From a virus: a stretch of DNA of 49,985 nucleotides. The notes under the pieces are model-generated. The model was given only the letters and a program-made list of their open reading frames with translations, was not told the origin of the DNA and did no database searches. Both the position numbers and the translations under genes were made by a program. Location: positions 1 to 49,985 of the IMG/VR virus record IMGVR_UViG_3300020185_000069; one strand, given 5' to 3'. Shown here piece by piece: positions 1-49,985 of this stretch (positions are counted from its first letter, which is position 1; the number at the start of each line of letters is the position of its first letter).

Positions 1-149
1 CCTTGAGCACCTGTAGCACCTGTTGAACCTTCTGTACCTGCGACACCTTGAGCACCTGTAGCACCTGTTGAACCTTCTGTACCTGCGACACCTTGAGCAC
101 CTGTAGCACCTGTTGAACCTGCGACACCTTGAGCACCTGTAGCACCTGT
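1..149 (-). repeat. 45-bp tandem repeat inside the collagen-like gene
   Basis: Copies start at 1, 46 and 91, with a partial copy from 127. The copy at 91 lacks 9 bp, i.e. one triplet. On the coding strand each unit encodes 15 residues, [15 protein letters not shown], which is five Gly-X-Y triplets. Copies 1 and 2 are identical, which suggests recent duplication, and the array probably continues beyond the window edge. Confidence 0.9.
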
Positions 150-875
150 AGTACCTTGGATACCTGTTGGACCTTGGAGACCGGTAGCACCCACAGTAGA
201 GGCAGGGCCTGGGGGGCCTGTAGCACCTTCAAGTCCTGTAGCACCTTGTATACCTGTAGCACCTTGTGTACCTGTTGCACCTGTAGCACCTAGTCCTGTA
301 GCACCTTGTGTACCTGTAATACCTTGGATACCTGTAGCACCTTGTGTACCTGTTGCACCTGTAGCACCTAGTCCTGTAGCACCTTGTGTACCTGTAATAC
401 CTTGGATACCTGTAGCACCTTGTGTACCTGTTGCACCTGTAGCACCTAGTCCTGTAGCACCTTGTGTACCTGTAATACCTTGGATACCTGTAGCACCTTG
501 TGTACCTGTAATACCTGTAGCACCTTGTATACCTGTTGCACCTGTAGTACCTAGTCCTGTGGCACCTTGTGTACCTGTAGCACCTTGTGTACCTGTAATA
601 CCTGTAGCACCTTGTATACCTGTTGCACCTGTAGCACCTAGTCCTGTAGCACCTTGTGTACCTGTAGCACCTGTGACACCATTTATACCCTGGGGGCCTG
701 TTGAACCTACTAGACCTTCTATACCTTGAGGGCCTGTTGCCCCTCTTCCCCCGTCTATACCTTGAGGGCCTGTTGCTCCTGTAGGACCCCCAGCGGGTCC
801 TGTTGCTCCTGTTGGACCTAAGGGTCCTATTGGTCCTAGGGGACCTTGTGCTTTTATTTCTATTATACGAGCCAA
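1..875 (-). CDS. Collagen-like tail fibre protein (3' end outside window)
   Basis: The reading frame is open from 875 to the window edge, so the C-terminus is missing. I chose the TTG at 875-873 as start: it gives the sensible N-terminus [18 protein letters not shown], no ATG lies in frame close upstream, and a TAATATTTATA-type motif sits 10 bases before it. Almost the whole visible protein is Gly-X-Y triplets rich in GAT, GTQ, GIQ and GPQ, which is the collagen triple-helix pattern seen in phage tail fibres. The triplets are broken by single-residue G-L-G interruptions at regular intervals. A trimeric rod in a tail or head fibre is inferred. The gene follows another protein with a short collagen-like stretch (930-1991). 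Confidence 0.85.
251..509 (-). repeat. 78-bp tandem repeat, three copies plus a partial one
   Basis: Units start at 251, 329 and 407, with a partial unit from 485. Each encodes 26 residues. 78 is not a multiple of 9, so each unit contains one break in the Gly-X-Y pattern, a G-L-G written as cctagtcc on the plus strand at 289, 367 and 445. Confidence 0.9.
508..681 (-). repeat. 87-bp tandem repeat, two copies
   Basis: Two similar 87-bp units begin at 508 and 595 and encode 29 residues each, again with one G-L-G break per unit (plus-strand positions 550 and 637). They look like longer versions of the neighbouring 78-bp unit. The second copy differs by a few substitutions, so it is older than the 78-bp array. 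Confidence 0.8.
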
Positions 876-885
876 AGTATTTGTG

Positions 886-897
886 TATAAATATTAT
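886..897 (-). promoter_or_regulatory. Junction motif ATAATATTTATA before the collagen gene
   Basis: On the minus strand the sequence ATAATATTTATA ends 10 bases before the TTG start at 875. It matches the motif found at many other gene starts in this window and is read as a candidate late promoter. The motif is nearly palindromic, so its direction cannot be fixed from sequence. Confidence 0.5.
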
Positions 898-929
898 GAC
901 CCAAATCTAGATTTAAGTGTGTTGTAGTT

Positions 930-1991
930 TTATCCTTGTGAAATGCATACTAATTGGATACCTGCAGTGGCTCCTATGGCTGTACTTCCTGTTTGATATA
1001 ACCTTCCTATCACTCCAGGGTCGGAAGTGGGTAAATTATTAAAATTAATATCAGACCCACTTATCTCTAAACTACCCGTAATTACAGCACTTCCTGTATA
1101 TGGAAAAGGATCTTCATTAAAAGAAGAAGTAGAGACTGCAGTTGCAGTCCAGTGTTCATTACCTATCCAGGCATATCCTGGGGGTAAATTAGGAACATCA
1201 TTAGTACGACCTGCACCAATAATTGTTATTTCTCCATTGTTTTTAACATTACCTACTCTAGCTATTTTTTGAACTAATGCTGATCCCGTAGGTCTATCTT
1301 TAGTTAGAATTCCTTCTCCTACATATAAACTATCATTTATAGAACATAGAGAAGTATTATACCCTCTTAAAGCTCCTAATAATGTAGCATGACCTTGTTC
1401 GTTAGGAGCTAAATTTTGGTCTAATACCCCTATAGCAGGCATTGTTGAAGCATTAGAAGCAGAGGAAGGAGCAATTTGGAATATAGATGCTCCTTGGAAT
1501 CCTATTATGTGTACAGGGGTACCAATTGTTAAAGTATCCCCAGAGTTATTTTTTACATCTATATTAGTTCTATCAGCCCAATCAAAATATAAATTACCTT
1601 CACCATCAGTTGTTATAAGTTGCTTTTCATCTCCATCTATAGTAGGATAATTTAATCCAGATGCTGTAAAGGGTCCTGTTACATTTAAGCTACCACTTAT
1701 AATAGCATCTCCTATATAAGGAAAACCAGGGCCTTGGGGACCTGTTGCACCTGTAGTGCCTTGGGGACCTGTTGCGCCTGTAGTACCTTGGGGGCCTGTT
1801 GTACCTGTTGTACCTGTTGCACCTATTGGGCCCTGGGGTCCTATAGGGCCTAAAGAGACTACATCAACAACGTTAGTTACCTCTTGGGTTATTTTAACCC
1901 CATTACTTACTTGAGTTATATTAACTATATTGTCGGGGTTGTTAGTGACTACTATAGTCCTAAATTCATTATTTTCCTTTACGTTTGCCAT
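930..1991 (-). CDS. Tail fibre protein with collagen-like segment
   Basis: 353 residues. An N-terminal domain of about 45 residues is followed by a short collagen-like stretch beginning GPIGPQGPIGATG, then a non-repetitive domain with phage-fibre character (GTPVHIIGF, ATLLGALRGYN, IIGAGRTND) and a C-terminal part ending FNNLPTSDPGVIGRLYQ. The architecture of attachment domain, collagen-like stalk and globular C-terminus is typical of phage fibre or adhesin subunits. The start ATG overlaps the stop of the upstream gene as TAATG, so translation is probably coupled. The receptor is unknown. Confidence 0.75.
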   Translation of the reverse strand: MANVKENNEFRTIVVTNNPDNIVNITQVSNGVKITQEVTNVVDVVSLGPIGPQGPIGATGTTGTTGPQGTTGATGPQGTTGATGPQGPGFPYIGDAIISGSLNVTGPFTASGLNYPTIDGDEKQLITTDGEGNLYFDWADRTNIDVKNNSGDTLTIGTPVHIIGFQGASIFQIAPSSASNASTMPAIGVLDQNLAPNEQGHATLLGALRGYNTSLCSINDSLYVGEGILTKDRPTGSALVQKIARVGNVKNNGEITIIGAGRTNDVPNLPPGYAWIGNEHWTATAVSTSSFNEDPFPYTGSAVITGSLEISGSDINFNNLPTSDPGVIGRLYQTGSTAIGATAGIQLVCISQG

Positions 1992-2389
1992 TAGAATGAT
2001 CCTAGTGTTACGTTTTTATTTAGATGAACATTTCCTTCTAAAATTCTAGTAACAATTGGGCAACTTTCTCCTACAGCAATTTCTAAATCATAAGAAGCTT
2101 CATTAAAGTTTAGCATAGAAGACGAATTAGCCGAAATGTATATTCCTATAGTCCCAGATGTGGGAGGATTAATACCGCTTGAACCCCCCATGTTTAGACC
2201 AGTTCCACAAGGGCCTAAACTAGAAGATAGAGTTAAATAAGTAGTTGGAGATCCAGGTTTGGGTCTAATTTGCATTCTAGCTTGATACCCCGTAAGATCT
2301 ACAGGAGTGCCTGTAGAATCTTTATAAGCTATTTCAAAATTTAGAGTTGCACCCTGTTCTATTGTAAATGAATACCTTCCTGCAGCCAT
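1991..2389 (-). CDS. Small virion protein, fibre-attachment or BppU-like fold
   Basis: 132 residues, not assigned with certainty. It begins MAAGRYSFTIEQGATLNFEI, contains DLTGYQARMQIRPKPGS and ends with YDLEIAVGE, ILEGNVHLNKNV. The pattern of a beta-rich domain with a G-Y-x-A-R-M-Q-I-R strand and a closing L-E-G-x-V strand resembles small N-terminal domains of baseplate upper proteins and phage fibre connectors; this is a pattern judgement only. It sits directly before two collagen-like fibre genes and shares a TAATG overlap with the first, so a role in linking fibres to the virion is plausible. A junction motif precedes its start. Confidence 0.55.
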   Translation of the reverse strand: MAAGRYSFTIEQGATLNFEIAYKDSTGTPVDLTGYQARMQIRPKPGSPTTYLTLSSSLGPCGTGLNMGGSSGINPPTSGTIGIYISANSSSMLNFNEASYDLEIAVGESCPIVTRILEGNVHLNKNVTLGSF

Positions 2390-2400
2390 AATGTTTTTCC

Positions 2401-2411
2401 ATAAATATTAT
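2401..2411 (-). promoter_or_regulatory. Junction motif ATAATATTTAT before the 132-aa virion gene
   Basis: The minus-strand copy of the recurring motif ends 11 bases upstream of the ATG at 2389 and lies just after the stop of phoH (2415). Candidate late promoter. Confidence 0.5.
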
Positions 2412-2414
2412 GGA

Positions 2415-3113
2415 TTAATAGATAGGATTATCTGCGTAATAATCTCTTAAGTCTTCTACAATTTCGTTTCTATGATTTGAAGTTAAAGTAATAGCTTCTA
2501 AATTTTTAATTTTACGAGATGCCTTATAAAGGTATTTAAATCCCGAATCTGCTTTCTTTTTAAGGTCGATTTGCTGGCCGTCTCCACAAATCATCATTTT
2601 AGATCTTAGACCTAAACGTGTTGTAATCATCTCCATTTGATCATGGGTCACATTTTGTGCTTCATCAACAATAACACATGAATCTAAAAATGTCCTACCC
2701 CTCATAAATGATACCGGTACAATTTCTATTTTCCCATCCGCTATAAGTTTTTCAACTTTAACTTTATCATAAAGAATAAAGAAGTTTTGGTAGATGGGTT
2801 GAACCCAAGGATCCATTTTTTCCCTTAGGTCTCCAGGGAGAAATCCAATTTCTTCTTTTGATACTGTGGGGCGGGTTATAATTATTTTATCATATATCCG
2901 TCTTAGGAGACCATCCAAAGCGATTTGACATGCTAATAGAGTTTTTCCAGAACCTGCTTGACCTGCTAATAAAGTTATGGTACTGTCTAATATTTTTTGT
3001 TTTGCTTCTTTTTGTTCTTCATTAAGTTGGACTTTAAACTTAATGGGGTTTTTTGGTATTCTTTTTTCTCTAAAAATTTCTTCTGCTTTAGGAGTGTTGT
3101 TGAAATGGGTCAT
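2415..3113 (-). CDS. phoH: PhoH-like P-loop ATPase
   Basis: 232 residues from the ATG at 3113. A longer frame opens at 3152, but the extra 13 residues lie inside the preceding gene and are atypical, so the inner start is preferred. Walker A is GQAGSGKT (about residues 51-58) and Walker B is VIVDEAQN (about 147-154); RGRTFLDS and the later MMICGDGQQIDL are also characteristic. PhoH-like proteins are the ATPase half of a superfamily 1 helicase/RNase and are widespread in T4-like phages of marine bacteria, where their role is unsettled; phosphate-stress and RNA-metabolism roles have been proposed. It overlaps the upstream PSD-like gene by 26 bases. Confidence 0.92.
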   Translation of the reverse strand: MTHFNNTPKAEEIFREKRIPKNPIKFKVQLNEEQKEAKQKILDSTITLLAGQAGSGKTLLACQIALDGLLRRIYDKIIITRPTVSKEEIGFLPGDLREKMDPWVQPIYQNFFILYDKVKVEKLIADGKIEIVPVSFMRGRTFLDSCVIVDEAQNVTHDQMEMITTRLGLRSKMMICGDGQQIDLKKKADSGFKYLYKASRKIKNLEAITLTSNHRNEIVEDLRDYYADNPIY

Positions 3114-3831
3114 TTTTAAAATTAATTTTAACCAATTTATCCAAACCCGCATTCACATGCATTTCATCTTCTAACACAAGGTCAAAATCGTATCTTTCGT
3201 CCAATGGTAAGACCAAATCTACTTGTGAACCCCATCTTATAAGTGAAAAACGTTCATTTTGTGATACTGGTGAATTTTGATCGTTAATAAAAGGGGCTAT
3301 AACATTAACATCTTCATCTGCTATTTGGACTAAGTAATAAGTATAATCTAATTGAGGTGAATATATTTTATTTAACATTCTTTCATTATACTTCAAATAC
3401 TCCATATTATTAGGATTAATTGCGGCATTAAGAATATCTTTTTCAACTGCTAACATAGGTTTGTTAGTAGATTCAATAGGATCTAGTCCTTTATATTGTA
3501 ATATACCGGTATATGGTATTCTATTTATATGAACATCATAGAATGACATGAATATACCAATTACTAAAGATGGTTGGTTATAACGCTTATCTCCTAATAC
3601 ATCTTGTATAGTATAATCCATACCTTTAATTTCCACTACAGGTTTTGTAGGGTCTTTGACATATTTTTGATATAAAATTACACCATCCGCAGGAGAGTAA
3701 AAGTGGTTGTAGTCAATATAATTAGGACGCATAGGGTCTCTAAAGAAAAAAGTATTCGAAAGTTCACCTACTTCTAATTTGGAAAGTTCTGCTACCTCTC
3801 CTTTCAACCAATCTTCTAATTTTTGAGCCAT
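3088..3831 (-). CDS. psd: Phosphatidylserine decarboxylase-like enzyme
   Basis: 247 residues. The family's hallmark segments are present in order: FYSPADGVI (Asp49), IKGMDYTIQDVL (68-79), SFYDVHINRIPYTG (His101), NERFSLIRWGSQVDLVLP (Ser202) and a final biotinyl/lipoyl-like hairpin ending VNAGLDKLVKINF. In known PSDs the Asp/His/Ser triad drives self-cleavage at the Gly-Ser bond and the Ser becomes the pyruvoyl cofactor. Here the usual LGST is WGSQ, so cleavage is likely but unproven. The expected reaction is phosphatidylserine to phosphatidylethanolamine plus CO2 at the membrane. No hydrophobic N-terminal anchor is seen. The start overlaps the upstream amidinotransferase-like gene as TAATG. 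Confidence 0.85.
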   Translation of the reverse strand: MAQKLEDWLKGEVAELSKLEVGELSNTFFFRDPMRPNYIDYNHFYSPADGVILYQKYVKDPTKPVVEIKGMDYTIQDVLGDKRYNQPSLVIGIFMSFYDVHINRIPYTGILQYKGLDPIESTNKPMLAVEKDILNAAINPNNMEYLKYNERMLNKIYSPQLDYTYYLVQIADEDVNVIAPFINDQNSPVSQNERFSLIRWGSQVDLVLPLDERYDFDLVLEDEMHVNAGLDKLVKINFKNDPFQQHS

Positions 3832-4745
3832 TAGATAAGAGATTTAGTTTGATCTACATAATTAAGATGCATCATCATACAACTTAACATAGCCCCTGAT
3901 TTCATGTATTCAGATAAATTAAAAAATACAGGTTCTAATCCTTCATTAAAACATATTTTTTCTAGAGTATTTATTTTAGCTTTTTCTGCTTCATAATTTT
4001 TATCTGCTCTGGTCATCTCTGAGATGTTTGAAGCACATAAAATCATATTCCCTAATCTAACAGAATTAGTTAAACCATTAAAAGCATCATCAACACTAAT
4101 GTCTACTATTTCAGTATATTGTTCTAATTGCGTTAATTCATCCTCTTCGAACATTTCCGTGCAAACCAATGTTTTTTCTTGAGTTAACGGGAAAATAGAA
4201 CAATCAAGATGGTATAAATAGTCATCAACCATTTCTAATTTAATAATTTTCATATCAAATTTTTCTTCCATCCATTCATAAGCTTGGATATCTGAGCGGA
4301 TTCCATATCCTCCTATGTAAATATTATCATAAAGGTATTTTAAATCTGCTTCCCCTTCCCATTTAAAAGGGCACATATGAACCTCATAACCCATTGCTTC
4401 AAAAAATGGTTTCCCAACTTTTTCTTCCCCTTGTCGAGGTTCAGAAGTAAAGTTAGACATAATAATAGTATTTGAATCCTTAATGTGGGGAAGTTGTATT
4501 CCTAAATTAGCTACATATACCAAGTCCTGGTAGTTGCCTGTAGCGGGTAGGTTGCAGACTAGAGAATTACCGGCCACAAATTGGTATAGGTCTAAAAATT
4601 GTCTATAAGCGTTTCCTTTATTTATCTTTAAATCTTCTTTTTCCATTTCCTGCATCCAAATATTATTGGGATTAGCAGTATCTAATGTGAATGGAAAATT
4701 CATAACGAATGCCGGTATAGGCAATTGTGAAGGGGTTTCTTTCAT
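3831..4745 (-). CDS. Amidinotransferase/DDAH-superfamily enzyme
   Basis: 304 residues, about the usual length for dimethylarginine dimethylaminohydrolase and arginine-deiminase-type enzymes. Matching landmarks are NYQDLVYVANLG (71-82), SNFTSEPRQGEE, KWEGEADLKY (128-137), IGGYGIRSD (144-152), YLYHLDC (177-182, His179 as likely catalytic base) and SGAMLSCMM (283-291, Cys289 as likely nucleophile). Such enzymes act on guanidino groups (arginine, methylarginines, glycine amidino transfer); the exact substrate cannot be read here. It lies between the gp23 terminator and the PSD-like gene and is probably co-transcribed with PSD and PhoH. A weak junction motif lies 27 bases upstream. Confidence 0.8.
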   Translation of the reverse strand: MKETPSQLPIPAFVMNFPFTLDTANPNNIWMQEMEKEDLKINKGNAYRQFLDLYQFVAGNSLVCNLPATGNYQDLVYVANLGIQLPHIKDSNTIIMSNFTSEPRQGEEKVGKPFFEAMGYEVHMCPFKWEGEADLKYLYDNIYIGGYGIRSDIQAYEWMEEKFDMKIIKLEMVDDYLYHLDCSIFPLTQEKTLVCTEMFEEDELTQLEQYTEIVDISVDDAFNGLTNSVRLGNMILCASNISEMTRADKNYEAEKAKINTLEKICFNEGLEPVFFNLSEYMKSGAMLSCMMMHLNYVDQTKSLI

Positions 4746-4771
4746 TTTTTTAAAACTATTTAATTATTTAC

Positions 4772-4780
4772 TATAAATAT
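4772..4780 (-). promoter_or_regulatory. Weak junction motif ATATTTATA
   Basis: A partial match to the recurring motif lies between the gp23 terminator and the amidinotransferase-like start at 4745. Because a terminator is immediately upstream, a promoter is needed for the downstream genes and this is the best visible candidate. Confidence 0.4.
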
Positions 4781-4800
4781 GTACTAACTACTAGAGGTAC

Positions 4801-4828
4801 AAAAAGCCCCGCCGAAGCGGGGCTTTTC
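4801..4828 (-). terminator. Rho-independent terminator after gp23, UUCG tetraloop
   Basis: On the minus strand, stem GCCCCGC, loop TTCG and stem GCGGGGC are followed by TTTTT. The stem is 4806-4812 paired with 4817-4823. C(UUCG)G is an exceptionally stable tetraloop. It lies about 24 bases past the gp23 stop. The A-tract on the other side could make it work in both directions. Confidence 0.93.
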
Positions 4829-4851
4829 TTTAGCGTATGCTAAAAATCTAA

Positions 4852-6537
4852 TTAGAGGGTATTTAAACCATTAACGTAGATCTTAGCGTAGTATTCAGGT
4901 CTCAACATCTTCTTAGCGTAGCGAGTCAAGAGACCTTTTCTTGGAGTGAAGGTTTCAGGATCGTACACTAGAGGTGTCATGATCAATGGAATGTAAGGAG
5001 CAAATGTAGCACCTGTTTCCAAGAATTGTGAACCTTTAAATCCTAAGAGAATAGTATTCTCAGTCATGTATGGGTTTTTATAAACTTCATACTTAGTGTT
5101 CAAGTTACCAACTTTTTGGATACCGAAAGCATAGCTCATAGAGTCAGCATCAGCACCATCAGAAGCAGCGAATCCTGGGATTGACTCAAGAACAGTACCA
5201 ATAGTTGGGGAGCAAACCATGAAGTTAGCACCACCTCTTAAAGTTAACTGGTGGATCTTGTTAGATACCTTGTTAATTTTAGTACCGAGAGTTTGGAACC
5301 ACTGACCTTGTGTGTTGTAGAAAGTACCGTTATCGGTTGCTCCGTTAGCATCAAAAGTAGTGTTATTCTTAGCTGACCAATACTCTGTAGTAAGAGCATT
5401 TTCTATCAACATACCTAGAATTTCTAAGTCAATTTCAAGAGCAATATACTCACTCATGATGCTTGTCAACTCAGCCTCAGCATCTAAACTGTGGTAAGCA
5501 TTCAAGTCTTGAGCAAATTCAGGAGTCCAGACAGCCTTTAGCTTCTTTGTTTTAGCAACAATAGCTTCAGACTTCATCTTAACGTTTACTTCAGGAATTT
5601 CAATAGGAGTATTGAAGGTGCCACCACTTGCACCAAGGGCACTAGCACCATCCTCAAAGTCACCTCTCATGTTATCCTTAGTTTGGATTGGGTAGTTAGC
5701 GACGATGTTACTTTCTTCACCACTATTACCTGCTTCGTCGCCCCAGAAAATGTAAACATTACCTGTACCATCAACATAGTTAAATTGGTTGTAGTTGGAT
5801 GTAACGTTGCTAACTGAAGTTTCAACTACATCAATACCTCTAACACCTTGTAAGTCTACATTAACCATTCCTAATGCTGCAGGTGAACCTGAAGTAAAGT
5901 AAATAGTACCAGCAGCAATAGAAGAAGATAAATCAGAATCATATCCTACTTGACCCCAAGATGCTGTTTGCATTAGTGTTGCTGAATCACCATAGGATTG
6001 GGTAACATTGCTTGAGTAAGTCCACTTACCGGCACCATACAAACCATTAGTAGGGGCAGCAGCAGTGTCAGTAACACCGTACATAGAACCCGCACCAAAT
6101 ACATCACCACCTGGGGTGAATCTACCATCTTGACTAGTTTGGCCATCATTATTACCTGCTATACCGCCGTATTGGAAATCTAGGAAGAAAACAAGGCCAG
6201 AAGGTAAGCTCATTGGTTGAACACTAACGAAATCTTTCGCAGCGATTTGACCAAATACCTTTCTTACGAGGGGAAGAGCAAGACCAGCCCACTGTTCACC
6301 TGTTCCGGCATTAAAAGTAGCACCAGCAGCACCAGCACCCCCACCTGTTTGGGAAGTTTCAACAACAAGTTGCTTGGCTTGGTTTTCAAGGATGAGAGAC
6401 ATATTGTTCTTCTCAACTTCGTTACCTAAACCTTCAAGCAAACCTGTTTTATCCCATTTGTTGGCTAATCTAGAAGCATCAGATTGGACTGATCTCCATT
6501 GGTTAGCACTCTCTAAAAGAGAATTTAAATTTGACAT
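4852..6537 (-). CDS. gp23: Major capsid protein, gp23-like
   Basis: 561 residues, slightly longer than T4 gp23 (521). It matches T4 gp23 in the conserved core, for example AKTKKLKAVWTPEFAQDL and DAEAELTSIMSEYIALEI, and near the C-terminus with FTPRKGLLTRYAKK and YYAKIYVNGL. The first ~70 residues should be removed by the prohead protease gp21; possible sites ending in Glu are ILE and VVE near residues 50-60. The protein assembles the capsid hexamers. Its codons are visibly more GC-rich than most neighbours, as expected for a very highly expressed gene. It lies after gp22 and ends at a strong terminator, the standard T4 head order. Confidence 0.97.
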   Translation of the reverse strand: MSNLNSLLESANQWRSVQSDASRLANKWDKTGLLEGLGNEVEKNNMSLILENQAKQLVVETSQTGGGAGAAGATFNAGTGEQWAGLALPLVRKVFGQIAAKDFVSVQPMSLPSGLVFFLDFQYGGIAGNNDGQTSQDGRFTPGGDVFGAGSMYGVTDTAAAPTNGLYGAGKWTYSSNVTQSYGDSATLMQTASWGQVGYDSDLSSSIAAGTIYFTSGSPAALGMVNVDLQGVRGIDVVETSVSNVTSNYNQFNYVDGTGNVYIFWGDEAGNSGEESNIVANYPIQTKDNMRGDFEDGASALGASGGTFNTPIEIPEVNVKMKSEAIVAKTKKLKAVWTPEFAQDLNAYHSLDAEAELTSIMSEYIALEIDLEILGMLIENALTTEYWSAKNNTTFDANGATDNGTFYNTQGQWFQTLGTKINKVSNKIHQLTLRGGANFMVCSPTIGTVLESIPGFAASDGADADSMSYAFGIQKVGNLNTKYEVYKNPYMTENTILLGFKGSQFLETGATFAPYIPLIMTPLVYDPETFTPRKGLLTRYAKKMLRPEYYAKIYVNGLNTL

Positions 6538-6562
6538 TTTGTTTTAGTTTTAAAATTAATAA

Positions 6563-7798
6563 TTATTTTATACCTGCTAATTTTTTAAAGCGTGATACCA
6601 TTGCATCTTCTTCTACAACATTTTCGGTTATAGGACGCTTAGGAGCAACACCCGCAGGTTTTGAAGCAAAGCCCATAGATTCTTTAATATTAGACTTAGT
6701 TGATTTAGCAACTAGGTTTTCATTTAACGATTCAAAAATAACTTTTGCTTCTTTTACTGTTTCGGCTTTATCAAAAGCCTTTAAAACCTTAATTTTTTGA
6801 TTTTCAGTCAAATTCTTGGCTCTGAAAATCTTGTTTGTGTAAAGGAGTTTAGAATTAAGGAGATTAACCTCATTAAGTTCAGATTGAAGGTGCTTAATAA
6901 CAGTTTTAGCTTCTTTAAGCTCTTTACCTTCTGAGGGGGTGTTGAATTGTTGGGGTAGAAATTCCATAGCAGATAATACTTTTTCAACAGTAGTTCCTGC
7001 TTTTTCAGCAAATTTAGCTAATTTTTCTTTCATACCTTCTTCAAGTTCCTCTTCATAAATTTGAGATTCTTTGGTGGTTGTAGTAAGGCCTGAGTCAATT
7101 TCAGGGAAAAGTTTATTAAATGCTTCTAAAGCATCCTCAACTTTAACTCCTAATTTTTGAGCAAACTGCTTAACTTTATCCATTTTACCTTCTTGAAGAT
7201 CAATATCATCAACTTCAATGTCTACGTCAGCATCTCCTTCCATACCATCGTCTGTGTCTTCAGCTTCTTCAGCTTCAGATTCATCAGCGTTTGGTCCGGG
7301 AACAAGTTCACCATCTTCGATCATGTCCTCAATAACATCTTCAATAAAGCCTTGTAACTCATCTTCAGTCATGTTTTCAAGATCAAGTTCAGCATCGTCG
7401 TCGCCTTCGGCTTCTTCAGCTTCTTCAGCTTCTTCCATACTGTCATCCATTCCTTCTTCCATTTCGGATTCACCTTCTTCTAATTCTAACTCCGCTAAAA
7501 TTTCTTCAAGATCAAGGTCCTCTTCGAGTTCCTCTTCCTCCTGGAGGTTTTCTTTAGCAGTTTTTTCTTTACCTTCTGCTTCCATTTCTTTTGCTTCTTC
7601 TTGCTTTTCCTTATCGACTTCAGCAAGATCATCTTCTGTGATCTCTTCTTCGTCGAGTTGGGAAATTTTTTCAGAAAGCATAGATTGGAGTTGTGGGGTA
7701 AAGGCTTCTTCTAAAGCAGCTTTCGCATTAGCGATAGCGACTTCTTTAACAGCTTTTGCGTCAGCAATAGCTTCTCTTAACAAATCTCTATTTGCCAT
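6563..7798 (-). CDS. gp22: Prohead core scaffold protein, gp22-like
   Basis: 411 residues from the ATG at 7798 (MANRDLLREAIADAKA). An in-frame extension to 7939 exists but would run through a terminator, hairpin and promoter-like motif, so it is rejected. The N-terminal helix is followed by a very long Glu/Asp-rich region (about 60-230) and helical segments with two related stretches (QFAQKLGVKVEDALEAF and KFAEKAGTTVEKVLSAM). The C-terminus is VSRFKKLAGIK. Position between gp21 and gp23, high acidity and helical content fit the T4 scaffold that is degraded by gp21 during head maturation. The acidic repeats generate long serine-rich frames on the opposite strand that are not genes. Confidence 0.9.
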   Translation of the reverse strand: MANRDLLREAIADAKAVKEVAIANAKAALEEAFTPQLQSMLSEKISQLDEEEITEDDLAEVDKEKQEEAKEMEAEGKEKTAKENLQEEEELEEDLDLEEILAELELEEGESEMEEGMDDSMEEAEEAEEAEGDDDAELDLENMTEDELQGFIEDVIEDMIEDGELVPGPNADESEAEEAEDTDDGMEGDADVDIEVDDIDLQEGKMDKVKQFAQKLGVKVEDALEAFNKLFPEIDSGLTTTTKESQIYEEELEEGMKEKLAKFAEKAGTTVEKVLSAMEFLPQQFNTPSEGKELKEAKTVIKHLQSELNEVNLLNSKLLYTNKIFRAKNLTENQKIKVLKAFDKAETVKEAKVIFESLNENLVAKSTKSNIKESMGFASKPAGVAPKRPITENVVEEDAMVSRFKKLAGIK

Positions 7799-7911
7799 AA
7801 TTCCTAAATTGTTTTGGGTTGGGAAAATACGCTTATTCTGTGAAAGCGTAATAAAAATTAATAATAGTGGGTATCGTATAAAAAGACGATACATTCTAGG
7901 ATAAATATGGT
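7799..7911 (-). promoter_or_regulatory. Long gp22 leader with promoter-like motif and hairpin
   Basis: The gap upstream of gp22 is unusually long for this genome. A partial junction motif (minus strand ATATTTATCC, 7899-7908) comes right after the gp21 terminator. A perfect 7-bp hairpin follows: GTATCGT at 7871-7877 pairs with ACGATAC at 7886-7892 around an 8-base loop. A separate transcript for the scaffold and capsid genes, with a structured 5' leader, is inferred. Confidence 0.5.
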
Positions 7912-7943
7912 AAAAAAAAGGAGAAGCGATTTCTCGCATCTCC
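7912..7943 (-). terminator. Rho-independent terminator after gp21
   Basis: On the minus strand GGAGA and GCGA pair with TCGC and TCTCC around the loop GAAA (stem 7920-7929 with 7934-7943, one A-A mismatch), followed by eight T. It lies about 27 bases past the gp21 stop and separates gp21 from the gp22/gp23 unit. Confidence 0.85.
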
Positions 7944-7969
7944 TTCCTTTTAAACCTTTACAAGTTAAT

Positions 7970-8581
7970 TTATATAATCGGACATTGTCCGTTGTTGCAT
8001 AAAATTTCAGTTATAATTTCATTAACTTTTAAATATTCACTCTTTTTAGGGGAAAACTCTAATCCTTCATTTACAGGAGATACATAAGCCCCTGGGGTAG
8101 ATGGGGTAGACACAAAATCCCAGCATAAAAGTTCGAAATCATCTTGTACCTCTTGAGTTTCACCTAACTGTTTTAAACTACCCATACCACGGGAAGAAAC
8201 CCCTACCGTAATACCATTTTTAAATAACTCAGTTAGAATATTACCTGAGGGGGTTGGGAGGATTTCTATTTTTCCTATTACGTCATTCCCATTCCACCAA
8301 ATATTTGTGATATTATGAGAAACATTTTTCAGGTTAATAACTTGAGAATCAGGGTGATCAAGTTCGCCTAATGCTCTTTTTTCTTTAATGGGTCCCTCTA
8401 AATAGTTTTTAACTTCTCTTTCTAAAACCTGTCGAGGGTAGTATCTCCCATTGCCATTTTTAGTTTCAGCAGATTGAAGAATCCCTTCCACAAGCAAATT
8501 ACCTTCATCGGTTTGAACCGCTTCAGTAATTGCTTGGGGAGAAAGTGTAAAAAGTTGAGTATCTATGAGAGTTTGCCTCAT
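7970..8581 (-). CDS. gp21: Prohead maturation protease, gp21-like
   Basis: 203 residues, close to T4 gp21 (212). Family motifs are clear: KNGNGRYYPRQVLEREV (41-57), ALGELDHPDS (70-79, catalytic His76), NVSHNITNIWW (86-96), TPSGNILTELFKNG (110-123) and VGVSSRGMGS (126-135, catalytic Ser129 or Ser130). This herpes-assemblin-like serine protease digests the scaffold and trims capsid proteins before DNA packaging. It overlaps the preceding gene by four bases (ATGA) and ends at its own terminator. Confidence 0.95.
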   Translation of the reverse strand: MRQTLIDTQLFTLSPQAITEAVQTDEGNLLVEGILQSAETKNGNGRYYPRQVLEREVKNYLEGPIKEKRALGELDHPDSQVINLKNVSHNITNIWWNGNDVIGKIEILPTPSGNILTELFKNGITVGVSSRGMGSLKQLGETQEVQDDFELLCWDFVSTPSTPGAYVSPVNEGLEFSPKKSEYLKVNEIITEILCNNGQCPII

Positions 8582-9516
8582 TTGTTATTTTTGGAATATT
8601 CAAGTTCCTGCATTGCTTTAGAACAATACTTTTCGTATAAAGCAATTTCAGCTTGAACTGCGGATGTCTTAGCTTCATCTATAAACTCAGCTAAATTTTC
8701 ATCTTCATTTATAGTATTAAGAGTTTCTTGTAAGGCATTTATTTTACCTTCATAAGCTTTTACTGCTACTTCGTTGGCCGCCCTTTTAGATAACTTTTCA
8801 ACTTCTTTAATAAAATCTTTAGGTTGACTTTTTTTCTCTTTTAAAGGAGCTTTTTCCTTTTCAGTAGGCTCTTCTTCTAAAGCAAATCCACCTGGTCCCC
8901 CAGCTTCAGGAGGTGGAGGGGGAAGATCTTCCTCTTTTTTGCCTTCTTTAGTTTCTTTTTTAGCTTCTTCAGCTAAGAAAGCAGCAAATTTATCTTCATA
9001 AGATGGTGTTTTGCGATCAGCAAATGGGTTTCCTATAGAAGGCATACCTGCTACAGCTTCTTCAAGTAATTCTTTAAGTTGTGTTGATTTGTTCATTTTA
9101 TTTTCTTTTAGATCTCCGTAGCCGGAGGATTTATGTTTGCCTGTGGGGTCTTGGGGTTCTGTTGAGGTTTCGTATCCCAATCCTTTAACACCAAAAGCGG
9201 CGTTTTTAGTATAAAAAATGGGATCGTTTTTTAAATTTTTAAGCACTATTTCTTTAGCTTTTAATAAGGCTTCAGAAGGATTGTCTGCAAGTAGATCAGG
9301 ATTCTGTTCCATTTCAACTCTAAGGCCCTTTATATATTGATCAAAAATTTGGTTGTTTAAATTATCTTTATCTTTATAATCATAACCTGCTACTTCTTTT
9401 TCACTTACTTCTTTAGTAGTTTTAGTTTCAGTAGCTTTTGCTTCAAGGATTGTAAAAGGGTTATCGTGTTCAATTCCCAAGTATCCTTTAAATTTATTTA
9501 TCATATCGTTTGCCAT
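8578..9516 (-). CDS. Probable prohead core-associated protein
   Basis: 312 residues, no family recognised. It is highly charged, with Lys/Glu-rich helices, a proline run at DLPPPPPEAGGPGG (about 199-212) and a C-terminal coiled-coil-like region (residues 235-305). In T4 the slot between portal gp20 and protease gp21 holds the small core proteins gp67 and gp68, so a prohead-core role is inferred from position and composition only. An internal Met at MNKSTQLKELLEEAVAG looks like the beginning of typical core proteins and could be a second start. The start codon follows an A/T-rich leader without a Shine-Dalgarno sequence. Confidence 0.6.
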   Translation of the reverse strand: MANDMINKFKGYLGIEHDNPFTILEAKATETKTTKEVSEKEVAGYDYKDKDNLNNQIFDQYIKGLRVEMEQNPDLLADNPSEALLKAKEIVLKNLKNDPIFYTKNAAFGVKGLGYETSTEPQDPTGKHKSSGYGDLKENKMNKSTQLKELLEEAVAGMPSIGNPFADRKTPSYEDKFAAFLAEEAKKETKEGKKEEDLPPPPPEAGGPGGFALEEEPTEKEKAPLKEKKSQPKDFIKEVEKLSKRAANEVAVKAYEGKINALQETLNTINEDENLAEFIDEAKTSAVQAEIALYEKYCSKAMQELEYSKNNK

Positions 9517-9528
9517 GGTAATACGTAT

Positions 9529-10062
9529 TTATTTTTTATGTAAATCTATATAATCTATTCCTTTAGATTTTTTTCTAAGGGATTTTTGATTAACAGGTTT
9601 ATAACCCATTTTAAGGTATGAAGATGTTGGATTTTTTCCAAAAGCATACTTAGTTAAGTAACTACCCCCTGCAGATGTTGTGGTCATTTCCCTAATTTGA
9701 GATTTTACTACATCATACTGATTGGGGTAATTTTTTCTAAAAAATGTTCTAAAAGAGTTAAATGCTTTAGAAATATTACTTATTTGGGATTGGAATTTTT
9801 CATCTTTTCTCAGAACATCATTTGTTGATAATTCTTCAGCATCATTCCTGGCCTGTCCCAAACTTTTAAATAGCTTCCCGAAACTAGGAAGGCGTACTAT
9901 ACTATGAGTAACATTCCCGATGGGGTCTATATCAGTAGTTTTATAATAAGTAGTTAAATCAGGGGTAAAGAAATCATTAACCATATCAATTTTCCCATAT
10001 TTATCTTCAATATTTTTAAGAAAAATAGAATTTAAATCTTTAGGTTTAATTATCTCAGCCAT
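9529..10062 (-). CDS. Head-module protein of unknown function
   Basis: 177 residues, basic C-terminus (SLRKKSKGIDYIDLHKK). No motif recognised. It is mostly alpha-helical in appearance and sits between the portal and prohead core genes, sharing a TAATG overlap with the upstream gene. A prohead assembly role is possible by position. Confidence 0.6.
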   Translation of the reverse strand: MAEIIKPKDLNSIFLKNIEDKYGKIDMVNDFFTPDLTTYYKTTDIDPIGNVTHSIVRLPSFGKLFKSLGQARNDAEELSTNDVLRKDEKFQSQISNISKAFNSFRTFFRKNYPNQYDVVKSQIREMTTTSAGGSYLTKYAFGKNPTSSYLKMGYKPVNQKSLRKKSKGIDYIDLHKK

Positions 10063-10916
10063 TACTTTACTTTAGAAAGTTCTTCAATTAACCCATAATA
10101 TTGTAGTAGATTGACTAGACTATCGTTATCAATTTTAGAATTTTTATCCATTTCTACTAATAATTTAGTTACCTCTACTAATTTTATTTTAGTAATGCTA
10201 TCTTTTACTTTTAAAACGTATGATTCTAAAGATGATTTTAATTCATTAATCTTGATGTTATAAATCTCCTTTAAACGAGGAGTATTATCAATTGAATTAA
10301 TAAATTCTTTAAGTATTTCTTTTTGCCCTTTATTTAAATTAGCGTACTTACCATTAAATTTCTCGAGCATTACCTTGTAAGTAAGTACTCTTAAGTCTTT
10401 ATCATACTTAGAAAATTCTTCTATTAGATTTTGCTTAACCCTCTTTTCGTTGATATCTGATTGGGTTAAATACTCTAAAATAGTAACTTTATTATTTATA
10501 ATTTCTTCGGTTTCAGATAATTTATCCGAGTTGTATATTTCTATTAGTTTATAAAAAGAAGCGTGGGCTTTATATCCTATTACCTGATGTCTGAAAAACT
10601 CATCTAATTTGTAATGGTTCTTAATTTCATTAATAAGGTTATATTTTTCTCTTCTTAGGGCACTTCTATTTAATTTACGGGTAGCTTCTAATATAGTATT
10701 TAAAGTAATCTCGGCTTTTTGTTCAGTTAGATATTTGTTTTTAAACAAAGATTCATATAATTTATATTCTTTACCTAATTCCGTTTTAGTAAAAGCTTTT
10801 TTTAAAATATTTAGTGAAGGAGACTCATTACCTGAAAGGGTATCTGCTGTTATTTGTCTCACTAGAAGTTCAAATAAAAGGCCCGTATTTTTATACTTAG
10901 AATGTTTAATTTTCAT
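10062..10916 (-). CDS. Head-module helical protein of unknown function
   Basis: 284 residues, almost entirely helical, Lys/Glu/Leu/Asn-rich. It starts MKIKHSKYKNTGLLFELLVRQ; a short basic stretch followed by a G-L-L-F-E-L-L-V-R-Q helix is common to proteins encoded just after the portal in marine T4-like phages, as far as I recall. No enzymatic motif is visible. A junction motif precedes it and its stop overlaps the next start (TAATG). Confidence 0.6.
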   Translation of the reverse strand: MKIKHSKYKNTGLLFELLVRQITADTLSGNESPSLNILKKAFTKTELGKEYKLYESLFKNKYLTEQKAEITLNTILEATRKLNRSALRREKYNLINEIKNHYKLDEFFRHQVIGYKAHASFYKLIEIYNSDKLSETEEIINNKVTILEYLTQSDINEKRVKQNLIEEFSKYDKDLRVLTYKVMLEKFNGKYANLNKGQKEILKEFINSIDNTPRLKEIYNIKINELKSSLESYVLKVKDSITKIKLVEVTKLLVEMDKNSKIDNDSLVNLLQYYGLIEELSKVK

Positions 10917-10930
10917 CGATAGGCTTTTTT

Positions 10931-10940
10931 ATAAATATAT
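10931..10940 (-). promoter_or_regulatory. Junction motif ATATATTTAT
   Basis: A near-match to the recurring motif lies between the portal stop and the start at 10916, with a gap of 14 bases. Confidence 0.4.
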
Positions 10941-10947
10941 AAAGATT

Positions 10948-12858
10948 TTAGTTCCTTAATTGGTTTTCGTCTAATAATGACTCATCCTGTTCAAAAACCA
11001 GCTGTTTGCGATTAAGGGGAATCTTTTTAAGCATATCTTGATTTTGGAGATAAACTGTTTTAGCTTCTAATGCTAGAGGAGAACCTCCTTTATATGTGGG
11101 TTTTATTGAATCTGATTCATTTTCTTTGCCTTTCATTCTGTCAACTCCTAATCTATCTTTACCAAAGGCATTATCTTGGGTATTAATATTAGAAACTTTT
11201 TCTTTAGGACGACCTAATTTAGGGTCATTTTCATCATACCCTTCGGGAACTTCACCATCTCCGTAATATCTACCTTTGCCATATAATGAAGCTAAGTCGT
11301 GAGGGGTTCCATAGGATTGACCTGTTTCTAAAGGATCATTTCCTTCAGCCTCAATTTGAGTTAAACGGAAAGCACGTTTAGCATCTTCTCTAGATAAGTC
11401 TCTAAATTCATTATATTCATCCTCACTCATATGGAATAAATGGTCATAAATAAAGTCTGAAGGGAATAGCTTGGTTTCCATCATTTGGGCTGCTAAGTCC
11501 ATTTTTTCCTTCATTAATGCTACTCTTTCTTGATCATATATAATTGAAGGTGTAGTTAAATTAAGTTCAAAGTTAGTTAAATCATCCCCATCATACCCCT
11601 GAGTGTAAAGGTGGACAATTGCAATTTTAGTTAATTCAGAAAGAATTATTCTTTGAATACGTTCTACAGTACGCGCAAATCTAATATCTTCAGCCGCTAA
11701 TGTAGCTTTACCATCTGTATTTTCGTCATAACCTAAAAATGCTTTGGGAATTTTTAAGGCGGCAAATAATTTATCCCTTAGGTATTCAACATCTGTTATG
11801 CCATCATATTGGAGGCCTGGGGTGGTTTCTATTTTGGTAGAAGTATCATTTCCCCTTACAGGGATATAAAAATCTTCAAGCATATTTTGCATATTATACT
11901 TAAGATTGTAGTCACCTGTGTCTTGGTCTATGTAAGGGGTGCGTTTCATCTTAGAAATAGTTTTTTGCATAAAATTTTCTATTTCTGCAGGTGGGATTGC
12001 CCCCACATTTATGTAAAAAATACGTTTTTCGGGAGCACGGGCAATCCTATGTACTAGCATAGCATCTTCCATTAATGTATACTGTTTGAATAGTTTACGA
12101 GCAGGCTCTATATAACTTCTACCATAGGGTAAATAATTTACATCTGAAAGGAGTCTGAAGTGGGCTATTTCATAGTTGTCAAAATAAATGGCTCTACTAG
12201 ATTGGGAATTTTTAGAAACAGATTGTAGACCTCCAAAATACCCCCCATATTCTCCCCCACCACTTAACCCATCAGGGTCAAATTTAAACTTAACCTCCAT
12301 TTGAGATGATTCAGCACTTTGAATTTTTTCCTCTCTAATAATATTATAGGCTGTATAAGGGATAACATTGTATACCCCAAATTTTTCTGCTATTTCTAAT
12401 TTTAGGAAAAAGTCACCATACTTACACATTTGACGGATCCACATCCATAAATTGAATTCTATATTCAAAACATCATAAAATAGATTATATAAAATCTTTT
12501 GAAGATTTTCATCTGATGATTTAATTTGGAGAACCTCTCCCATAGCATTTTTAAGAGTAGACTCATCCGCTAATATATCCAAGGCTGATGCTATTATGGC
12601 GTCGGTATCCATAGCTTCATAATCAGAATATAATTGAGGCCTAAGGGTTTGGTAATTTAAAGCGGGATTATATATAGAAGTTTGATTAGAAGTATATAAT
12701 CTATTATATCTATCAATCATAGAGTTAGTTTCTACCTCACCCCTTTGTTGCATTTGATTAAAATCAAGAACTTTTAAGTTATTTCCTCCAGTGTTGCGGA
12801 TTATTACATCTGTAGAGAATAATCTTTTTAATCTTGTAAATACTGTTGTATCAGCCAT
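10948..12858 (-). CDS. gp20: Portal vertex protein, gp20-like
   Basis: 636 residues (T4 gp20 is 524). Characteristic portal segments are LDILADESTLKN, MWIWIRQMCKYGDFFLKLEI, PYGRSYIEPARKLFKQY, EDAMLVHRIARAPEKRIFYI, TPYIDQDTGDYNLKY and LFAALKIPKAFLGYDE. It forms the dodecameric ring through which gp17 pumps DNA and where the tail attaches. The extra length is a C-terminal tail after about residue 520 that is charged and repetitive in Asp/Gly/Lys. It lies directly after the terminase and is preceded by a junction motif whose TAA is the terminase stop. Confidence 0.96.
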   Translation of the reverse strand: MADTTVFTRLKRLFSTDVIIRNTGGNNLKVLDFNQMQQRGEVETNSMIDRYNRLYTSNQTSIYNPALNYQTLRPQLYSDYEAMDTDAIIASALDILADESTLKNAMGEVLQIKSSDENLQKILYNLFYDVLNIEFNLWMWIRQMCKYGDFFLKLEIAEKFGVYNVIPYTAYNIIREEKIQSAESSQMEVKFKFDPDGLSGGGEYGGYFGGLQSVSKNSQSSRAIYFDNYEIAHFRLLSDVNYLPYGRSYIEPARKLFKQYTLMEDAMLVHRIARAPEKRIFYINVGAIPPAEIENFMQKTISKMKRTPYIDQDTGDYNLKYNMQNMLEDFYIPVRGNDTSTKIETTPGLQYDGITDVEYLRDKLFAALKIPKAFLGYDENTDGKATLAAEDIRFARTVERIQRIILSELTKIAIVHLYTQGYDGDDLTNFELNLTTPSIIYDQERVALMKEKMDLAAQMMETKLFPSDFIYDHLFHMSEDEYNEFRDLSREDAKRAFRLTQIEAEGNDPLETGQSYGTPHDLASLYGKGRYYGDGEVPEGYDENDPKLGRPKEKVSNINTQDNAFGKDRLGVDRMKGKENESDSIKPTYKGGSPLALEAKTVYLQNQDMLKKIPLNRKQLVFEQDESLLDENQLRN

Positions 12859-12875
12859 AGTGTATTAATATACGA

Positions 12876-12886
12876 ATAAATATTAT
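12876..12886 (-). promoter_or_regulatory. Junction motif ATAATATTTAT containing the terminase stop
   Basis: The TAA at 12885-12883 that ends gp17 is part of the motif. The portal start follows 17 bases later. A second sequence, TATATTAATACAC, lies between motif and ATG and could be an alternative promoter element. Confidence 0.55.
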
Positions 12887-14454
12887 AAAAGCCAACTAAA
12901 ATCTTCAGATCCTCCCTTCCCATCATCCATGTGATAAGGGTTATCTTTCCCAGCAGAAAAATAGGCCCCTTGGTATCCTACTGTGGTTTTGTGGAATGAT
13001 CCTAAAGCTGCTTTAGTTACATCTACTCCGTGTTGTTTAAATTTTAGGGCTGTGTCTCTCACATATAACCCTGTTCCAAAACTCATTACTAAATCATCAT
13101 TATAACCTTGTTGTGCCTCGGCTCTACCATATTTCCAAATAAACGTTTTCATTTCTTCTAATAAACGTTTAGATTGTATAGTAACTCCTTTATCAGCAAC
13201 ATACTCTTGAAATTTACCAATAACCATTGGACGAGTTCTAGAAGACATAGTAAATCCTGCTGTCATATTAGAACTATTTTCATAATTTTGTAAATATGAA
13301 TCCACATTTACATTATCCGATTTAGGGGAGTAATATAAATTAGGATAATTTTTTTCTATTATAGTTTGGATTGTGCTCCAACCAATATTAGCATTTTCTA
13401 CTATGAGTAAAGCATTATTATATTCAGTAGCAATAGCAGTTAATATATTACCAAAATCTTTAGTACCTACTTGACCCTTATATTCTCCTACTTGAGTTGC
13501 AGATTCAATATCAAAAATATGAAATGCTGAATAATCCTTGCCATCTCCTCTAGCTACGTCAGCTGATATCATATATGAGCGGCTATAATCTGCGGGTTGC
13601 CAAATCCACAGGTTTTGGTCTACTCCACGTCTTTCAAGAGGTTCTTTAAGGGTGGTTTTTTCTATAAACTCAAGATATTCAGGGTAGAATACTATATCCC
13701 CAGATGTGCTAAAATCACAATCACACTCTTGTGCGGCCATACGAGGATCTCCAAGTAATTCATCTTGTCTATCTCTCCATTCTTGATTTCGTTCAGGGTG
13801 AACGTCCCAAGGAAGTTTAATAGGCAAAAATTCATTTTCTTTTGCTTCTGCTCTTGCCCATGTTTGATGAAACCAGTTACCAGTACCGTAAGGGGTAGAT
13901 AGGGCTATACACCCACCACCAGTAGCAAGTGTTTGTTGGGCTGATGCCCATATTTCACCAATATTGTCAATAAAAGCAGCCTCATCAATTAATAGAAGTG
14001 AAACTGCTTCTGATCTACCAGCATCGCTTGATGCTGAGGTGGCTTTAATTTGAGATCCGTTAGTTAATCGAAGTGTTAATTTATTATTTTCTTCAAAATC
14101 TACTTTGAGCCATGAAGGTAAATTTTCATACATAAATTTAACTTTTGTAACCATATTTTTAGCAGTTTCCTGTTTTGTAGCAATACATAAAACATTTTTA
14201 TCTTTATGGAAAGTCATTAACCATAAAGAATAACCTGCCGACAAAGTAGAAATACCTAACTGACGAGATTTTAAAACTACTGAGTATGGGTTATCCCTCC
14301 ATAATTTTAATACTTTTTCTTGGAAGGGGTACAAATGAAAATTGATTCTACCCCTTTGGGGGTGTTGAATCATGCAGTACTTTTTCATAAAGTGTATGGG
14401 ATCTTGTGCACACTTTATATATTCTTGTCTTATTATTTGTTTTAAATCACTCAA
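12883..14454 (-). CDS. gp17: Terminase large subunit, gp17-like
   Basis: 523 residues. ATPase motor: Walker A variant KSRQLGIST (62-70), Walker B LLLIDEAAF (153-161) and coupling motif CIALSTPYGTG (182-192). Nuclease domain: SADVARGDGKDYS (297-309, Asp299), LLIVENANIG (349-358, Glu353) and YNDDLVMSFG (451-460), the three acidic positions expected of the RNase H-like nuclease. It is shorter than T4 gp17 (610) but complete in motifs. It cuts concatemeric DNA and drives it through the portal. Its start overlaps the preceding lysis-like gene by four bases. Confidence 0.97.
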   Translation of the reverse strand: MSDLKQIIRQEYIKCAQDPIHFMKKYCMIQHPQRGRINFHLYPFQEKVLKLWRDNPYSVVLKSRQLGISTLSAGYSLWLMTFHKDKNVLCIATKQETAKNMVTKVKFMYENLPSWLKVDFEENNKLTLRLTNGSQIKATSASSDAGRSEAVSLLLIDEAAFIDNIGEIWASAQQTLATGGGCIALSTPYGTGNWFHQTWARAEAKENEFLPIKLPWDVHPERNQEWRDRQDELLGDPRMAAQECDCDFSTSGDIVFYPEYLEFIEKTTLKEPLERRGVDQNLWIWQPADYSRSYMISADVARGDGKDYSAFHIFDIESATQVGEYKGQVGTKDFGNILTAIATEYNNALLIVENANIGWSTIQTIIEKNYPNLYYSPKSDNVNVDSYLQNYENSSNMTAGFTMSSRTRPMVIGKFQEYVADKGVTIQSKRLLEEMKTFIWKYGRAEAQQGYNDDLVMSFGTGLYVRDTALKFKQHGVDVTKAALGSFHKTTVGYQGAYFSAGKDNPYHMDDGKGGSEDFSWLL

Positions 14455-14861
14455 TTTCTACTTAATAATATAGGAGTTAAAGTACCTACTAGAGTGGTTA
14501 AAATAGTTAAATTTCGGGTACTTTTAAGTGACTTAATTTTATCATTTTTATTATTTAAATCTAAATTTAAAGTAATATTTTGATTATAGCACTTTTTATT
14601 TAAAAATATTAAAGAATCTGTTGACATTTTATACATATCCAATAATATAGAATCTTGTTTTATAATACCATTTAAATCTGTAATTTCTGCTTTTAAAGAG
14701 TCTCTTACTTGTTGGCAAAAGTCATAAGAAGTAAGATCTAAGACTACTAATTTAGCTTGCTCTGTGGGTAAACAAACTAAATCAGTTGGGGTATCTTTTT
14801 GAGAAAAAATCGGTAAGCTCATTATGAGACATACCATCAACATTAGATAATTGTTTATCAT
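14451..14861 (-). CDS. Small exported protein, possible outer spanin or lysis protein
   Basis: 136 residues. It has a signal-peptide-like start (MINNYLMLMVCLIMSLPIFSQ), then VCLPTEQAKLVVLDL and YDFCQQVRDSL, a coiled-coil-like middle and a C-terminal hydrophobic segment (NLTILTTLVGTLTPILL). Bacteroidota phages often encode similar small exported proteins with a CLP-x-EQA motif; the function is not established. Met14 at 14822 is an alternative start that would shorten the signal. It overlaps the next upstream coiled-coil membrane gene by about 80 bases in another frame, an arrangement typical of spanin pairs. Role inferred, not shown. Confidence 0.6.
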   Translation of the reverse strand: MINNYLMLMVCLIMSLPIFSQKDTPTDLVCLPTEQAKLVVLDLTSYDFCQQVRDSLKAEITDLNGIIKQDSILLDMYKMSTDSLIFLNKKCYNQNITLNLDLNNKNDKIKSLKSTRNLTILTTLVGTLTPILLSRN

Positions 14862-15156
14862 ATTCTTTTTTGATTTGATTTAATTGTTCACTCCTAGTAC
14901 TAATAGTAATATTAAGACTATCTACAACCGTCTCAGTAGAAATTAAAGTAGATTCTAAATTTTCTTTTAATTCGGTTAAAGTGCTTATTTCTTTAGAAAA
15001 TTTAATTTTTTCTGCTTCTAAAAGTTCATTGAATTTAATTTCAGCTTCGATTGCTGCTTGTGTAACAAGATCACTTGTTGTATACCAAGTCAACCCCGCC
15101 CCTATGATTAACCCCGCAACTATTCCTAATCCCGCAAGTAATACACTATTCTTCAT
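14782..15156 (-). CDS. Single-pass membrane coiled-coil protein, possible inner spanin
   Basis: 124 residues. One N-terminal transmembrane segment (residues 5-25, LLAGLGIVAGLIIGAGLTW) is followed by a long Glu/Lys/Leu heptad-like region (about 35-110). This topology matches inner spanins (Rz type), and the partly embedded downstream gene encodes an exported protein, as in Rz/Rz1 pairs. A structural or scaffolding role cannot be excluded. Confidence 0.65.
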   Translation of the reverse strand: MKNSVLLAGLGIVAGLIIGAGLTWYTTSDLVTQAAIEAEIKFNELLEAEKIKFSKEISTLTELKENLESTLISTETVVDSLNITISTRSEQLNQIKKEYDKQLSNVDGMSHNELTDFFSKRYPN

Positions 15157-15167
15157 GGTAATACATA

Positions 15168-15695
15168 TTAAAATTGTATAGTTTTCATGATTTTATCAAT
15201 ACGCTCCTCAGTAGAACCACTAATAGTGTGCCAATTTCTACCACTTCCATGCTTAAACATTAATTGTTGAATAATATAATCAATATCTTTTCTATATTGT
15301 TCATCTGTTTCTCTAATACCATTATCTTCTATATCAATTCCTTCTGGTGAGATATAAAATATATAATCGTATTTACCTAAAAACTCGGATGCGTAGGTGT
15401 AGAATTTCTCTTCTCCTATATAATTAATTTTTTTAGCTAATTTAGTAAACGCTATTACATCAAGAATGGTTCTATCAGTAATAATATTTTCCTGCATAAT
15501 TTCACTTACACGTTCTGCCAAAAATATAGTTTGACCCTCAAGAGTAGTCTCATAATTTAAAGGTATACCTAATGAATTAAGATAAGCACTGCGTTCAGTA
15601 GCAAACTTATAATCCTTAAATTCAGGTACATCTTTAAGAGCATTAACAAGTGTGGTTTTACCCACACTCATTGTTCCTGTAAATCCTATCTTCAT
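15168..15695 (-). CDS. P-loop nucleotide/nucleoside kinase-like ATPase
   Basis: 175 residues. Walker A is GTMSVGKTTL (7-16). FATERSAYLNSLG and ENIITDRTILDVIAFTKL (an E-R-S then D-R-T pattern) are typical of the AAA_28/NadR-type and deoxynucleoside-kinase-like families. YDYIFYISPEG and RETDEQYRKDID resemble the lid region. A role in nucleotide or nicotinamide riboside phosphorylation is possible; the substrate cannot be told. Its start is TAATG-coupled to the 85-aa gene upstream. Confidence 0.75.
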   Translation of the reverse strand: MKIGFTGTMSVGKTTLVNALKDVPEFKDYKFATERSAYLNSLGIPLNYETTLEGQTIFLAERVSEIMQENIITDRTILDVIAFTKLAKKINYIGEEKFYTYASEFLGKYDYIFYISPEGIDIEDNGIRETDEQYRKDIDYIIQQLMFKHGSGRNWHTISGSTEERIDKIMKTIQF

Positions 15696-15952
15696 TATCC
15701 TCCCTGTCTTGCTGATTCTCTCATTGCTGGGTTTTTAAACCAAGGTAATCCCGTAGTATTACTCTTAGCTTCTCTCCATCCTTCTTCGCTATATTGTTCC
15801 CCATAAAGATAATATTCTCTTTTACGATTTTCACCTTCAGGTATTAAAGCAGGCCCATCCCAATTATGAAGTTTACCATCCCAATAATGGACTATAGTTC
15901 CATTAGGTGTTATTAAACGTTGGGGTTTAGGCCATTTTTCTTTCTTTGCCAT
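15695..15952 (-). CDS. Small phage protein with WDGPA motif
   Basis: 85 residues. The segment IVHYWDGKLHNWDGPALIPEG and later REYYLYGEQYSEEGW follow the pattern 'x-G-x-L-H-x-x-D-G-P-A ... Y-Y-x-x-G' that recurs in small proteins of T4-like phages, where it often forms tandem beta-hairpins. Function unknown. It lies just after the FAD dehydrogenase with one base between the genes. Confidence 0.65.
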   Translation of the reverse strand: MAKKEKWPKPQRLITPNGTIVHYWDGKLHNWDGPALIPEGENRKREYYLYGEQYSEEGWREAKSNTTGLPWFKNPAMRESARQGG

Positions 15953-15953
15953 A

Positions 15954-17342
15954 TTAATTTATTTTTAAAATATTTTCTGCTACATAAGTTCCCTGGGCCC
16001 CAGATACTGTAATCCCTCTTGCGCTTAAAGCATCACCTACAAAATGGACATTAGGTACTTTGTTAAGTGATAAATCTTCATAATTTACAAGTGGCTCTGG
16101 GGAGAGGTATTTAACTTCAGGTATGTACATACCCCAATCATCCCCCAGCGTAGGGAATACTTTTTTCATATCTTCAATAAAATCTTCAATATATTTAAAA
16201 TATCCTTGAAAATGGTCACGTACCTCCTGTAAACCTTTTTCAGTAATATAATGAGCTTTTACCCAATCACCCTCTGATGTTTTACTTTTTAAACGATTTA
16301 TAGTACCTTCTTCTTCATTTTTCCAAGGTGAATAATATAATCCTGCTTTATATTTTGCTTGGAAGCGCCCTTGTGCTTTTTTTCCACTATAACCTTCACC
16401 AGGTACAATTTCTACTTTATTTACTTTAGAAACTAACTCACGTGACCAATCAAAGGGTTTGTCAATTCCTTGTACTTCCATTAGAATACCAAAATTAGTC
16501 ATATCATTACGATATGCTTCATCTTTTTTAGCATGACCATTATAACTATAGTCTCCATATGTTTCTTCAAGTGCTACATAGGCGGCATTATTATTAGTAC
16601 AAAAACTACGAAGTGAAACACCTTTATCTTCAAACTTACGATATAATTTAAAATCGTAACTTACATCAATAAGTTTTTGGAAGTGTTTTTGGGGTGCCTC
16701 AAAACGTACCCCAACTTGTACAGGTTTAGGTTCGGTATCATGATTTCCACTTTCAATAAGATGTTTACCAAAATCAATACCAGATTTACCCACTGCAAAT
16801 ATCAAACGATCATAAAAGTATTTACGATCCGCTACAACGTAGTCCATTTCAAAATCAATTGAAGTTACTTTAGTATTCCAAATAAATTTAACTCCTTTAT
16901 CGCAAAGATAATTATACCAGTTTTTACCAATTTCATGTAGATAATCAGTACCTACATGCCATACAGGAAATAATCTAAGACCAAAGTAAGGTTTAATGAA
17001 ATTGGGTTCTGCAACTGGGTTGGAGCATTGTACTTCTTCTGGTTTGGGGTGGAATCGTTTGAAGTTAATAATTACTTGATCCATCAATTCCATAGCTTTT
17101 TCATCACCACAGTATTTAGACATATGACCACCAATTGAAGTATGGTAAGTAAGTTTACCATCACTCCAACCCCCAGCACCCATAAATCCTGTCATTACTT
17201 CTTCAGGTTTACGTTTATATGGATCATTACCCATATCAATAATGGTAATTCTAGAACCGTCATACCCATTATCAACTAATTTAGTAGCAGCATTTACGCC
17301 TGCTACTCCGGCTCCTACAATTACTATTTTCTCTTGTTTCAT
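15954..17342 (-). CDS. FAD-dependent dehydrogenase (COG2509-like)
   Basis: 462 residues. N-terminal Rossmann FAD-binding motif IVIVGAGVAGVNAA (7-20, G10-x-G12-x-x-G15), then FMGAGGWSDGKLTYH (53-67), which is the G-G-x-x-S-D-G-K-L signature of the uncharacterised FAD-dependent dehydrogenase group COG2509. RLIFAVGKSG (about 179-188) and the C-terminal VHFVGDALSARGITVSGAQG (about 435-454) complete the FAD site. The substrate is unknown. In this window it is one of only two genes with a host-like promoter immediately upstream, which suggests early expression. It may be a host-derived auxiliary gene. Confidence 0.88.
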   Translation of the reverse strand: MKQEKIVIVGAGVAGVNAATKLVDNGYDGSRITIIDMGNDPYKRKPEEVMTGFMGAGGWSDGKLTYHTSIGGHMSKYCGDEKAMELMDQVIINFKRFHPKPEEVQCSNPVAEPNFIKPYFGLRLFPVWHVGTDYLHEIGKNWYNYLCDKGVKFIWNTKVTSIDFEMDYVVADRKYFYDRLIFAVGKSGIDFGKHLIESGNHDTEPKPVQVGVRFEAPQKHFQKLIDVSYDFKLYRKFEDKGVSLRSFCTNNNAAYVALEETYGDYSYNGHAKKDEAYRNDMTNFGILMEVQGIDKPFDWSRELVSKVNKVEIVPGEGYSGKKAQGRFQAKYKAGLYYSPWKNEEEGTINRLKSKTSEGDWVKAHYITEKGLQEVRDHFQGYFKYIEDFIEDMKKVFPTLGDDWGMYIPEVKYLSPEPLVNYEDLSLNKVPNVHFVGDALSARGITVSGAQGTYVAENILKIN

Positions 17343-17360
17343 TTGTATTTTGGAATTATG

Positions 17361-17392
17361 TGAATATACGAAAAAAGTGTGGCGCCACCAAA
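17361..17392 (-). promoter_or_regulatory. Host-type (Bacteroidota-like) promoter for the FAD gene
   Basis: On the minus strand TTTG (17392-17389) is followed by 20 bases and TATATTCA (17368-17361), close to the Bacteroidota -33 TTG / -7 TAnnTTTG pattern. The start codon lies 18 bases after the -7 box. The upstream part shares the 14-bp box AATTTGGTGGCGCC with the promoter at 48753-48784. Confidence 0.65.
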
Positions 17393-17408
17393 TTATGATG
17401 ACGCCACA
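17371..17408 (-). terminator. Terminator overlapping the FAD promoter
   Basis: Stem TGTGGCG (17378-17384 with 17402-17408) around a 17-base loop, followed on the minus strand by six T (17376-17371). It would end the transcript that includes the histone-like gene, and it shares its sequence with the promoter of the next gene. Confidence 0.65.
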
Positions 17409-17432
17409 GCTGTCTAAATTTTTTATTAAATC

Positions 17433-17451
17433 GCTCGGCTATGAATCGAGC
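17433..17451 (-). other. Short hairpin after the histone-like gene
   Basis: GCTCG at 17433-17437 pairs with CGAGC at 17447-17451; on the minus strand it is followed by an A/T-rich stretch. It could be a weak terminator or a 3' RNA-stabilising structure. Confidence 0.35.
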
Positions 17452-17461
17452 TTAATATTAC

Positions 17462-17632
17462 TTATTTTTTATCCTCAGCAACTGATGCTTTGCGGTATTC
17501 TGTAACTAGCCTTTTAATTTCTCCTAATGATTTTCTAGCTTTACCATGGGCTACTTTAGTAGTACCTGCATGTTCAGCTTTAAAAGTTTCATATAACGTA
17601 TCGATTTGTTCAAATAACTCTTGTGTGTTCAT
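17462..17632 (-). CDS. Histone H1-like small DNA-binding protein
   Basis: 56 residues, translated by me from the ATG at 17632 to the TAA at 17464-17462. The protein starts MNTQELFEQIDTLYETFKAE and continues with TTKVAHGKARKSLGEIKRL and VTEYRKASVAEDKK. The order of an N-terminal acidic helix, a G-x-x-x-A-x-x-K-A-R-K-x-L core and a basic C-terminal helix fits the Hc1/histone H1-like proteins that are common in Bacteroidota. It may bind DNA or RNA. It overlaps the upstream 83-aa gene by four bases and is followed by hairpins, so it ends a transcription unit. Confidence 0.75.
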   Translation of the reverse strand: MNTQELFEQIDTLYETFKAEHAGTTKVAHGKARKSLGEIKRLVTEYRKASVAEDKK

Positions 17633-17880
17633 TTTTTTATGATTTTAATTTTTAATTTGTCGTAACCTTTTATTACACGATGTAAATATCCTAAAGGAAT
17701 ATCAAAAACGAGGTTTTCTGTAAGTTCAAATGGGAGTTCTTCATCAAATTGAAATTTCCACCCATTTCCCTCTATAACTTCTATTGTTCTATCTTCTTGG
17801 TCTTCATGCCAAATTAATGACATTGGATCTACATCTTTAGAAAATATTCTTATATTGTTTTCATCAATATAAGGATCCAT
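17629..17880 (-). CDS. Small conserved phage protein, unknown
   Basis: 83 residues from the ATG at 17880, which forms TAATG with the stop of the preceding gene; a TTG two codons earlier is less likely. Mostly beta, with the segments IEVIEGNGWKFQFDEELPFEL and VFDIPLGYLHRVIKG. The latter suggests a small beta-barrel with one helix. Function unknown. Confidence 0.65.
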   Translation of the reverse strand: MDPYIDENNIRIFSKDVDPMSLIWHEDQEDRTIEVIEGNGWKFQFDEELPFELTENLVFDIPLGYLHRVIKGYDKLKIKIIKK

Positions 17881-18548
17881 TACCAATAAGTATTCATTTT
17901 ATTACCTAAACCAAGTGCAGGAGCATATCTAGGAAGGTTACAACTCCAGTATCCTGCTTTAGTTCTGTCCTTTTTATTTTTACAATTATGACGGGCTGCA
18001 AATGCCGCTCTTGCTTTAGGATTTCTAATTTTAGCCCTTAAACCACCTGATCCAAATGATACTTTTTTGATTTTTTTAGTCTTAGGGTTTCTTACATAAA
18101 CATAGTAAGCTTTAGAACCACCTCTTTTTGGTTTACCAATGGGTGGATCTTTTTTCTTTTTTTTCTTTTTTTTAGCTTCGTCTAATTCTTCTTCATTTAC
18201 AGCAGGTAAATCAAGTGGTACTTTTTCACCTTCAAAAATACCAAATTTACCAATATCAGTATTTTCCACTAAATGGCGGCTATTTTCATCTAATTGAATA
18301 GTACCCCACTCATTTAACATACGGGCTTCAGCAAATAATTGTAAATACTTTTTAGATCCTATTCTAAATACATTATCTTGTAATGAGACACCATTATCGA
18401 TGTGATACCGTAGGCCTTCGCTTATAGGCGCTTTACTTTCGAGTAATACGGGTTTATCTTCACATTGGTCACACCCACATCCACAATCTTCCTCTTTTAA
18501 GATAGAATAATTAATTAAAGATTCTTGGATTAATTTTTTCAGTGACAT
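17880..18548 (-). CDS. Cys/Lys-rich phage protein, DUF5872-like C-terminus
   Basis: 222 residues from the ATG at 18548; an in-frame extension to 18587 lies inside the preceding gene and the motif. The N-terminal helix (MSLKKLIQESLINY) precedes a Cys cluster CGCGCDQCED (about 22-31), possibly metal-binding. A Lys-rich linker follows (EAKKKKKKKKDPP). The C-terminal domain carries KVSFGSGGLRAKI, ARAAFAARHNC and KAGYWSCNLPRY. This basic Cys-containing domain is shared by several marine T4-like phages and resembles the protein at 21524-22000. Probably a virion or DNA-associated protein; function not established. Confidence 0.65.
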   Translation of the reverse strand: MSLKKLIQESLINYSILKEEDCGCGCDQCEDKPVLLESKAPISEGLRYHIDNGVSLQDNVFRIGSKKYLQLFAEARMLNEWGTIQLDENSRHLVENTDIGKFGIFEGEKVPLDLPAVNEEELDEAKKKKKKKKDPPIGKPKRGGSKAYYVYVRNPKTKKIKKVSFGSGGLRAKIRNPKARAAFAARHNCKNKKDRTKAGYWSCNLPRYAPALGLGNKMNTYW

Positions 18549-18551
18549 GGT

Positions 18552-18565
18552 TATAAATATTATTA
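18552..18565 (-). promoter_or_regulatory. Junction motif TAATAATATTTATA
   Basis: The initial TAA is the stop codon of the 411-aa gene. The ATG at 18548 follows only three bases later, so a transcript starting downstream of this box would be leaderless or begin inside the gene. Confidence 0.45.
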
Positions 18566-19798
18566 AAGTCCCAAAGCTGATTTCCAAAGGTCTGTAATCT
18601 CATATCTAACAGATCCGTCTTCTTGTTCTATTCTTTTAAATACTAAAGAACCACCTCTAGATTCGTTAGTTCCTCTAAAGTGGATGTATAAATCTTCAAA
18701 TTGATCTAAGTTACCTTTAATAGGTTTAACTTGTTTAATAAATTCTTCAATAGTGTTAGGTACAGTTCCTTTAAAAAAACAATTAGCTCGTCCTTTGGAT
18801 TCTGCTCCAAACTTTTTATCTCCAGTATAAGCTTCATATTTAGATTCTTCTGAGAGCTTATATGATCCTCGGGTTTCGGTACCTGTGTTTATTGTGTAAC
18901 GATTTGGTGTAGTAGAGACAAAAAATGCTAAATTTTTGGCTGTAGATGGTTTTTTAAACAATTCACCCCTATTAGCTGTGGCTTGGATATCTAATAATTC
19001 TTTCTTTAAATCATCAGCACTGAAAAGTTGGAGTGCTCTTGAAGGGATAACCCAATTTTCTACAAATACAGCATTTCCTGCTTTTAAGCTAATTTGAAAA
19101 TTAGGTCCTATTTCAGGTTTAAGGTCTTTATTAAAGGATACTTGAACATCAGATTTAGGGTTTCCTTTTCCTTTCCATTCAGGGTCACCTAAATAAGTTA
19201 TATTGTAAGAAGTATCATCATATTTAAATCCCCAATCTTTATCAGATTTATTGATAAATAATTCTACTACTTGTTTTTCTTGGGGGTGTCCGGGGGTGAA
19301 AGAGTGGTATATTGAAGGGTTTGATTTATTTACCTCAGGCTCATATTTCGCTACTTCTTTTCCTGAGGGTTTGAGTATATCACTGATTTTTATGTAGAGT
19401 TTTTTGTTGTTAAAAGATATTAAAGCATAAGTACTAACACCTTTTTTTACTAAATCGTCAGCATTTTTAATTAAAATGTTAAATTCTTCTCCTTTTTTAA
19501 TTTCTTCAGCAGAATTAAAATTTTTATCAAATAAAGTAGTATTTTTATCTGCTTTATATTTTACATCATCAGCACTTCCTACAATATGTTTATCGTTATC
19601 TTGAACATATTTTATAAATGCTCCATAAGTTTGAGGATACCCTGTAGCGGTTCCACTTAGACTAGCTTCTTTTAAATCAATTCCCATCTTTTTTAACATC
19701 CCCTCTAACATTAACCAATCTTTAGGATCGTTAATATCAGGATACCCTTTAGGGAATTTATAAGAAACTTTACGTAAAAATTGTTCTAATATATCCAT
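18563..19798 (-). CDS. Unknown protein, possible PD-(D/E)XK-type nuclease fold
   Basis: 411 residues. No family recognised with confidence. The stretch GNPKSDVQVSFN (about residues 214-225), followed by NFQISLKAGNAVFVENWV (about 235-252), gives an S-D-V...S-L-K pattern like the D...xxK core of PD-(D/E)XK restriction-type nucleases. Flanking parts look like mixed alpha/beta. It is followed by the DUF5872-like gene and preceded by small unknown genes, with TAATG coupling at its start. A virion-associated or DNA-processing role is open. Confidence 0.5.
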   Translation of the reverse strand: MDILEQFLRKVSYKFPKGYPDINDPKDWLMLEGMLKKMGIDLKEASLSGTATGYPQTYGAFIKYVQDNDKHIVGSADDVKYKADKNTTLFDKNFNSAEEIKKGEEFNILIKNADDLVKKGVSTYALISFNNKKLYIKISDILKPSGKEVAKYEPEVNKSNPSIYHSFTPGHPQEKQVVELFINKSDKDWGFKYDDTSYNITYLGDPEWKGKGNPKSDVQVSFNKDLKPEIGPNFQISLKAGNAVFVENWVIPSRALQLFSADDLKKELLDIQATANRGELFKKPSTAKNLAFFVSTTPNRYTINTGTETRGSYKLSEESKYEAYTGDKKFGAESKGRANCFFKGTVPNTIEEFIKQVKPIKGNLDQFEDLYIHFRGTNESRGGSLVFKRIEQEDGSVRYEITDLWKSALGL

Positions 19799-20325
19799 TA
19801 TAAGTCGTCTACAGATTGTGGTACAGTTGATACAGGTTCCGTAGGTTCAGTTGAAGGGGTTTCTATATCATCTCCAAGATCCCCAGTGTCTACTTCAAGA
19901 TCTTCTGAAGGTTTATCTGTGTTTCCATAACTATATCTTAGTAAACGGGCAATAGCTTCAGAGGCTTGTTGTTGTTCTGGAAGGGACTCTAGGAAGTATT
20001 TTTTGCCTGCTACTTGGGCTATAAATAATCCCTTTTTCTCTCCATTTTTACCTTGGTAAATTAAATAAAAATCAGCCCCATTTATTAGTTTGATTCTAAA
20101 TGTAGTAGGACGTGGGGATACCCAATCTATATCTTCTATAAAGGGTTCAAATTGAAAATCAAATAGGTCATCCATTATCTTTTGTAATGGAGGAAATTGG
20201 TTTATTACGGGAAATGGGCTAAGTTCTTTAGCAATATCCTTAGGATCTTCTAAAGGATCAGATTTTTCAGCGTATGCTTTTTTAGCTAGCTTTTTGATTT
20301 TTGCTATGAATTCAGACTTTTGCAT
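19798..20325 (-). CDS. Unknown acidic phage protein
   Basis: 175 residues. An N-terminal basic helix (SEFIAKIKKLAKKAYAEK) precedes a compact mixed domain containing TTFRIKLINGADFYLIYQGK and KKYFLESLPEQQQA. The C-terminal 45 residues are acidic and low-complexity (Asp, Glu, Thr, Pro), probably disordered. No enzymatic motif. TAATG junctions on both sides place it in a translationally coupled set with its neighbours. Confidence 0.6.
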   Translation of the reverse strand: MQKSEFIAKIKKLAKKAYAEKSDPLEDPKDIAKELSPFPVINQFPPLQKIMDDLFDFQFEPFIEDIDWVSPRPTTFRIKLINGADFYLIYQGKNGEKKGLFIAQVAGKKYFLESLPEQQQASEAIARLLRYSYGNTDKPSEDLEVDTGDLGDDIETPSTEPTEPVSTVPQSVDDL

Positions 20326-21086
20326 TATCTTTTTACTGTTGCAAGTTTATTTAACTCAGCTGTTGAGAGTACCTTATATTGCTTTTTTGTTCCTTTTAGT
20401 TTAGCTAATGCTTTATCAATACGATCTAATTTGGCTCCATACTTGTCAGCCATAGGACCTCCTTCTGGCTCTGCCTCTTGTTCCATGTCTGCCATTAAGC
20501 GTTCACGTTTTTTTTCTAAAGCAGCTATTTTATTAGAATCTTCTTGTAGATAATTTTTGGGTGCTTCTAATTTACCTTGTTCACCATTTTTAATGTTGGC
20601 ATAATCTTTAGCATCCTTCATAGTTTTAAATTTTCCTACAAGGACACCATTTTCACCAGTTATATCAAATGGCTCACCTTCCCAAACATCAAACCACCCC
20701 CTAGGAGCAGCAGTAGCTACATACTTAGCATCTGGGTTGTTTTTAAGATGGTGTTCGTTTTGAGTTTTGTCTATAATACCCTTTTGTAGGGCATCCGGAA
20801 GATTTTTTTGTCCTCCTTTTAAAGTAGGATTATCATCATACTTTTTAGTAAATTTAGTTTCTCTTACTTTTCTAGCTAGAGCATTTACATTTAAGTCTGT
20901 TTTACCTGTCATAGGATTATATCCGGGTTCAAGTTCATCTTGATTACTTCTATAAGATTTGGCGGGTTTTTTACCAAATCTATTAGTAATAGCTAAGTTT
21001 ATAATTTCTTCTAAATCTGCACTGAAATCAGTTCCTATTGAAAAATCAGTGTTAACATCTGGAATGGTTTCTTTTAGATTTTTCAT
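20325..21086 (-). CDS. Unknown phage protein with C-terminal coiled coil
   Basis: 253 residues. The middle has WFDVWEGEPFDITGENG and VGKFKTMKDAKDYANIK, the latter like a small beta-hairpin-helix unit. The C-terminal third is Lys/Glu-rich and helical (KIAALEKKRERLMADMEQE). No family recognised. The stop overlaps the next gene's start (TAATG) and the start overlaps the preceding gene by four bases. Confidence 0.6.
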   Translation of the reverse strand: MKNLKETIPDVNTDFSIGTDFSADLEEIINLAITNRFGKKPAKSYRSNQDELEPGYNPMTGKTDLNVNALARKVRETKFTKKYDDNPTLKGGQKNLPDALQKGIIDKTQNEHHLKNNPDAKYVATAAPRGWFDVWEGEPFDITGENGVLVGKFKTMKDAKDYANIKNGEQGKLEAPKNYLQEDSNKIAALEKKRERLMADMEQEAEPEGGPMADKYGAKLDRIDKALAKLKGTKKQYKVLSTAELNKLATVKR

Positions 21087-21517
21087 GATGCCCCTCTATC
21101 TGTTATTCCTACATCTTTTGAAACTGCCTGGAATTCTTTCTTTTCAGTAAATTTAGCAGAATTAAGAATTTGATTGGCAAGTTCTTCTTCCCCTGCTTCT
21201 TTTGCTTTTTTAGCTAATAAAACTAATTCATCACCAATGTCATCTAATATTCCTCTTTTATCAAGAGTGGGTTCAGGAATGATTGGGTCTGTTTCTACTT
21301 CAATATTATCAGATACTTCTTCATCTTCTTCAGCAATTTCAGCTAAAATTTCATTACGAAGATAATTTTTAAATTCACTCATTGTTACTTTATTGAGTTC
21401 TTTAGTAGCAGCAGTAAGATCTTGTGTGGCTTTTGTTTGGGCCTCAATATCCTCAACACTATTTTCTTCTTGAAGATAGAGTTCTTTTATTTGTTCTTTT
21501 AATTCTGAGAGTTTCAT
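21083..21517 (-). CDS. Unknown acidic helical protein
   Basis: 144 residues, strongly acidic and helical (KLSELKEQIKELYLQEEN; EILAEIAEEDEEVSDN). No membrane segment or motif. The N-terminal 'M-K-x-x-E-L-K-x-x-I' helix is common to several proteins of this genome's unknown module, perhaps a shared interaction helix. Confidence 0.55.
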   Translation of the reverse strand: MKLSELKEQIKELYLQEENSVEDIEAQTKATQDLTAATKELNKVTMSEFKNYLRNEILAEIAEEDEEVSDNIEVETDPIIPEPTLDKRGILDDIGDELVLLAKKAKEAGEEELANQILNSAKFTEKKEFQAVSKDVGITDRGAS

Positions 21518-21523
21518 TTGTTG

Positions 21524-22000
21524 TTATTTTGATTTTGCAGCTTTTTTACCCCATGTTTTACCTTTACCAGGGTCTTTACACTTTGATGGTGTTGGCTTAC
21601 ATGCTGGGTATTTGGAGCGTTTTTCGTCTTTTTTTCTACCACAGGCTTTATATCCACCTTTACCATCAGGGGCATTACAGTCAACCCATCCCCCTTGTTT
21701 ACCTTTAGGGCCAGACCTAGCAAACCATTTGTTAAGATTTTCTCCCTTCTTTTTTTTTTCGAAAATAGTTTGGATTGCTTCTTGTATTTGTTCTTCTTTT
21801 ACACCTTTCCAAATATTACCTTTACGACATCTAACTACGGCTCCTGATTTGTATGCGGAGGGTTTATCGAATTTTCTGTCCGCTATTCGAAGACATCTGT
21901 CGCGTTTTTTTTTCTTTTTTTTACGGTTTCTAGATGTCTTCCCTTTCCTTTCGTCAAGGGCAAATTTAATTGCTTCTTTTATGTTTAATTTGGAAGACAT
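21524..22000 (-). CDS. DUF5872-type Cys/Lys-rich protein
   Basis: 158 residues, very basic (NRKKKKKKRDRCLRIADRKF). The C-terminal domain has WFARSGPKGKQGGWVDC, then ACGRKKDEKRSKYPACKPT and PSKCKDPG, which I recognise as the DUF5872 pattern found in marine phages and some large DNA viruses. Cys spacing suggests metal binding. The N-terminus may bind nucleic acid. The role is unknown. A second frame on the same strand (21514-21723) is a shadow. Confidence 0.75.
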   Translation of the reverse strand: MSSKLNIKEAIKFALDERKGKTSRNRKKKKKKRDRCLRIADRKFDKPSAYKSGAVVRCRKGNIWKGVKEEQIQEAIQTIFEKKKKGENLNKWFARSGPKGKQGGWVDCNAPDGKGGYKACGRKKDEKRSKYPACKPTPSKCKDPGKGKTWGKKAAKSK

Positions 22001-22007
22001 GTTGAAT

Positions 22008-22015
22008 ATAAATAT
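22008..22015 (-). promoter_or_regulatory. Junction motif ATATTTAT
   Basis: A shortened copy of the recurring motif lies 7 bases before the DUF5872-type gene start at 22000. Confidence 0.35.
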
Positions 22016-22021
22016 GTGGAA

Positions 22022-22603
22022 TTATTTAACCTTCATATTTTCAAGGAATTCTAAACCTTCTTGAAGTTGTTGCTCTAATTCTTCTTTATTTATACCGCCT
22101 TTCCAACTTTCTACATCTCCCGCTTCTGTTACAAAATGATCATTAGAATTAAGGGTGTTTAATTGACTTTTCATAAAGGATTTATATCCTTCTATGGTAG
22201 ACTCAATATGATTATTTCTTAAACCTTTAAAATATTCTTCGGATGTGCCTTGTTTTTGAAGTTCAGCTTCATAATCTATAATGCAATCAAAGCACTTTTG
22301 ATAAGCAGGGAATACTTTTTTATCTAATTCTTTTTTCATTAAATTATTACATTCAGGACAAAATAAAGGCATATTACCCATTTTTTTAAATTTATCCATT
22401 TTAGTAATATTTTGCTTTAAACCATTTTTAATAGTCCATGTGCGGTTATTTTCTTCCCAAATATCACCTTCTATATGATGTTCATATTTTTTAGTATAAC
22501 CTACTCCTTCAGTTGTACGTCCCCCTATATTACCTGTAACTAAGTTACGAGCGCGTTGTACATCTTTTTTAGAGAATTCTTTTTTTAAAACGTTATCATT
22601 CAT
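22022..22603 (-). CDS. Unknown protein with a zinc-ribbon-like Cys pair
   Basis: 193 residues. Four Cys in the order CPECNNLM ... CFDCIIDY (about residues 82-110) suggest a zinc ribbon. The upstream part (NRTWTIKNGLKQNITKMDKF) and downstream helices (EQQLQEGLEFLENM) flank it. Nucleic-acid or protein binding is possible. It overlaps the following 50-aa gene by four bases. Confidence 0.6.
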   Translation of the reverse strand: MNDNVLKKEFSKKDVQRARNLVTGNIGGRTTEGVGYTKKYEHHIEGDIWEENNRTWTIKNGLKQNITKMDKFKKMGNMPLFCPECNNLMKKELDKKVFPAYQKCFDCIIDYEAELQKQGTSEEYFKGLRNNHIESTIEGYKSFMKSQLNTLNSNDHFVTEAGDVESWKGGINKEELEQQLQEGLEFLENMKVK

Positions 22604-22752
22604 TTACCAAATCCTTTTATTTTTGTTTTTGTAGCAGTATCCTGCATTGTTTTTAGTAGGACTAATTTTTTATCAATAAGTTCTTTCATTAATTCAAGAG
22701 TTTCGATATCAAACTCGTCATTTATCGTTTGCACAAATTCTTTACTTGTCAT
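22600..22752 (-). CDS. Small helical phage protein
   Basis: 50 residues from the ATG at 22752 (MTSKEFVQTINDEFDIETLE). A longer frame begins at 22797, but it would lie mostly inside the preceding gene and its extra N-terminus is unlike a start. It is followed directly by the zinc-ribbon-like gene (ATGA overlap). Function unknown. Confidence 0.55.
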   Translation of the reverse strand: MTSKEFVQTINDEFDIETLELMKELIDKKLVLLKTMQDTATKTKIKGFGK

Positions 22753-22891
22753 AAGGAAACATTTTATTAAGTTTATCTTTTCTCTTCCCACAGCCACAGT
22801 CTTTATCTCCTGCTATTTTATCTACAACTTCTTTAATACCAGTTGCTTTTGTAATTTTTTCGATTGAATCTCCTAATCCTTTACTTTTCAT
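22742..22891 (-). CDS. Small conserved Cys-Gly-Cys protein
   Basis: 49 residues, translated by me from the ATG at 22891. The sequence begins MKSKGLGDSIEKITKATGIK and includes KDCGCGKRKDKLNKMFPY. This small protein with a D-C-G-C-x-x-R-x-x-x-L-N-x-x-F-P core recurs in T4-like phages as far as I recall. A metal or interaction motif is possible. It overlaps the next gene by 11 bases and follows the large fusion gene by five. Confidence 0.7.
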   Translation of the reverse strand: MKSKGLGDSIEKITKATGIKEVVDKIAGDKDCGCGKRKDKLNKMFPYDK

Positions 22892-22896
22892 GATTA

Positions 22897-25152
22897 TTAA
22901 TTTTTAAGGGAATCTTCCCAATTTCTAAATAAAATATTACCTTCTTCGTATGCCTCACGCTCAATACTCTCTAAAGCATCATCTTCATTAGTATTTGTAG
23001 TATTACTATGATCTAAAGTGCCTTCTAAATTTTGATGATGGTGAATTAATTCATGGGCGTATGAACGTAAAACGTCTTTAGGATGTCTATCTAATGTGTA
23101 AAGAACAACTTTCTGTTCACTTGGCATATAATAAGCAGTCCTACCAAATATATTAGCAGCATTTTCTTTATCATCCTCTATAAATTCTAATTGGGGGTAA
23201 GGTTTTAAATTTAAACCTCCTTCATTTGCCATATAATCCGTTAATGAAGTTATTTGAGGGGTTAAATCTTCTTCTAATGTTTCATACCCGGAACCATAAG
23301 GAGATGATTTTTGATCGTGGTTAGGATCCACTTCTGTTAAGTGTTTTAAGTAGGGTTCTTCAGATCCATCCATGTAAATAATTGTCCAATCTTCAGGGTT
23401 ATTTCCTATTTTATTAATTTTGTTAACCTCTTTATCTCCTATGGTTAATTTTTCTTCTAACTCAATTTTTTCATTGGGAGTTTTAAAATTCCTTTTACGC
23501 ATAACTGTTTTAGCAATAGCTTTATTAGCCATTTTCATAAACGGAATATTGATATTAGTTTCCGTATCTGTAGCAACTACACTTTTATACTTGTTGAGAA
23601 AATCAATAAACTCTTCTCTATTATCACCTAATTTAGTAAAAAAGTCTTCTAATTCAAGATAATTTATTTGAGGATTATTCCTAGGGTCATTTAGTCTATC
23701 AAAAAAGTGATTACCTGAAAGATCTACATCTATAGGGTTTAATTCTCTATCTGCTAAGCTATCTAAATCTTCAACATCTTGTTGATCAAAATCCTCTTTT
23801 ATTTTAGTTAAAGAAACACCAGGCATGTTGGTTTCTAACCAATTCATCCAAGTTTCTCTTACAAAATCTTCTTCTTCAGGATCCAAATCATACTCATAAC
23901 TATTAAATAAATCATCAATAGCTTGTTGTAAACTTATTTTTTTAGCTTTAGCTTTAGTCCTTAGCCCTTGAATATGGCCTGGAATTTCATAGTCAAGAGT
24001 AAGGTATTCTACATCTGGTAAATCATCTTGGTCTACTCCATCTTCACCAGGTCTAACTCCTTTTTCAGCTCTATATTGGGCAAGGTGTTCTAATTCGTGT
24101 CTAACAGAATTTCTTAATTCAGCACTTAACTCGCTATATAATTGTTTATCAAGAAGTTCTGGGTTATATTTTATCTCAATTGCTATATCTTTAGGTCCTG
24201 CAGATCCTTCTACCTTGAAGGGCATAAATCCTAGTCCTTTTTTCATAGGATAAAACCCATATACTAACTCGTATTCTTTACCTACTAAAGCACCTTCAGT
24301 TGAATCTTCTACTTTAGTACCTACAGTTTTAAGGAATTGTTTCATTAAAAAACGAGTTTGCATTCGGGTTTCTGCATCGTATGCAATACGTTCTTGTAAA
24401 GGTTGTTCTTCTAATCCTAACGTAGCTAATTTAGTATAGTATTGAGGATCTTCATCCAAATGATCTAAAGCAATTTTTAAAGCTATTTTAGGATCGTCAG
24501 TATGTTCTTTTTCAACTTCAATTCCTTTCCTTAACTCTTCTTTATCATACTTATGTTTATATTCTTTAACCACATCCGTTAACATATCCCAAATTTCATC
24601 TATTTCGGGGATGTCTGGGAAGAATTGTATAAATGTTTCTTTATCTTTTGCAAGTAAAGCTTTACGGGCTTTAGTTCCACTTACTGAGTCGGAAGTGATA
24701 ATTTTTTTGGGTTGTATATTAGTATAGTCTCCCCTTCTTAAAGCTCTAGTTCTTTTAATAAAATCATAAAAATCATCTTTATTACCCTCTCTCTCACCCA
24801 TAAACCAATAAATTTCCTTATCGGGATTTTTTTTAGCATAAGAATATATAGCCCCAATAGGAGGTTTATTATCAGGAGAGGCCATTACCACTACTTTACT
24901 AGGAAGGGATTTTTTATATATATTCCAAATAGCTAATGATTCTTCTTGACTAATTGAATCTCGAGTCCCACTACCTACCAATACAATTAAAGCATCCATT
25001 TCAGGATTTTCTTGTAAAGCTTTCTTTACTACCTCTAAATGTCCTGATGTAGGGGGTTTAAATCCTCCTCCAAACATTCCAACTATTTTCTTTTTAGGCA
25101 ATGTATTTTCACCTAAAATTCCTTCTACTAATGCTTGGGATAAAAAATTCAT
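22897..25152 (-). CDS. Nucleotidyltransferase fused to two HExxH domains
   Basis: 751 residues with an unusual architecture. N-terminus: cytidylyltransferase-like fold with FGGGFKPPTSGHLEVV (27-42, the H-x-x-x-x-G-H-type site degenerate to T-S-G-H) and SVSGTKARKAL (155-165, the I-S-x-T-x-x-R equivalent). Next is a DUF5661-like segment, DPKIALKIALDHLDEDPQYY (219-238). Then a first zincin-like motif HELEHLAQY (351-359) with a downstream IPGHIQGL. The C-terminus has a second HELIHHHQ (700-707) with a later E-x-x-A-Y-E-E-G that could supply the third ligand. Functions could be nucleotide transfer plus protein processing. It overlaps the kinase gene by four bases. Confidence 0.8.
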   Translation of the reverse strand: MNFLSQALVEGILGENTLPKKKIVGMFGGGFKPPTSGHLEVVKKALQENPEMDALIVLVGSGTRDSISQEESLAIWNIYKKSLPSKVVVMASPDNKPPIGAIYSYAKKNPDKEIYWFMGEREGNKDDFYDFIKRTRALRRGDYTNIQPKKIITSDSVSGTKARKALLAKDKETFIQFFPDIPEIDEIWDMLTDVVKEYKHKYDKEELRKGIEVEKEHTDDPKIALKIALDHLDEDPQYYTKLATLGLEEQPLQERIAYDAETRMQTRFLMKQFLKTVGTKVEDSTEGALVGKEYELVYGFYPMKKGLGFMPFKVEGSAGPKDIAIEIKYNPELLDKQLYSELSAELRNSVRHELEHLAQYRAEKGVRPGEDGVDQDDLPDVEYLTLDYEIPGHIQGLRTKAKAKKISLQQAIDDLFNSYEYDLDPEEEDFVRETWMNWLETNMPGVSLTKIKEDFDQQDVEDLDSLADRELNPIDVDLSGNHFFDRLNDPRNNPQINYLELEDFFTKLGDNREEFIDFLNKYKSVVATDTETNINIPFMKMANKAIAKTVMRKRNFKTPNEKIELEEKLTIGDKEVNKINKIGNNPEDWTIIYMDGSEEPYLKHLTEVDPNHDQKSSPYGSGYETLEEDLTPQITSLTDYMANEGGLNLKPYPQLEFIEDDKENAANIFGRTAYYMPSEQKVVLYTLDRHPKDVLRSYAHELIHHHQNLEGTLDHSNTTNTNEDDALESIEREAYEEGNILFRNWEDSLKN

Positions 25153-25943
25153 GCTAAAAAGGATTTTAATTTAGATTGTGCTTCTTCAGCTGATATGGAG
25201 GTGTTTATGATGTCTTTTACTCCTTCATCAGCTAGTAATGCTTTTATTTGCTCAGCATCTTTAGCTTTTTGAGCATCAGATTTAGCTTGTTGGGCAGGGG
25301 TTTTAGGTTTAGTACCTTTAGGGGTAAAAGGTTCAAGGTATTTAGTTACTATAGATTCCAAATCTGTTAATTTTTCATCTCCTAAAGTGTTAGCAACAGA
25401 TACAAAATTGTTACCAAACAATTGTTTATAAGGAGCAAAATTTTGAGTTACACTTTTCCATGTTCTCATTACTATAGCAGGGGCTAAACTTCTATCTTCC
25501 CCCCCTGACTTTTCAAACCTATCCTGGTTTTGTTTAAGGGAGCGTTCTAGATCAGTATAAACATAAAGCATAAAAACTTCATATCCTGTTTCTTCTAATT
25601 CACTTTTTAATTTAGATGTTTCTTTTAATGAGGCGCCTGTGCCATCTAATATGAATGATTCTTTTTCTCCTATAGTAGTTGTTAAATTACTTTTAAACTC
25701 TTTATTAGCTGCAGCCATAGCTTTAGCTTGATTACTTCTTTCTTCAGGAGAAGCGTTTTTTAAGTCCAATGTAATATTAGCCTTTTTTAACATAGGAACA
25801 TAAATGTCATCTACATTTAATACCTTTAAATTCCCTAAGTCTAAACCCCTTAAAATATACCCTTTTCCAGCACCAGGAGCTCCTGCTAATATAATAGCTT
25901 TGGGTTTACCTTGTATTTCTTTTAAAATATCATATAATTTCAT
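25149..25943 (-). CDS. Zeta-toxin-like P-loop kinase
   Basis: 264 residues. Walker A is GAPGAGKGY (21-29) and the D-D pair in VLNVDDIYVPML (38-49) follows as in zeta-toxin/UDP-GlcNAc kinase and polynucleotide kinase-like proteins. ESFILDGTGAS and FMLYVYTDLERSLKQN complete the core, with RTWKSV downstream. The C-terminal 60 residues are Lys/Ala/Glu-rich. No antitoxin is adjacent, so a nucleotide- or RNA-modifying kinase is at least as likely as a toxin. A junction motif lies 13 bases upstream. Confidence 0.75.
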   Translation of the reverse strand: MKLYDILKEIQGKPKAIILAGAPGAGKGYILRGLDLGNLKVLNVDDIYVPMLKKANITLDLKNASPEERSNQAKAMAAANKEFKSNLTTTIGEKESFILDGTGASLKETSKLKSELEETGYEVFMLYVYTDLERSLKQNQDRFEKSGGEDRSLAPAIVMRTWKSVTQNFAPYKQLFGNNFVSVANTLGDEKLTDLESIVTKYLEPFTPKGTKPKTPAQQAKSDAQKAKDAEQIKALLADEGVKDIINTSISAEEAQSKLKSFLA

Positions 25944-25956
25944 AAAGAGTATTTGT

Positions 25957-25967
25957 TATAAATATTA
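25957..25967 (-). promoter_or_regulatory. Junction motif TAATATTTATA
   Basis: The TAA is the stop codon of the PD-(D/E)XK gene. The kinase start at 25943 lies 13 bases downstream. Confidence 0.5.
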
Positions 25968-26729
25968 CAAATCTCTTTTAGCTGATGTTCTAAATTGTGT
26001 AAATGCTGGCTTATGGTTGGGGTTTTCTAAGTCAAATAAGGTACGGACTGTTCTATAAATTTCTAGGTTTTCTTCTATACTTCTAGATGATTCATACATT
26101 TCCCATCCTTTACCTTGCATTTTACCTTTTGCGGCTTTCCTTTTAGAAGATTTTAACCATAAAATACCCGTACGATCCACTTTTTTACCAAAACATTCCT
26201 CAAAACATTTAGCATACATTGCGGCTTGTAAATCATAAGTAGTTTGTAAATGGTTAGAAGTTTTAAAATCTATAATCCATAATTCACCATTAATTTCACA
26301 AACTAAATCACAAGTACCTGCTACTTTTAATTCATCGGAGAATAAATGAACTTCTGCTTCAATTAATGTTGGTTTATATTCTTCCCACCAATCAACAAAT
26401 CTTAAAAACATTTGCCAAACATGGGGTGGATACATAGGTCTACCATATTCTAAAAAGTTCATTTCTTCACCATTTAGATAAGCTTCAATCATTTCATGTA
26501 CTTGTGTACCTTCTTCTCCTGCTTTTCTAACTATATGATCCGCTGAATAACCTACTTTCTTAAGCCAATCTTCAAAAAATTTACCTTTAGGGTAATAAGA
26601 TAAAACATAAGTTACTGAGGGGTAATATTCCCCGTTTCGTTGGTAATATCTCCCATCTGGGAGGGTTATTTGTTTAGCATCATCAGATACTTCTAGTATT
26701 CTATTGTAGGTAGTTTTAATTTGTTTCAT
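25965..26729 (-). CDS. PD-(D/E)XK exonuclease (RecB/Cas4-like)
   Basis: 254 residues. Ordered nuclease motifs: EEGTQVHEM (72-80, His78), IEAEVHLFSDELKVAGTCDLVCE (start about 123, Asp141), ELWIIDFKTSNH (149-160, Asp154 and Lys156) and YDLQAAMYAKCF (165-176, Gln168). This matches the RecB-family fold used by phage exonucleases in recombination and DNA repair. It overlaps the primase stop/start by four bases, so it belongs to a replication and recombination group. Confidence 0.88.
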   Translation of the reverse strand: MKQIKTTYNRILEVSDDAKQITLPDGRYYQRNGEYYPSVTYVLSYYPKGKFFEDWLKKVGYSADHIVRKAGEEGTQVHEMIEAYLNGEEMNFLEYGRPMYPPHVWQMFLRFVDWWEEYKPTLIEAEVHLFSDELKVAGTCDLVCEINGELWIIDFKTSNHLQTTYDLQAAMYAKCFEECFGKKVDRTGILWLKSSKRKAAKGKMQGKGWEMYESSRSIEENLEIYRTVRTLFDLENPNHKPAFTQFRTSAKRDL

Positions 26730-27649
26730 AGGGCTAATTTTTTAGCCAAAAGCCCCGACAAGGTAAGAGGAATAGACTTTTGAATAAGTTCAGTAAAACA
26801 TTTAAATCCTAATTCACTCGGGTCCTTATCATCCATTTCTAATAAATGGACTTCTTTACCTTCATTCATAAACGTTTCACAAAATTTAATTGCAGATTTC
26901 ATAGCATCACTATCTAGTGCTATATATATTTTTTCAACTTTAGAAGAAACGATTTTCTTCATTAGGTTACTTTGTATATTTTTTCCTAAAAGTGGGATAG
27001 CATTCCTTTTGATGGCTATGGCATCAAATGGTCCTTCACATAATACTAACGGGCTATTCCAGTTTATAAACATTTCAAACGGTACAATATCGCGAGATAC
27101 TGATGGGTTTTTATATTTTCTGTATGGTTCTTTTTCAAAGCTGCGGGCTGTGAAATAATTTAAATTACCATTAAGATCATACGAAGGAATAATAATCATA
27201 TTTTGATATTCTCCACTCTCACAATATCCAATATTATATTTAATAATGTCGTCAGTAAAAATACCCCTTTTCTTAAGGTAAGCTGAAGCATGTTTTCCCA
27301 TAATATCTGAGGGGTGGTCTATAAGGGAAGTAAATTCTAATGGAAGAGTAAGGGAATTTATTATTTCTACCTCTTCAACGAATTGACCTTTAGGTACTAA
27401 TTTACGAGCTTCTTCAATATACTCATATTTCTTAGACCTTTTAAGTAAAGAAACAATAGTTTTCCCTCTGGTATTGCAAACCCAACAATGCCATGGATTA
27501 TGACCTTTTTTATTCTCAGTAAAATTTATTTCTAATTTAGGTTTGTGGTGATCACAGAAGGGACAGTGGTGGGCATAATTACCTCTTGCCGTTTGTTTAC
27601 CCTTTCCAAGAATTTTATCAACTAGGGTAACTAATAAGTGATTTACCAT
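26726..27649 (-). CDS. gp61: DNA primase, gp61-like, with zinc finger and TOPRIM
   Basis: 307 residues. N-terminal zinc finger CPFC (29-32) and CWVC (55-58). TOPRIM core LVLCEGPFDAIAI (201-213, Glu205) and IYIALDSDAM (241-250). Complete for a small phage primase that makes RNA primers for lagging-strand synthesis with a gp41-type helicase (not in this window). A sequence TATATTCCATAC lies just before the ATG, similar to the -7 box of the host-type promoters, but no clear -33 element was found. Confidence 0.88.
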   Translation of the reverse strand: MVNHLLVTLVDKILGKGKQTARGNYAHHCPFCDHHKPKLEINFTENKKGHNPWHCWVCNTRGKTIVSLLKRSKKYEYIEEARKLVPKGQFVEEVEIINSLTLPLEFTSLIDHPSDIMGKHASAYLKKRGIFTDDIIKYNIGYCESGEYQNMIIIPSYDLNGNLNYFTARSFEKEPYRKYKNPSVSRDIVPFEMFINWNSPLVLCEGPFDAIAIKRNAIPLLGKNIQSNLMKKIVSSKVEKIYIALDSDAMKSAIKFCETFMNEGKEVHLLEMDDKDPSELGFKCFTELIQKSIPLTLSGLLAKKLAL

Positions 27650-27673
27650 AGTATGGAATATACAATAAAGAAT

Positions 27674-28123
27674 TTACTTATCAAAGTCTGAGGTAAAGAA
27701 CTTACCTAAAATATTATCATTGTAGTATAAATCGGGTTTTTCTAAAACCTCCATCTGGAATAGGTGTTTGGTTTCGAGGTAGGTGAGGTGTTTTTTATTG
27801 AAAGCTACCTCAATAATTTGTTTCCCCAAATCCTCCAGTGTAACTTCTTTACTGTTGATTTGGTTTTTAAGATGGGTATTTGACCCATAATATTTTTTCC
27901 AATCACTTTCTTTTTGAATTACTCGGAATGTTTTTTTCCTCCCACGTCCTGTTTGTTCCGATAACTCTGCTTTGGTGAGTTTCTTTTTAATATTATGGAA
28001 TAAAACTTTTTTTCCTATATATTTTTTACCCTTGGGGGTAATTACTTCATATATAAACCCAAATGTGTTAGGTGGGAATTGCGATATGTCTGTAATTTCT
28101 TTACCATTATATAACCAATTCAT
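27674..28123 (-). CDS. GIY-YIG-type endonuclease (Seg-like)
   Basis: 149 residues. GFIYEVITPKGKKYIGKK (22-39) carries the G-x-I-Y and K-Y-I-G elements of the GIY-YIG nuclease fold. DWKKYYGSNTHLKNQ and a late E (TYLETKHLFQ) with YYNDNI fit Seg-type phage endonucleases. Such proteins can act as homing endonucleases or in DNA processing. A lone gene between structural and replication genes is a typical site for a homing endonuclease. Confidence 0.7.
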   Translation of the reverse strand: MNWLYNGKEITDISQFPPNTFGFIYEVITPKGKKYIGKKVLFHNIKKKLTKAELSEQTGRGRKKTFRVIQKESDWKKYYGSNTHLKNQINSKEVTLEDLGKQIIEVAFNKKHLTYLETKHLFQMEVLEKPDLYYNDNILGKFFTSDFDK

Positions 28124-28130
28124 ATTTTTT

Positions 28131-28856
28131 TTAAAATTTAAATTCTATTGCAGTTGAGAATGCGGTTTGGAAATCTTTTTTATAGGGTTTAGGTAATTTG
28201 GCTACTGCCAAACAATCTCCGTTATTATTATAGAATCCTATACCTGTTATGTATGTGACTGGATTATTAATCCAATCTTCATGGCCTGTATTATAAGGTC
28301 CGCTAAATCTATCATATGTTGGGAATCTTAGATTATCGTTATTATCTAGGAAGGAAGGGTTAGTAGAATAATTAAATTCTGATGGGCCTGCATATACATA
28401 AACATGAGTGTTTGTAATGGTTTCTTCACTACAAGCTTTTACAGTAGCACCAAACGTAGGATTCAAACCTGGTTTAATAGCTATTCCAATGTCTGGGTAA
28501 AAATAATATGTACTATCAGCTGATACATATTCTCTCCCAGATTCACAGTAATTTATTTCATGGGAGCCAGTTTTTAGTCTTACTCCATCAATTTCAAAAG
28601 AAGGGGGATAAATACTTTCTTTAAAATTTTTTCTATTTATACTTAATACTGTTATGGGAGGTAGAAAAGGAGGGGCATTATCAACTTTTCCTTTAATTAT
28701 ATTAACGAGTTGTTTAAACCCAAAATCAGTTATACTAAAAGAATCTATTTTATAATCGTCATTTATAACTAATACCCCTCCTGGATCTGAGCCTGCAGGT
28801 TCTACAACGGGCATTGCATTTGTTGTAATATCTTCGGGGGATAGTGTTTTATACAT
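28131..28856 (-). CDS. Virion structural protein, paralogue 3 of 3
   Basis: 241 residues. Shares with the next two genes the segments EFNYSTNPSFLD, YITGIGFYNNNGDCLAVAKL and PKPYKKDFQ, and an opening like YKTLSPEDITT. The pattern 'F-N-Y-S-x-N-P-S ... T-x-I-G-L-Y-N-x-N-x-E-L-L-A-V-A-K-L' is typical of a phage structural family. Position at the end of the baseplate cluster suggests a tail or fibre-network role. Start overlaps the upstream paralogue as TAATG. Confidence 0.75.
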   Translation of the reverse strand: MYKTLSPEDITTNAMPVVEPAGSDPGGVLVINDDYKIDSFSITDFGFKQLVNIIKGKVDNAPPFLPPITVLSINRKNFKESIYPPSFEIDGVRLKTGSHEINYCESGREYVSADSTYYFYPDIGIAIKPGLNPTFGATVKACSEETITNTHVYVYAGPSEFNYSTNPSFLDNNDNLRFPTYDRFSGPYNTGHEDWINNPVTYITGIGFYNNNGDCLAVAKLPKPYKKDFQTAFSTAIEFKF

Positions 28857-29701
28857 TACTTATCTATTCTTATTATGAAATTTGTATCAGTATAGGGGTT
28901 TAATTTAACAGCTTGGGCTAATTTACCCACCATCATTAATTCTTGATTTTCATTGTATAAACCAACTGTAGTAACGTATGGCATAAATTCAGGGCTATCT
29001 ACTACTCTATGGTTATATTGGGTACTAGAACCTGAGAGTAGGGAGGGGTTTAATGAGTAATTAAATTCATTGGGTCCGGCAGTACATTTATATTGAGTAG
29101 AATATATTGTATAAGAACCTGAAAAGTCAACCCTACTAGCTGGGTCTCCATCAGTTCTTACTATAATACCTTGATCATAAAAAATATTACCTATTATATT
29201 TTCACTTCCATCTATTATATTACCTGTACTATCATCCGTAAATCCTATTCCAACAACAGTACCTGGTACTATAGATTCTCCCATTTCCTTAGTTGAAATG
29301 CTTACCACAGATACCGTTTCTTCATAATCTACTGGGAGATTTCGTTGATATATTAAGCTTCCTTGGAAAGAAGGGTCAAATCTACTAAATGTCCCTTCAG
29401 GTATAGCTGTAGGAGTTTCACCTGAAGTAAAGTTAGAGAAGATACTTCCATTAATTAAGAAATCTTGACTAATGAAAGCTCCATAAAATAACTGTCTTAT
29501 AGAATTATATAAACTAGCTTGGTTCCCAATCCCCTCCCCTGGGAGGGGGCCAAAATCTAGTCTAGAGGAATACCCCCCTGCTAATTCTGTATATATAAGA
29601 TTTTTAGCCGTAAGTACAGTACCCCGTTGTGTTTGGGAACTTTTTACTTGTATAGGGGTAACCCTAATATCACCCCCTGTTAATTTCTTGAATACACCCA
29701 T
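28856..29701 (-). CDS. Virion structural protein, paralogue 2 of 3
   Basis: 281 residues. Common core includes EFNYSLNPSLLSG and YVTTVGLYNENQELMMVGKL, matching the two neighbours. The opening VFKKLTGGDIRVTPIQVKSS also aligns with theirs. The middle part differs most (SVVSISTKEMGESIVPGT), so the copies have diverged in one surface region. Tail-associated role inferred from location. Confidence 0.75.
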   Translation of the reverse strand: MGVFKKLTGGDIRVTPIQVKSSQTQRGTVLTAKNLIYTELAGGYSSRLDFGPLPGEGIGNQASLYNSIRQLFYGAFISQDFLINGSIFSNFTSGETPTAIPEGTFSRFDPSFQGSLIYQRNLPVDYEETVSVVSISTKEMGESIVPGTVVGIGFTDDSTGNIIDGSENIIGNIFYDQGIIVRTDGDPASRVDFSGSYTIYSTQYKCTAGPNEFNYSLNPSLLSGSSTQYNHRVVDSPEFMPYVTTVGLYNENQELMMVGKLAQAVKLNPYTDTNFIIRIDK

Positions 29702-29705
29702 TCAT

Positions 29706-30485
29706 TTAGAAATCTAACTTAACTCTAATAAGAGCTTCTTTAGTAAAGTCTTTCTTAAGTGGTTTACTTAATTTAGCTACTGCTAATAAATCTCCGTTAT
29801 CGTTATATAAACCAATTGTAGTGATAAAAGTTTGGGGGGCTGTAATAAAGTCTGTAAATCTAACCCCTCCTGTAGTTGAATCTATAAAAGTAGGATTTTG
29901 GGAATAATTAAATTCTGCGTTTCTTGCTCTAACAAACACAAAATTTGAAGTTAGTACTTCTTCACTATCACATGTAACTAAACCAGTGCTATAAGCAGGT
30001 GTACCATCTAATAAAGCAGTCCCAATATCTGGGTAAAGGTACATATTAGATCCTGAGTAAACTCTTCCAGCGTTAGTAAATCCTACATCTGCAGATCCTG
30101 TGGCTAGAGGACCATAATTAGCATTATCTATTGCAAAGGTAGGTGGGAATATAGATTGTTTAAAACGTTGTCTGTCTACTACTATAGCAGTAAATGTATC
30201 TCCTATAGGCAAATTGCTCTCAGCATCTCCTTGAATAATATTAGCAAATTGCTTATATACTACTTGTTCACCAATACTCGTACCTGTAGCATTTTTATCC
30301 GCTGTCGCCACAAATACTTCAGGTCTATTATCTGACCCCAAATATGCTGTATAATACTCTGCACTTACCCCACTATTCCCTTCAGTGGCAGCTGTATTAG
30401 TACTACTACCATTGGCAAATGCCGGAGCTACAATAGCATCTGTGCTGAGGAGAAAATCTTCGGGTTCTAATCTTTTAAATGACAT
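29706..30485 (-). CDS. Virion structural protein, paralogue 1 of 3
   Basis: 259 residues. Contains EFNYSQNPTFID and FITTIGLYNDNGDLLAVAKL and KPLKKDF, nearly the same as paralogue 3, and begins SFKRLEPEDFLLSTDAI. It is closer to paralogue 3 than to paralogue 2 in the C-terminal third. Four bases separate it from paralogue 2. Confidence 0.75.
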   Translation of the reverse strand: MSFKRLEPEDFLLSTDAIVAPAFANGSSTNTAATEGNSGVSAEYYTAYLGSDNRPEVFVATADKNATGTSIGEQVVYKQFANIIQGDAESNLPIGDTFTAIVVDRQRFKQSIFPPTFAIDNANYGPLATGSADVGFTNAGRVYSGSNMYLYPDIGTALLDGTPAYSTGLVTCDSEEVLTSNFVFVRARNAEFNYSQNPTFIDSTTGGVRFTDFITAPQTFITTIGLYNDNGDLLAVAKLSKPLKKDFTKEALIRVKLDF

Positions 30486-30496
30486 AAATTAGGGGT

Positions 30497-31159
30497 TTAT
30501 TGAGTGTTTTTAGTTATAGAAACAGGTATTGTTATTCTAGCACCACTATCTTTACCTACCACTAATAATGAAGTTTTTATACTAGTAGCGGTTGAACCAA
30601 ATAATGTATTAACTGTAGTAGCTTTCATATTAATGGTAGTTCCTATAACTGTTTTCTGTGTAGCTGCCCCTAAAGTTTGGGTAGAATTTAAGTTCTGGGC
30701 TAATTGAGTATTAACTCCTATACCTTCAAATGAACTCATAGTTCTCACATCAGCAATAGTTACTGTATAACCCCCAGCTTCAAATACTTGATTATTACCT
30801 AAATAATTTAACGTTTGAGGAGTTATTGATAGAGTAGCACCTTGTTTTAATACAATAGATTGATATCCTATATCCAGTACTGGCATTTGGGATGTTCCTC
30901 TGGGTAAAGTGGTTAATTTGTATCTTAAATTTTGAGTTGCTTTAGGCATAGCCTCTAATAAAGGCATATTTTCAATATTTTTACCAAAGAAAGCAGAACC
31001 TGAAGGGTCTGTGGGGTCATAAAGTGAGTAATCTATTTCATCGTCTGAAAGTGCGAATTGTGTAATTTTGAAGGAACCATCACCTCTTGCAAGTAGTTCT
31101 CTTCCTCTATCTGTCAAAATAGCATCAACTGTTATGACTGCATTATTTAAATATCCCAT
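30497..31159 (-). CDS. Virion structural protein, unknown
   Basis: 220 residues. Begins GYLNNAVITVDAILTDRGRE, and FKITQFALSDDEIDYSLYDP follows, a combination common in structural proteins of T4-like phages outside enterobacteria. The C-terminal half is beta-rich and Thr/Ser-rich, like a trimeric fibre or collar domain. It sits just upstream of the three paralogues. Confidence 0.65.
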   Translation of the reverse strand: MGYLNNAVITVDAILTDRGRELLARGDGSFKITQFALSDDEIDYSLYDPTDPSGSAFFGKNIENMPLLEAMPKATQNLRYKLTTLPRGTSQMPVLDIGYQSIVLKQGATLSITPQTLNYLGNNQVFEAGGYTVTIADVRTMSSFEGIGVNTQLAQNLNSTQTLGAATQKTVIGTTINMKATTVNTLFGSTATSIKTSLLVVGKDSGARITIPVSITKNTQ

Positions 31160-31179
31160 TGTTTTTTATTGTATATGTA

Positions 31180-31190
31180 ATAAATATTAT
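31180..31190 (-). promoter_or_regulatory. Junction motif ATAATATTTAT
   Basis: Located in a 79-bp gap after the 727-aa gene and 20 bases before the start at 31159. Here the motif does not contain the preceding stop codon, so conservation is not simply due to stop codons. Confidence 0.55.
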
Positions 31191-31238
31191 AAATTTAGTT
31201 TTGTTATTATTGAATAAATTCTTTTTTAAGAAATATGT

Positions 31239-33422
31239 TTATACCTCAATTATTCCAGCCTGTTTTAAATCAAAAATTAGTTGATCTGCCCTAGCTTCTA
31301 AATTTTCACTTCGGTATTGGGCAGTTATTATACCACTAAATGGTTGATCAACCCCTGCTTCAATATTTTTCTTAGCATCTAAGATTAGATATTGTCCATC
31401 TTCTACAATTCTATATATAACAAAATTATCCAGAACAGTGGATGTAGAAATAACCCCATCTAACTTCAATTTTAAAGTCCCTCCCAAAGAATTTATTCCA
31501 ATAATTTGGAAAGTATTTTGTTTAGAATATTCAAATCTAATAAAATCTCCTACTACAGGAATAAAAGGTAATCTAATAGGATTAAATCCAAATAAATCCC
31601 AAGTTTTTTTATTATTATTAGTATTATTATTAGGGTATAAAGGGGTAGAAGCAGCACCGTTGGCGTTAAAAATATTGTAATTTTCTGTACCTGCTGCTAC
31701 TTGAATATACTCTCCCCCATAAAAATTAGTTAATGTAGAAGAAGCAGTTACGTAACTAAATGATGATGATTCGTTTTCAATATTGTTATATCCCACCCAA
31801 TAACTTGAAGTGTAATTATAATAAGAAGCAGTAACAAAACCATTATTCCCCACATAACCATAACTAGCAGTAACCCCAGTTATACCATTAAAAAATTGGT
31901 CACCTGGTGGGACTTCTTGGGATACTTTTAAAGATCCCCATTTATATTTATATTTTCTTTTAGAATTTATGTTTTTATGGACATCCAAAGATTCAGTAAA
32001 AAACGTTTGAGACCATGCTACAGTATTACTGCTACCTTCAAATTCTATATTAGAAAAATAAGAATCATTATTAACATATAATTCTCCATATATTTTATCC
32101 CCTTCTTCCACATCAAAAAAATTAGTTTCTACTACTAAATCTTGGGAAGATAATAAATTAGCTCCATCAGTATTACTACCTACTAAAGGTCCCCAACTAA
32201 ATTCATTATCATTTATATCTAAAATATTAAATATCTGATGATAATTTTGGTCCTTAAAATGGGACATATTATTTGTTGTATAACCCGCAGTAGGGTGAAC
32301 TAAAGATTGATTAAGAGCATTTATGGCCTTTTGGGTTGATCCTAACTCCACCACAGTACCACCTATATCTTTTTTAAATACTTTAAGTGTAACCAGAGCA
32401 TATAGGGGTTCCTCTAAAACTGTAGTGGATGTAAATAAGTCATTAACACTACTGGTAGTAATTGTCACAGAAGCTCCTAGTGTTGCTTTTACTCTAGTAA
32501 GTCCTATCATTGAACTTGTAGTAAATTCAATGTTATTAAAATAGTTATCAAGCTCAAAATTCAAACTACTTAACTGGGAGGAGTCAGGGTTAACCCCCAC
32601 CACTCCATCAAAAGTCCTTGCTAAAAAGCTCCCAGACCCTGTAGATACACTATTTAATCCATCATAATGTAATTGGGCGGGGATAGTAGAATTAGCATCT
32701 ATAATATCTGTACCATAGGTCCAATTTCCAATAGGAGTACCATTACTTAAAGGAATATCAATATACCCTGAAGAGGTATATGCAAAAGGTAAATCTTGAT
32801 ATCCTCCATTTTTTTCGGCTACAATATAATAATTAGCAACTGGGAGACCTGGGGGGGATGCTAGTTGATCTTTTTGTTGGAAGGACATTGTAGTTACATA
32901 ATCGTATGGGCCCTTCCCAATTTGGGTTCCCAAAATAGGTTCTAAAGAACCTACTGCAGTAATTCTATGGTTACCTGCTAATTGTTGGTTTAGAACAGTT
33001 CCCTGGTCTACCCTTACGGTGGCTACTTTTTGTCTTTCAAAATTTTGAGTTATATTTTTTACTGCTATAGTATCTTCTGCGGGTTTAGATACATTTAATA
33101 TTGAGTCACACAAATAAGTAACTTTAAATTGAGTTTGATCAATAATTTCAGGAGAAGTATCCCCCGCTTCAAATATAACTGCAAAATATTCTTGATTTTT
33201 ATCAGCTACTGCTTTCCCTCCCAATACTCCTTCAATAGGAGTAAGGTAGGGATCTTGTGCTAAGACTGAATCTATGACATTAGCTTGTGCTGCTTCCTGA
33301 AGTAAAGGATTATTATTTATGATTTCCTCAGGAATCCCTCCCTTACCAATCAATGAAGAATCAGGATTAGTATCATTAGGAGGACCTGGGGGGAGTAAAG
33401 GGGGTGGGGTATATCCTGCCAT
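31239..33422 (-). CDS. Large virion structural protein
   Basis: 727 residues. Proline-rich N-terminus (YTPPPLLPPGPPNDTNPD), then beta-rich, Ser/Thr/Asn-rich sequence throughout, such as VTASYGYVGNNGFVTASYY, as in fibres and baseplate-associated proteins. The N-terminal 130 residues include YFAVIFEAGDTSPEIIDQT. C-terminus is mixed helical (ARADQLIFDLKQAGIIEV). No catalytic motif. Probably a tail or baseplate surface protein. Confidence 0.65.
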   Translation of the reverse strand: MAGYTPPPLLPPGPPNDTNPDSSLIGKGGIPEEIINNNPLLQEAAQANVIDSVLAQDPYLTPIEGVLGGKAVADKNQEYFAVIFEAGDTSPEIIDQTQFKVTYLCDSILNVSKPAEDTIAVKNITQNFERQKVATVRVDQGTVLNQQLAGNHRITAVGSLEPILGTQIGKGPYDYVTTMSFQQKDQLASPPGLPVANYYIVAEKNGGYQDLPFAYTSSGYIDIPLSNGTPIGNWTYGTDIIDANSTIPAQLHYDGLNSVSTGSGSFLARTFDGVVGVNPDSSQLSSLNFELDNYFNNIEFTTSSMIGLTRVKATLGASVTITTSSVNDLFTSTTVLEEPLYALVTLKVFKKDIGGTVVELGSTQKAINALNQSLVHPTAGYTTNNMSHFKDQNYHQIFNILDINDNEFSWGPLVGSNTDGANLLSSQDLVVETNFFDVEEGDKIYGELYVNNDSYFSNIEFEGSSNTVAWSQTFFTESLDVHKNINSKRKYKYKWGSLKVSQEVPPGDQFFNGITGVTASYGYVGNNGFVTASYYNYTSSYWVGYNNIENESSSFSYVTASSTLTNFYGGEYIQVAAGTENYNIFNANGAASTPLYPNNNTNNNKKTWDLFGFNPIRLPFIPVVGDFIRFEYSKQNTFQIIGINSLGGTLKLKLDGVISTSTVLDNFVIYRIVEDGQYLILDAKKNIEAGVDQPFSGIITAQYRSENLEARADQLIFDLKQAGIIEV

Positions 33423-33440
33423 TTATTATTAACTTTATCT

Positions 33441-33450
33441 ATAAATATTA
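33441..33450 (-). promoter_or_regulatory. Junction motif TAATATTTAT
   Basis: The TAA is the stop codon of the 1190-aa gene. The ATG of the 727-aa gene follows 18 bases later. Confidence 0.5.
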
Positions 33451-36400
33451 ATCTCCACTGGGACCTCCACCAGGATCTGGAGCAGAAGGGTTATTAGGAG
33501 AGCTTGGTGATGAGGATGATACATCTAATCCAATACCATCTGATTTAACTGTATTAATGTTAGTTGCACTTTTAATAATATCAACATTAAAATCTGGGGA
33601 GCTATTTCTTACTCCATAATATCTTGAATTTACCCACCATCGAGAAGTATAATAACTATCTTGCACTGGGGCTCTAGAGGCTGATCCATTTCCTAATTGT
33701 ACCCAATTAATGGGGATTGAAGGTTCTGCAGAAGAAGGTGAATAATCTGCATCCATTTGAAAATCAGATTTTCTAATACCATTATAATTAGTAAAACCTG
33801 CTTGAGGATCAGATGAGTTATTTATTAGGGGGTTATAATCATTATAAGCCCAAGGACCAGGTTGTATATCTAAAGCATTAGGATTAAAAGGAGCATTATA
33901 ATCTACAACATTTAGAAGATCCAGTACGTAATAATTAGTAATGCCTTCTTCTCCTCCTATTACTTGAAAAGATACATAATCAGCATAAAAAGGAGCTACA
34001 GTAGCAGTTCCCACTTGAGCCGTACATGGAACATTACCAACCTTAAGATCTAAAATATTTCCATTAGATAATAAAACCTCTTTTAAGGGAAGGGCTGAGC
34101 CATCCCCAGATTTTATTATTATGGTTATATACCCATTTTCTTGGAGTAATATCATCTCGTCTCCATTATCTAAGGCATCTATTAACTCAGTACCATTATA
34201 AACATTTGTTTTTGATAATTGAAATTCATTATCTGAGGGGTGTTTGTAAGGGTTGAATCTGTTATTGTCTGTTCTTATAACCCCTGCACCATCATTAGAA
34301 GAACCAGTAGCCATTTCTCTAATCAAATAATTATCAAAATTTCCTATACCGGTTTGTTTAAAAATACCATTATAGAATTCATCTTGTGTATTATGAACCA
34401 CTTTATGATTACCATCCTCAATTATCTTAGACCCAGTTTGAGCATATTGTTGGGCATAACCCATTTGGGTATAAACACTTTCACTCCAATGCTGTACTAA
34501 ACCTTTTACGGGAGTAGATAAATCTCTACTTAATTCCCAAGCTGATAAATTCGCGGCCCCTGAGGAAAATTGAGATTGGTTAGAAGCATTCCATCCCCCT
34601 GCAGTTGAGCCTGCCCACTCAAATGATCCTGTTTTAATTCTAGCATCATAATCTCCTATTGCTTTTCTAATATACCTAGTTCCGTTCCAATCATAATATT
34701 GGGTATCTACAGATCCACTATAAGTAGCATTGTGTGTAAATAAATGAGCAGGTCTTTGTCTATTCCTTTCTTTAATAGTGGGTTTAATTATAACTCCTGT
34801 AGCTGTACTAGTTCGAGCTGGAATGAAATCTTTTACCATAGAAAATAAAGAACTATCAAGAAATTTTATATACCTAATATAGGCTGAGAAGTCCCATTCA
34901 ACATCTTGAGTAATAGTAGGGGATACACTATCATTAATGAATTTAGTAGTATAATAATTAGGATTATCCCCATAATAAAATTCGGAGAAATCTGGGAAAT
35001 CGTCCCCTAGAGAATTAAAAGTACTTAAACCATTATCATCATAATATCCTTGAGGGGAATAACCTACTTCGGCATATTGTAAACTTCTATCATAACTTTC
35101 ACTTTTTACATAATGTTGTTGTACCCTTACTGAAGGAGATAAAAATTCTGGGGGTATGTACCCACTCCGGGAAGGGGGTAAAGAAATTGACTCGGTATTC
35201 CAACTTATACTTCCACTAGTATTAATAGGGGCTAAACTTTGAGTTGTTCCCCTATAATCGATATTGTATTCTTTAATATTAGTAATAGTATGAGGTAATC
35301 CAAAACAAGTTATAAGAGTTCTTATTCCTGCCATAGATCCTTTTTGTCTTAGAAGTAAAGGAAGGTTATGATATATCCTCTTATAAATTTCTTTATTCAC
35401 ATCCTCAGTAGGAGTAATTAAATTTGAAGCTGTTACATAATTTGTGATTTGATCTAAGTCTTGACCATTTTCTAGAGGAAGGATATGACTATTGTTTGCT
35501 CCCACTCCTATAAGAGAAGAATATAAATTTGTAGAATTAAAGTTGCCTGTGTATAGATTAATACCCATAGATTTAATAGCTTCTCCTACTAAATCTTTAG
35601 AAATTCCAAAATTTAATCTATTATCGGCATTATACCTATTAGATATATCTTGAATATAAGTAAATAAAGTATCAAAATGTTGTCCTATCATTCCAATAAA
35701 CCTAAAATAAGGTTCATTTGCTTCATCCTCTAACAAATAATCAGGTATAGCTTTATTTAAGTTATCCTTATTTTGCTCATCGTACAAAGAAGAAGAAAAT
35801 ATAGCATTTTCATACCAAGGATCTACTATTGAAGCATTATTTGAAGGGAGGTAATTTTGGGAATAATAAGGAGGGTCAACACCTCCTTTTTTAGGCCAAG
35901 GGGTAGGAAAACCTTGAGGCGGATATGAATTAGAACTAGAGTTGTAATACATCCAATGTTCAAATCCATCAAAGTTTTTAACAATAGAATCAATTTTGTT
36001 TTGTATAAGATAAGCACTTTGGGATACCGCTATATTATCTATACTATGTGATTGAACCAGTTGTTTATTATATTGGTCTAAATCAACCATCTTACTATAA
36101 AAATTCCTTACCCTCATTTCTGCAGAAGAAAAATGAATGAAATTGTTTAAGTCTGTGTAGTCTATATTAACTTCTATTCCTTTTTGATTTAAAATATATT
36201 GTAACTCTTCATAAGAAGAAGATTGTAAATTATTTAAATTATTTAAATCATTAAAACTAGTAGGTTTTATTGAGGTATGAATTTGATTATTTAAATCTAG
36301 GGAAAAATTAGGACCTTTTAAATCTATAGTATTTTTAACAGGAATTATTTCCTGTTCGAATGTTACGTTATATGCAATAGTTTCCCTTTGAAGGGTGCAT

Positions 36401-37020
36401 ATCCAAGGATTTAAATTTCCTCCAATTTGAATAAATGAGGGGAGTGGTTTGTATAATTTTACTAATATAGAATATTGGTTGTTATTACCATCAAATAATA
36501 TATTATTAGCAATAAATAAATTACCCTGGCCAAAGTTTAAATAAAAATCAGGATAATATCCCGTAGTAATACTTTCTGGGAAGAATTCCTCTACAGCTTG
36601 TTTTAATTGCTCCTCATTTAAAAATCCCGAAGTAAGTCTTATTTCTTGCCTATTAGACGATATTTCTTTAATTCTAAAACTTTGATTAATAGAAGAAGAA
36701 AGTTCATTATTTAATATATTATATATTACATTATAACTTCCTATACTATATCCTAATTCTTCAACTGCCTTCTGGGGGTATACTTCTAATGAATTAGCTT
36801 CTGTAATATTTCCTCCACCTCCATTTTCTATTATGGAGTAAAGAGAATTAGCATTATAATCTAGTAAATTACCATTAAGATCATATATCAAAGTTTCTGC
36901 TCTACCTTCTCCGGTATTAAATGTAGGGGTTACAAAGAAACGTGGGATGGTATTTTCATCCCCCTCAGAATATTGTTGGGGTTCGAATGTACTAGGATCT
37001 ATTAACTTAATTAAAGCCAT
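33448..37020 (-). CDS. Very large tail/baseplate protein (possible gp7-like position)
   Basis: 1190 residues, the longest gene in the window. The segment YKRIYHNLPLLLRQKGSMAG followed by IRTLITCFGLPHTITNIKEYN is a pattern I associate with tail/baseplate proteins of Bacteroidota phages. Other parts are Asn/Ser/Tyr-rich. The C-terminus is Ser/Pro/Gly-rich (SSPSSPNNPSAPDPGGG), probably flexible. It lies downstream of gp25 and gp6 in the place where T4 has gp7, so a baseplate-wedge role is inferred from order and size; sequence similarity to T4 gp7 was not seen. Confidence 0.6.
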   Translation of the reverse strand: MALIKLIDPSTFEPQQYSEGDENTIPRFFVTPTFNTGEGRAETLIYDLNGNLLDYNANSLYSIIENGGGGNITEANSLEVYPQKAVEELGYSIGSYNVIYNILNNELSSSINQSFRIKEISSNRQEIRLTSGFLNEEQLKQAVEEFFPESITTGYYPDFYLNFGQGNLFIANNILFDGNNNQYSILVKLYKPLPSFIQIGGNLNPWICTLQRETIAYNVTFEQEIIPVKNTIDLKGPNFSLDLNNQIHTSIKPTSFNDLNNLNNLQSSSYEELQYILNQKGIEVNIDYTDLNNFIHFSSAEMRVRNFYSKMVDLDQYNKQLVQSHSIDNIAVSQSAYLIQNKIDSIVKNFDGFEHWMYYNSSSNSYPPQGFPTPWPKKGGVDPPYYSQNYLPSNNASIVDPWYENAIFSSSLYDEQNKDNLNKAIPDYLLEDEANEPYFRFIGMIGQHFDTLFTYIQDISNRYNADNRLNFGISKDLVGEAIKSMGINLYTGNFNSTNLYSSLIGVGANNSHILPLENGQDLDQITNYVTASNLITPTEDVNKEIYKRIYHNLPLLLRQKGSMAGIRTLITCFGLPHTITNIKEYNIDYRGTTQSLAPINTSGSISWNTESISLPPSRSGYIPPEFLSPSVRVQQHYVKSESYDRSLQYAEVGYSPQGYYDDNGLSTFNSLGDDFPDFSEFYYGDNPNYYTTKFINDSVSPTITQDVEWDFSAYIRYIKFLDSSLFSMVKDFIPARTSTATGVIIKPTIKERNRQRPAHLFTHNATYSGSVDTQYYDWNGTRYIRKAIGDYDARIKTGSFEWAGSTAGGWNASNQSQFSSGAANLSAWELSRDLSTPVKGLVQHWSESVYTQMGYAQQYAQTGSKIIEDGNHKVVHNTQDEFYNGIFKQTGIGNFDNYLIREMATGSSNDGAGVIRTDNNRFNPYKHPSDNEFQLSKTNVYNGTELIDALDNGDEMILLQENGYITIIIKSGDGSALPLKEVLLSNGNILDLKVGNVPCTAQVGTATVAPFYADYVSFQVIGGEEGITNYYVLDLLNVVDYNAPFNPNALDIQPGPWAYNDYNPLINNSSDPQAGFTNYNGIRKSDFQMDADYSPSSAEPSIPINWVQLGNGSASRAPVQDSYYTSRWWVNSRYYGVRNSSPDFNVDIIKSATNINTVKSDGIGLDVSSSSPSSPNNPSAPDPGGGPSGD

Positions 37021-37024
37021 TTAT

Positions 37025-37035
37025 TATAAATATTA
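37025..37035 (-). promoter_or_regulatory. Junction motif TAATATTTATA
   Basis: The TAA is the stop codon of the 139-aa gene. The ATG at 37020 follows only four bases after the motif. Confidence 0.5.
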
Positions 37036-37452
37036 GTTAACAACAATATTATTGTTAGAAGTAAATTGAGATCCTCCTTCTGATGTATCTGGGGTGTAAT
37101 TAGGAGGGAGGCTTTGGTTTTGTTGACTTTTTCTTAGTTCTTCTTGTGTTGATAAAAGTTCTTCTCTTAATTGAGTTATTTCATCTAAAAGAACCTGAAT
37201 ATCCTGCTCATGCTCCTCAGTAAACCCTATATACTCACTACTTCTATCGATTAATACTTGATGAGAATCAATAGAACCCTCAATAGGTATTTCATAAAAT
37301 AATTGAGTATAAAGTTCAAAAAATTGTTCTACTGTGAATACTTCTTCTGGGGGTGGTGGAGGGGGTACAAGTTGAGTAAAAGAAGTGTCAATAGAATTTC
37401 TATACACGGGGGATAAGAATCCCTGTCTTCCTAGGTTTACTTTTTGACTCAT
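37033..37452 (-). CDS. Small structural protein with Pro run and coiled coil
   Basis: 139 residues. A proline run (LVPPPPPPEEVFTV, about 28-41) joins an N-terminal tail (SQKVNLGRQGFLSP) to a helical coiled-coil-like segment (VLLDEITQLREELLSTQEEL). This suggests a connector or chaperone between baseplate components. Family unknown. Overlaps the preceding gene by four bases. Confidence 0.6.
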   Translation of the reverse strand: MSQKVNLGRQGFLSPVYRNSIDTSFTQLVPPPPPPEEVFTVEQFFELYTQLFYEIPIEGSIDSHQVLIDRSSEYIGFTEEHEQDIQVLLDEITQLREELLSTQEELRKSQQNQSLPPNYTPDTSEGGSQFTSNNNIVVN

Positions 37453-38609
37453 CCGTTTATTATTTTAAAGTAATAATTATCATCTAAAATTAAAGTATTA
37501 CCATCTATATGGGTTTTTATTAAAATTTTATAATACCTCTCGGGTTCTAATCCGTTCATATAAAGTTTAAAATAACTTCCCTTTAAGTCTGCACTAATTT
37601 GGGTGTAATCATCATCAAAATCGATTATAAACTCGTTAGTATGTAAATCTTTAATAGCATAATATGAAGATGTGGGAAGATAATAATTAGTATTATAAAG
37701 AGAAGAAGTTTGGAATACCCTCTCAGGGTATTGGGGCCTACAATTTATATAAAATTTATGTACACTTCCTCTTAAATATTCTTGAGAATTATTGGCCAAT
37801 GTTGCTACTAATTGGGAAGTATCAATAATACTACCTGTATTAATAGTGGAATAATTACCTAATCCTTCACTTCCTGAAGGGATAAAGTATGAGGAAGTAT
37901 TAGCATAAGTCCAATCTCTCCACTTAAATTCAAGTTGTGGGGGATATATAGTATGTGTATCTATTGAAAAATATTTAATATTAGTAACTTTATCCTTTTT
38001 AGGCTGGAACTCGGAACTAGGGTCTTGTTTAACAATAAAACCTTCATTATTAATAGTCCCACTAACAAATAATCTTACAGCATTGGTTACATTTACATTT
38101 ATATCTTTATCACTACTATAACCTAAAGATTGAGATGCTTTTACAGGAAGACCCCCAACAGGTCCACTATACCATTCACCTCCTGGGGTGGACCAAGGGT
38201 TAGACCCTGATGAATTTCGATACTCCCACGAACATCCATCTTCAGTTATAGGTTTATCCAAAAATTTCCCTGTCCCCATAACCCAAGACCCAGATATAGG
38301 AAATACTTCTAACGTTAAATCCCCACTTAACCCATTTATCTCAGCTATATAACATTTTAAATTAGCTTCAAAATCTGCACTAGAAGTTAATAAAGATCCT
38401 GTAGCATCTGTTACAGACCCACTGATTTGGGTATTGATTAGATCTATTATTTCTTCCGTAGAAAATTTAATAAGAAATCTACTTACTTGGGGTTCTCCTG
38501 GTAAGAATGTGGTAGATACTTCTAAAATTTCATCTAAACCTGTATTTTGAGTGGGGAAAGATGAATATAAAGTTGTGTCTTTTTCGGGAAAAATTTTATA
38601 TATGGCCAT
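37449..38609 (-). CDS. Virion protein with DNRLRE-like beta-sandwich
   Basis: 386 residues. The N-terminus IYKIFPEKDTTLYSSFP...NTGLDEILEVSTTF...SRFLIKFS matches the pattern of DNRLRE-type beta-sandwich domains (k-D-t-x-l-y ... N-x-G-x-d-x-x-L-e-v ... S-R-x-L-I-x-F). Followed by SWVMGTGKFLDKPITEDGCSW and a C-terminal domain with YINCRPQYPERVFQTSS. Probably a tail-fibre or baseplate surface protein. It lies between gp6 and the small coiled-coil gene. Confidence 0.65.
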   Translation of the reverse strand: MAIYKIFPEKDTTLYSSFPTQNTGLDEILEVSTTFLPGEPQVSRFLIKFSTEEIIDLINTQISGSVTDATGSLLTSSADFEANLKCYIAEINGLSGDLTLEVFPISGSWVMGTGKFLDKPITEDGCSWEYRNSSGSNPWSTPGGEWYSGPVGGLPVKASQSLGYSSDKDINVNVTNAVRLFVSGTINNEGFIVKQDPSSEFQPKKDKVTNIKYFSIDTHTIYPPQLEFKWRDWTYANTSSYFIPSGSEGLGNYSTINTGSIIDTSQLVATLANNSQEYLRGSVHKFYINCRPQYPERVFQTSSLYNTNYYLPTSSYYAIKDLHTNEFIIDFDDDYTQISADLKGSYFKLYMNGLEPERYYKILIKTHIDGNTLILDDNYYFKIING

Positions 38610-38611
38610 TA

Positions 38612-40447
38612 TTAAAAGTTTGTTACAGATCCTCTAATATCTGAGTTGGGGTATTTAACTTCAAAAATACAAGGATCTTGGGAAGGGAATACTGTATTGT
38701 TTTGGGTTGCGCCTTTTACGTCATAAAAGTATTTAGAATATCCCGCAGACTCTCCCGCTTTATTAGATATCTCTACAGATTTTACAGTTTGTACCCCTTC
38801 AATTTTATCTAATAAAACCTGTATATCAGTCAAAAATATGGGTTGGTTAATTTGCCATTTATCTATTTGGAAATAATTTTTCACAGCAGATATGCATTTA
38901 TTCAATACTTGATTACCCGAATAGTTGGGACGTAGTACTATTGAAAAATCCACAGCTATATTAATTATAAATCCATCTTTTATGGATATAGTATCATTCA
39001 CCATTCTATATTGAGAAAGATATGTTGATAAATTCCTTTTTAAAGTACCAGAAGTAGTAGATAAATGTTTATTGCTATCATAACCTAAAATATACATGTC
39101 CAAAACAGCAGGTCTAGCATGGAGGTTTAAATTTTCGATTTTTTCGGGTTCAACATATAATTTAGCAACATCCCCATAAATTCCGGGCATACTAAGAGCT
39201 CTAACTGTATAATCATCTTGTGTAACACTGCGTTGTTGAGTACCAAACATTCTTAAAGAATTTTCTCTAATTTCGTCTGGGGAATCTCCACTCCCACCTC
39301 CTGATGCTGCTTCTGGGTTGTTACATCTGATTGTAGAGATGGATGCAGGGGGGCCTGTTACACCTGAAGTATTTATTTGGGTTAAGGAATTAGCAGGAGC
39401 ATTAGAAGAAATTCCACCCCCAGTTAAATATGTAAAAGTTAGACTAGTATTAACAGGGGCAGTGCCATAAGTATTTGTAAAAATAAAGTTGGATGGGGCA
39501 AAGGCTGTGGGGACTTGTAAGTTCCCTCCACCTTCACCAATATTAGAAGGATTAGGGATTATAGTCTCATCACTAGAATTTGTTACTCCTCCCGCTCCAA
39601 ATTGTATTTGTAGTTTTGTGGGAGATATAAATCTTGTAACAAACCTTCTAGAAGTTCTTAATAAAGATAGTAAATAGGGGGCATCACTTCCTGCAGCAGG
39701 GTTAATATTAGGTCTTTCAATTGTTTCTTGACCTAGATAAGGAACTTCATACCAAATATTACCACTACTATCTATACAATCTGTTATTCCTATAATATTA
39801 CTGCCATCTATTGTGATAGTAGGAAATTTTTCATATGAACCAAAATTAAAAGAAATAGAAGAAGTAGTAGCTGAGAGGGCAGATCTTGTTTTCTTTAATA
39901 AAAATTGGGTGGGGGTCCCCGCAGATACACTAAACACACTTACTTCTGTAGGATCTATAGAACTTGATACAGAAAAATCACAAAAATCCTGGATTATAAA
40001 AGAAGATCCATTAGATGTAGAGGAATTGACAATGGTATTATTAGGTATACTAACAGTTTGACTATAGTCGGGTAAGCCACCCACAGCCGGAACCAATTGG
40101 AATAATTCAAGATCAGCAACAGCTGCACTAGTTGCTTTGGGTTTATAACCCATCATATATGCTAATTGATATAAATTAGGATTTTGACGGGCGAATTGGG
40201 TAAAAGTTTCTTGTATTTGATTATCTTGATAAAAAGATAACACATCTCCAACATAAGCAGTCATTTCCATAAACATCATCCCTGGGGAGGCAGGAGTAAA
40301 ATCTGTGTATGTGTTTGGGAAATAAGTTTTAGAAAACTCTATAAGGGAATTCTTAAAATTAGTGAAGTCTTTGTCAATATATCTTATACTTCTTTCCTCC
40401 CTAGTATTTTGATTAGATTGTGTAGATGTTGTGGTATTATAAGGCAT
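38612..40447 (-). CDS. gp6: Baseplate wedge protein, gp6-like (BaseplateJ family)
   Basis: 611 residues. Typical gp6 elements: YIDKDFTNFKNSLIEFSKTY, MMFMEMTAYVGDVLSFYQDN (about 54-73), LYQLAYMMGYKPKATSAAVA and a C-terminal DSPDEIRENSLRMFGTQQRS followed by TQDDYTVRALSMPGIYGDVA. The protein forms the wedge framework of the baseplate. It overlaps gp25 by 11 bases, as in other T4-like phages where 25 and 6 are partners. Confidence 0.93.
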   Translation of the reverse strand: MPYNTTTSTQSNQNTREERSIRYIDKDFTNFKNSLIEFSKTYFPNTYTDFTPASPGMMFMEMTAYVGDVLSFYQDNQIQETFTQFARQNPNLYQLAYMMGYKPKATSAAVADLELFQLVPAVGGLPDYSQTVSIPNNTIVNSSTSNGSSFIIQDFCDFSVSSSIDPTEVSVFSVSAGTPTQFLLKKTRSALSATTSSISFNFGSYEKFPTITIDGSNIIGITDCIDSSGNIWYEVPYLGQETIERPNINPAAGSDAPYLLSLLRTSRRFVTRFISPTKLQIQFGAGGVTNSSDETIIPNPSNIGEGGGNLQVPTAFAPSNFIFTNTYGTAPVNTSLTFTYLTGGGISSNAPANSLTQINTSGVTGPPASISTIRCNNPEAASGGGSGDSPDEIRENSLRMFGTQQRSVTQDDYTVRALSMPGIYGDVAKLYVEPEKIENLNLHARPAVLDMYILGYDSNKHLSTTSGTLKRNLSTYLSQYRMVNDTISIKDGFIINIAVDFSIVLRPNYSGNQVLNKCISAVKNYFQIDKWQINQPIFLTDIQVLLDKIEGVQTVKSVEISNKAGESAGYSKYFYDVKGATQNNTVFPSQDPCIFEVKYPNSDIRGSVTNF

Positions 40448-40853
40448 CTGTACTAAAATTTATTTGAATATCATCTGAGGATTGGTTTAAAACTTGATAT
40501 TTAAGTGATAAAGCTACCAAATTACTATCAGGCTGAGCGGTAATTTCAAGATTCTGTATATTCACATTAGGAAATAAAAGTTTTAACTGTTCTTTTAGGT
40601 AACTTTCAAAAGAATCTAGAGTATTAGCACTAATAGCTTCAAATAAAAGTTTTCTTAAACCCCCCCCAAAATTGGGATTAAGATATCTTTCTCCTTGATT
40701 TGTTAAAAAAAAATTAATTAAATTAGATTTAATCTGATTTTTGGTTAAATAAGTTTGATTAAAAACAGCAATCCCCGAAAAAGGAATAGATACCCCAACC
40801 GCAACATCAGGTAAAGTATCTACAGGAAATTTGCTGGGTATTGTATAAGCCAT
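40437..40853 (-). CDS. gp25: Baseplate wedge protein, gp25-like
   Basis: 138 residues, close to T4 gp25 (132). GIAVFNQTYLTKNQIKSNL, LINFFLTNQGERYLNPNFGG and LFPNVNIQNLEI are the GPW/gp25 family core. The protein anchors wedge to sheath in contractile injection systems. TAATG coupling with the 109-aa gene upstream. Confidence 0.95.
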   Translation of the reverse strand: MAYTIPSKFPVDTLPDVAVGVSIPFSGIAVFNQTYLTKNQIKSNLINFFLTNQGERYLNPNFGGGLRKLLFEAISANTLDSFESYLKEQLKLLFPNVNIQNLEITAQPDSNLVALSLKYQVLNQSSDDIQINFSTDAL

Positions 40854-41182
40854 TATTTATTATTCATTAAACCCATTATTTGGTTCATATTAACTTCCCC
40901 CGCGGGTAAATCTCCCCCTGGCATCCCCCCTTGTGGGTTAAATGGTTGGGGAACATTTTGGGATGTGAATTTAGCTCTCATATCCCCCATAATATTTTGA
41001 TATTCTGCTTTTCTATCACGAGAACTTATAACAGTCCCTTCATTAATAGGAGGGGGTGGAGGAGTTTCCACAATAGTTTGTTTAGGGGCTTTAATAGCTT
41101 CCACAAGAATTTCTTTTAATTCTTCTTGAATCGCTTCCCTTACTGCTTCTTTAACCAATTTTTTAAATACGTTTTGTTTCAT
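40853..41182 (-). CDS. Small unknown protein before gp25
   Basis: 109 residues. N-terminal helix with many Lys/Glu (KKLVKEAVREAIQEELKEIL), a proline run (ETPPPPPINEG) and a flexible Gly/Pro/Met-rich C-terminus. The similarity in design to the 139-aa gene near gp6 (helix plus proline run) suggests a similar linker role. Function unknown. Confidence 0.6.
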   Translation of the reverse strand: MKQNVFKKLVKEAVREAIQEELKEILVEAIKAPKQTIVETPPPPPINEGTVISSRDRKAEYQNIMGDMRAKFTSQNVPQPFNPQGGMPGGDLPAGEVNMNQIMGLMNNK

Positions 41183-41187
41183 TATTT

Positions 41188-41197
41188 ATAAATATTT
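41188..41197 (-). promoter_or_regulatory. Junction motif AAATATTTAT
   Basis: A near-copy of the motif (AAATATTTAT) lies 5 bases before the ATG at 41182. Confidence 0.4.
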
Positions 41198-41199
41198 AA

Positions 41200-43137
41200 T
41201 TAATCTGCTCTTAAATTATCCCTATCTATTACAAATTTTAACTCCTCAATTAAAACTGAAGGGTTAGAGGCAAATGATGATTCACTTCTTAAAACTTGTA
41301 TCCCTTGAACATTTCGAGCAATAGCGTATCGTTTAGGATATTGGAAATTTTGGCTAGTGTCGTTTTTGATTTCAAATGTAAATCCCTGGTATGGGAAGGG
41401 TTTATCTGTTAGGGGATCAATTATGTCATCATTTTGTTGGGGGGATAAAGGATCCTTAAAACTATTAATTTCAACATTAATCTCATCAAAAGACAAAGTA
41501 AATCCCCCTCCTAGATCAGGCTTTTCAGCACATCCCCTTATTAGTTCATCTAAATTATTTAATAATTCTAACATATATCCTAGAAAAAATCCTAAAACAG
41601 CAACATTTAAGTTTAAATTTGTAATTGCAAACCCTGCTTTTGTTAGAATACGTTCTACATCTCTATACCCACCCTCTATAAAGGGATTCCATAAATCTTT
41701 TAACCCCACAAAAGGTGGAGAGGTAGGGCCTGGGATAGAATTTAAAGTCTTCGCAAGATTAGTTGCGATTTGTAATCCTATTATAAAAATATTTGTTACT
41801 TTTAAAATTTTAGATACAACTCTTACTGTTTTATATAAATTATTAATCTGTCTTGTTAACTTATTCCTTTTGTCTAAAACTTCTTGTAACTTATCTGCGG
41901 GTAAACACACAGCATCCTTAAAAGGATTTTTTTGTCCCCCTATAAGACTATTTAATACCCCTGGTCCAAATTTAGCTATTAAACCCAAAATTACAGGTAT
42001 TAAGGCTCTTTTTATGGTTTCTTTTTTAGTATTATATATGTTAACAAGTTTCTGTTCATATGAGGTTTCTATTAATGCTTTTTCGTGAGATAGTTTATTT
42101 TCAACTTCTTGGATTTTAATTTTTACCTCTGTTACTTTTTCTTCTATATTTTCTACAAGAGGTTTTAAAATAACTCTACCCACTTCATAAATGTCAAACT
42201 TAATTTTATTTTCATCTAGAGAAGAGGGGTCGGACTCTGCAGAAATCTCTTGGGATTTTAAGGCTAATTGCTTTTCAGCATCACTCCTAGCTTTTTTCTT
42301 AGCTATTTCCCTATCTTGACTTATTCCTACCCCAATAACGATTACTCCTAATTCTAAAGCTTTTAACTCTATTTCCGCTCTATATTTTTTATCTTCTTGT
42401 TGAATTAATTTTTCGTTTAAGATTTGAGTAGGACCCTCAAACTTTTGGGATACTGCAGGTTTAGGGGTGTTAACAAATTCCTCACCACTTTTACCTATAT
42501 TAGGACCTACTTGCTTAGGAAAAAATTCTTGCTTATTTATTGTAATATAGGATTTTTCAAAATCTATATCCTCATCCCCTCTAAATTCTAAAACAAAACT
42601 CCCATCCTCTCCAGATTTAGCAGGGTCTAATATTAAAGCTGTTGCTCCAATTCCCACAATAGTATCCTCAAAATTTGTAAGCCCAGCATTTACACTCTCT
42701 ATATCAGATACTGTAGTAGAGTTTGTTCCTGCTCCTAAGTAGGTAGCTGATATAGATTCTTTTGTTAAGAAAAAGGGGGTAATTTTAGCATTTTCAAGAG
42801 GGTCACCTTCTTTAGTTACTATTCTACCTTTTATTCTAAAAGAATTAGTATCTTTTCTAGGGGGGATAGCTATTTTAGGATTAATACTAACTATTTCAAG
42901 ATCCCCAACATTTAACCCCTCAGAAAGAAAAGTTATTTCACTATTTATAATAGCTTTTAAATTTTGAGAATTAGATACATCCCCACTCCCTAAAACCTTT
43001 TCAGAATAAGGAGCACCCTCAGGAGATTTAATAACCATAAGGGTGGTACCATTATCTTGTACTATAAGGTCAATATAGTATTGGTTACTTAACCCATATA
43101 TAGTGTTGGTTTGATATTTGTTTATGGGTGCCTCCAT
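41200..43137 (-). CDS. Large structural protein with membrane-like segments
   Basis: 645 residues. Contains a carboxypeptidase-regulatory-like segment (FRIKGRIVTKEGDPLENAKI, with GSFVLEF about 50 residues later), a coiled-coil region (NIEEKVTEVKIKIQEVENKL), and three hydrophobic stretches (RALIPVILGLIAKFGPGV, TNIFIIGLQIATNLA, LNLNVAVLGFFLGYMLELL). Such a mix suggests a protein that contacts a membrane during injection. It is between the gp5-like spike and gp25. No family name can be given. TAATG coupled to the spike gene. Confidence 0.6.
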   Translation of the reverse strand: MEAPINKYQTNTIYGLSNQYYIDLIVQDNGTTLMVIKSPEGAPYSEKVLGSGDVSNSQNLKAIINSEITFLSEGLNVGDLEIVSINPKIAIPPRKDTNSFRIKGRIVTKEGDPLENAKITPFFLTKESISATYLGAGTNSTTVSDIESVNAGLTNFEDTIVGIGATALILDPAKSGEDGSFVLEFRGDEDIDFEKSYITINKQEFFPKQVGPNIGKSGEEFVNTPKPAVSQKFEGPTQILNEKLIQQEDKKYRAEIELKALELGVIVIGVGISQDREIAKKKARSDAEKQLALKSQEISAESDPSSLDENKIKFDIYEVGRVILKPLVENIEEKVTEVKIKIQEVENKLSHEKALIETSYEQKLVNIYNTKKETIKRALIPVILGLIAKFGPGVLNSLIGGQKNPFKDAVCLPADKLQEVLDKRNKLTRQINNLYKTVRVVSKILKVTNIFIIGLQIATNLAKTLNSIPGPTSPPFVGLKDLWNPFIEGGYRDVERILTKAGFAITNLNLNVAVLGFFLGYMLELLNNLDELIRGCAEKPDLGGGFTLSFDEINVEINSFKDPLSPQQNDDIIDPLTDKPFPYQGFTFEIKNDTSQNFQYPKRYAIARNVQGIQVLRSESSFASNPSVLIEELKFVIDRDNLRAD

Positions 43138-44336
43138 TATTTAAGCTTTATGTTCTTAGATAGAATTTTAGGATCATCACCTTTTATGACCTTTTTAAAA
43201 TCCTTTACAACAGCTACTAAACTGGGACCTATACTATTTAGAGACCCTACAGGAACTTTATCAGCATTAGCATCTGTTAAGGCTAATCCTACTCCTTCTA
43301 ATACTTCTAAAAGTAACTTTAAATTATTTACTAATTGATCTCCTAACACTGCTCTTTCTTCTGCATTTCTATCTCCTAAGTAAACTTTTTGGGACGAAAG
43401 AACTATCTTATCCCCACAGTCCATATGGATAGAATCTCCCGAACTCAAATGTATAACATTTGGGGAACTAATTAAAACTCCATCTGATTGGGCGTTTAGT
43501 ACTAATCTACCCGAGGTAAGGAGTATTTGGTTTCCTTGGTATTCGGATGATATAGGGGAAGGGGAGTCTCCTTCTCCAAAAGAATCTACTTTGAGGGAGG
43601 CGGGGAAAAATGGGATTTTTTGGGTACTTGTAAGATATATAGATGAAAGGTCATTATTAATATCTTCAACAATAGGGACATAAGAAGGATCCGAAGATGG
43701 GAAAGGTAAATTTCCATTTTTTAAAATAATAATAGGATCTCCCTCTTTTCCTTCGCTAGACCAATTATTAAATACATCTGAAGATTTTACTGTACTTCCA
43801 AACCTAATACTGTTACCCCACCTTCCTTCTAAAATATGGTCCCCTTCATATGGGTATAAAGCTCTTACTTTAGGGTTTTCCTTAAAAGTTTGACCCAAAT
43901 ATATCTTGTTAGATTGGGCATTAGGAGTAGATTGTATGGGATCCGGTAAAGCATTATGATTAATAGCATTCCACCCATTTGTTGGGGGGAAATAATATAA
44001 TAATTTAGAGTTTCTTTGGGACTTAGACTGGGATTTTACAAAATTAGTGGCTTTAATGATATTGACAATTTCATTTACAAGGGGGTAAAATTTAGAATTT
44101 GAAAAGTAAGGGCGGGCAGATCCTAAAATACTCCCCACATTTTTTACTCCCGGATTTTCGATCGAAGAAAAAAACACAGTCCCCAATCCGGCCCATCCTC
44201 CTACTTCATTAAAACGAGGGTGGTTAGGGCTTAATACTATATCTCTTACTCTAACACTTATAATCTCCACCCCTTTCCCATAAATCTTATTGAGGGGTTT
44301 ATCGGGTTCTATTCCTATGGGACCATAATTAGACAT
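43137..44336 (-). CDS. gp5: Baseplate central spike/hub protein, gp5-like
   Basis: 399 residues. ILEGRWGNSIRFGSTVK (about 169-185), GDPIIILKNGN and EDINNDLSSIYLTSTQKIP are features of gp5-type hub/spike proteins of T4-like phages. The repeating strand region GNQILLTSGRLVLNAQSDG, VLISSPNVIHLSSGD and SIHMDCGDKIVLSSQKVYLG resembles the triple-stranded beta-helix of the spike. No lysozyme domain is visible, unlike T4 gp5. The C-terminus is helical. It pierces the host envelope at the tail tip. Confidence 0.8.
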   Translation of the reverse strand: MSNYGPIGIEPDKPLNKIYGKGVEIISVRVRDIVLSPNHPRFNEVGGWAGLGTVFFSSIENPGVKNVGSILGSARPYFSNSKFYPLVNEIVNIIKATNFVKSQSKSQRNSKLLYYFPPTNGWNAINHNALPDPIQSTPNAQSNKIYLGQTFKENPKVRALYPYEGDHILEGRWGNSIRFGSTVKSSDVFNNWSSEGKEGDPIIILKNGNLPFPSSDPSYVPIVEDINNDLSSIYLTSTQKIPFFPASLKVDSFGEGDSPSPISSEYQGNQILLTSGRLVLNAQSDGVLISSPNVIHLSSGDSIHMDCGDKIVLSSQKVYLGDRNAEERAVLGDQLVNNLKLLLEVLEGVGLALTDANADKVPVGSLNSIGPSLVAVVKDFKKVIKGDDPKILSKNIKLK

Positions 44337-44674
44337 TACTTTTTATCCTTACCAAACTTTTTTATTTCCCCTAGCAATTGCTCTTTTTCTGCATCAGTCA
44401 TCCCAAATCCATCATCACTTGTATCAGTTTGAACTGCTTTTTGGACTATATTAGCCATTTTAATGAGCTGTTCATCATTTTTAACAGATATTTCAAGGTA
44501 TTCTTTAAGTAAAGGAACTACTAGAGTAGCATCTCCAATGTCCTGAATTAAGGGTTTTAATTCTGATATAAGAGTAGAGATTTGTTCCTCTTTTTTTTTC
44601 TGATTGTTATATATCTCTTCAAGAATATCAGAAAATTTTTTATTACCAAATACATTTTTTTCTAATTGTCCCAT
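44336..44674 (-). CDS. Small helical phage protein upstream of spike
   Basis: 112 residues, helical, with coiled-coil features (YNNQKKKEEQISTLISEL). Contains ATLVVPLLKEYLEISVKNDE and ends FGMTDAEKEQLLGEIKKFGK. Size equals T4 gp33, the late co-activator encoded next to 55 in T4, but no sequence similarity was seen. Role could be baseplate assembly or late transcription; open. A junction motif precedes it. Confidence 0.6.
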   Translation of the reverse strand: MGQLEKNVFGNKKFSDILEEIYNNQKKKEEQISTLISELKPLIQDIGDATLVVPLLKEYLEISVKNDEQLIKMANIVQKAVQTDTSDDGFGMTDAEKEQLLGEIKKFGKDKK

Positions 44675-44684
44675 GGCAATAAAT

Positions 44685-44695
44685 ATAAATATTAT
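44685..44695 (-). promoter_or_regulatory. Junction motif ATAATATTTAT after the gp55 stop
   Basis: The TAA at 44694-44692 ending the sigma factor gene is embedded in the motif. The next start at 44674 follows 10 bases later. Confidence 0.55.
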
Positions 44696-45414
44696 TTAAA
44701 ATTTGTATACCCGTTTTCTTTGTGGAACAAAAAATGTTCTTTAAATATATCTCCTAATTTATTGGCGACTCTAGTAATATGAGGAGTTTTAACCTCTACC
44801 ATCTCTCTAATCAATAGGTACAAAGCTTTTTTATTGAAAATATCCATTATTTCCCTCTTTCTAAATAATTCTAATATAGCATCTGCTACTTGAGCATCCT
44901 TTTTTTTAGGGAAAAGATCAAATATATTTTCACTACAATATTCTACATATTCATCAATAAAATCTGACAGGGCATCTTTCTCCAATGGGTTGTAGTCCAT
45001 ATCATAGGCATAGGATGAGTTGTGGTAAAGTTCTTCAAGGGGAGCTTTATCTACTCTCTTTTTATAGTTTTTAGTATTTTGTATAATTAAATACCGCTTG
45101 GCAATAGTCCCAAAATATGAAAATGCTTTTGCTCCCCTCGATTGATCAAATAGATGAATTTTACTTAGTAAAAATGTAATTACTTCATGTTGAAGATGTT
45201 CAATATCATTTACTTCTGTGTAGTAAAATTTAAAGGTATGTATAATATTCTCGGTTAGTTTAAAAAAAGCGTAGTGGATATCGTCTCGATATATCCTACT
45301 ACGCTCTTCGGGGTCAATTGAATTATTATATCTTACTATAGCATCCTCGGTTGCTTGAGTAAAATATAAATTTTTTGTTTTCTTTTTCCTTTTCTTAGGT
45401 GGTAATGTGCTCAT
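44692..45414 (-). CDS. gp55: Late-transcription sigma factor, gp55-like
   Basis: 240 residues (T4 gp55 is 185). The segment LLSKIHLFDQSRGAKAFSYFG followed by IAKRYLIIQNTKNYKKR mirrors the gp55 region of the form 'L..[25 protein letters not shown]', the sigma-2-like part. The N-terminus is basic (LPPKKRKKKTKNLYF). In T4 gp55 directs RNA polymerase to TATAAATA late promoters with gp33 and the sliding clamp. Here it is the likely reader of the TAATATTTATA junction motif. It overlaps the membrane protein gene by four bases. Confidence 0.85.
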   Translation of the reverse strand: MSTLPPKKRKKKTKNLYFTQATEDAIVRYNNSIDPEERSRIYRDDIHYAFFKLTENIIHTFKFYYTEVNDIEHLQHEVITFLLSKIHLFDQSRGAKAFSYFGTIAKRYLIIQNTKNYKKRVDKAPLEELYHNSSYAYDMDYNPLEKDALSDFIDEYVEYCSENIFDLFPKKKDAQVADAILELFRKREIMDIFNKKALYLLIREMVEVKTPHITRVANKLGDIFKEHFLFHKENGYTNFK

Positions 45415-45689
45415 AATTTATCTATCCTAAATTGGGATAAAATTTCTTGGAGTCCTTTAATTTGTTCGTACATAAACCCAATTTCATCATCACTCTTAAA
45501 AATCCCACGCTCATCAATCTTTTTGAGTTTTGTGTCTGAGATTTCTATAACGCGGCTTAATTGGTCTAAGTAATTACTATACCCCGAAAGTATATCCTCT
45601 TGTTTTTCATTTTTACGTAAAAGGTTAAAGGTTGTGAACCCTAAGGCCACAACCGAAACCGATAAAACACTTATAATAACTATTTCCAT
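45411..45689 (-). CDS. Single-pass membrane protein conserved in T4-like phages
   Basis: 92 residues. An N-terminal transmembrane helix (IVIISVLSVSVVALGFTTFNL, residues 3-23) precedes helices and the motif KKIDERGIFKSDDEIGFMY (57-75). An I-D-x-R-G-x-F-x-S-D-D-E-V-G motif is conserved in small proteins near gp55 in marine T4-like phages, as I recall. Function unknown. TAATG coupled to the HD-domain gene. Confidence 0.7.
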   Translation of the reverse strand: MEIVIISVLSVSVVALGFTTFNLLRKNEKQEDILSGYSNYLDQLSRVIEISDTKLKKIDERGIFKSDDEIGFMYEQIKGLQEILSQFRIDKL

Positions 45690-46459
45690 TATAATTTATC
45701 AAATAAATCTTTAAGACCTTTACTTTCAATTTGTGAAAGCGCTTTATCTTTAGTTGATTTTTTAGATTCTACGTTTAATGTAATATTACTTTTGGGGGTA
45801 GGCACGGAGTTTTTGAATTTAGGTAACCATTCTTTCTCAAATTCAATACGTGCTGCCATTAGGTCTGCCTGATGGAGGATAAAGGGTAGAGAAGTACGTG
45901 GTTTCTGCTCCGGCATATATGAAAAAAGATATTTTTTATTAGCTTCATCATACAAACCATCATGAGTCTGGATGGCAACCATTTCATTAAAATTATATTG
46001 AATCCCATGAGATTGGAGTAAAAATAAGCTACGGTCTGGGACTGAAGCAAATTGGAGGGCTTTATTGAACATATAATCTTCACCCAATTTTTCTCTTCTC
46101 CACTTATCAGTTTGAGGGATATAAGACTCATGTTCTTCATCTCCCATTTTACCAAGATCATGGTTAATAGCAGAAAATACAAGTTCTTCGAGTGTGTAAG
46201 TTGTACCATCTACACCCATATCAACCCAAACATCATTAATATTAAGAGCACATTTTACAACTCTATTAACATGGTCAACATAACCCCCTGGGAACGCATT
46301 GTGGTATTCCTTTTTATGGGCAGCGGGCATCATAGTAATGCGGTCCTCATATTTTTTATAAAACTCAAGGAGTTTCTTTTGACGGTCCCCAGTGATCCAC
46401 AACTCAATATTGTTGCAAAATTCTTCCCAATTTGTTTGGATTTGTTCAGCTGTAAGCAT
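45689..46459 (-). CDS. HD-domain phosphohydrolase-like protein
   Basis: 256 residues. FPGGYVDHVNRVVKCAL (56-72, His63), SAINHDLGKMGDEEH (96-110, His100-Asp101) and FILHQADLMAARIEFE (about 194-209, Asp) match the H...HD...D arrangement of the HD superfamily of metal-dependent phosphohydrolases. Substrates may be nucleotides or signalling nucleotides; not determinable. Adjacent genes are conserved small proteins with TAATG couplings at both ends. Confidence 0.8.
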   Translation of the reverse strand: MLTAEQIQTNWEEFCNNIELWITGDRQKKLLEFYKKYEDRITMMPAAHKKEYHNAFPGGYVDHVNRVVKCALNINDVWVDMGVDGTTYTLEELVFSAINHDLGKMGDEEHESYIPQTDKWRREKLGEDYMFNKALQFASVPDRSLFLLQSHGIQYNFNEMVAIQTHDGLYDEANKKYLFSYMPEQKPRTSLPFILHQADLMAARIEFEKEWLPKFKNSVPTPKSNITLNVESKKSTKDKALSQIESKGLKDLFDKL

Positions 46460-46659
46460 TAGTATTTGTTTTGTTCGTTAGGGGCAATAGGTTCTCTTTC
46501 TATTATACTTTTAATGTCTTCGATAATATCATGACATTCTTCTATAGAATGAGTCATCTCTTTTATATCACCCCCACCTCTATTTATCCAAAACTTTAAT
46601 TTTTTTAGACTTGCCTGACTTGCTTCTAGTCTATTTTGAATGTGTTCTCTATATTTCAT
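46459..46659 (-). CDS. Small helical phage protein
   Basis: 66 residues, helical and charged (HIQNRLEASQASLKKLKFW; CHDIIEDIKSIIEREP). Similar small helical proteins with a C-terminal I-x-x-E motif lie next to replication and transcription genes in T4-like phages. Coupled to the HD-domain gene (TAATG). Confidence 0.6.
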   Translation of the reverse strand: MKYREHIQNRLEASQASLKKLKFWINRGGGDIKEMTHSIEECHDIIEDIKSIIEREPIAPNEQNKY

Positions 46660-46687
46660 TTTTTTAATTTTGAGTTTAAGTTCTAAG

Positions 46688-47137
46688 TTACGATGAAGAA
46701 TTTACAAAATCAAGTTGTTTTTTAAGGAAAGCACATTTTTCATATTCTTCCATACTTTCGTAAAATTTAATTATCATATTATAGGCTTGTATTAGATTAG
46801 AGGAATTTTCTTCTCTTATAATTTTAGCGTGATATGAATCTTCAATATCAATTTTCTCAATGAAAGTATAAGCCCTTCCATATACCATAAACTCCCCAAA
46901 CCTTTCTATCTCATCTAAAGGAAGGGAAGCATCAGCATTCCCAAAAAAATTAATCAGTGCCTTACTTTCATTTAAATGTCTAGTTATTAGTTTCTCAAAC
47001 ATCTTAATAAAATACTTGGGATGGTTTTCATCTACAACAGGTAGAGACCTGGAGTTAGTATAGTCATAGCTCCGTGGGTTCCACCCCCAACTATTGGAGG
47101 AAGAATCAAATGAATTAAATATTTTATTTATGTCCAA
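46688..47137 (-). CDS. Unknown protein with UVR-like C-terminus
   Basis: 149 residues. The C-terminal MEEYEKCAFLKKQLDFV resembles the UVR motif of UvrB/ClpC-type proteins (a short helical hairpin that mediates contacts). The N-terminus is Ser/Asn/Trp-rich (SSSNSWGWNPRSYDYTNS). No enzymatic motif. A junction motif lies 12 bases upstream. Confidence 0.6.
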   Translation of the reverse strand: MDINKIFNSFDSSSNSWGWNPRSYDYTNSRSLPVVDENHPKYFIKMFEKLITRHLNESKALINFFGNADASLPLDEIERFGEFMVYGRAYTFIEKIDIEDSYHAKIIREENSSNLIQAYNMIIKFYESMEEYEKCAFLKKQLDFVNSSS

Positions 47138-47148
47138 AATATTTTGTT

Positions 47149-47159
47149 TATAAATATAC
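47149..47159 (-). promoter_or_regulatory. Junction motif GTATATTTATA
   Basis: A near-match 11 bases before the start at 47137 and close to the stop of the YkuK-like gene (47166). Confidence 0.4.
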
Positions 47160-47165
47160 TATAGT

Positions 47166-47615
47166 TTACTTACAATGATGATCTGCAGCCCGCGTGGCAA
47201 TCTGTTTATTAGGTTTAATATTAACTTTATAACCGTGTGATGAAGCCCACCCCTTAGCAGCGGATACTAATCTATTACTCATATAATATTCATCCTCATT
47301 ATAGTCCATATCAATTTCAAATTTCAATCCCGGAAATTCCTTAGAAAGTTGTTCGGCTAATTGCATAGTACGTTCTGTTTCTAACCATAAACGAGACCAA
47401 TCATCTTTAATAGGAGGGAATGTTTCTTTACAATAAATATAATGAACCCCACGAAAGGGGTAACGATAAGCAATAGCAGTCACATATATAATATTCAAAC
47501 CACATCGTTGGGAATCCGTTCCAATATGGATCTCAACGTGGGGTTCTTCTTTTACTATGTTTCTAGTATGAATAATGGGACTAACTTTTTTCCCATTTAC
47601 TTTTTTGAAAATCAT
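47166..47615 (-). CDS. RNase H-fold protein (YkuK/DUF458-like)
   Basis: 149 residues. HVEIHIGTDSQRCGLNIIYV (26-45) with the first acidic residue, LWLETERTMQLAEQL (about 76-90), FEIDMDYNEDEYYMSNRLV (99-117) and KQIATRAADHHCK at the end match the DUF458 (YkuK) RNase H-like family: G-T-D-S, R/E-x-x-R-x-x, H/E-x-D-x-N and a final A-x-x-x-A-D. Possible nuclease or nucleic-acid binder; the biochemical role of the family is unsettled. Complete length. Confidence 0.85.
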   Translation of the reverse strand: MIFKKVNGKKVSPIIHTRNIVKEEPHVEIHIGTDSQRCGLNIIYVTAIAYRYPFRGVHYIYCKETFPPIKDDWSRLWLETERTMQLAEQLSKEFPGLKFEIDMDYNEDEYYMSNRLVSAAKGWASSHGYKVNIKPNKQIATRAADHHCK

Positions 47616-47627
47616 TTTTACTCTATA

Positions 47628-47795
47628 TTAGAGCACATCCCATTCATAAGCAGCTTGGGTATAAGCTGATCCTGTGTTGAGTTTGGGATCATCTTTTATA
47701 AAAGCCATAGCTGTGGCTCTAACTTCGGCTCTGAGCCCATATACTTGGGCTTGTTCTAGGATCATTTCAACAGTCATTTGGTCTTTACTTTTCAT
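47628..47795 (-). CDS. Small phage protein
   Basis: 55 residues, translated by me from the ATG at 47795 to the TAA at 47630-47628. Begins MKSKDQMTVEMILEQAQVYG and continues with LRAEVRATAMAFIKDD, then AYTQAAYEWDVL. The helical first half and the absence of Cys or long charged runs give no function. It lies just after the DUF932 gene's terminator, so it has its own promoter or is reached by read-through; the sequence TATTTAATA lies directly before the start. Confidence 0.7.
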   Translation of the reverse strand: MKSKDQMTVEMILEQAQVYGLRAEVRATAMAFIKDDPKLNTGSAYTQAAYEWDVL

Positions 47796-47818
47796 GTATT
47801 AAATATGCGGAAATTTTT

Positions 47819-47863
47819 AAAAAAAAGTGTGATCGGGGGGAGGCTTTTCCTCCCCCTTCACAC
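47819..47863 (-). terminator. Strong terminator after the DUF932 gene
   Basis: Minus strand: GTGTGA and GGGGGAGG stems (47858-47863 with 47827-47832, and 47849-47856 with 47836-47843) around a loop AAAAG, followed by eight T (47826-47819). Long GC-rich stem, located 13 bases past the stop of the DUF932 gene. Confidence 0.92.
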
Positions 47864-47875
47864 AAACAACATGGC

Positions 47876-48709
47876 TTACGCTGCAAACTCTTTTGCAACG
47901 TCGTAAAGTTCCTGGTTAATCTTCAAGTCCTGCTTGAAGTTCTTGATGCGACGAGCTTTGCGGAGCTTAACACCACTCACATACTCAAAGTCACCTTCAA
48001 TGACCTTTTCTTGAACGACATTAAACACGTTCCAAAGATCATCACCCGAATCCTCTTTACGGACTGGGGCCAAAATTGCATCAAGATCAATTTTGTAAAT
48101 GTCCTCAACTTTTTGTCCTTCTTGAACCTTAAATCGAGTCGCAATTGCCTTACGAGCAAGATCATACTTTTGCTCATTAGTAAGTTTAGTTTGCTTAAAC
48201 TTATTCATACTTTCGACAGTCAAGGGCAACTGCTCAACCATTTCGGTCATGGTTTCACGAAGGGTTTCAAAATCATAACCCATATGACGAATTTTCATTC
48301 GACCAAACTCCTGATCTGCAATGACCAAACCATTAGAGCAAACTAAGCGGTACATACCCGCTTGGAAGATAAACGAATTTTTCCCATCGTGGGAATTTGT
48401 AAGGATAACTTGAGGGTAAACAGTATCACCATCATCACCATTAACAACAATATCTGTATTACGGAAAGTAATCATGTGTTTTTGAGTACCCTTAGTACTC
48501 TTTTTACGAGCCTTAACCTCTTGAGCACTAACGACATTCCAACCCAATTTTTCCATATCTTCAACTACCCTAAAGGTAGGAATATGGGTATAATGCTGTG
48601 AAACATTAGCACTAGGTTCCTCAGTAAAGGCAGATGGGCAATTTTTACGCATTTGCTCTTGGGTCAAGAACTCCATGTTCTCTTCGTAGGTGGTCATTAA
48701 ATCTTCCAT
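47876..48709 (-). CDS. DUF932-family protein
   Basis: 277 residues. QHYTHIPTFRVVEDMEKLGW, a long middle region with MYRLVCSNGLVIADQEFGRM and the helical C-terminal half fit the DUF932 family (found on plasmids and phages, function unknown). Codon use is visibly more GC-rich than neighbours, like gp23, and the gene has its own host-type promoter and a strong terminator. This points to strong, probably early expression as a single transcript. No membrane or nuclease motif is seen. Confidence 0.8.
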   Translation of the reverse strand: MEDLMTTYEENMEFLTQEQMRKNCPSAFTEEPSANVSQHYTHIPTFRVVEDMEKLGWNVVSAQEVKARKKSTKGTQKHMITFRNTDIVVNGDDGDTVYPQVILTNSHDGKNSFIFQAGMYRLVCSNGLVIADQEFGRMKIRHMGYDFETLRETMTEMVEQLPLTVESMNKFKQTKLTNEQKYDLARKAIATRFKVQEGQKVEDIYKIDLDAILAPVRKEDSGDDLWNVFNVVQEKVIEGDFEYVSGVKLRKARRIKNFKQDLKINQELYDVAKEFAA

Positions 48710-48752
48710 GTTTAAAAAATTAATTTGTTTTTTCTCGTTTTTCTCGATGCCC

Positions 48753-48784
48753 GGAAGATACGAAAGGTCTCCGGCGCCACCAAA
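48753..48784 (-). promoter_or_regulatory. Host-type (Bacteroidota-like) promoter for the DUF932 gene
   Basis: Minus strand: TTTG (48784-48781), 20-base spacer, TATCTTCC (48760-48753). The upstream part repeats the AATTTGGTGGCGCC box and the -7-adjacent TTTCGTAT seen at the FAD gene promoter. Predicted leader is about 40 bases. Confidence 0.7.
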
Positions 48785-48818
48785 TTTACTGCAAAGGAAG
48801 AATGACTTTAATATGACT

Positions 48819-48841
48819 AAAAAAGGGGCCGAAGCCCCTTT
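48819..48841 (-). terminator. Terminator after the sulfotransferase gene, UUCG tetraloop
   Basis: Minus strand: AAAGGGGC, loop TTCG, GCCCCTTT then further T (stem 48822-48829 with 48834-48841). Same C(UUCG)G loop design as the gp23 terminator. It lies two bases past the sulfotransferase stop and insulates the DUF932 promoter. Confidence 0.92.
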
Positions 48842-48843
48842 AA

Positions 48844-49659
48844 TTAAATATATTTAAAATAATCATAAAACCATTTATAATTGTCTTTAATCCAATCACA
48901 TGCCCCTTTTCCTAAAATTTCTTTAGCATTACTGGGGGCATATTCTAATTTATTTTTTATGATATGGTCCCCAAATACGCCATAAACTTTATCATCTTCT
49001 TGAGTAATCTGTTCTATATTATTGAAATCATGTTCAAAATGGGGCAATTCTAAGTAATTATAAATTTTTTCCATTTCTTTTTTAGGACTTTTACAGAAAG
49101 TTTCAAATTTAATAAAATGGATATGTTTATCATTACCTTCTTTTATTATTTGATATAAACGTTCCATCGCCATTCCTACTGGGGGGTTATTAGACCAGAT
49201 ATCTATTCTTTTTTCAGTGGTGACCCCCTCCCCAGTTTTATGGTTAATCATGTTGGAATCTTTTTCTGGGGACTTTCTAAAGTTTTTTTCCATAGAGCAA
49301 ATAATATCACGAGGATCCCTTACCATACATAATATTTTAGGATTAGGGTAAAAAGTATTTAAAAAATCGTAATGGTACCCCCACCCTCTACTTTTATCTA
49401 AAATATAAGGTTTATCTGTTATAGCATCGAAAAAACCTGTTACTCCTTGTACACAAAAGTTTAAGAAACCCTTTCTCATTATATCAGCATCTTGAGCTGA
49501 AAATTCTGGGGAGTTGGTGTAATTTAATCTAGCCCCATATAATAATTCTAACACCCCTGATGTGGGGGTGACATAAAATTTGGGATTTTGACCCATAATA
49601 TTTTGGAGTAAGGTAGACCCTGCTCTTGGGAGAGATGATTGGAAATATAACTTTTTCAT
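48844..49659 (-). CDS. Sulfotransferase-like enzyme
   Basis: 271 residues. N-terminal SSLPRAGSTLLQNIM (8-22) is the 5'-phosphosulfate-binding loop of PAPS-dependent sulfotransferases, and CMVRDPRDIICSMEK (111-125) is the 3'-phosphate-binding segment. IHFIKFETFCKSPKKEMEKI (with E-x-F/x-x-x-P) and YNYLELPH are family features. It would move sulfate from PAPS to a hydroxyl or amine, for example on a glycan or lipid. It sits after a glycosyltransferase-like gene, suggesting modification of a surface sugar. Confidence 0.85.
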   Translation of the reverse strand: MKKLYFQSSLPRAGSTLLQNIMGQNPKFYVTPTSGVLELLYGARLNYTNSPEFSAQDADIMRKGFLNFCVQGVTGFFDAITDKPYILDKSRGWGYHYDFLNTFYPNPKILCMVRDPRDIICSMEKNFRKSPEKDSNMINHKTGEGVTTEKRIDIWSNNPPVGMAMERLYQIIKEGNDKHIHFIKFETFCKSPKKEMEKIYNYLELPHFEHDFNNIEQITQEDDKVYGVFGDHIIKNKLEYAPSNAKEILGKGACDWIKDNYKWFYDYFKYI

Positions 49660-49663
49660 ATTT

Positions 49664-49985
49664 TTACTGGTTTTCTATTGAAGAAATAATATCTTCTACG
49701 TTGAATAGCTTCTCATCTTGTATAGGACATTCATGTAATCTCCCACCTATATCATACTTACCCATATAAGAATCGGGAAGCATTATTGAAGGTAATGAGG
49801 ACACTATATTATCGTGTAGATCATATCCTAAAACATTAGGGGAATTTCCTATCCATAAAACTGTGGATTTTAGGTTAAGTGCTTGAGCGGCATGTTGGAG
49901 ACTAGAATCTATAAGAAATCTTTTTTTAGAAAATTTTAAAAGAGATAAAAACATCATGCTTGATTCTATGTTGGTAATAACCTCA
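49664..49985 (-). CDS. Glycosyltransferase-like protein, 3' part only (GT9-like)
   Basis: The frame is open across the window edge at 49985, so the N-terminus is missing; an internal ATG at 49957 is not taken as the start. The visible C-terminal ~106 residues include RFLIDSSLQHAAQALNLKST followed by VLWIGNSPNVLGYD, matching the D-S-x-x-x-H-x-A-x-A-L-x-x-x-x-x-x-L-x-G-x-x-P nucleotide-sugar site of heptosyltransferase/GT9-type enzymes. It lies 4 bases from the sulfotransferase gene. Sugar donor unknown. Confidence 0.65.
   Translation of the reverse strand, partial: EVITNIESSMMFLSLLKFSKKRFLIDSSLQHAAQALNLKSTVLWIGNSPNVLGYDLHDNIVSSLPSIMLPDSYMGKYDIGGRLHECPIQDEKLFNVEDIISSIENQ

Follow-up and report, generated by a model that had tools for sequence, protein, structure and literature searches.

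An octamer upstream of virion genes as a probable late promoter of a Far-T4-like myovirus, with a gp55-like sigma factor as its candidate reader

A short motif recurs before genes in the window, the 49,985-nt stretch of viral DNA analysed here (IMG/VR record IMGVR_UViG_3300020185_000069). It probably serves as late promoter in a Far-T4-like myovirus that most likely infects Bacteroidota; a gp55-like sigma factor would read it, and transcription would start 4–5 nt downstream. We give this reading a probability of about 0.78. On the coding strand the conserved core is the octamer TATTTATA, with a weaker form TATTTATT, and A usually precedes it. It differs from the T4 late octamer by two letters and is very probably a variant of the T4-type late promoter. 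Its position, orientation and conservation, the lack of a -33 element and the contrast with the early-type promoters of Flavobacterium phage immuto are features of the sequence itself, and it is promoter activity, late timing, the start point and the sigma factor as reader that we infer. In the proposed mechanism, the phage sigma factor would bind the host core RNA polymerase and recognize the octamer as a -10-like element, read in the direction of the gene and without a -33/-35 element. Transcription would then begin about 4–5 nt past the octamer and run through the virion gene clusters, and where the ATG lies at or beside the start point the mRNA would be leaderless or nearly so.

Octamers before gene starts in the window

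The original prediction placed a motif before 15 gene starts, and 14 of these carry the octamer (TATTTATA, or TATTTATT/TATTTATG at three; Table 1), the exception being the junction at 7798, which has no octamer within 100 nt upstream. A count against shuffled sequence, proposed at the same time, gave a divided answer. The exact form TAATATTTATA occurs 6 times in the window, always on the minus (coding) strand, as compared with a mean of 0.38 in 100 dinucleotide shuffles, none of which reached 6. With one mismatch allowed on both strands, the 11-mer was found 16 times against a shuffle mean of 11.85, and 16 of the 100 shuffles reached 16, which is not above chance. Since the one-mismatch count is at chance level, it is position and orientation that carry the signal, and tests of these two properties replaced the genome-wide one-mismatch count.

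For the position test, a zone 3–40 nt upstream of gene starts was considered on the sense strand. ATATTTATA has 11 sense copies in the window, and every one of them falls within this zone (expected 0.44, P 4e-16), as do 11 of the 13 sense copies of TATTTATA (expected 0.52) and 3 of the 5 of TATTTATT. The T4 consensus TATAAATA had been described as present only on the opposite strand; this is incorrect, as the coding strand holds 7 of its 20 copies in the window, but the zone before starts contains none of these 7.

Table 1. Octamers and the candidate sigma gene in the window; relatives are counted among the matches listed
Feature	Position	Strand	Remarks
Octamer TATTTATA	886..893	-	10 nt before TTG start 875; no relatives aligned
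Octamer variant TATTTATG	2400..2407	-	10 nt before 2389; TATTTATW in 4/4 relatives
Octamer TATTTATA	4772..4779	-	26 nt before 4745; 10/13 relatives
Octamer TATTTATA	10930..10937	-	13 nt before 10916; 57/57 relatives
Octamer TATTTATT	12875..12882	-	16 nt before portal (gp20) start 12858; 58/62 relatives
Terminase stop TAA	12885-12883	-	adjoins octamer 12875..12882
Octamer TATTTATA	18552..18559	-	3 nt before ATG 18548; possible leaderless mRNA; 0/2 relatives
Octamer TATTTATA	22007..22014	-	6 nt before 22000; no relatives aligned
Octamer TATTTATA	25957..25964	-	13 nt before 25943; adjoins stop TAA; no relatives aligned
Octamer TATTTATT	31179..31186	-	19 nt before 31159; 1/1 relative
Octamer TATTTATA	33440..33447	-	17 nt before 33422; adjoins stop TAA; no relatives aligned
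Octamer TATTTATA	37025..37032	-	4 nt before 37020; adjoins stop TAA; probable leaderless mRNA
Octamer TATTTATA	41187..41194	-	4 nt before 41182; probable leaderless mRNA
Octamer TATTTATA	44684..44691	-	9 nt before 44674; adjoins stop codon of gp55-like gene
Octamer TATTTATA	47149..47156	-	11 nt before 47137; 7/36 relatives
gp55-like sigma factor, 240 aa, proposed octamer reader	44692..45414	-	profile match and predicted structure

Conservation among related loci

Relatives were also compared, as proposed earlier: among the matches listed, which come from loci not independent of one another, the octamer is kept at the matching junctions in 229 of 281 distinct upstream regions and stands before just 10 of the 429 remaining genes. 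The set comprised the best 80 portal loci and the best 80 sigma loci (160 in all) together with immuto; 16 of the 53 window genes had zero or one aligned relative start, and window:31239-33422 used as query fetched no relatives. Across the relatives the core is TATTTAT[A/T] with an A 5' of the octamer, and the leading TAA is not kept. Among the matches listed, the octamer precedes the counterpart of 41182, the gene directly upstream of the baseplate wedge genes, in 43 of 44 distinct relatives (spacing exactly 4 nt in 61 of 63, not deduplicated), that of 44674 in 43 of 51 distinct relatives (spacing 3 nt in 31 of 66, not deduplicated) and that of 37020 in 6 of 11 (spacing 4 nt in 5 of the 6). 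The site before 47137 is weakly conserved, as only 7 of 36 relatives among the matches listed have it. The reading frame that starts at 875, on the edge of the window, is collagen-like.

Promoter classes in related phages

In immuto (160,410 bp), for which 233 plus-strand CDS of 239 were used and six small minus-strand CDS omitted, 23 of 30 copies of TATTTATA stand before starts (expected 1.65). This phage has two promoter classes, an early-type one, GTTGC-N19-TATATTTAG, and the octamer. The two differ in the upstream element, since TTG is found at the -33 distance in 24 of 25 early-type sites versus 4 of 26 octamer sites, and in the logo of the 26 octamer sites the stretch from -42 to -2 ahead of the octamer nowhere exceeds 0.36 bits, i.e. 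there is no conserved -35 element. They also differ in location: the virion gene region, which we set from the annotation at 78.9-100.9 kb plus 116.5-160.4 kb, holds 15 of 20 TATTTATA sites versus 1 of 25 early-type sites (P 6e-7). Coding-strand TATAAATA is also enriched before immuto starts (6 of 15, expected 0.82); four of the six occur together with TATTTATA at one gene, three of them overlapping it as TATTTATAAATA, and the copies before 2426 and 46550, which lack TATTTATA, could be T4-like boxes.

Host sigma-A, and not a phage sigma factor, might instead read the octamer as its -7 box (TAnnTTTG) in a promoter that lacks a -33 element, a reading that we regard as unlikely. The two boxes share TA at places 1–2 and T at the fifth and seventh, and in register 6 of 8 places agree when n is counted as agreement; the distance from the flavobacterial -7 box to the start is 4–5 nt, equal to the apparent start distance here (PMC6847099, PMC9723704), and the -33 element is weak in F. 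johnsoniae promoters too (PMC6847099). Against it, the last-place G of the host box and the T two places earlier are reported as nearly invariant (PMC6847099), whereas the octamer has A or T, and A, at these places. The immuto logo is uninformative on the last-place G because the search pattern excluded G, but the G-ending variant TATTTATG precedes starts at 0 of 8 places in immuto and 1 of 2 in the window (at 2389). The octamer does not conform to the Bacteroidota sigma-A consensus with its last-place G. Moreover, TTG and TATATTTAG belong in immuto to a class of their own, the early-type one, while virion genes are marked by the octamer.

As TATTTATA is the exact reverse complement of TATAAATA, a T4 octamer on the opposite strand driving antisense late RNA has also to be weighed. 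Such a reading would make the fixed 3–5 nt distance to the ATG meaningless, and it is contradicted by the phages Mel-JY01 and RM378, which have genes on both strands and in which the motif follows gene direction. In Mel-JY01, for which the complete set of 220 plus-strand and 17 minus-strand CDS was counted, 9 of 9 intergenic copies of ATATTTATA, one of them on the minus strand, are followed within 60 nt by a start on their own strand, and the 9 copies precede 8 genes. In RM378 the motif is TATTTAA[A]: TATTTAA precedes 37 gene starts (24 on the minus strand and 13 on the plus strand), with 61 copies in the genome, and TATTTAAA, which is not complementary to the T4 octamer, scores 25 of 35, where its reverse complement scores 5 of 35. 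The antisense promoter was therefore rejected as highly improbable.

Far-T4 phages are characterized by Gp20, Gp23 and Gp17 sequences that form a clade apart from Near-T4 and Cyano-T4, and RM378 is a named member. A portal tree, into which no published Far-T4 contig was taken, placed the window, immuto, Mel-JY01, LR756508, RM378 and 7 contigs apart from the T4, cyanophage and Ackermannvirus rows (100/100), with long branches. In the 50 kb of LR756508 examined, TATTTATA precedes 0 starts (5 copies) and TATTTATT precedes 1 (2 copies), and no 8-mer is enriched. The LR756508 sigma is 42% identical, yet the octamer is not enriched before starts in these 50 kb.

Start point and leaderless mRNAs

Downstream of the octamer, A occupies bases 4 and 5 in 84% and 88% of the 26 immuto sites, respectively, and the ATG of close-spaced genes occupies the same bases. 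From this pattern, transcription would start about 4–5 nt 3' of the octamer. Octamer-to-ATG spacing ranges from 3 to 33 nt; at several genes it is 3–5 nt, which points to leaderless late mRNAs, and those at 41182 and 37020, perhaps also 18548, are probably leaderless or nearly so. In one flavobacterial host just 5.5% of mRNAs were reported to be leaderless (PMC9723704).

The octamer could alternatively act at the RNA level and not as a promoter; within the 5' leader it would then be a translation start context or a site of mRNA processing. It is always near the start codon, by eye no Shine-Dalgarno sequence is evident at the window gene starts, and in Flavobacterium initiation benefits from an A-rich context (PMC6847099). 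We nevertheless consider this quite improbable for three reasons: i) the other genes of these phages mostly lack the octamer, as the count given above for the remaining genes indicates; ii) the spacing to the ATG is variable; and iii) of 7 immuto octamers examined, those at 25061, 43413, 119017, 128591 and 130599 lie directly 3' of a hairpin with a T-run, while those at 120621 and 147026 have no such hairpin upstream. In RM378, too, the boxes at 29547 and 99207 directly follow a hairpin with a T-run.

The earlier proposal of a diverged late promoter read by gp55 thus fares well as to a sense-strand promoter, given the orientation, the conservation, the closeness to the downstream start, the terminator-like hairpins upstream and the lack of a -33/-35 element. 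As to the reader, it fares moderately well, for the reasons set out below.

Candidate sigma factor

In a six-frame search of the window record with phrog_234 (the gp55 family), the gene given in Table 1 was the single match (E 0.0019). Immuto also gave a single match (E 0.0083) and Mel-JY01 none, so that 2 of 3 records have one; when E values up to 10 are admitted, a loose limit, half of the control genomes (7 of 14) match as well. By hmmscan, E was 0.034 for the window protein and 0.5 for that of immuto, with no row for Mel-JY01. The likeness is therefore weak by sequence, but hhalign aligned the window sigma with T4-type gp55 at 90.6% probability. The AlphaFold2 model (mean pLDDT 70.9) matches sigma-2 domains over residues about 19–122 with Z about 9–10, a value attainable by a helical model without kinship, and the matches are to sigma-2 in general, not to gp55. 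The PDB gave no match at E 0.001 (best 0.095), and BFVD gave one unnamed match (E 2.1e-4), after which most matches, beginning at E 0.025, were phage sigma factors. No Pfam family scored above cut-off for its relatives. Taken together, the sole family match, the profile alignment and the sigma-2-like model suggest that this protein probably reads the octamers.

In the gp55 family a hydrophobic clamp-binding motif lies at the C-terminus; for the last 100 residues of the window sigma the model shows a helical domain, the fold of which is unsettled. Its assignment as region 4 is likewise unsettled, with a best Foldseek E of 0.39; the best VIA match (Z 4.8) was a chain of a yeast RNA polymerase II pre-initiation complex, and whole-model rows past residue 200 have an rmsd above 20 A. 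The annotated sigma of RM378 is ECF-like (Pfam region 2 above and region 4 below cut-off) and does not match the gp55-like profile; it was rejected as an orthologue. No T4-type clamp (phrog_223) was matched in any of the 3 records, two of them full-length, in a search that could miss divergent clamps.

Comparison with known late promoters

The T4 late promoter, TATAAATA, is recognized by gp55 and activated by the sliding clamp gp45 together with gp33. The present system resembles it in having an 8-bp AT-rich -10-like box without a -35 element, placed in the sense direction before virion genes, with 6 of 8 letters equal, and in encoding a divergent sigma-2-like protein. It differs in two central A to T changes, in the absence of a phrog_223 match, in the probable leaderless heads and in the apparent start 4–5 nt after the box, the T4 box lying at -13 to -6 (PMC2988020). 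The late octamer of phage Aeh1 also departs from the T4 consensus, but there a/gC replaces TA at positions 1 and 2 (PMC2988020), and not the two central letters as here. The RM378 box is similar in its TATTTA core, sense orientation and nearness to the ATG, and RM378 is grouped here in the portal tree, but its last letters are AA instead of TA. The contacts between T4 gp55 and its promoter are known from cryo-EM, with Y97 stacking on A-12 (PMC7892883). Of the T4 pocket residues, F86 and Y97 are kept in the window sigma, whereas N13, R57 and T99 are changed. Since these contacts are known, the joint change of the octamer centre and some of the pocket residues could be a natural experiment on the coupled change of a sigma factor and the -10 element that it reads.

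The Far-T4 group is described as widespread and aquatic, and its T4 transcription-regulation core genes were reported as not detected, with the remark that transcription might differ from that of T4 (PMC4360716). For relatives of that group, the present analysis gives a testable late-promoter code, a candidate sigma factor and a predicted start site, and the conserved 3–5 nt spacing would yield a natural set of mRNAs that have no leader, in a phylum that lacks Shine-Dalgarno signals. It is conceivable, although we would put it at less than even odds, that a whole Bacteroidota branch of T4-like phages has its own late code, TATTTA[T/A]A, which diverged phage sigma factors would read on the Bacteroidota polymerase, with no T4-type clamp and with a regular class of late mRNAs that lack a leader. 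Among the papers listed, none describes in its title or the opening of its abstract the octamer or any late promoter from phages of Flavobacterium or Rhodothermus; the original paper on RM378 (Extremophiles 2014) and an isolation paper on immuto may hold an earlier mention.

Overlap with stop codons

The TAA of the motif had been taken as the stop codon of the preceding gene at six junctions. This holds for 12885, 25967, 33450, 37035 and 44694, whereas at 18565 the stop TAA is one codon ahead of the motif's own TAA. A functional fusion of promoter and stop codon, the other explanation offered, was rejected: in relatives TGA may stand in for TAA, the distance between stop and octamer is variable, and at one junction the octamer lies within the last codons in 18 of 43 framed relatives. 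In immuto gaps of at least 50 nt, TATTTATA is within 35 nt of the downstream start in 8 of 9 cases and of the preceding stop in 2 of 9. The corresponding figures for TATTTATT are 4 of 11 and 7 of 11, and because it is not anchored to the start many of its immuto copies would be chance occurrences. When TATTTAT[A/T] was pooled over these gaps (20 sites), the distances were indecisive, with a median of 41 from the stop (sd 34) and of 25.5 to the start (sd 33). Where octamer and stop codon overlap, genome compaction has probably squeezed the promoter into a very short gap.

Placing and conservation of the octamer

The original prediction, that a motif recurs at gene junctions of the window, stands for the placing and direction of the motif, which are the unusual part, and less so for its abundance: the exact 11-mer is present in 6 copies (0.38 expected), but with one mismatch allowed its count in the window is not unusual. 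All 11 sense copies of ATATTTATA are located 3–40 nt ahead of a gene start (0.44 expected), as are 11/13 of TATTTATA, 3/5 of TATTTATT, 1/2 of TATTTATG and 0/7 of the T4 late octamer TATAAATA. The 50-nt upstreams of 11 of the 53 genes contain TATTTATA (first-order Markov model: mean 0.57, at most 5 in 2000), and 14 gene starts in total have TATTTAT[A/T/G] within 45 nt. When 8-mers were counted without bias, with the 51 ORFs of a separate ORF caller, ATATTTAT ranked first (12/19).

Starts homologous to window genes were collected from 160 IMG/VR loci (the best 80 around the portal and the best 80 around the gp55-like sigma) and from Flavobacterium phage immuto, and those distinct upstreams were counted whose final 50 nt contain TATTTAT[A/T]. 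For genes with the octamer in the window, 229/281 upstreams of the relatives listed also have it; starts 875, 22000, 25943 and 33422 have no aligned relatives and fall outside this count. All other window genes pooled gave 10/429, 9 of these 10 being at starts 15156 and 9516. Since relatives have TATTTATW there, the degenerate octamers at these two starts could be late promoters that are weak or have decayed.

Window features, with the number of distinct upstreams of the relatives listed that contain TATTTAT[A/T]
Position	Strand	Feature	Relatives
10916		gene start	57/57
12858		gene start, portal	58/62
41182		gene start	43/44
44674		gene start	43/51
4745		gene start	10/13
2389		gene start	4/4
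37020		gene start	6/11
31159		gene start	1/1
47137		gene start	7/36
18548		gene start	0/2
15156	-	gene start, TATGTATT just ahead of ATG	6/9
9516	-	gene start, TACGTATT just ahead of ATG	3/9
1-1991	-	frames for collagen-like repeat tail protein; octamer ahead of TTG start at 875	
22897-25152	-	cytidyltransferase-like gene	
25149-25943	-	zeta-toxin-family kinase-like protein (Pfam E 2.7e-16), own octamer	
27674-28123	-	match to PHROG named NAD synthetase	
44692-45414	-	gp55-like sigma, candidate reader	
48844-49659	-	phage-borne sulfotransferase-family gene (Pfam Sulfotransfer_3, E 1.3e-18)	

Direction of reading

The 53 gene starts used for this 49,985-base virus record are on the minus strand, and because nearly all genes of the window and of immuto run one way, these genomes are not decisive on direction. 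In Microcystis phage Mel-JY01, all 9 intergenic copies of ATATTTATA (1 on the minus strand) are at most 60 nt upstream of a same-strand start; the same test gave 12/22 for TATTTATA (2 on the minus strand) and 2/22 for TATAAATA. An unbiased word count in Rhodothermus phage RM378 yielded TATTTAA, with 61 genome copies and 37 starts (24 on the minus and 13 on the plus strand) having a copy within 45 nt. Copies of TATTTAAA precede RM378 starts in 25/35 cases, with a smallest spacing to ATG of 5 nt (8/25 sites), vs 5/35 for its reverse complement; the values for TATTTATA and TATAAATA are 0/13 and 1/13. From these two-strand counts, the TATTTA core is read in the direction of the genes.

Seven immuto octamers were examined for a hairpin with a T-run ahead of them. 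Five have one, with folding energies between -8.4 and -15.5 (25061, 43413, 119017, 128591 and 130599); those at 120621 and 147026 have none. The RM378 boxes at 29547 and 99207 also follow such hairpins (-16.9 and -18.2). Any transcription that stops at these hairpins has to begin anew at the octamer or beyond it.

Two probable promoter classes in immuto

Sense copies in the complete immuto record lie ahead of starts in 23/30 cases for TATTTATA (1.65 expected) and 8/23 for TATTTATT (1.26 expected); in gaps of at least 50 nt, 8/9 copies of TATTTATA vs 4/11 of TATTTATT are within 35 nt of the start. The logo of 26 octamer sites reads [AC]TATTTAT[AT]nnnAA with nothing clear upstream. Three of the sites (22750, 62853 and 111063) look like chance TATTTATT matches. 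A second, early type, found by pattern at 25 sites, reads GTTGC-N19-TATATTTAGGTAT. TTG at the -33 distance is present in 24/25 early-type vs 4/26 octamer sites, and the virion gene region (78.9–100.9 and 116.5–160.4 kb, from annotation) holds 15/20 TATTTATA sites vs 1/25 early-type sites (P 6e-7). At 67–76 kb, many of a run of small genes share almost the same early-type promoter, GTTGC-N19-TATATTTAGGTATCAATAATTAAAA.

The picture is not a simple one: TATAAATA on the coding strand likewise shows enrichment ahead of immuto starts (6/15, 0.82 expected). Three of these six overlap TATTTATA as TATTTATAAATA and one begins 8 nt after the start of TATTTATA at the same gene; the other two, sense copies ahead of 2426 and 46550 without a TATTTATA octamer, could be T4-like boxes or chance occurrences.

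Both the late promoter of T4 and its drift among other T4-like phages are already known (PMC2988020). Two central places set the window octamer apart from TATAAATA, and two others set it apart from the flavobacterial host box. A literature search, with the primary RM378 and immuto papers outside its reach, found no description of it among the papers listed. Judged from sequence, the octamer is probably a promoter, a variant of the T4 late type (probability 0.78, slightly lowered from about 0.8 by the immuto TATAAATA sites).

The adjoining stop codon

A promoter fused to the stop codon of the preceding gene had also been proposed. At the portal junction the octamer does adjoin the terminase stop in 47 of the 57 framed relatives listed, but the stop is TGA in 4 of these (TAA in 43), and at 10916, 41182 and 37020 the octamer lies anywhere from 0 to 23 nt from the stop among the relatives listed. 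Of 43 framed sites at the 44674 junction, 18 have the octamer within the last sigma codons (TAT TTA TAA), 8 have it adjoining the stop and 17 have it 4–16 nt past the stop. The stop is therefore a neighbour of the octamer, not a component, and the fusion is not supported. As TAT TTA TAA serves as promoter and last codons at once, the sigma proteins of some relatives (L106, L113, L115, L119 and L144) end in -YL.

The gp55-like sigma

The gp55-like gene is the sole match in the window record to phrog_234, the T4 late sigma family (E 0.0019), and its orthologue is the sole match in immuto (E 0.0083), with no match in Mel-JY01; at the same loose limit, 7/14 control genomes also give matches. Profile-profile comparison gave 90.6% over residues 18–112 between its 21-row alignment and nine gp55 proteins of T4 type. 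The AlphaFold2 model (mean pLDDT 70.9) aligns to sigma-2 domains, such as those of 1or7 (Z 9.9; 96 residues at 2.5 A) and 4lup (Z 9.2; 90 residues at 2.4 A), Z values that helical models can reach without kinship; in the Foldseek search no PDB entry reached E 0.001 (best 0.095). A helical domain modelled with confidence (pLDDT 86.3) makes up the C-terminal 100 residues, and fold comparison gives no settled fold for it.

The T4 gp55 residues holding the promoter include N13, R57, F86, H95, Y97 and T99, with N13 and H95 contacting position -9 and T99 position -8 (PMC7892883). F86 (19 F, 2 Y) and Y97 (Y in 21/21) are kept, whereas N13 is replaced by T (21/21), R57 by T (20/21) and T99 by G (19/21); H95 is F or Y, as in 6/9 T4-type proteins. 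The octamer has T for A at -9 and keeps A at -8. The agreement between the two sets of changes is suggestive only, since T99 contacts the unchanged -8. A search for a T4-type clamp (phrog_223) gave no match in the window record, immuto or Mel-JY01. The sigma is a candidate reader of the octamer, with odds somewhat in its favour. RM378 (NC_004735) encodes an ECF-like sigma at 128329–128928.

Predicted start point of transcription

In immuto sites with 8–35 nt spacing, A occupies base 4 past the octamer in 84% and base 5 in 88%; among the relatives listed, base 4 is A in 79% (mean of nine genes), to which the ATG of close-spaced genes contributes. Without deduplication, the octamer-to-ATG spacing among the relatives listed is 4 nt at 41182 (61/63) and 37020 (5/6) and 3 nt at 44674 (31/66). 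The flavobacterial -7 box lies 4–5 nt ahead of the transcription start (PMC6847099), at -12 to -5 (PMC9723704). These agree with a transcription start that would be at or adjoining the A of ATG in close-spaced genes, which would make those genes leaderless. The T4 late octamer lies at -13 to -6 (PMC2988020). Leaderless mRNAs account for 5.5% of those with high-confidence starts in F. psychrophilum (PMC9723704).

Relationships of the window genome

The window has T4-type virion genes for the major head protein, prohead protease, portal, terminase and baseplate wedge. Its portal is 63% identical to that of immuto, the nearest named phage, 52% to Mel-JY01, 37% to uncultured LR756508 and 30% to RM378. 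A portal tree (15 rows) sets these five, together with 7 contigs, apart from T4, a cyanophage and an Ackermannvirus with full support but long branches. The Far-T4 group as published comprises RM378 and aquatic contigs (PMC4360716), and the window is likely a member, with RM378 representing the group in the tree.

Mel-JY01 (PP395634) is labelled a Microcystis phage, yet some of its upstreams resemble, by eye, Bacteroidota promoters (TTG ... TATATTTGTA), and in its portal and sigma it is similar to a Flavobacterium phage; the assigned host may be worth checking. An immuto gene near the place of the cytidyltransferase-like gene is annotated NadR, and this gene and the one matching NAD synthetase are possibly a NAD metabolism set.

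What the first reader, a model, noticed from the sequence alone, without database searches (positions are those of the whole stretch)
22897..25152. Nucleotidyltransferase fused to two HExxH zincin-like domains
One 751-residue protein combines a cytidylyltransferase-like domain, a DUF5661-like segment, HELEH at 351-355 and HELIH at 700-704. Two potential metalloprotease sites with a nucleotide-transfer domain is an unusual fusion. It might modify and then process host or virion proteins, for example AMP- or CMP-labelling followed by cleavage.
Basis: partly seen in the sequence, partly recalled or inferred. Interest (0 to 1): 0.65.

Follow-up and report, generated by a model that had tools for sequence, protein, structure and literature searches.

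The report
Phage capsid-packaged, protease-cut effector polyprotein
A marine T4-like phage appears to build one long chain of exchangeable enzyme modules, carry it inside its head, and cut it apart with its own head protease before injecting the pieces into a bacterium, which would be an unusually modular way for a virus to deliver several enzymes at once.

Summary
The ORF is real: 751 aa, minus strand 22897-25152, with a NadD/PPAT-type nucleotidyltransferase (NTase) and two HExxH domains. Both HExxH motifs and a downstream Glu are conserved in relatives, and both domains have zincin architecture. The proposed "label a protein, then cleave it" does not. In 94 viral relatives (286-1337 aa) the NTase and C-terminal zincin form a fixed core and the rest is a shuffled set of modules. 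Module edges almost always carry [ILV]-x-E (85-100% of contexts, chance 10-27%); control motifs are mostly not enriched. L/I-x-E is the cleavage motif of T4's head protease gp21, and the window encodes gp21. All 74 distinct NTase-first N-termini carry [IL]xE within 22 residues, resembling T4 capsid-targeting sequences. Distant NMNAT-like relatives in cyanophages start with a T4-internal-protein-like 10-residue peptide, and two (S-SCSM1, S-CREM2) were found in virions by published mass spectrometry. Best reading: a head-packaged "polyvalent" effector protein, cut into modules by gp21 and injected. Packaging is well supported; cleavage at the junctions is strongly suggested but unproven; targets of the enzymes are unknown. 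New variant of a known kind.

The parts
22897..25152 (-). 751-aa modular (polyvalent) polyprotein gene
   Evidence: ORF, ATG start; 94 relatives with the same core
25108..25152 (-). aa 1-15 MNFLSQALVEGILGE, capsid-targeting-like peptide with candidate gp21 sites after E10 and E15
   Evidence: E15 and I/L13 invariant in 10 close relatives; 74/74 distinct NTase-first N-termini have [IL]xE in the first 22 aa, mostly at 10, 14 or 15
24562..25095 (-). aa 20-197 NadD/PPAT/NMNAT-type nucleotidyltransferase
   Evidence: Pfam CTP_transf_like, TIGR00125 8.8e-7, PDB profile hits, Foldseek PPAT 2.3e-7, TMt 0.80 on relative L116
24406..24546 (-). aa 203-249 DUF5661 module ending LGLEE
   Evidence: Pfam 2.4e-11; sits elsewhere in L002 and in a separate gene in phage Immuto
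23794..24390 (-). aa 255-453 zincin-1
   Evidence: alignment A5; AF model of L116 has helix, strands, HExxH helix, Glu helix
24085..24099 (-). HELEH, aa 352-356; candidate third ligand Glu aa 389 (23986-23988)
   Evidence: HE[LIM]EH 55/55; invariant columns
23464..23787 (-). aa 456-563 conserved module (HFFDR...NIPF...IAKTxMRK), possibly a RegB-like RNase
   Evidence: alignment A6; weak Pfam REGB_T4, 3 of 21 members, best 0.0014, below cut-off
23332..23451 (-). aa 568-607 small beta-rich module
   Evidence: strands in AF model; only two hits in all loci ORFs
23269..23331 (-). aa 608-628 mobile linker VDPNHDQKSSPYGSGYETLEE
   Evidence: 25/26 distinct PYGSGY contexts followed by [ILV]xE
22900..23268 (-). 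aa 629-751 zincin-2, present in all 94 members by selection
   Evidence: A4/A12; AF model pLDDT mostly 74-93 with canonical zincin order; nearest folds IrrE, selecase (not significant)
23041..23055 (-). HELIH, aa 700-704; candidate third ligand Glu aa 731/733
   Evidence: invariant
24562..24564 (-). E197 in VVKE: candidate gp21 site, NTase end (others: E249, E254, E453, E567, E607, E628)
   Evidence: one search list; junction statistics
25149..25943 (-). P-loop (zeta/PezT-like) kinase, N-terminus MKLYDILKE; probable co-packaged protein
   Evidence: including phrog_16619 'minor head protein', 4.2e-5; family N-termini [IL]xE 79%
7970..8581 (-). T4 gp21-like head maturation protease (proposed processing enzyme)
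   Evidence: phrog_207 E 1.6e-58
6563..7939 (-). candidate scaffold (gp22 position), [IL]xE-rich
   Evidence: 21 vs 13.2 expected; position matches T4
8578..9516 (-). candidate prohead core protein, [IL]xE-rich
   Evidence: 14 vs 5.2 expected
10062..10916 (-). candidate prohead core protein, [IL]xE-rich
   Evidence: 19 vs 6.5 expected
4852..6537 (-). major head protein gp23-like
   Evidence: phrog_138 5e-66
10948..12858 (-). portal gp20-like
   Evidence: phrog_213 4e-61

Best explanation
The gene encodes a head-packaged, injected multi-enzyme precursor of a T4-like phage. (1) A short N-terminal helix ending in (I/L)xE works like a T4 capsid-targeting sequence and brings the chain into the prohead core [inferred; strong parallels]. 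(2) During head maturation the phage's gp21 protease cuts after (I/L/V)xE at the N-terminus and in the linkers between modules, releasing an NMNAT/PPAT-like adenylyltransferase, DUF5661, zincin-1, a possible RNase-like module and zincin-2 as separate proteins inside the capsid [inferred from motif position and specificity; not shown]. (3) They enter the cell with the DNA and act at once: the NTase on a nucleotide-type cofactor such as NAD, the zincins as metalloproteases on host or defence proteins [inferred]. (4) Because each module carries its own cut site, modules can be gained, lost and reordered; this shuffling is shown.
For: Fixed core with shuffled modules in 94 relatives of 286-1337 aa. 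[ILV]xE at homology breakpoints: 260/487 starts vs 137 and 284/452 ends vs 126 in circular-shift nulls, z 13 and 17. Control motifs ([ILV]xD, [ILV]xK, [ILV]E, ExILV, [AGST]xE, [DKEN]xE) 0.8-1.1x; [ILV]xxE and [FYW]xE up to 1.3x. By junction type 85-100% vs 10-27% chance. [IL]xE depleted inside zincin and aa 456-563 cores (0.4-0.6 per 100 aa vs 1.7 outside and 6.9 at the N-terminus) while ExIL and ILxxE are not. gp21 cuts after L/I-x-E and T4 internal proteins have 10-19-residue targeting peptides (PMC9026906). gp21 family in the window and in all six records of 90 kb or more with the polyprotein. Prohead-core candidates in the window are [IL]xE-rich as T4 gp22, gp68 and gp21 are. Neighbouring families split sharply by N-terminal [IL]xE. 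Cyanophage NMNAT-like relatives found in virions by MS start MKSFLQFLKE-A and MKNFSSFLTE-A, matching T4 ipIII MKTYQEFIAE-A position for position (PMC9602691, PMC10665884).
Against: No virion proteomics or cleavage data for any member of this exact family. Five of 14 [ILV]xE sites in the window protein (E48, E183, E186, E234, E433) lie inside modules, so the motif alone does not define cutting. P1' residues at the junctions vary. [ILV]xE junctions could be relics of gene fusion at targeting peptides without cleavage. Relatives are not independent, so z values are inflated; one tail-protein control also gave 1.36x, z 3.4. The N-terminal test required a GGF-type NTase near the start; Immuto and L010-type members start with a different domain and lack the N-terminal peptide. 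The authors of both cyanophage studies note that non-packaged, highly expressed protein could co-purify. Known prohead-protease cuts mostly remove propeptides.
Confidence: 0.63

Rival explanations
1. Classical polyvalent protein: packaged or expressed as one chain and auto-processed by its own zincin domains (the Iyer/Aravind model), with gp21 playing no part.
For: Zincins are the commonest domain of polyvalent proteins and are predicted to release the others (PMC5512222); zincin-2 is present in every member by selection.
Against: The junction motif is the known gp21 motif, also enriched in T4 and window core proteins. The minimal NTase-zincin-2 members (e.g. L113, 321 aa) still carry it at the N-terminus and between the two domains. 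Same-type N-terminal motifs occur in neighbouring proteins.
Confidence: 0.18
2. Not packaged: a phage-encoded NAD/CoA-type metabolic enzyme with accessory domains, made late in infection; the motifs are relics.
For: NadD/PPAT fold; primase and exonuclease genes stand upstream.
Against: N-terminal peptide kept in 74/74 NTase-first members; cyanophage NMNAT-like relatives detected in virions.
Confidence: 0.1
3. One reading: the NTase AMPylates or CMPylates a protein that the zincins then cleave.
For: Co-occurrence of both activities in one chain.
Against: The NTase belongs to the NadD/PPAT fold, which acts on small molecules; module order is not fixed and zincin-1 was found in only 53 of 94 members.
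Confidence: 0.03
4. Structural or tail-associated protein with zincins acting on the cell wall.
For: Lies in the same gene cluster as tail and head genes.
Against: No tail or peptidoglycan-binding family match; the core is an adenylyltransferase; the targeting-like peptide is head-type.
Confidence: 0.04

Closest known systems
Polyvalent proteins of phages and conjugative elements (Iyer et al. 2017, PMC5512222)
   Same: Multi-domain, mosaic, zincin-rich, predicted to be delivered with the DNA; Pol-beta NTase and ART-type modules occur in both.
   Different: Here the core is a NadD/PPAT-type NTase, the N-terminus resembles a T4 capsid-targeting sequence, and the junctions carry the gp21 motif, pointing to the head protease rather than the zincins as processor. 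In the passages read, T4-like phages appear only for stand-alone Alt-type ARTs, and Pol-beta NTase is reported only from conjugative-element polyvalent proteins.
T4 internal proteins IPI-III and Alt (PMC9026906, PMC3012670)
   Same: Short N-terminal targeting peptide cut after L/I-x-E; injected; highly variable payload.
   Different: T4 versions carry one mature product each; here one precursor would yield several.
Virion-associated NMNAT-like proteins of T4-like cyanophages (S-SCSM1 QFG06348.1, S-CREM2 WNL51073.1; PMC9602691, PMC10665884)
   Same: Same NTase superfamily behind an N-terminal FLxE-type peptide; detected in virions.
   Different: NTase only (286-409 aa, with a small C-terminal domain); no zincins; the sequence relationship to this family's NTase is remote (E 2-8 for the cyanophage hits).
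Flavobacterium phage Immuto QQO92100.1, 'nicotinamide mononucleotide adenylyltransferase'
   Same: Cultured relative: NTase, zincin-2 and zincin-1 in one 907-aa chain; DUF5661 and the aa 456-563 module in a nearby gene beginning MKKSQLRQIIKE-A.
   Different: Extra N-terminal Pol-beta-like domain and no obvious N-terminal targeting peptide.

Membership tests
Polyvalent proteins | Several biochemically unrelated domains in one chain | tested here: met
Polyvalent proteins | Zincin metallopeptidase domain(s) with HExxH and a Glu in a later helix | tested here: met
   metal geometry not measured
Polyvalent proteins | Extensive domain shuffling among relatives | tested here: met
Polyvalent proteins | Delivered into the host with the DNA | not testable with these tools
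   only inferred from the targeting-like peptide and cyanophage virion MS
T4-type capsid-targeted internal proteins | Short N-terminal peptide ending in L/I-x-E | tested here: met
   74/74 NTase-first N-termini; compared with T4 ipII/ipIII
T4-type capsid-targeted internal proteins | gp21-type protease encoded by the same phage | tested here: met
T4-type capsid-targeted internal proteins | Presence inside the head and cleavage by gp21 | not testable with these tools
   no proteome of a family member available
NadD/NMNAT/PPAT adenylyltransferases | (H/T)xGH and ISxTxxR-type motifs and Rossmann-like fold | tested here: met
   (TxGH, SGTxxR)
NadD/NMNAT/PPAT adenylyltransferases | Score above an equivalog cut-off for one named substrate | tested here: not met
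   all equivalog matches far below cut-off; only the general TIGR00125 passes, so no substrate is assigned
RegB-like endoribonucleases (aa 456-563) | Profile match above Pfam cut-off or fold match | tested here: inconclusive
   REGB_T4 0.0014-0.0017, below cut-off; module poorly modelled in the window

The most novel reading that the evidence does not exclude
A bacteriophage effector polyprotein matured by the prohead protease: one targeting peptide brings a string of exchangeable enzymes into the capsid and gp21 cuts it there into separate injected proteins. It would be a general, widespread delivery system in aquatic T4-like phages (hundreds of viral contigs), with payloads including adenylyltransferase, metalloproteases, Pol-beta NTase, ADP-ribosyltransferase-like, nucleotidase-like and even plastocyanin domains.
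Probability: 0.5. Interest if true: 0.85.

Novelty: new variant of a known kind. Interest (0 to 1): 0.72.

Why it matters
If true, it joins two ideas that have been separate, polyvalent effector proteins and T4 capsid targeting with head-protease processing, and gives a sequence rule (targeting-like peptide plus [ILV]xE between modules) for finding injected phage enzymes among the many unnamed genes of marine T4-like phages. It explains how so many unrelated modules can be exchanged freely: each brings its own cut site. It also gives testable candidates for early host-takeover and anti-defence functions, and a natural model for packing several cargo proteins into a T4-type head with one tag.

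Tried and rejected
Composite alignment of all domains at once (A3) and one with separate module fragments (A10) misaligned and were not used. AF model of L116 did not resolve zincin-2 (pLDDT about 30-50); the second job on window aa 454-751 did. PDB sequence-profile searches with both zincins and the aa 456-563 module gave only chance hits; Foldseek for zincin-2 pointed to zincins (IrrE, selecase) but not significantly. PADLOC: nothing for the window protein; a weak RmrA match in L089. Considered and dropped: protein AMPylation (wrong NTase superfamily); cell-wall lysis (no supporting domain); 'HExxH by chance' (conserved in all relatives). The exonuclease family also shows N-terminal LxE in 90% of members; it sits in a 'RILEISDD' context and may be coincidental, so N-terminal LxE alone is not proof. 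Supplementary proteome tables (S-SM1) could not be opened.

Full report
Observation. The ORF at 22897-25152 is on the minus strand and encodes 751 aa from an ATG. Pfam finds DUF5661 (2.4e-11) and CTP_transf_like (1.6e-4, just above its cut-off). HELEH is at 352-356 and HELIH at 700-704. Both are conserved: 55 of 55 distinct zincin-1 domains keep HE[LIM]EH with an invariant downstream Glu, and zincin-2 keeps HE..H, the surrounding RHPKD..RS..HE..HH.QN motif and two invariant Glu in a final helix. AlphaFold of window aa 454-751 gives zincin-2 as helix, three strands, HExxH helix, Glu helix, block pLDDT mostly 74-93 with a dip to 46 between the last two helices; this is the core order given for polyvalent-protein zincins in PMC5512222. 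A relative (L116) shows the same order for zincin-1. Metal geometry could not be measured.

Setting. The window is a T4-like late gene cluster: gp17-, gp20-, gp21- and gp23-like genes are clear, with the gp20 - small core ORFs - gp21 - gp22-like - gp23 order of T4. The only cultured relatives found with both NTase and zincin-2 are the Flavobacterium Immuto phages.

Anatomy of the family. Scans of IMG/VR with profiles of the two ends gave more than 500 NTase candidates and 393 zincin-2 candidates; 80 of each were kept. In 94 distinct ORFs both occur in one chain. The core is NTase plus zincin-2; the smallest complete members are about 320-360 aa and the largest 1337 aa. Between and behind them lie modules in changing order: DUF5661, zincin-1, the aa 456-563 module, a DUF5872-like block (name from memory), a zinc-ribbon block, a Pol-beta-like NTase, a PYGSGY linker, DUF6934, and, in single cases, plastocyanin-like, HYD1-type ADP-ribosyltransferase-like, 5'-nucleotidase-like and a third zincin-like domain. 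In Immuto, DUF5661 and the aa 456-563 module sit in a separate nearby gene that starts MKKSQLRQIIKE-A.

The junctions. Nearly every edge carries [ILV]-x-E. With edges defined only by homology breakpoints in 83 non-redundant proteins, the motif is found at 260 of 487 starts and 284 of 452 ends against 137 and 126 in circular-shift nulls. Most control motifs are not enriched: changing E to D, K, N or Q, changing the spacing to zero, or changing P3 to small or charged residues gives 0.7-1.1; [ILV]xxE and [FYW]xE give up to 1.3. Counted by junction type, 85-100% of distinct contexts have it against 10-27% by chance. Inside zincins and the aa 456-563 module [IL]xE is rare (0.4-0.6 per 100 aa, against 1.7 outside the cores and 6.9 at the N-terminus), whereas ExIL, ILxxE and ILE are not depleted there. 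Relatives are not independent, so z values overstate significance; the control motifs and per-type counts are the better argument.

The N-terminus. All 74 distinct N-termini of NTase-first members have [IL]xE in the first 22 residues, mostly ending at 10, 14 or 15; E15 with I/L13 is invariant in the ten close relatives. T4 gp21 cuts after L/I-x-E; T4 internal proteins have 10-19-residue capsid-targeting peptides, with residues 4 and 7 important for targeting and 8 and 10 for processing in IPIII (PMC9026906). The T4 record gives MKTYQEFIAE-A for ipII and ipIII. NMNAT-like proteins of cyanophages begin MKSFLQFLKE-A (S-SCSM1), MKNFSSFLTE-A (S-CREM2), MKKFSAFLNE-A (S-SM1) and similar, a position-by-position match. 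The S-SCSM1 and S-CREM2 proteins were detected in CsCl-purified virions by mass spectrometry; the authors report further NMNAT-like detections in other cyanophage virions but note that co-purification is possible (PMC9602691; PMC10665884). This is independent, experimental, though indirect support for packaging of the NTase; its relation to the window NTase is remote by sequence.

Neighbours and calibration. Gene families around the polyprotein split by N-terminal [IL]xE: the P-loop kinase, a 5'-nucleotidase-like family and several small families have it in about 80-100% of members; primase, GIY-YIG, oxidoreductase and tail families in 0-25%, with the exonuclease family as an odd positive. The kinase also matches a PHROG named minor head protein. 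Candidate prohead core proteins in the window are [IL]xE-rich (19 vs 6.5, 14 vs 5.2 and 21 vs 13.2 expected), as are T4 gp22 (16 vs 5.8), gp68 and gp21, while T4 tail, terminase and Hoc controls are near expectation. gp21 homologues occur in all six polyprotein-bearing records of 90 kb or more and in one of 44 kb.

Interpretation. The most economical reading is a capsid-targeted polyvalent precursor cut by gp21 into its modules and injected. Shown: the domains, their conservation, shuffling, and motif placement. Inferred: targeting, cleavage, injection, targets. The NTase has the NadD/PPAT fold (Foldseek 2.3e-7, TM-score 0.80 by target length, on L116) but passes no equivalog cut-off, so its substrate is open; NAD metabolism is a reasonable guess. 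The zincins may act on host or defence proteins; zincin self-processing remains the main rival. The aa 456-563 module may be RegB-like, but the evidence is below threshold.

Novelty. The class (polyvalent proteins) and the targeting route (T4 CTS/gp21) are known. In the papers read, gp21-type cuts are described as removing propeptides or fragmenting scaffold; a payload polyprotein cut into several mature enzymes was not found. The search covered only an open-access library, so this is not proof of absence. I rate it a new variant of a known kind.

Noticed in passing
window 8578-9516, 10062-10916 (-): Two unnamed ORFs between gp20- and gp21-like genes hold about three times the expected number of [IL]xE motifs; probable prohead core proteins cut to pieces, like T4 gp67/gp68.
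   Followed up: partly
window 17880-22000 (-): A run of small ORFs, several of whose families begin with CTS-like peptides (e.g. MSLKKLIQES, MKLSELKEQIKELYLQEE, MSSKLNIKEA); likely further packaged proteins.
   Followed up: partly
window 930-1991 (-): Collagen-like [10 protein letters not shown] repeats in a probable tail or fibre protein.
   Followed up: no
window 48844-49659 (-): Sulfotransferase-like ORF (MKKLYFQSSLPRAGSTLLQ...), by eye only.
   Followed up: no
L089 10001-12973: Relative whose polyprotein contains a plastocyanin/azurin-type copper domain (2.2e-17) and a third zincin-like stretch.
   Followed up: partly
L043 3689-6610: Relative with a HYD1-type ADP-ribosyltransferase-like module (2.2e-4, just below cut-off).
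   Followed up: no
L003 2972-5042: A copy of the gene split by a frameshift after about aa 275; could be sequencing error or decay.
   Followed up: no
L158 3747-6632 (Synechococcus phage Syn7803C8 gene 187): 961-aa cyanophage protein beginning MITPKSLLSFLSE-AAD, another CTS-like N-terminus near the NMNAT-like gene.
   Followed up: no
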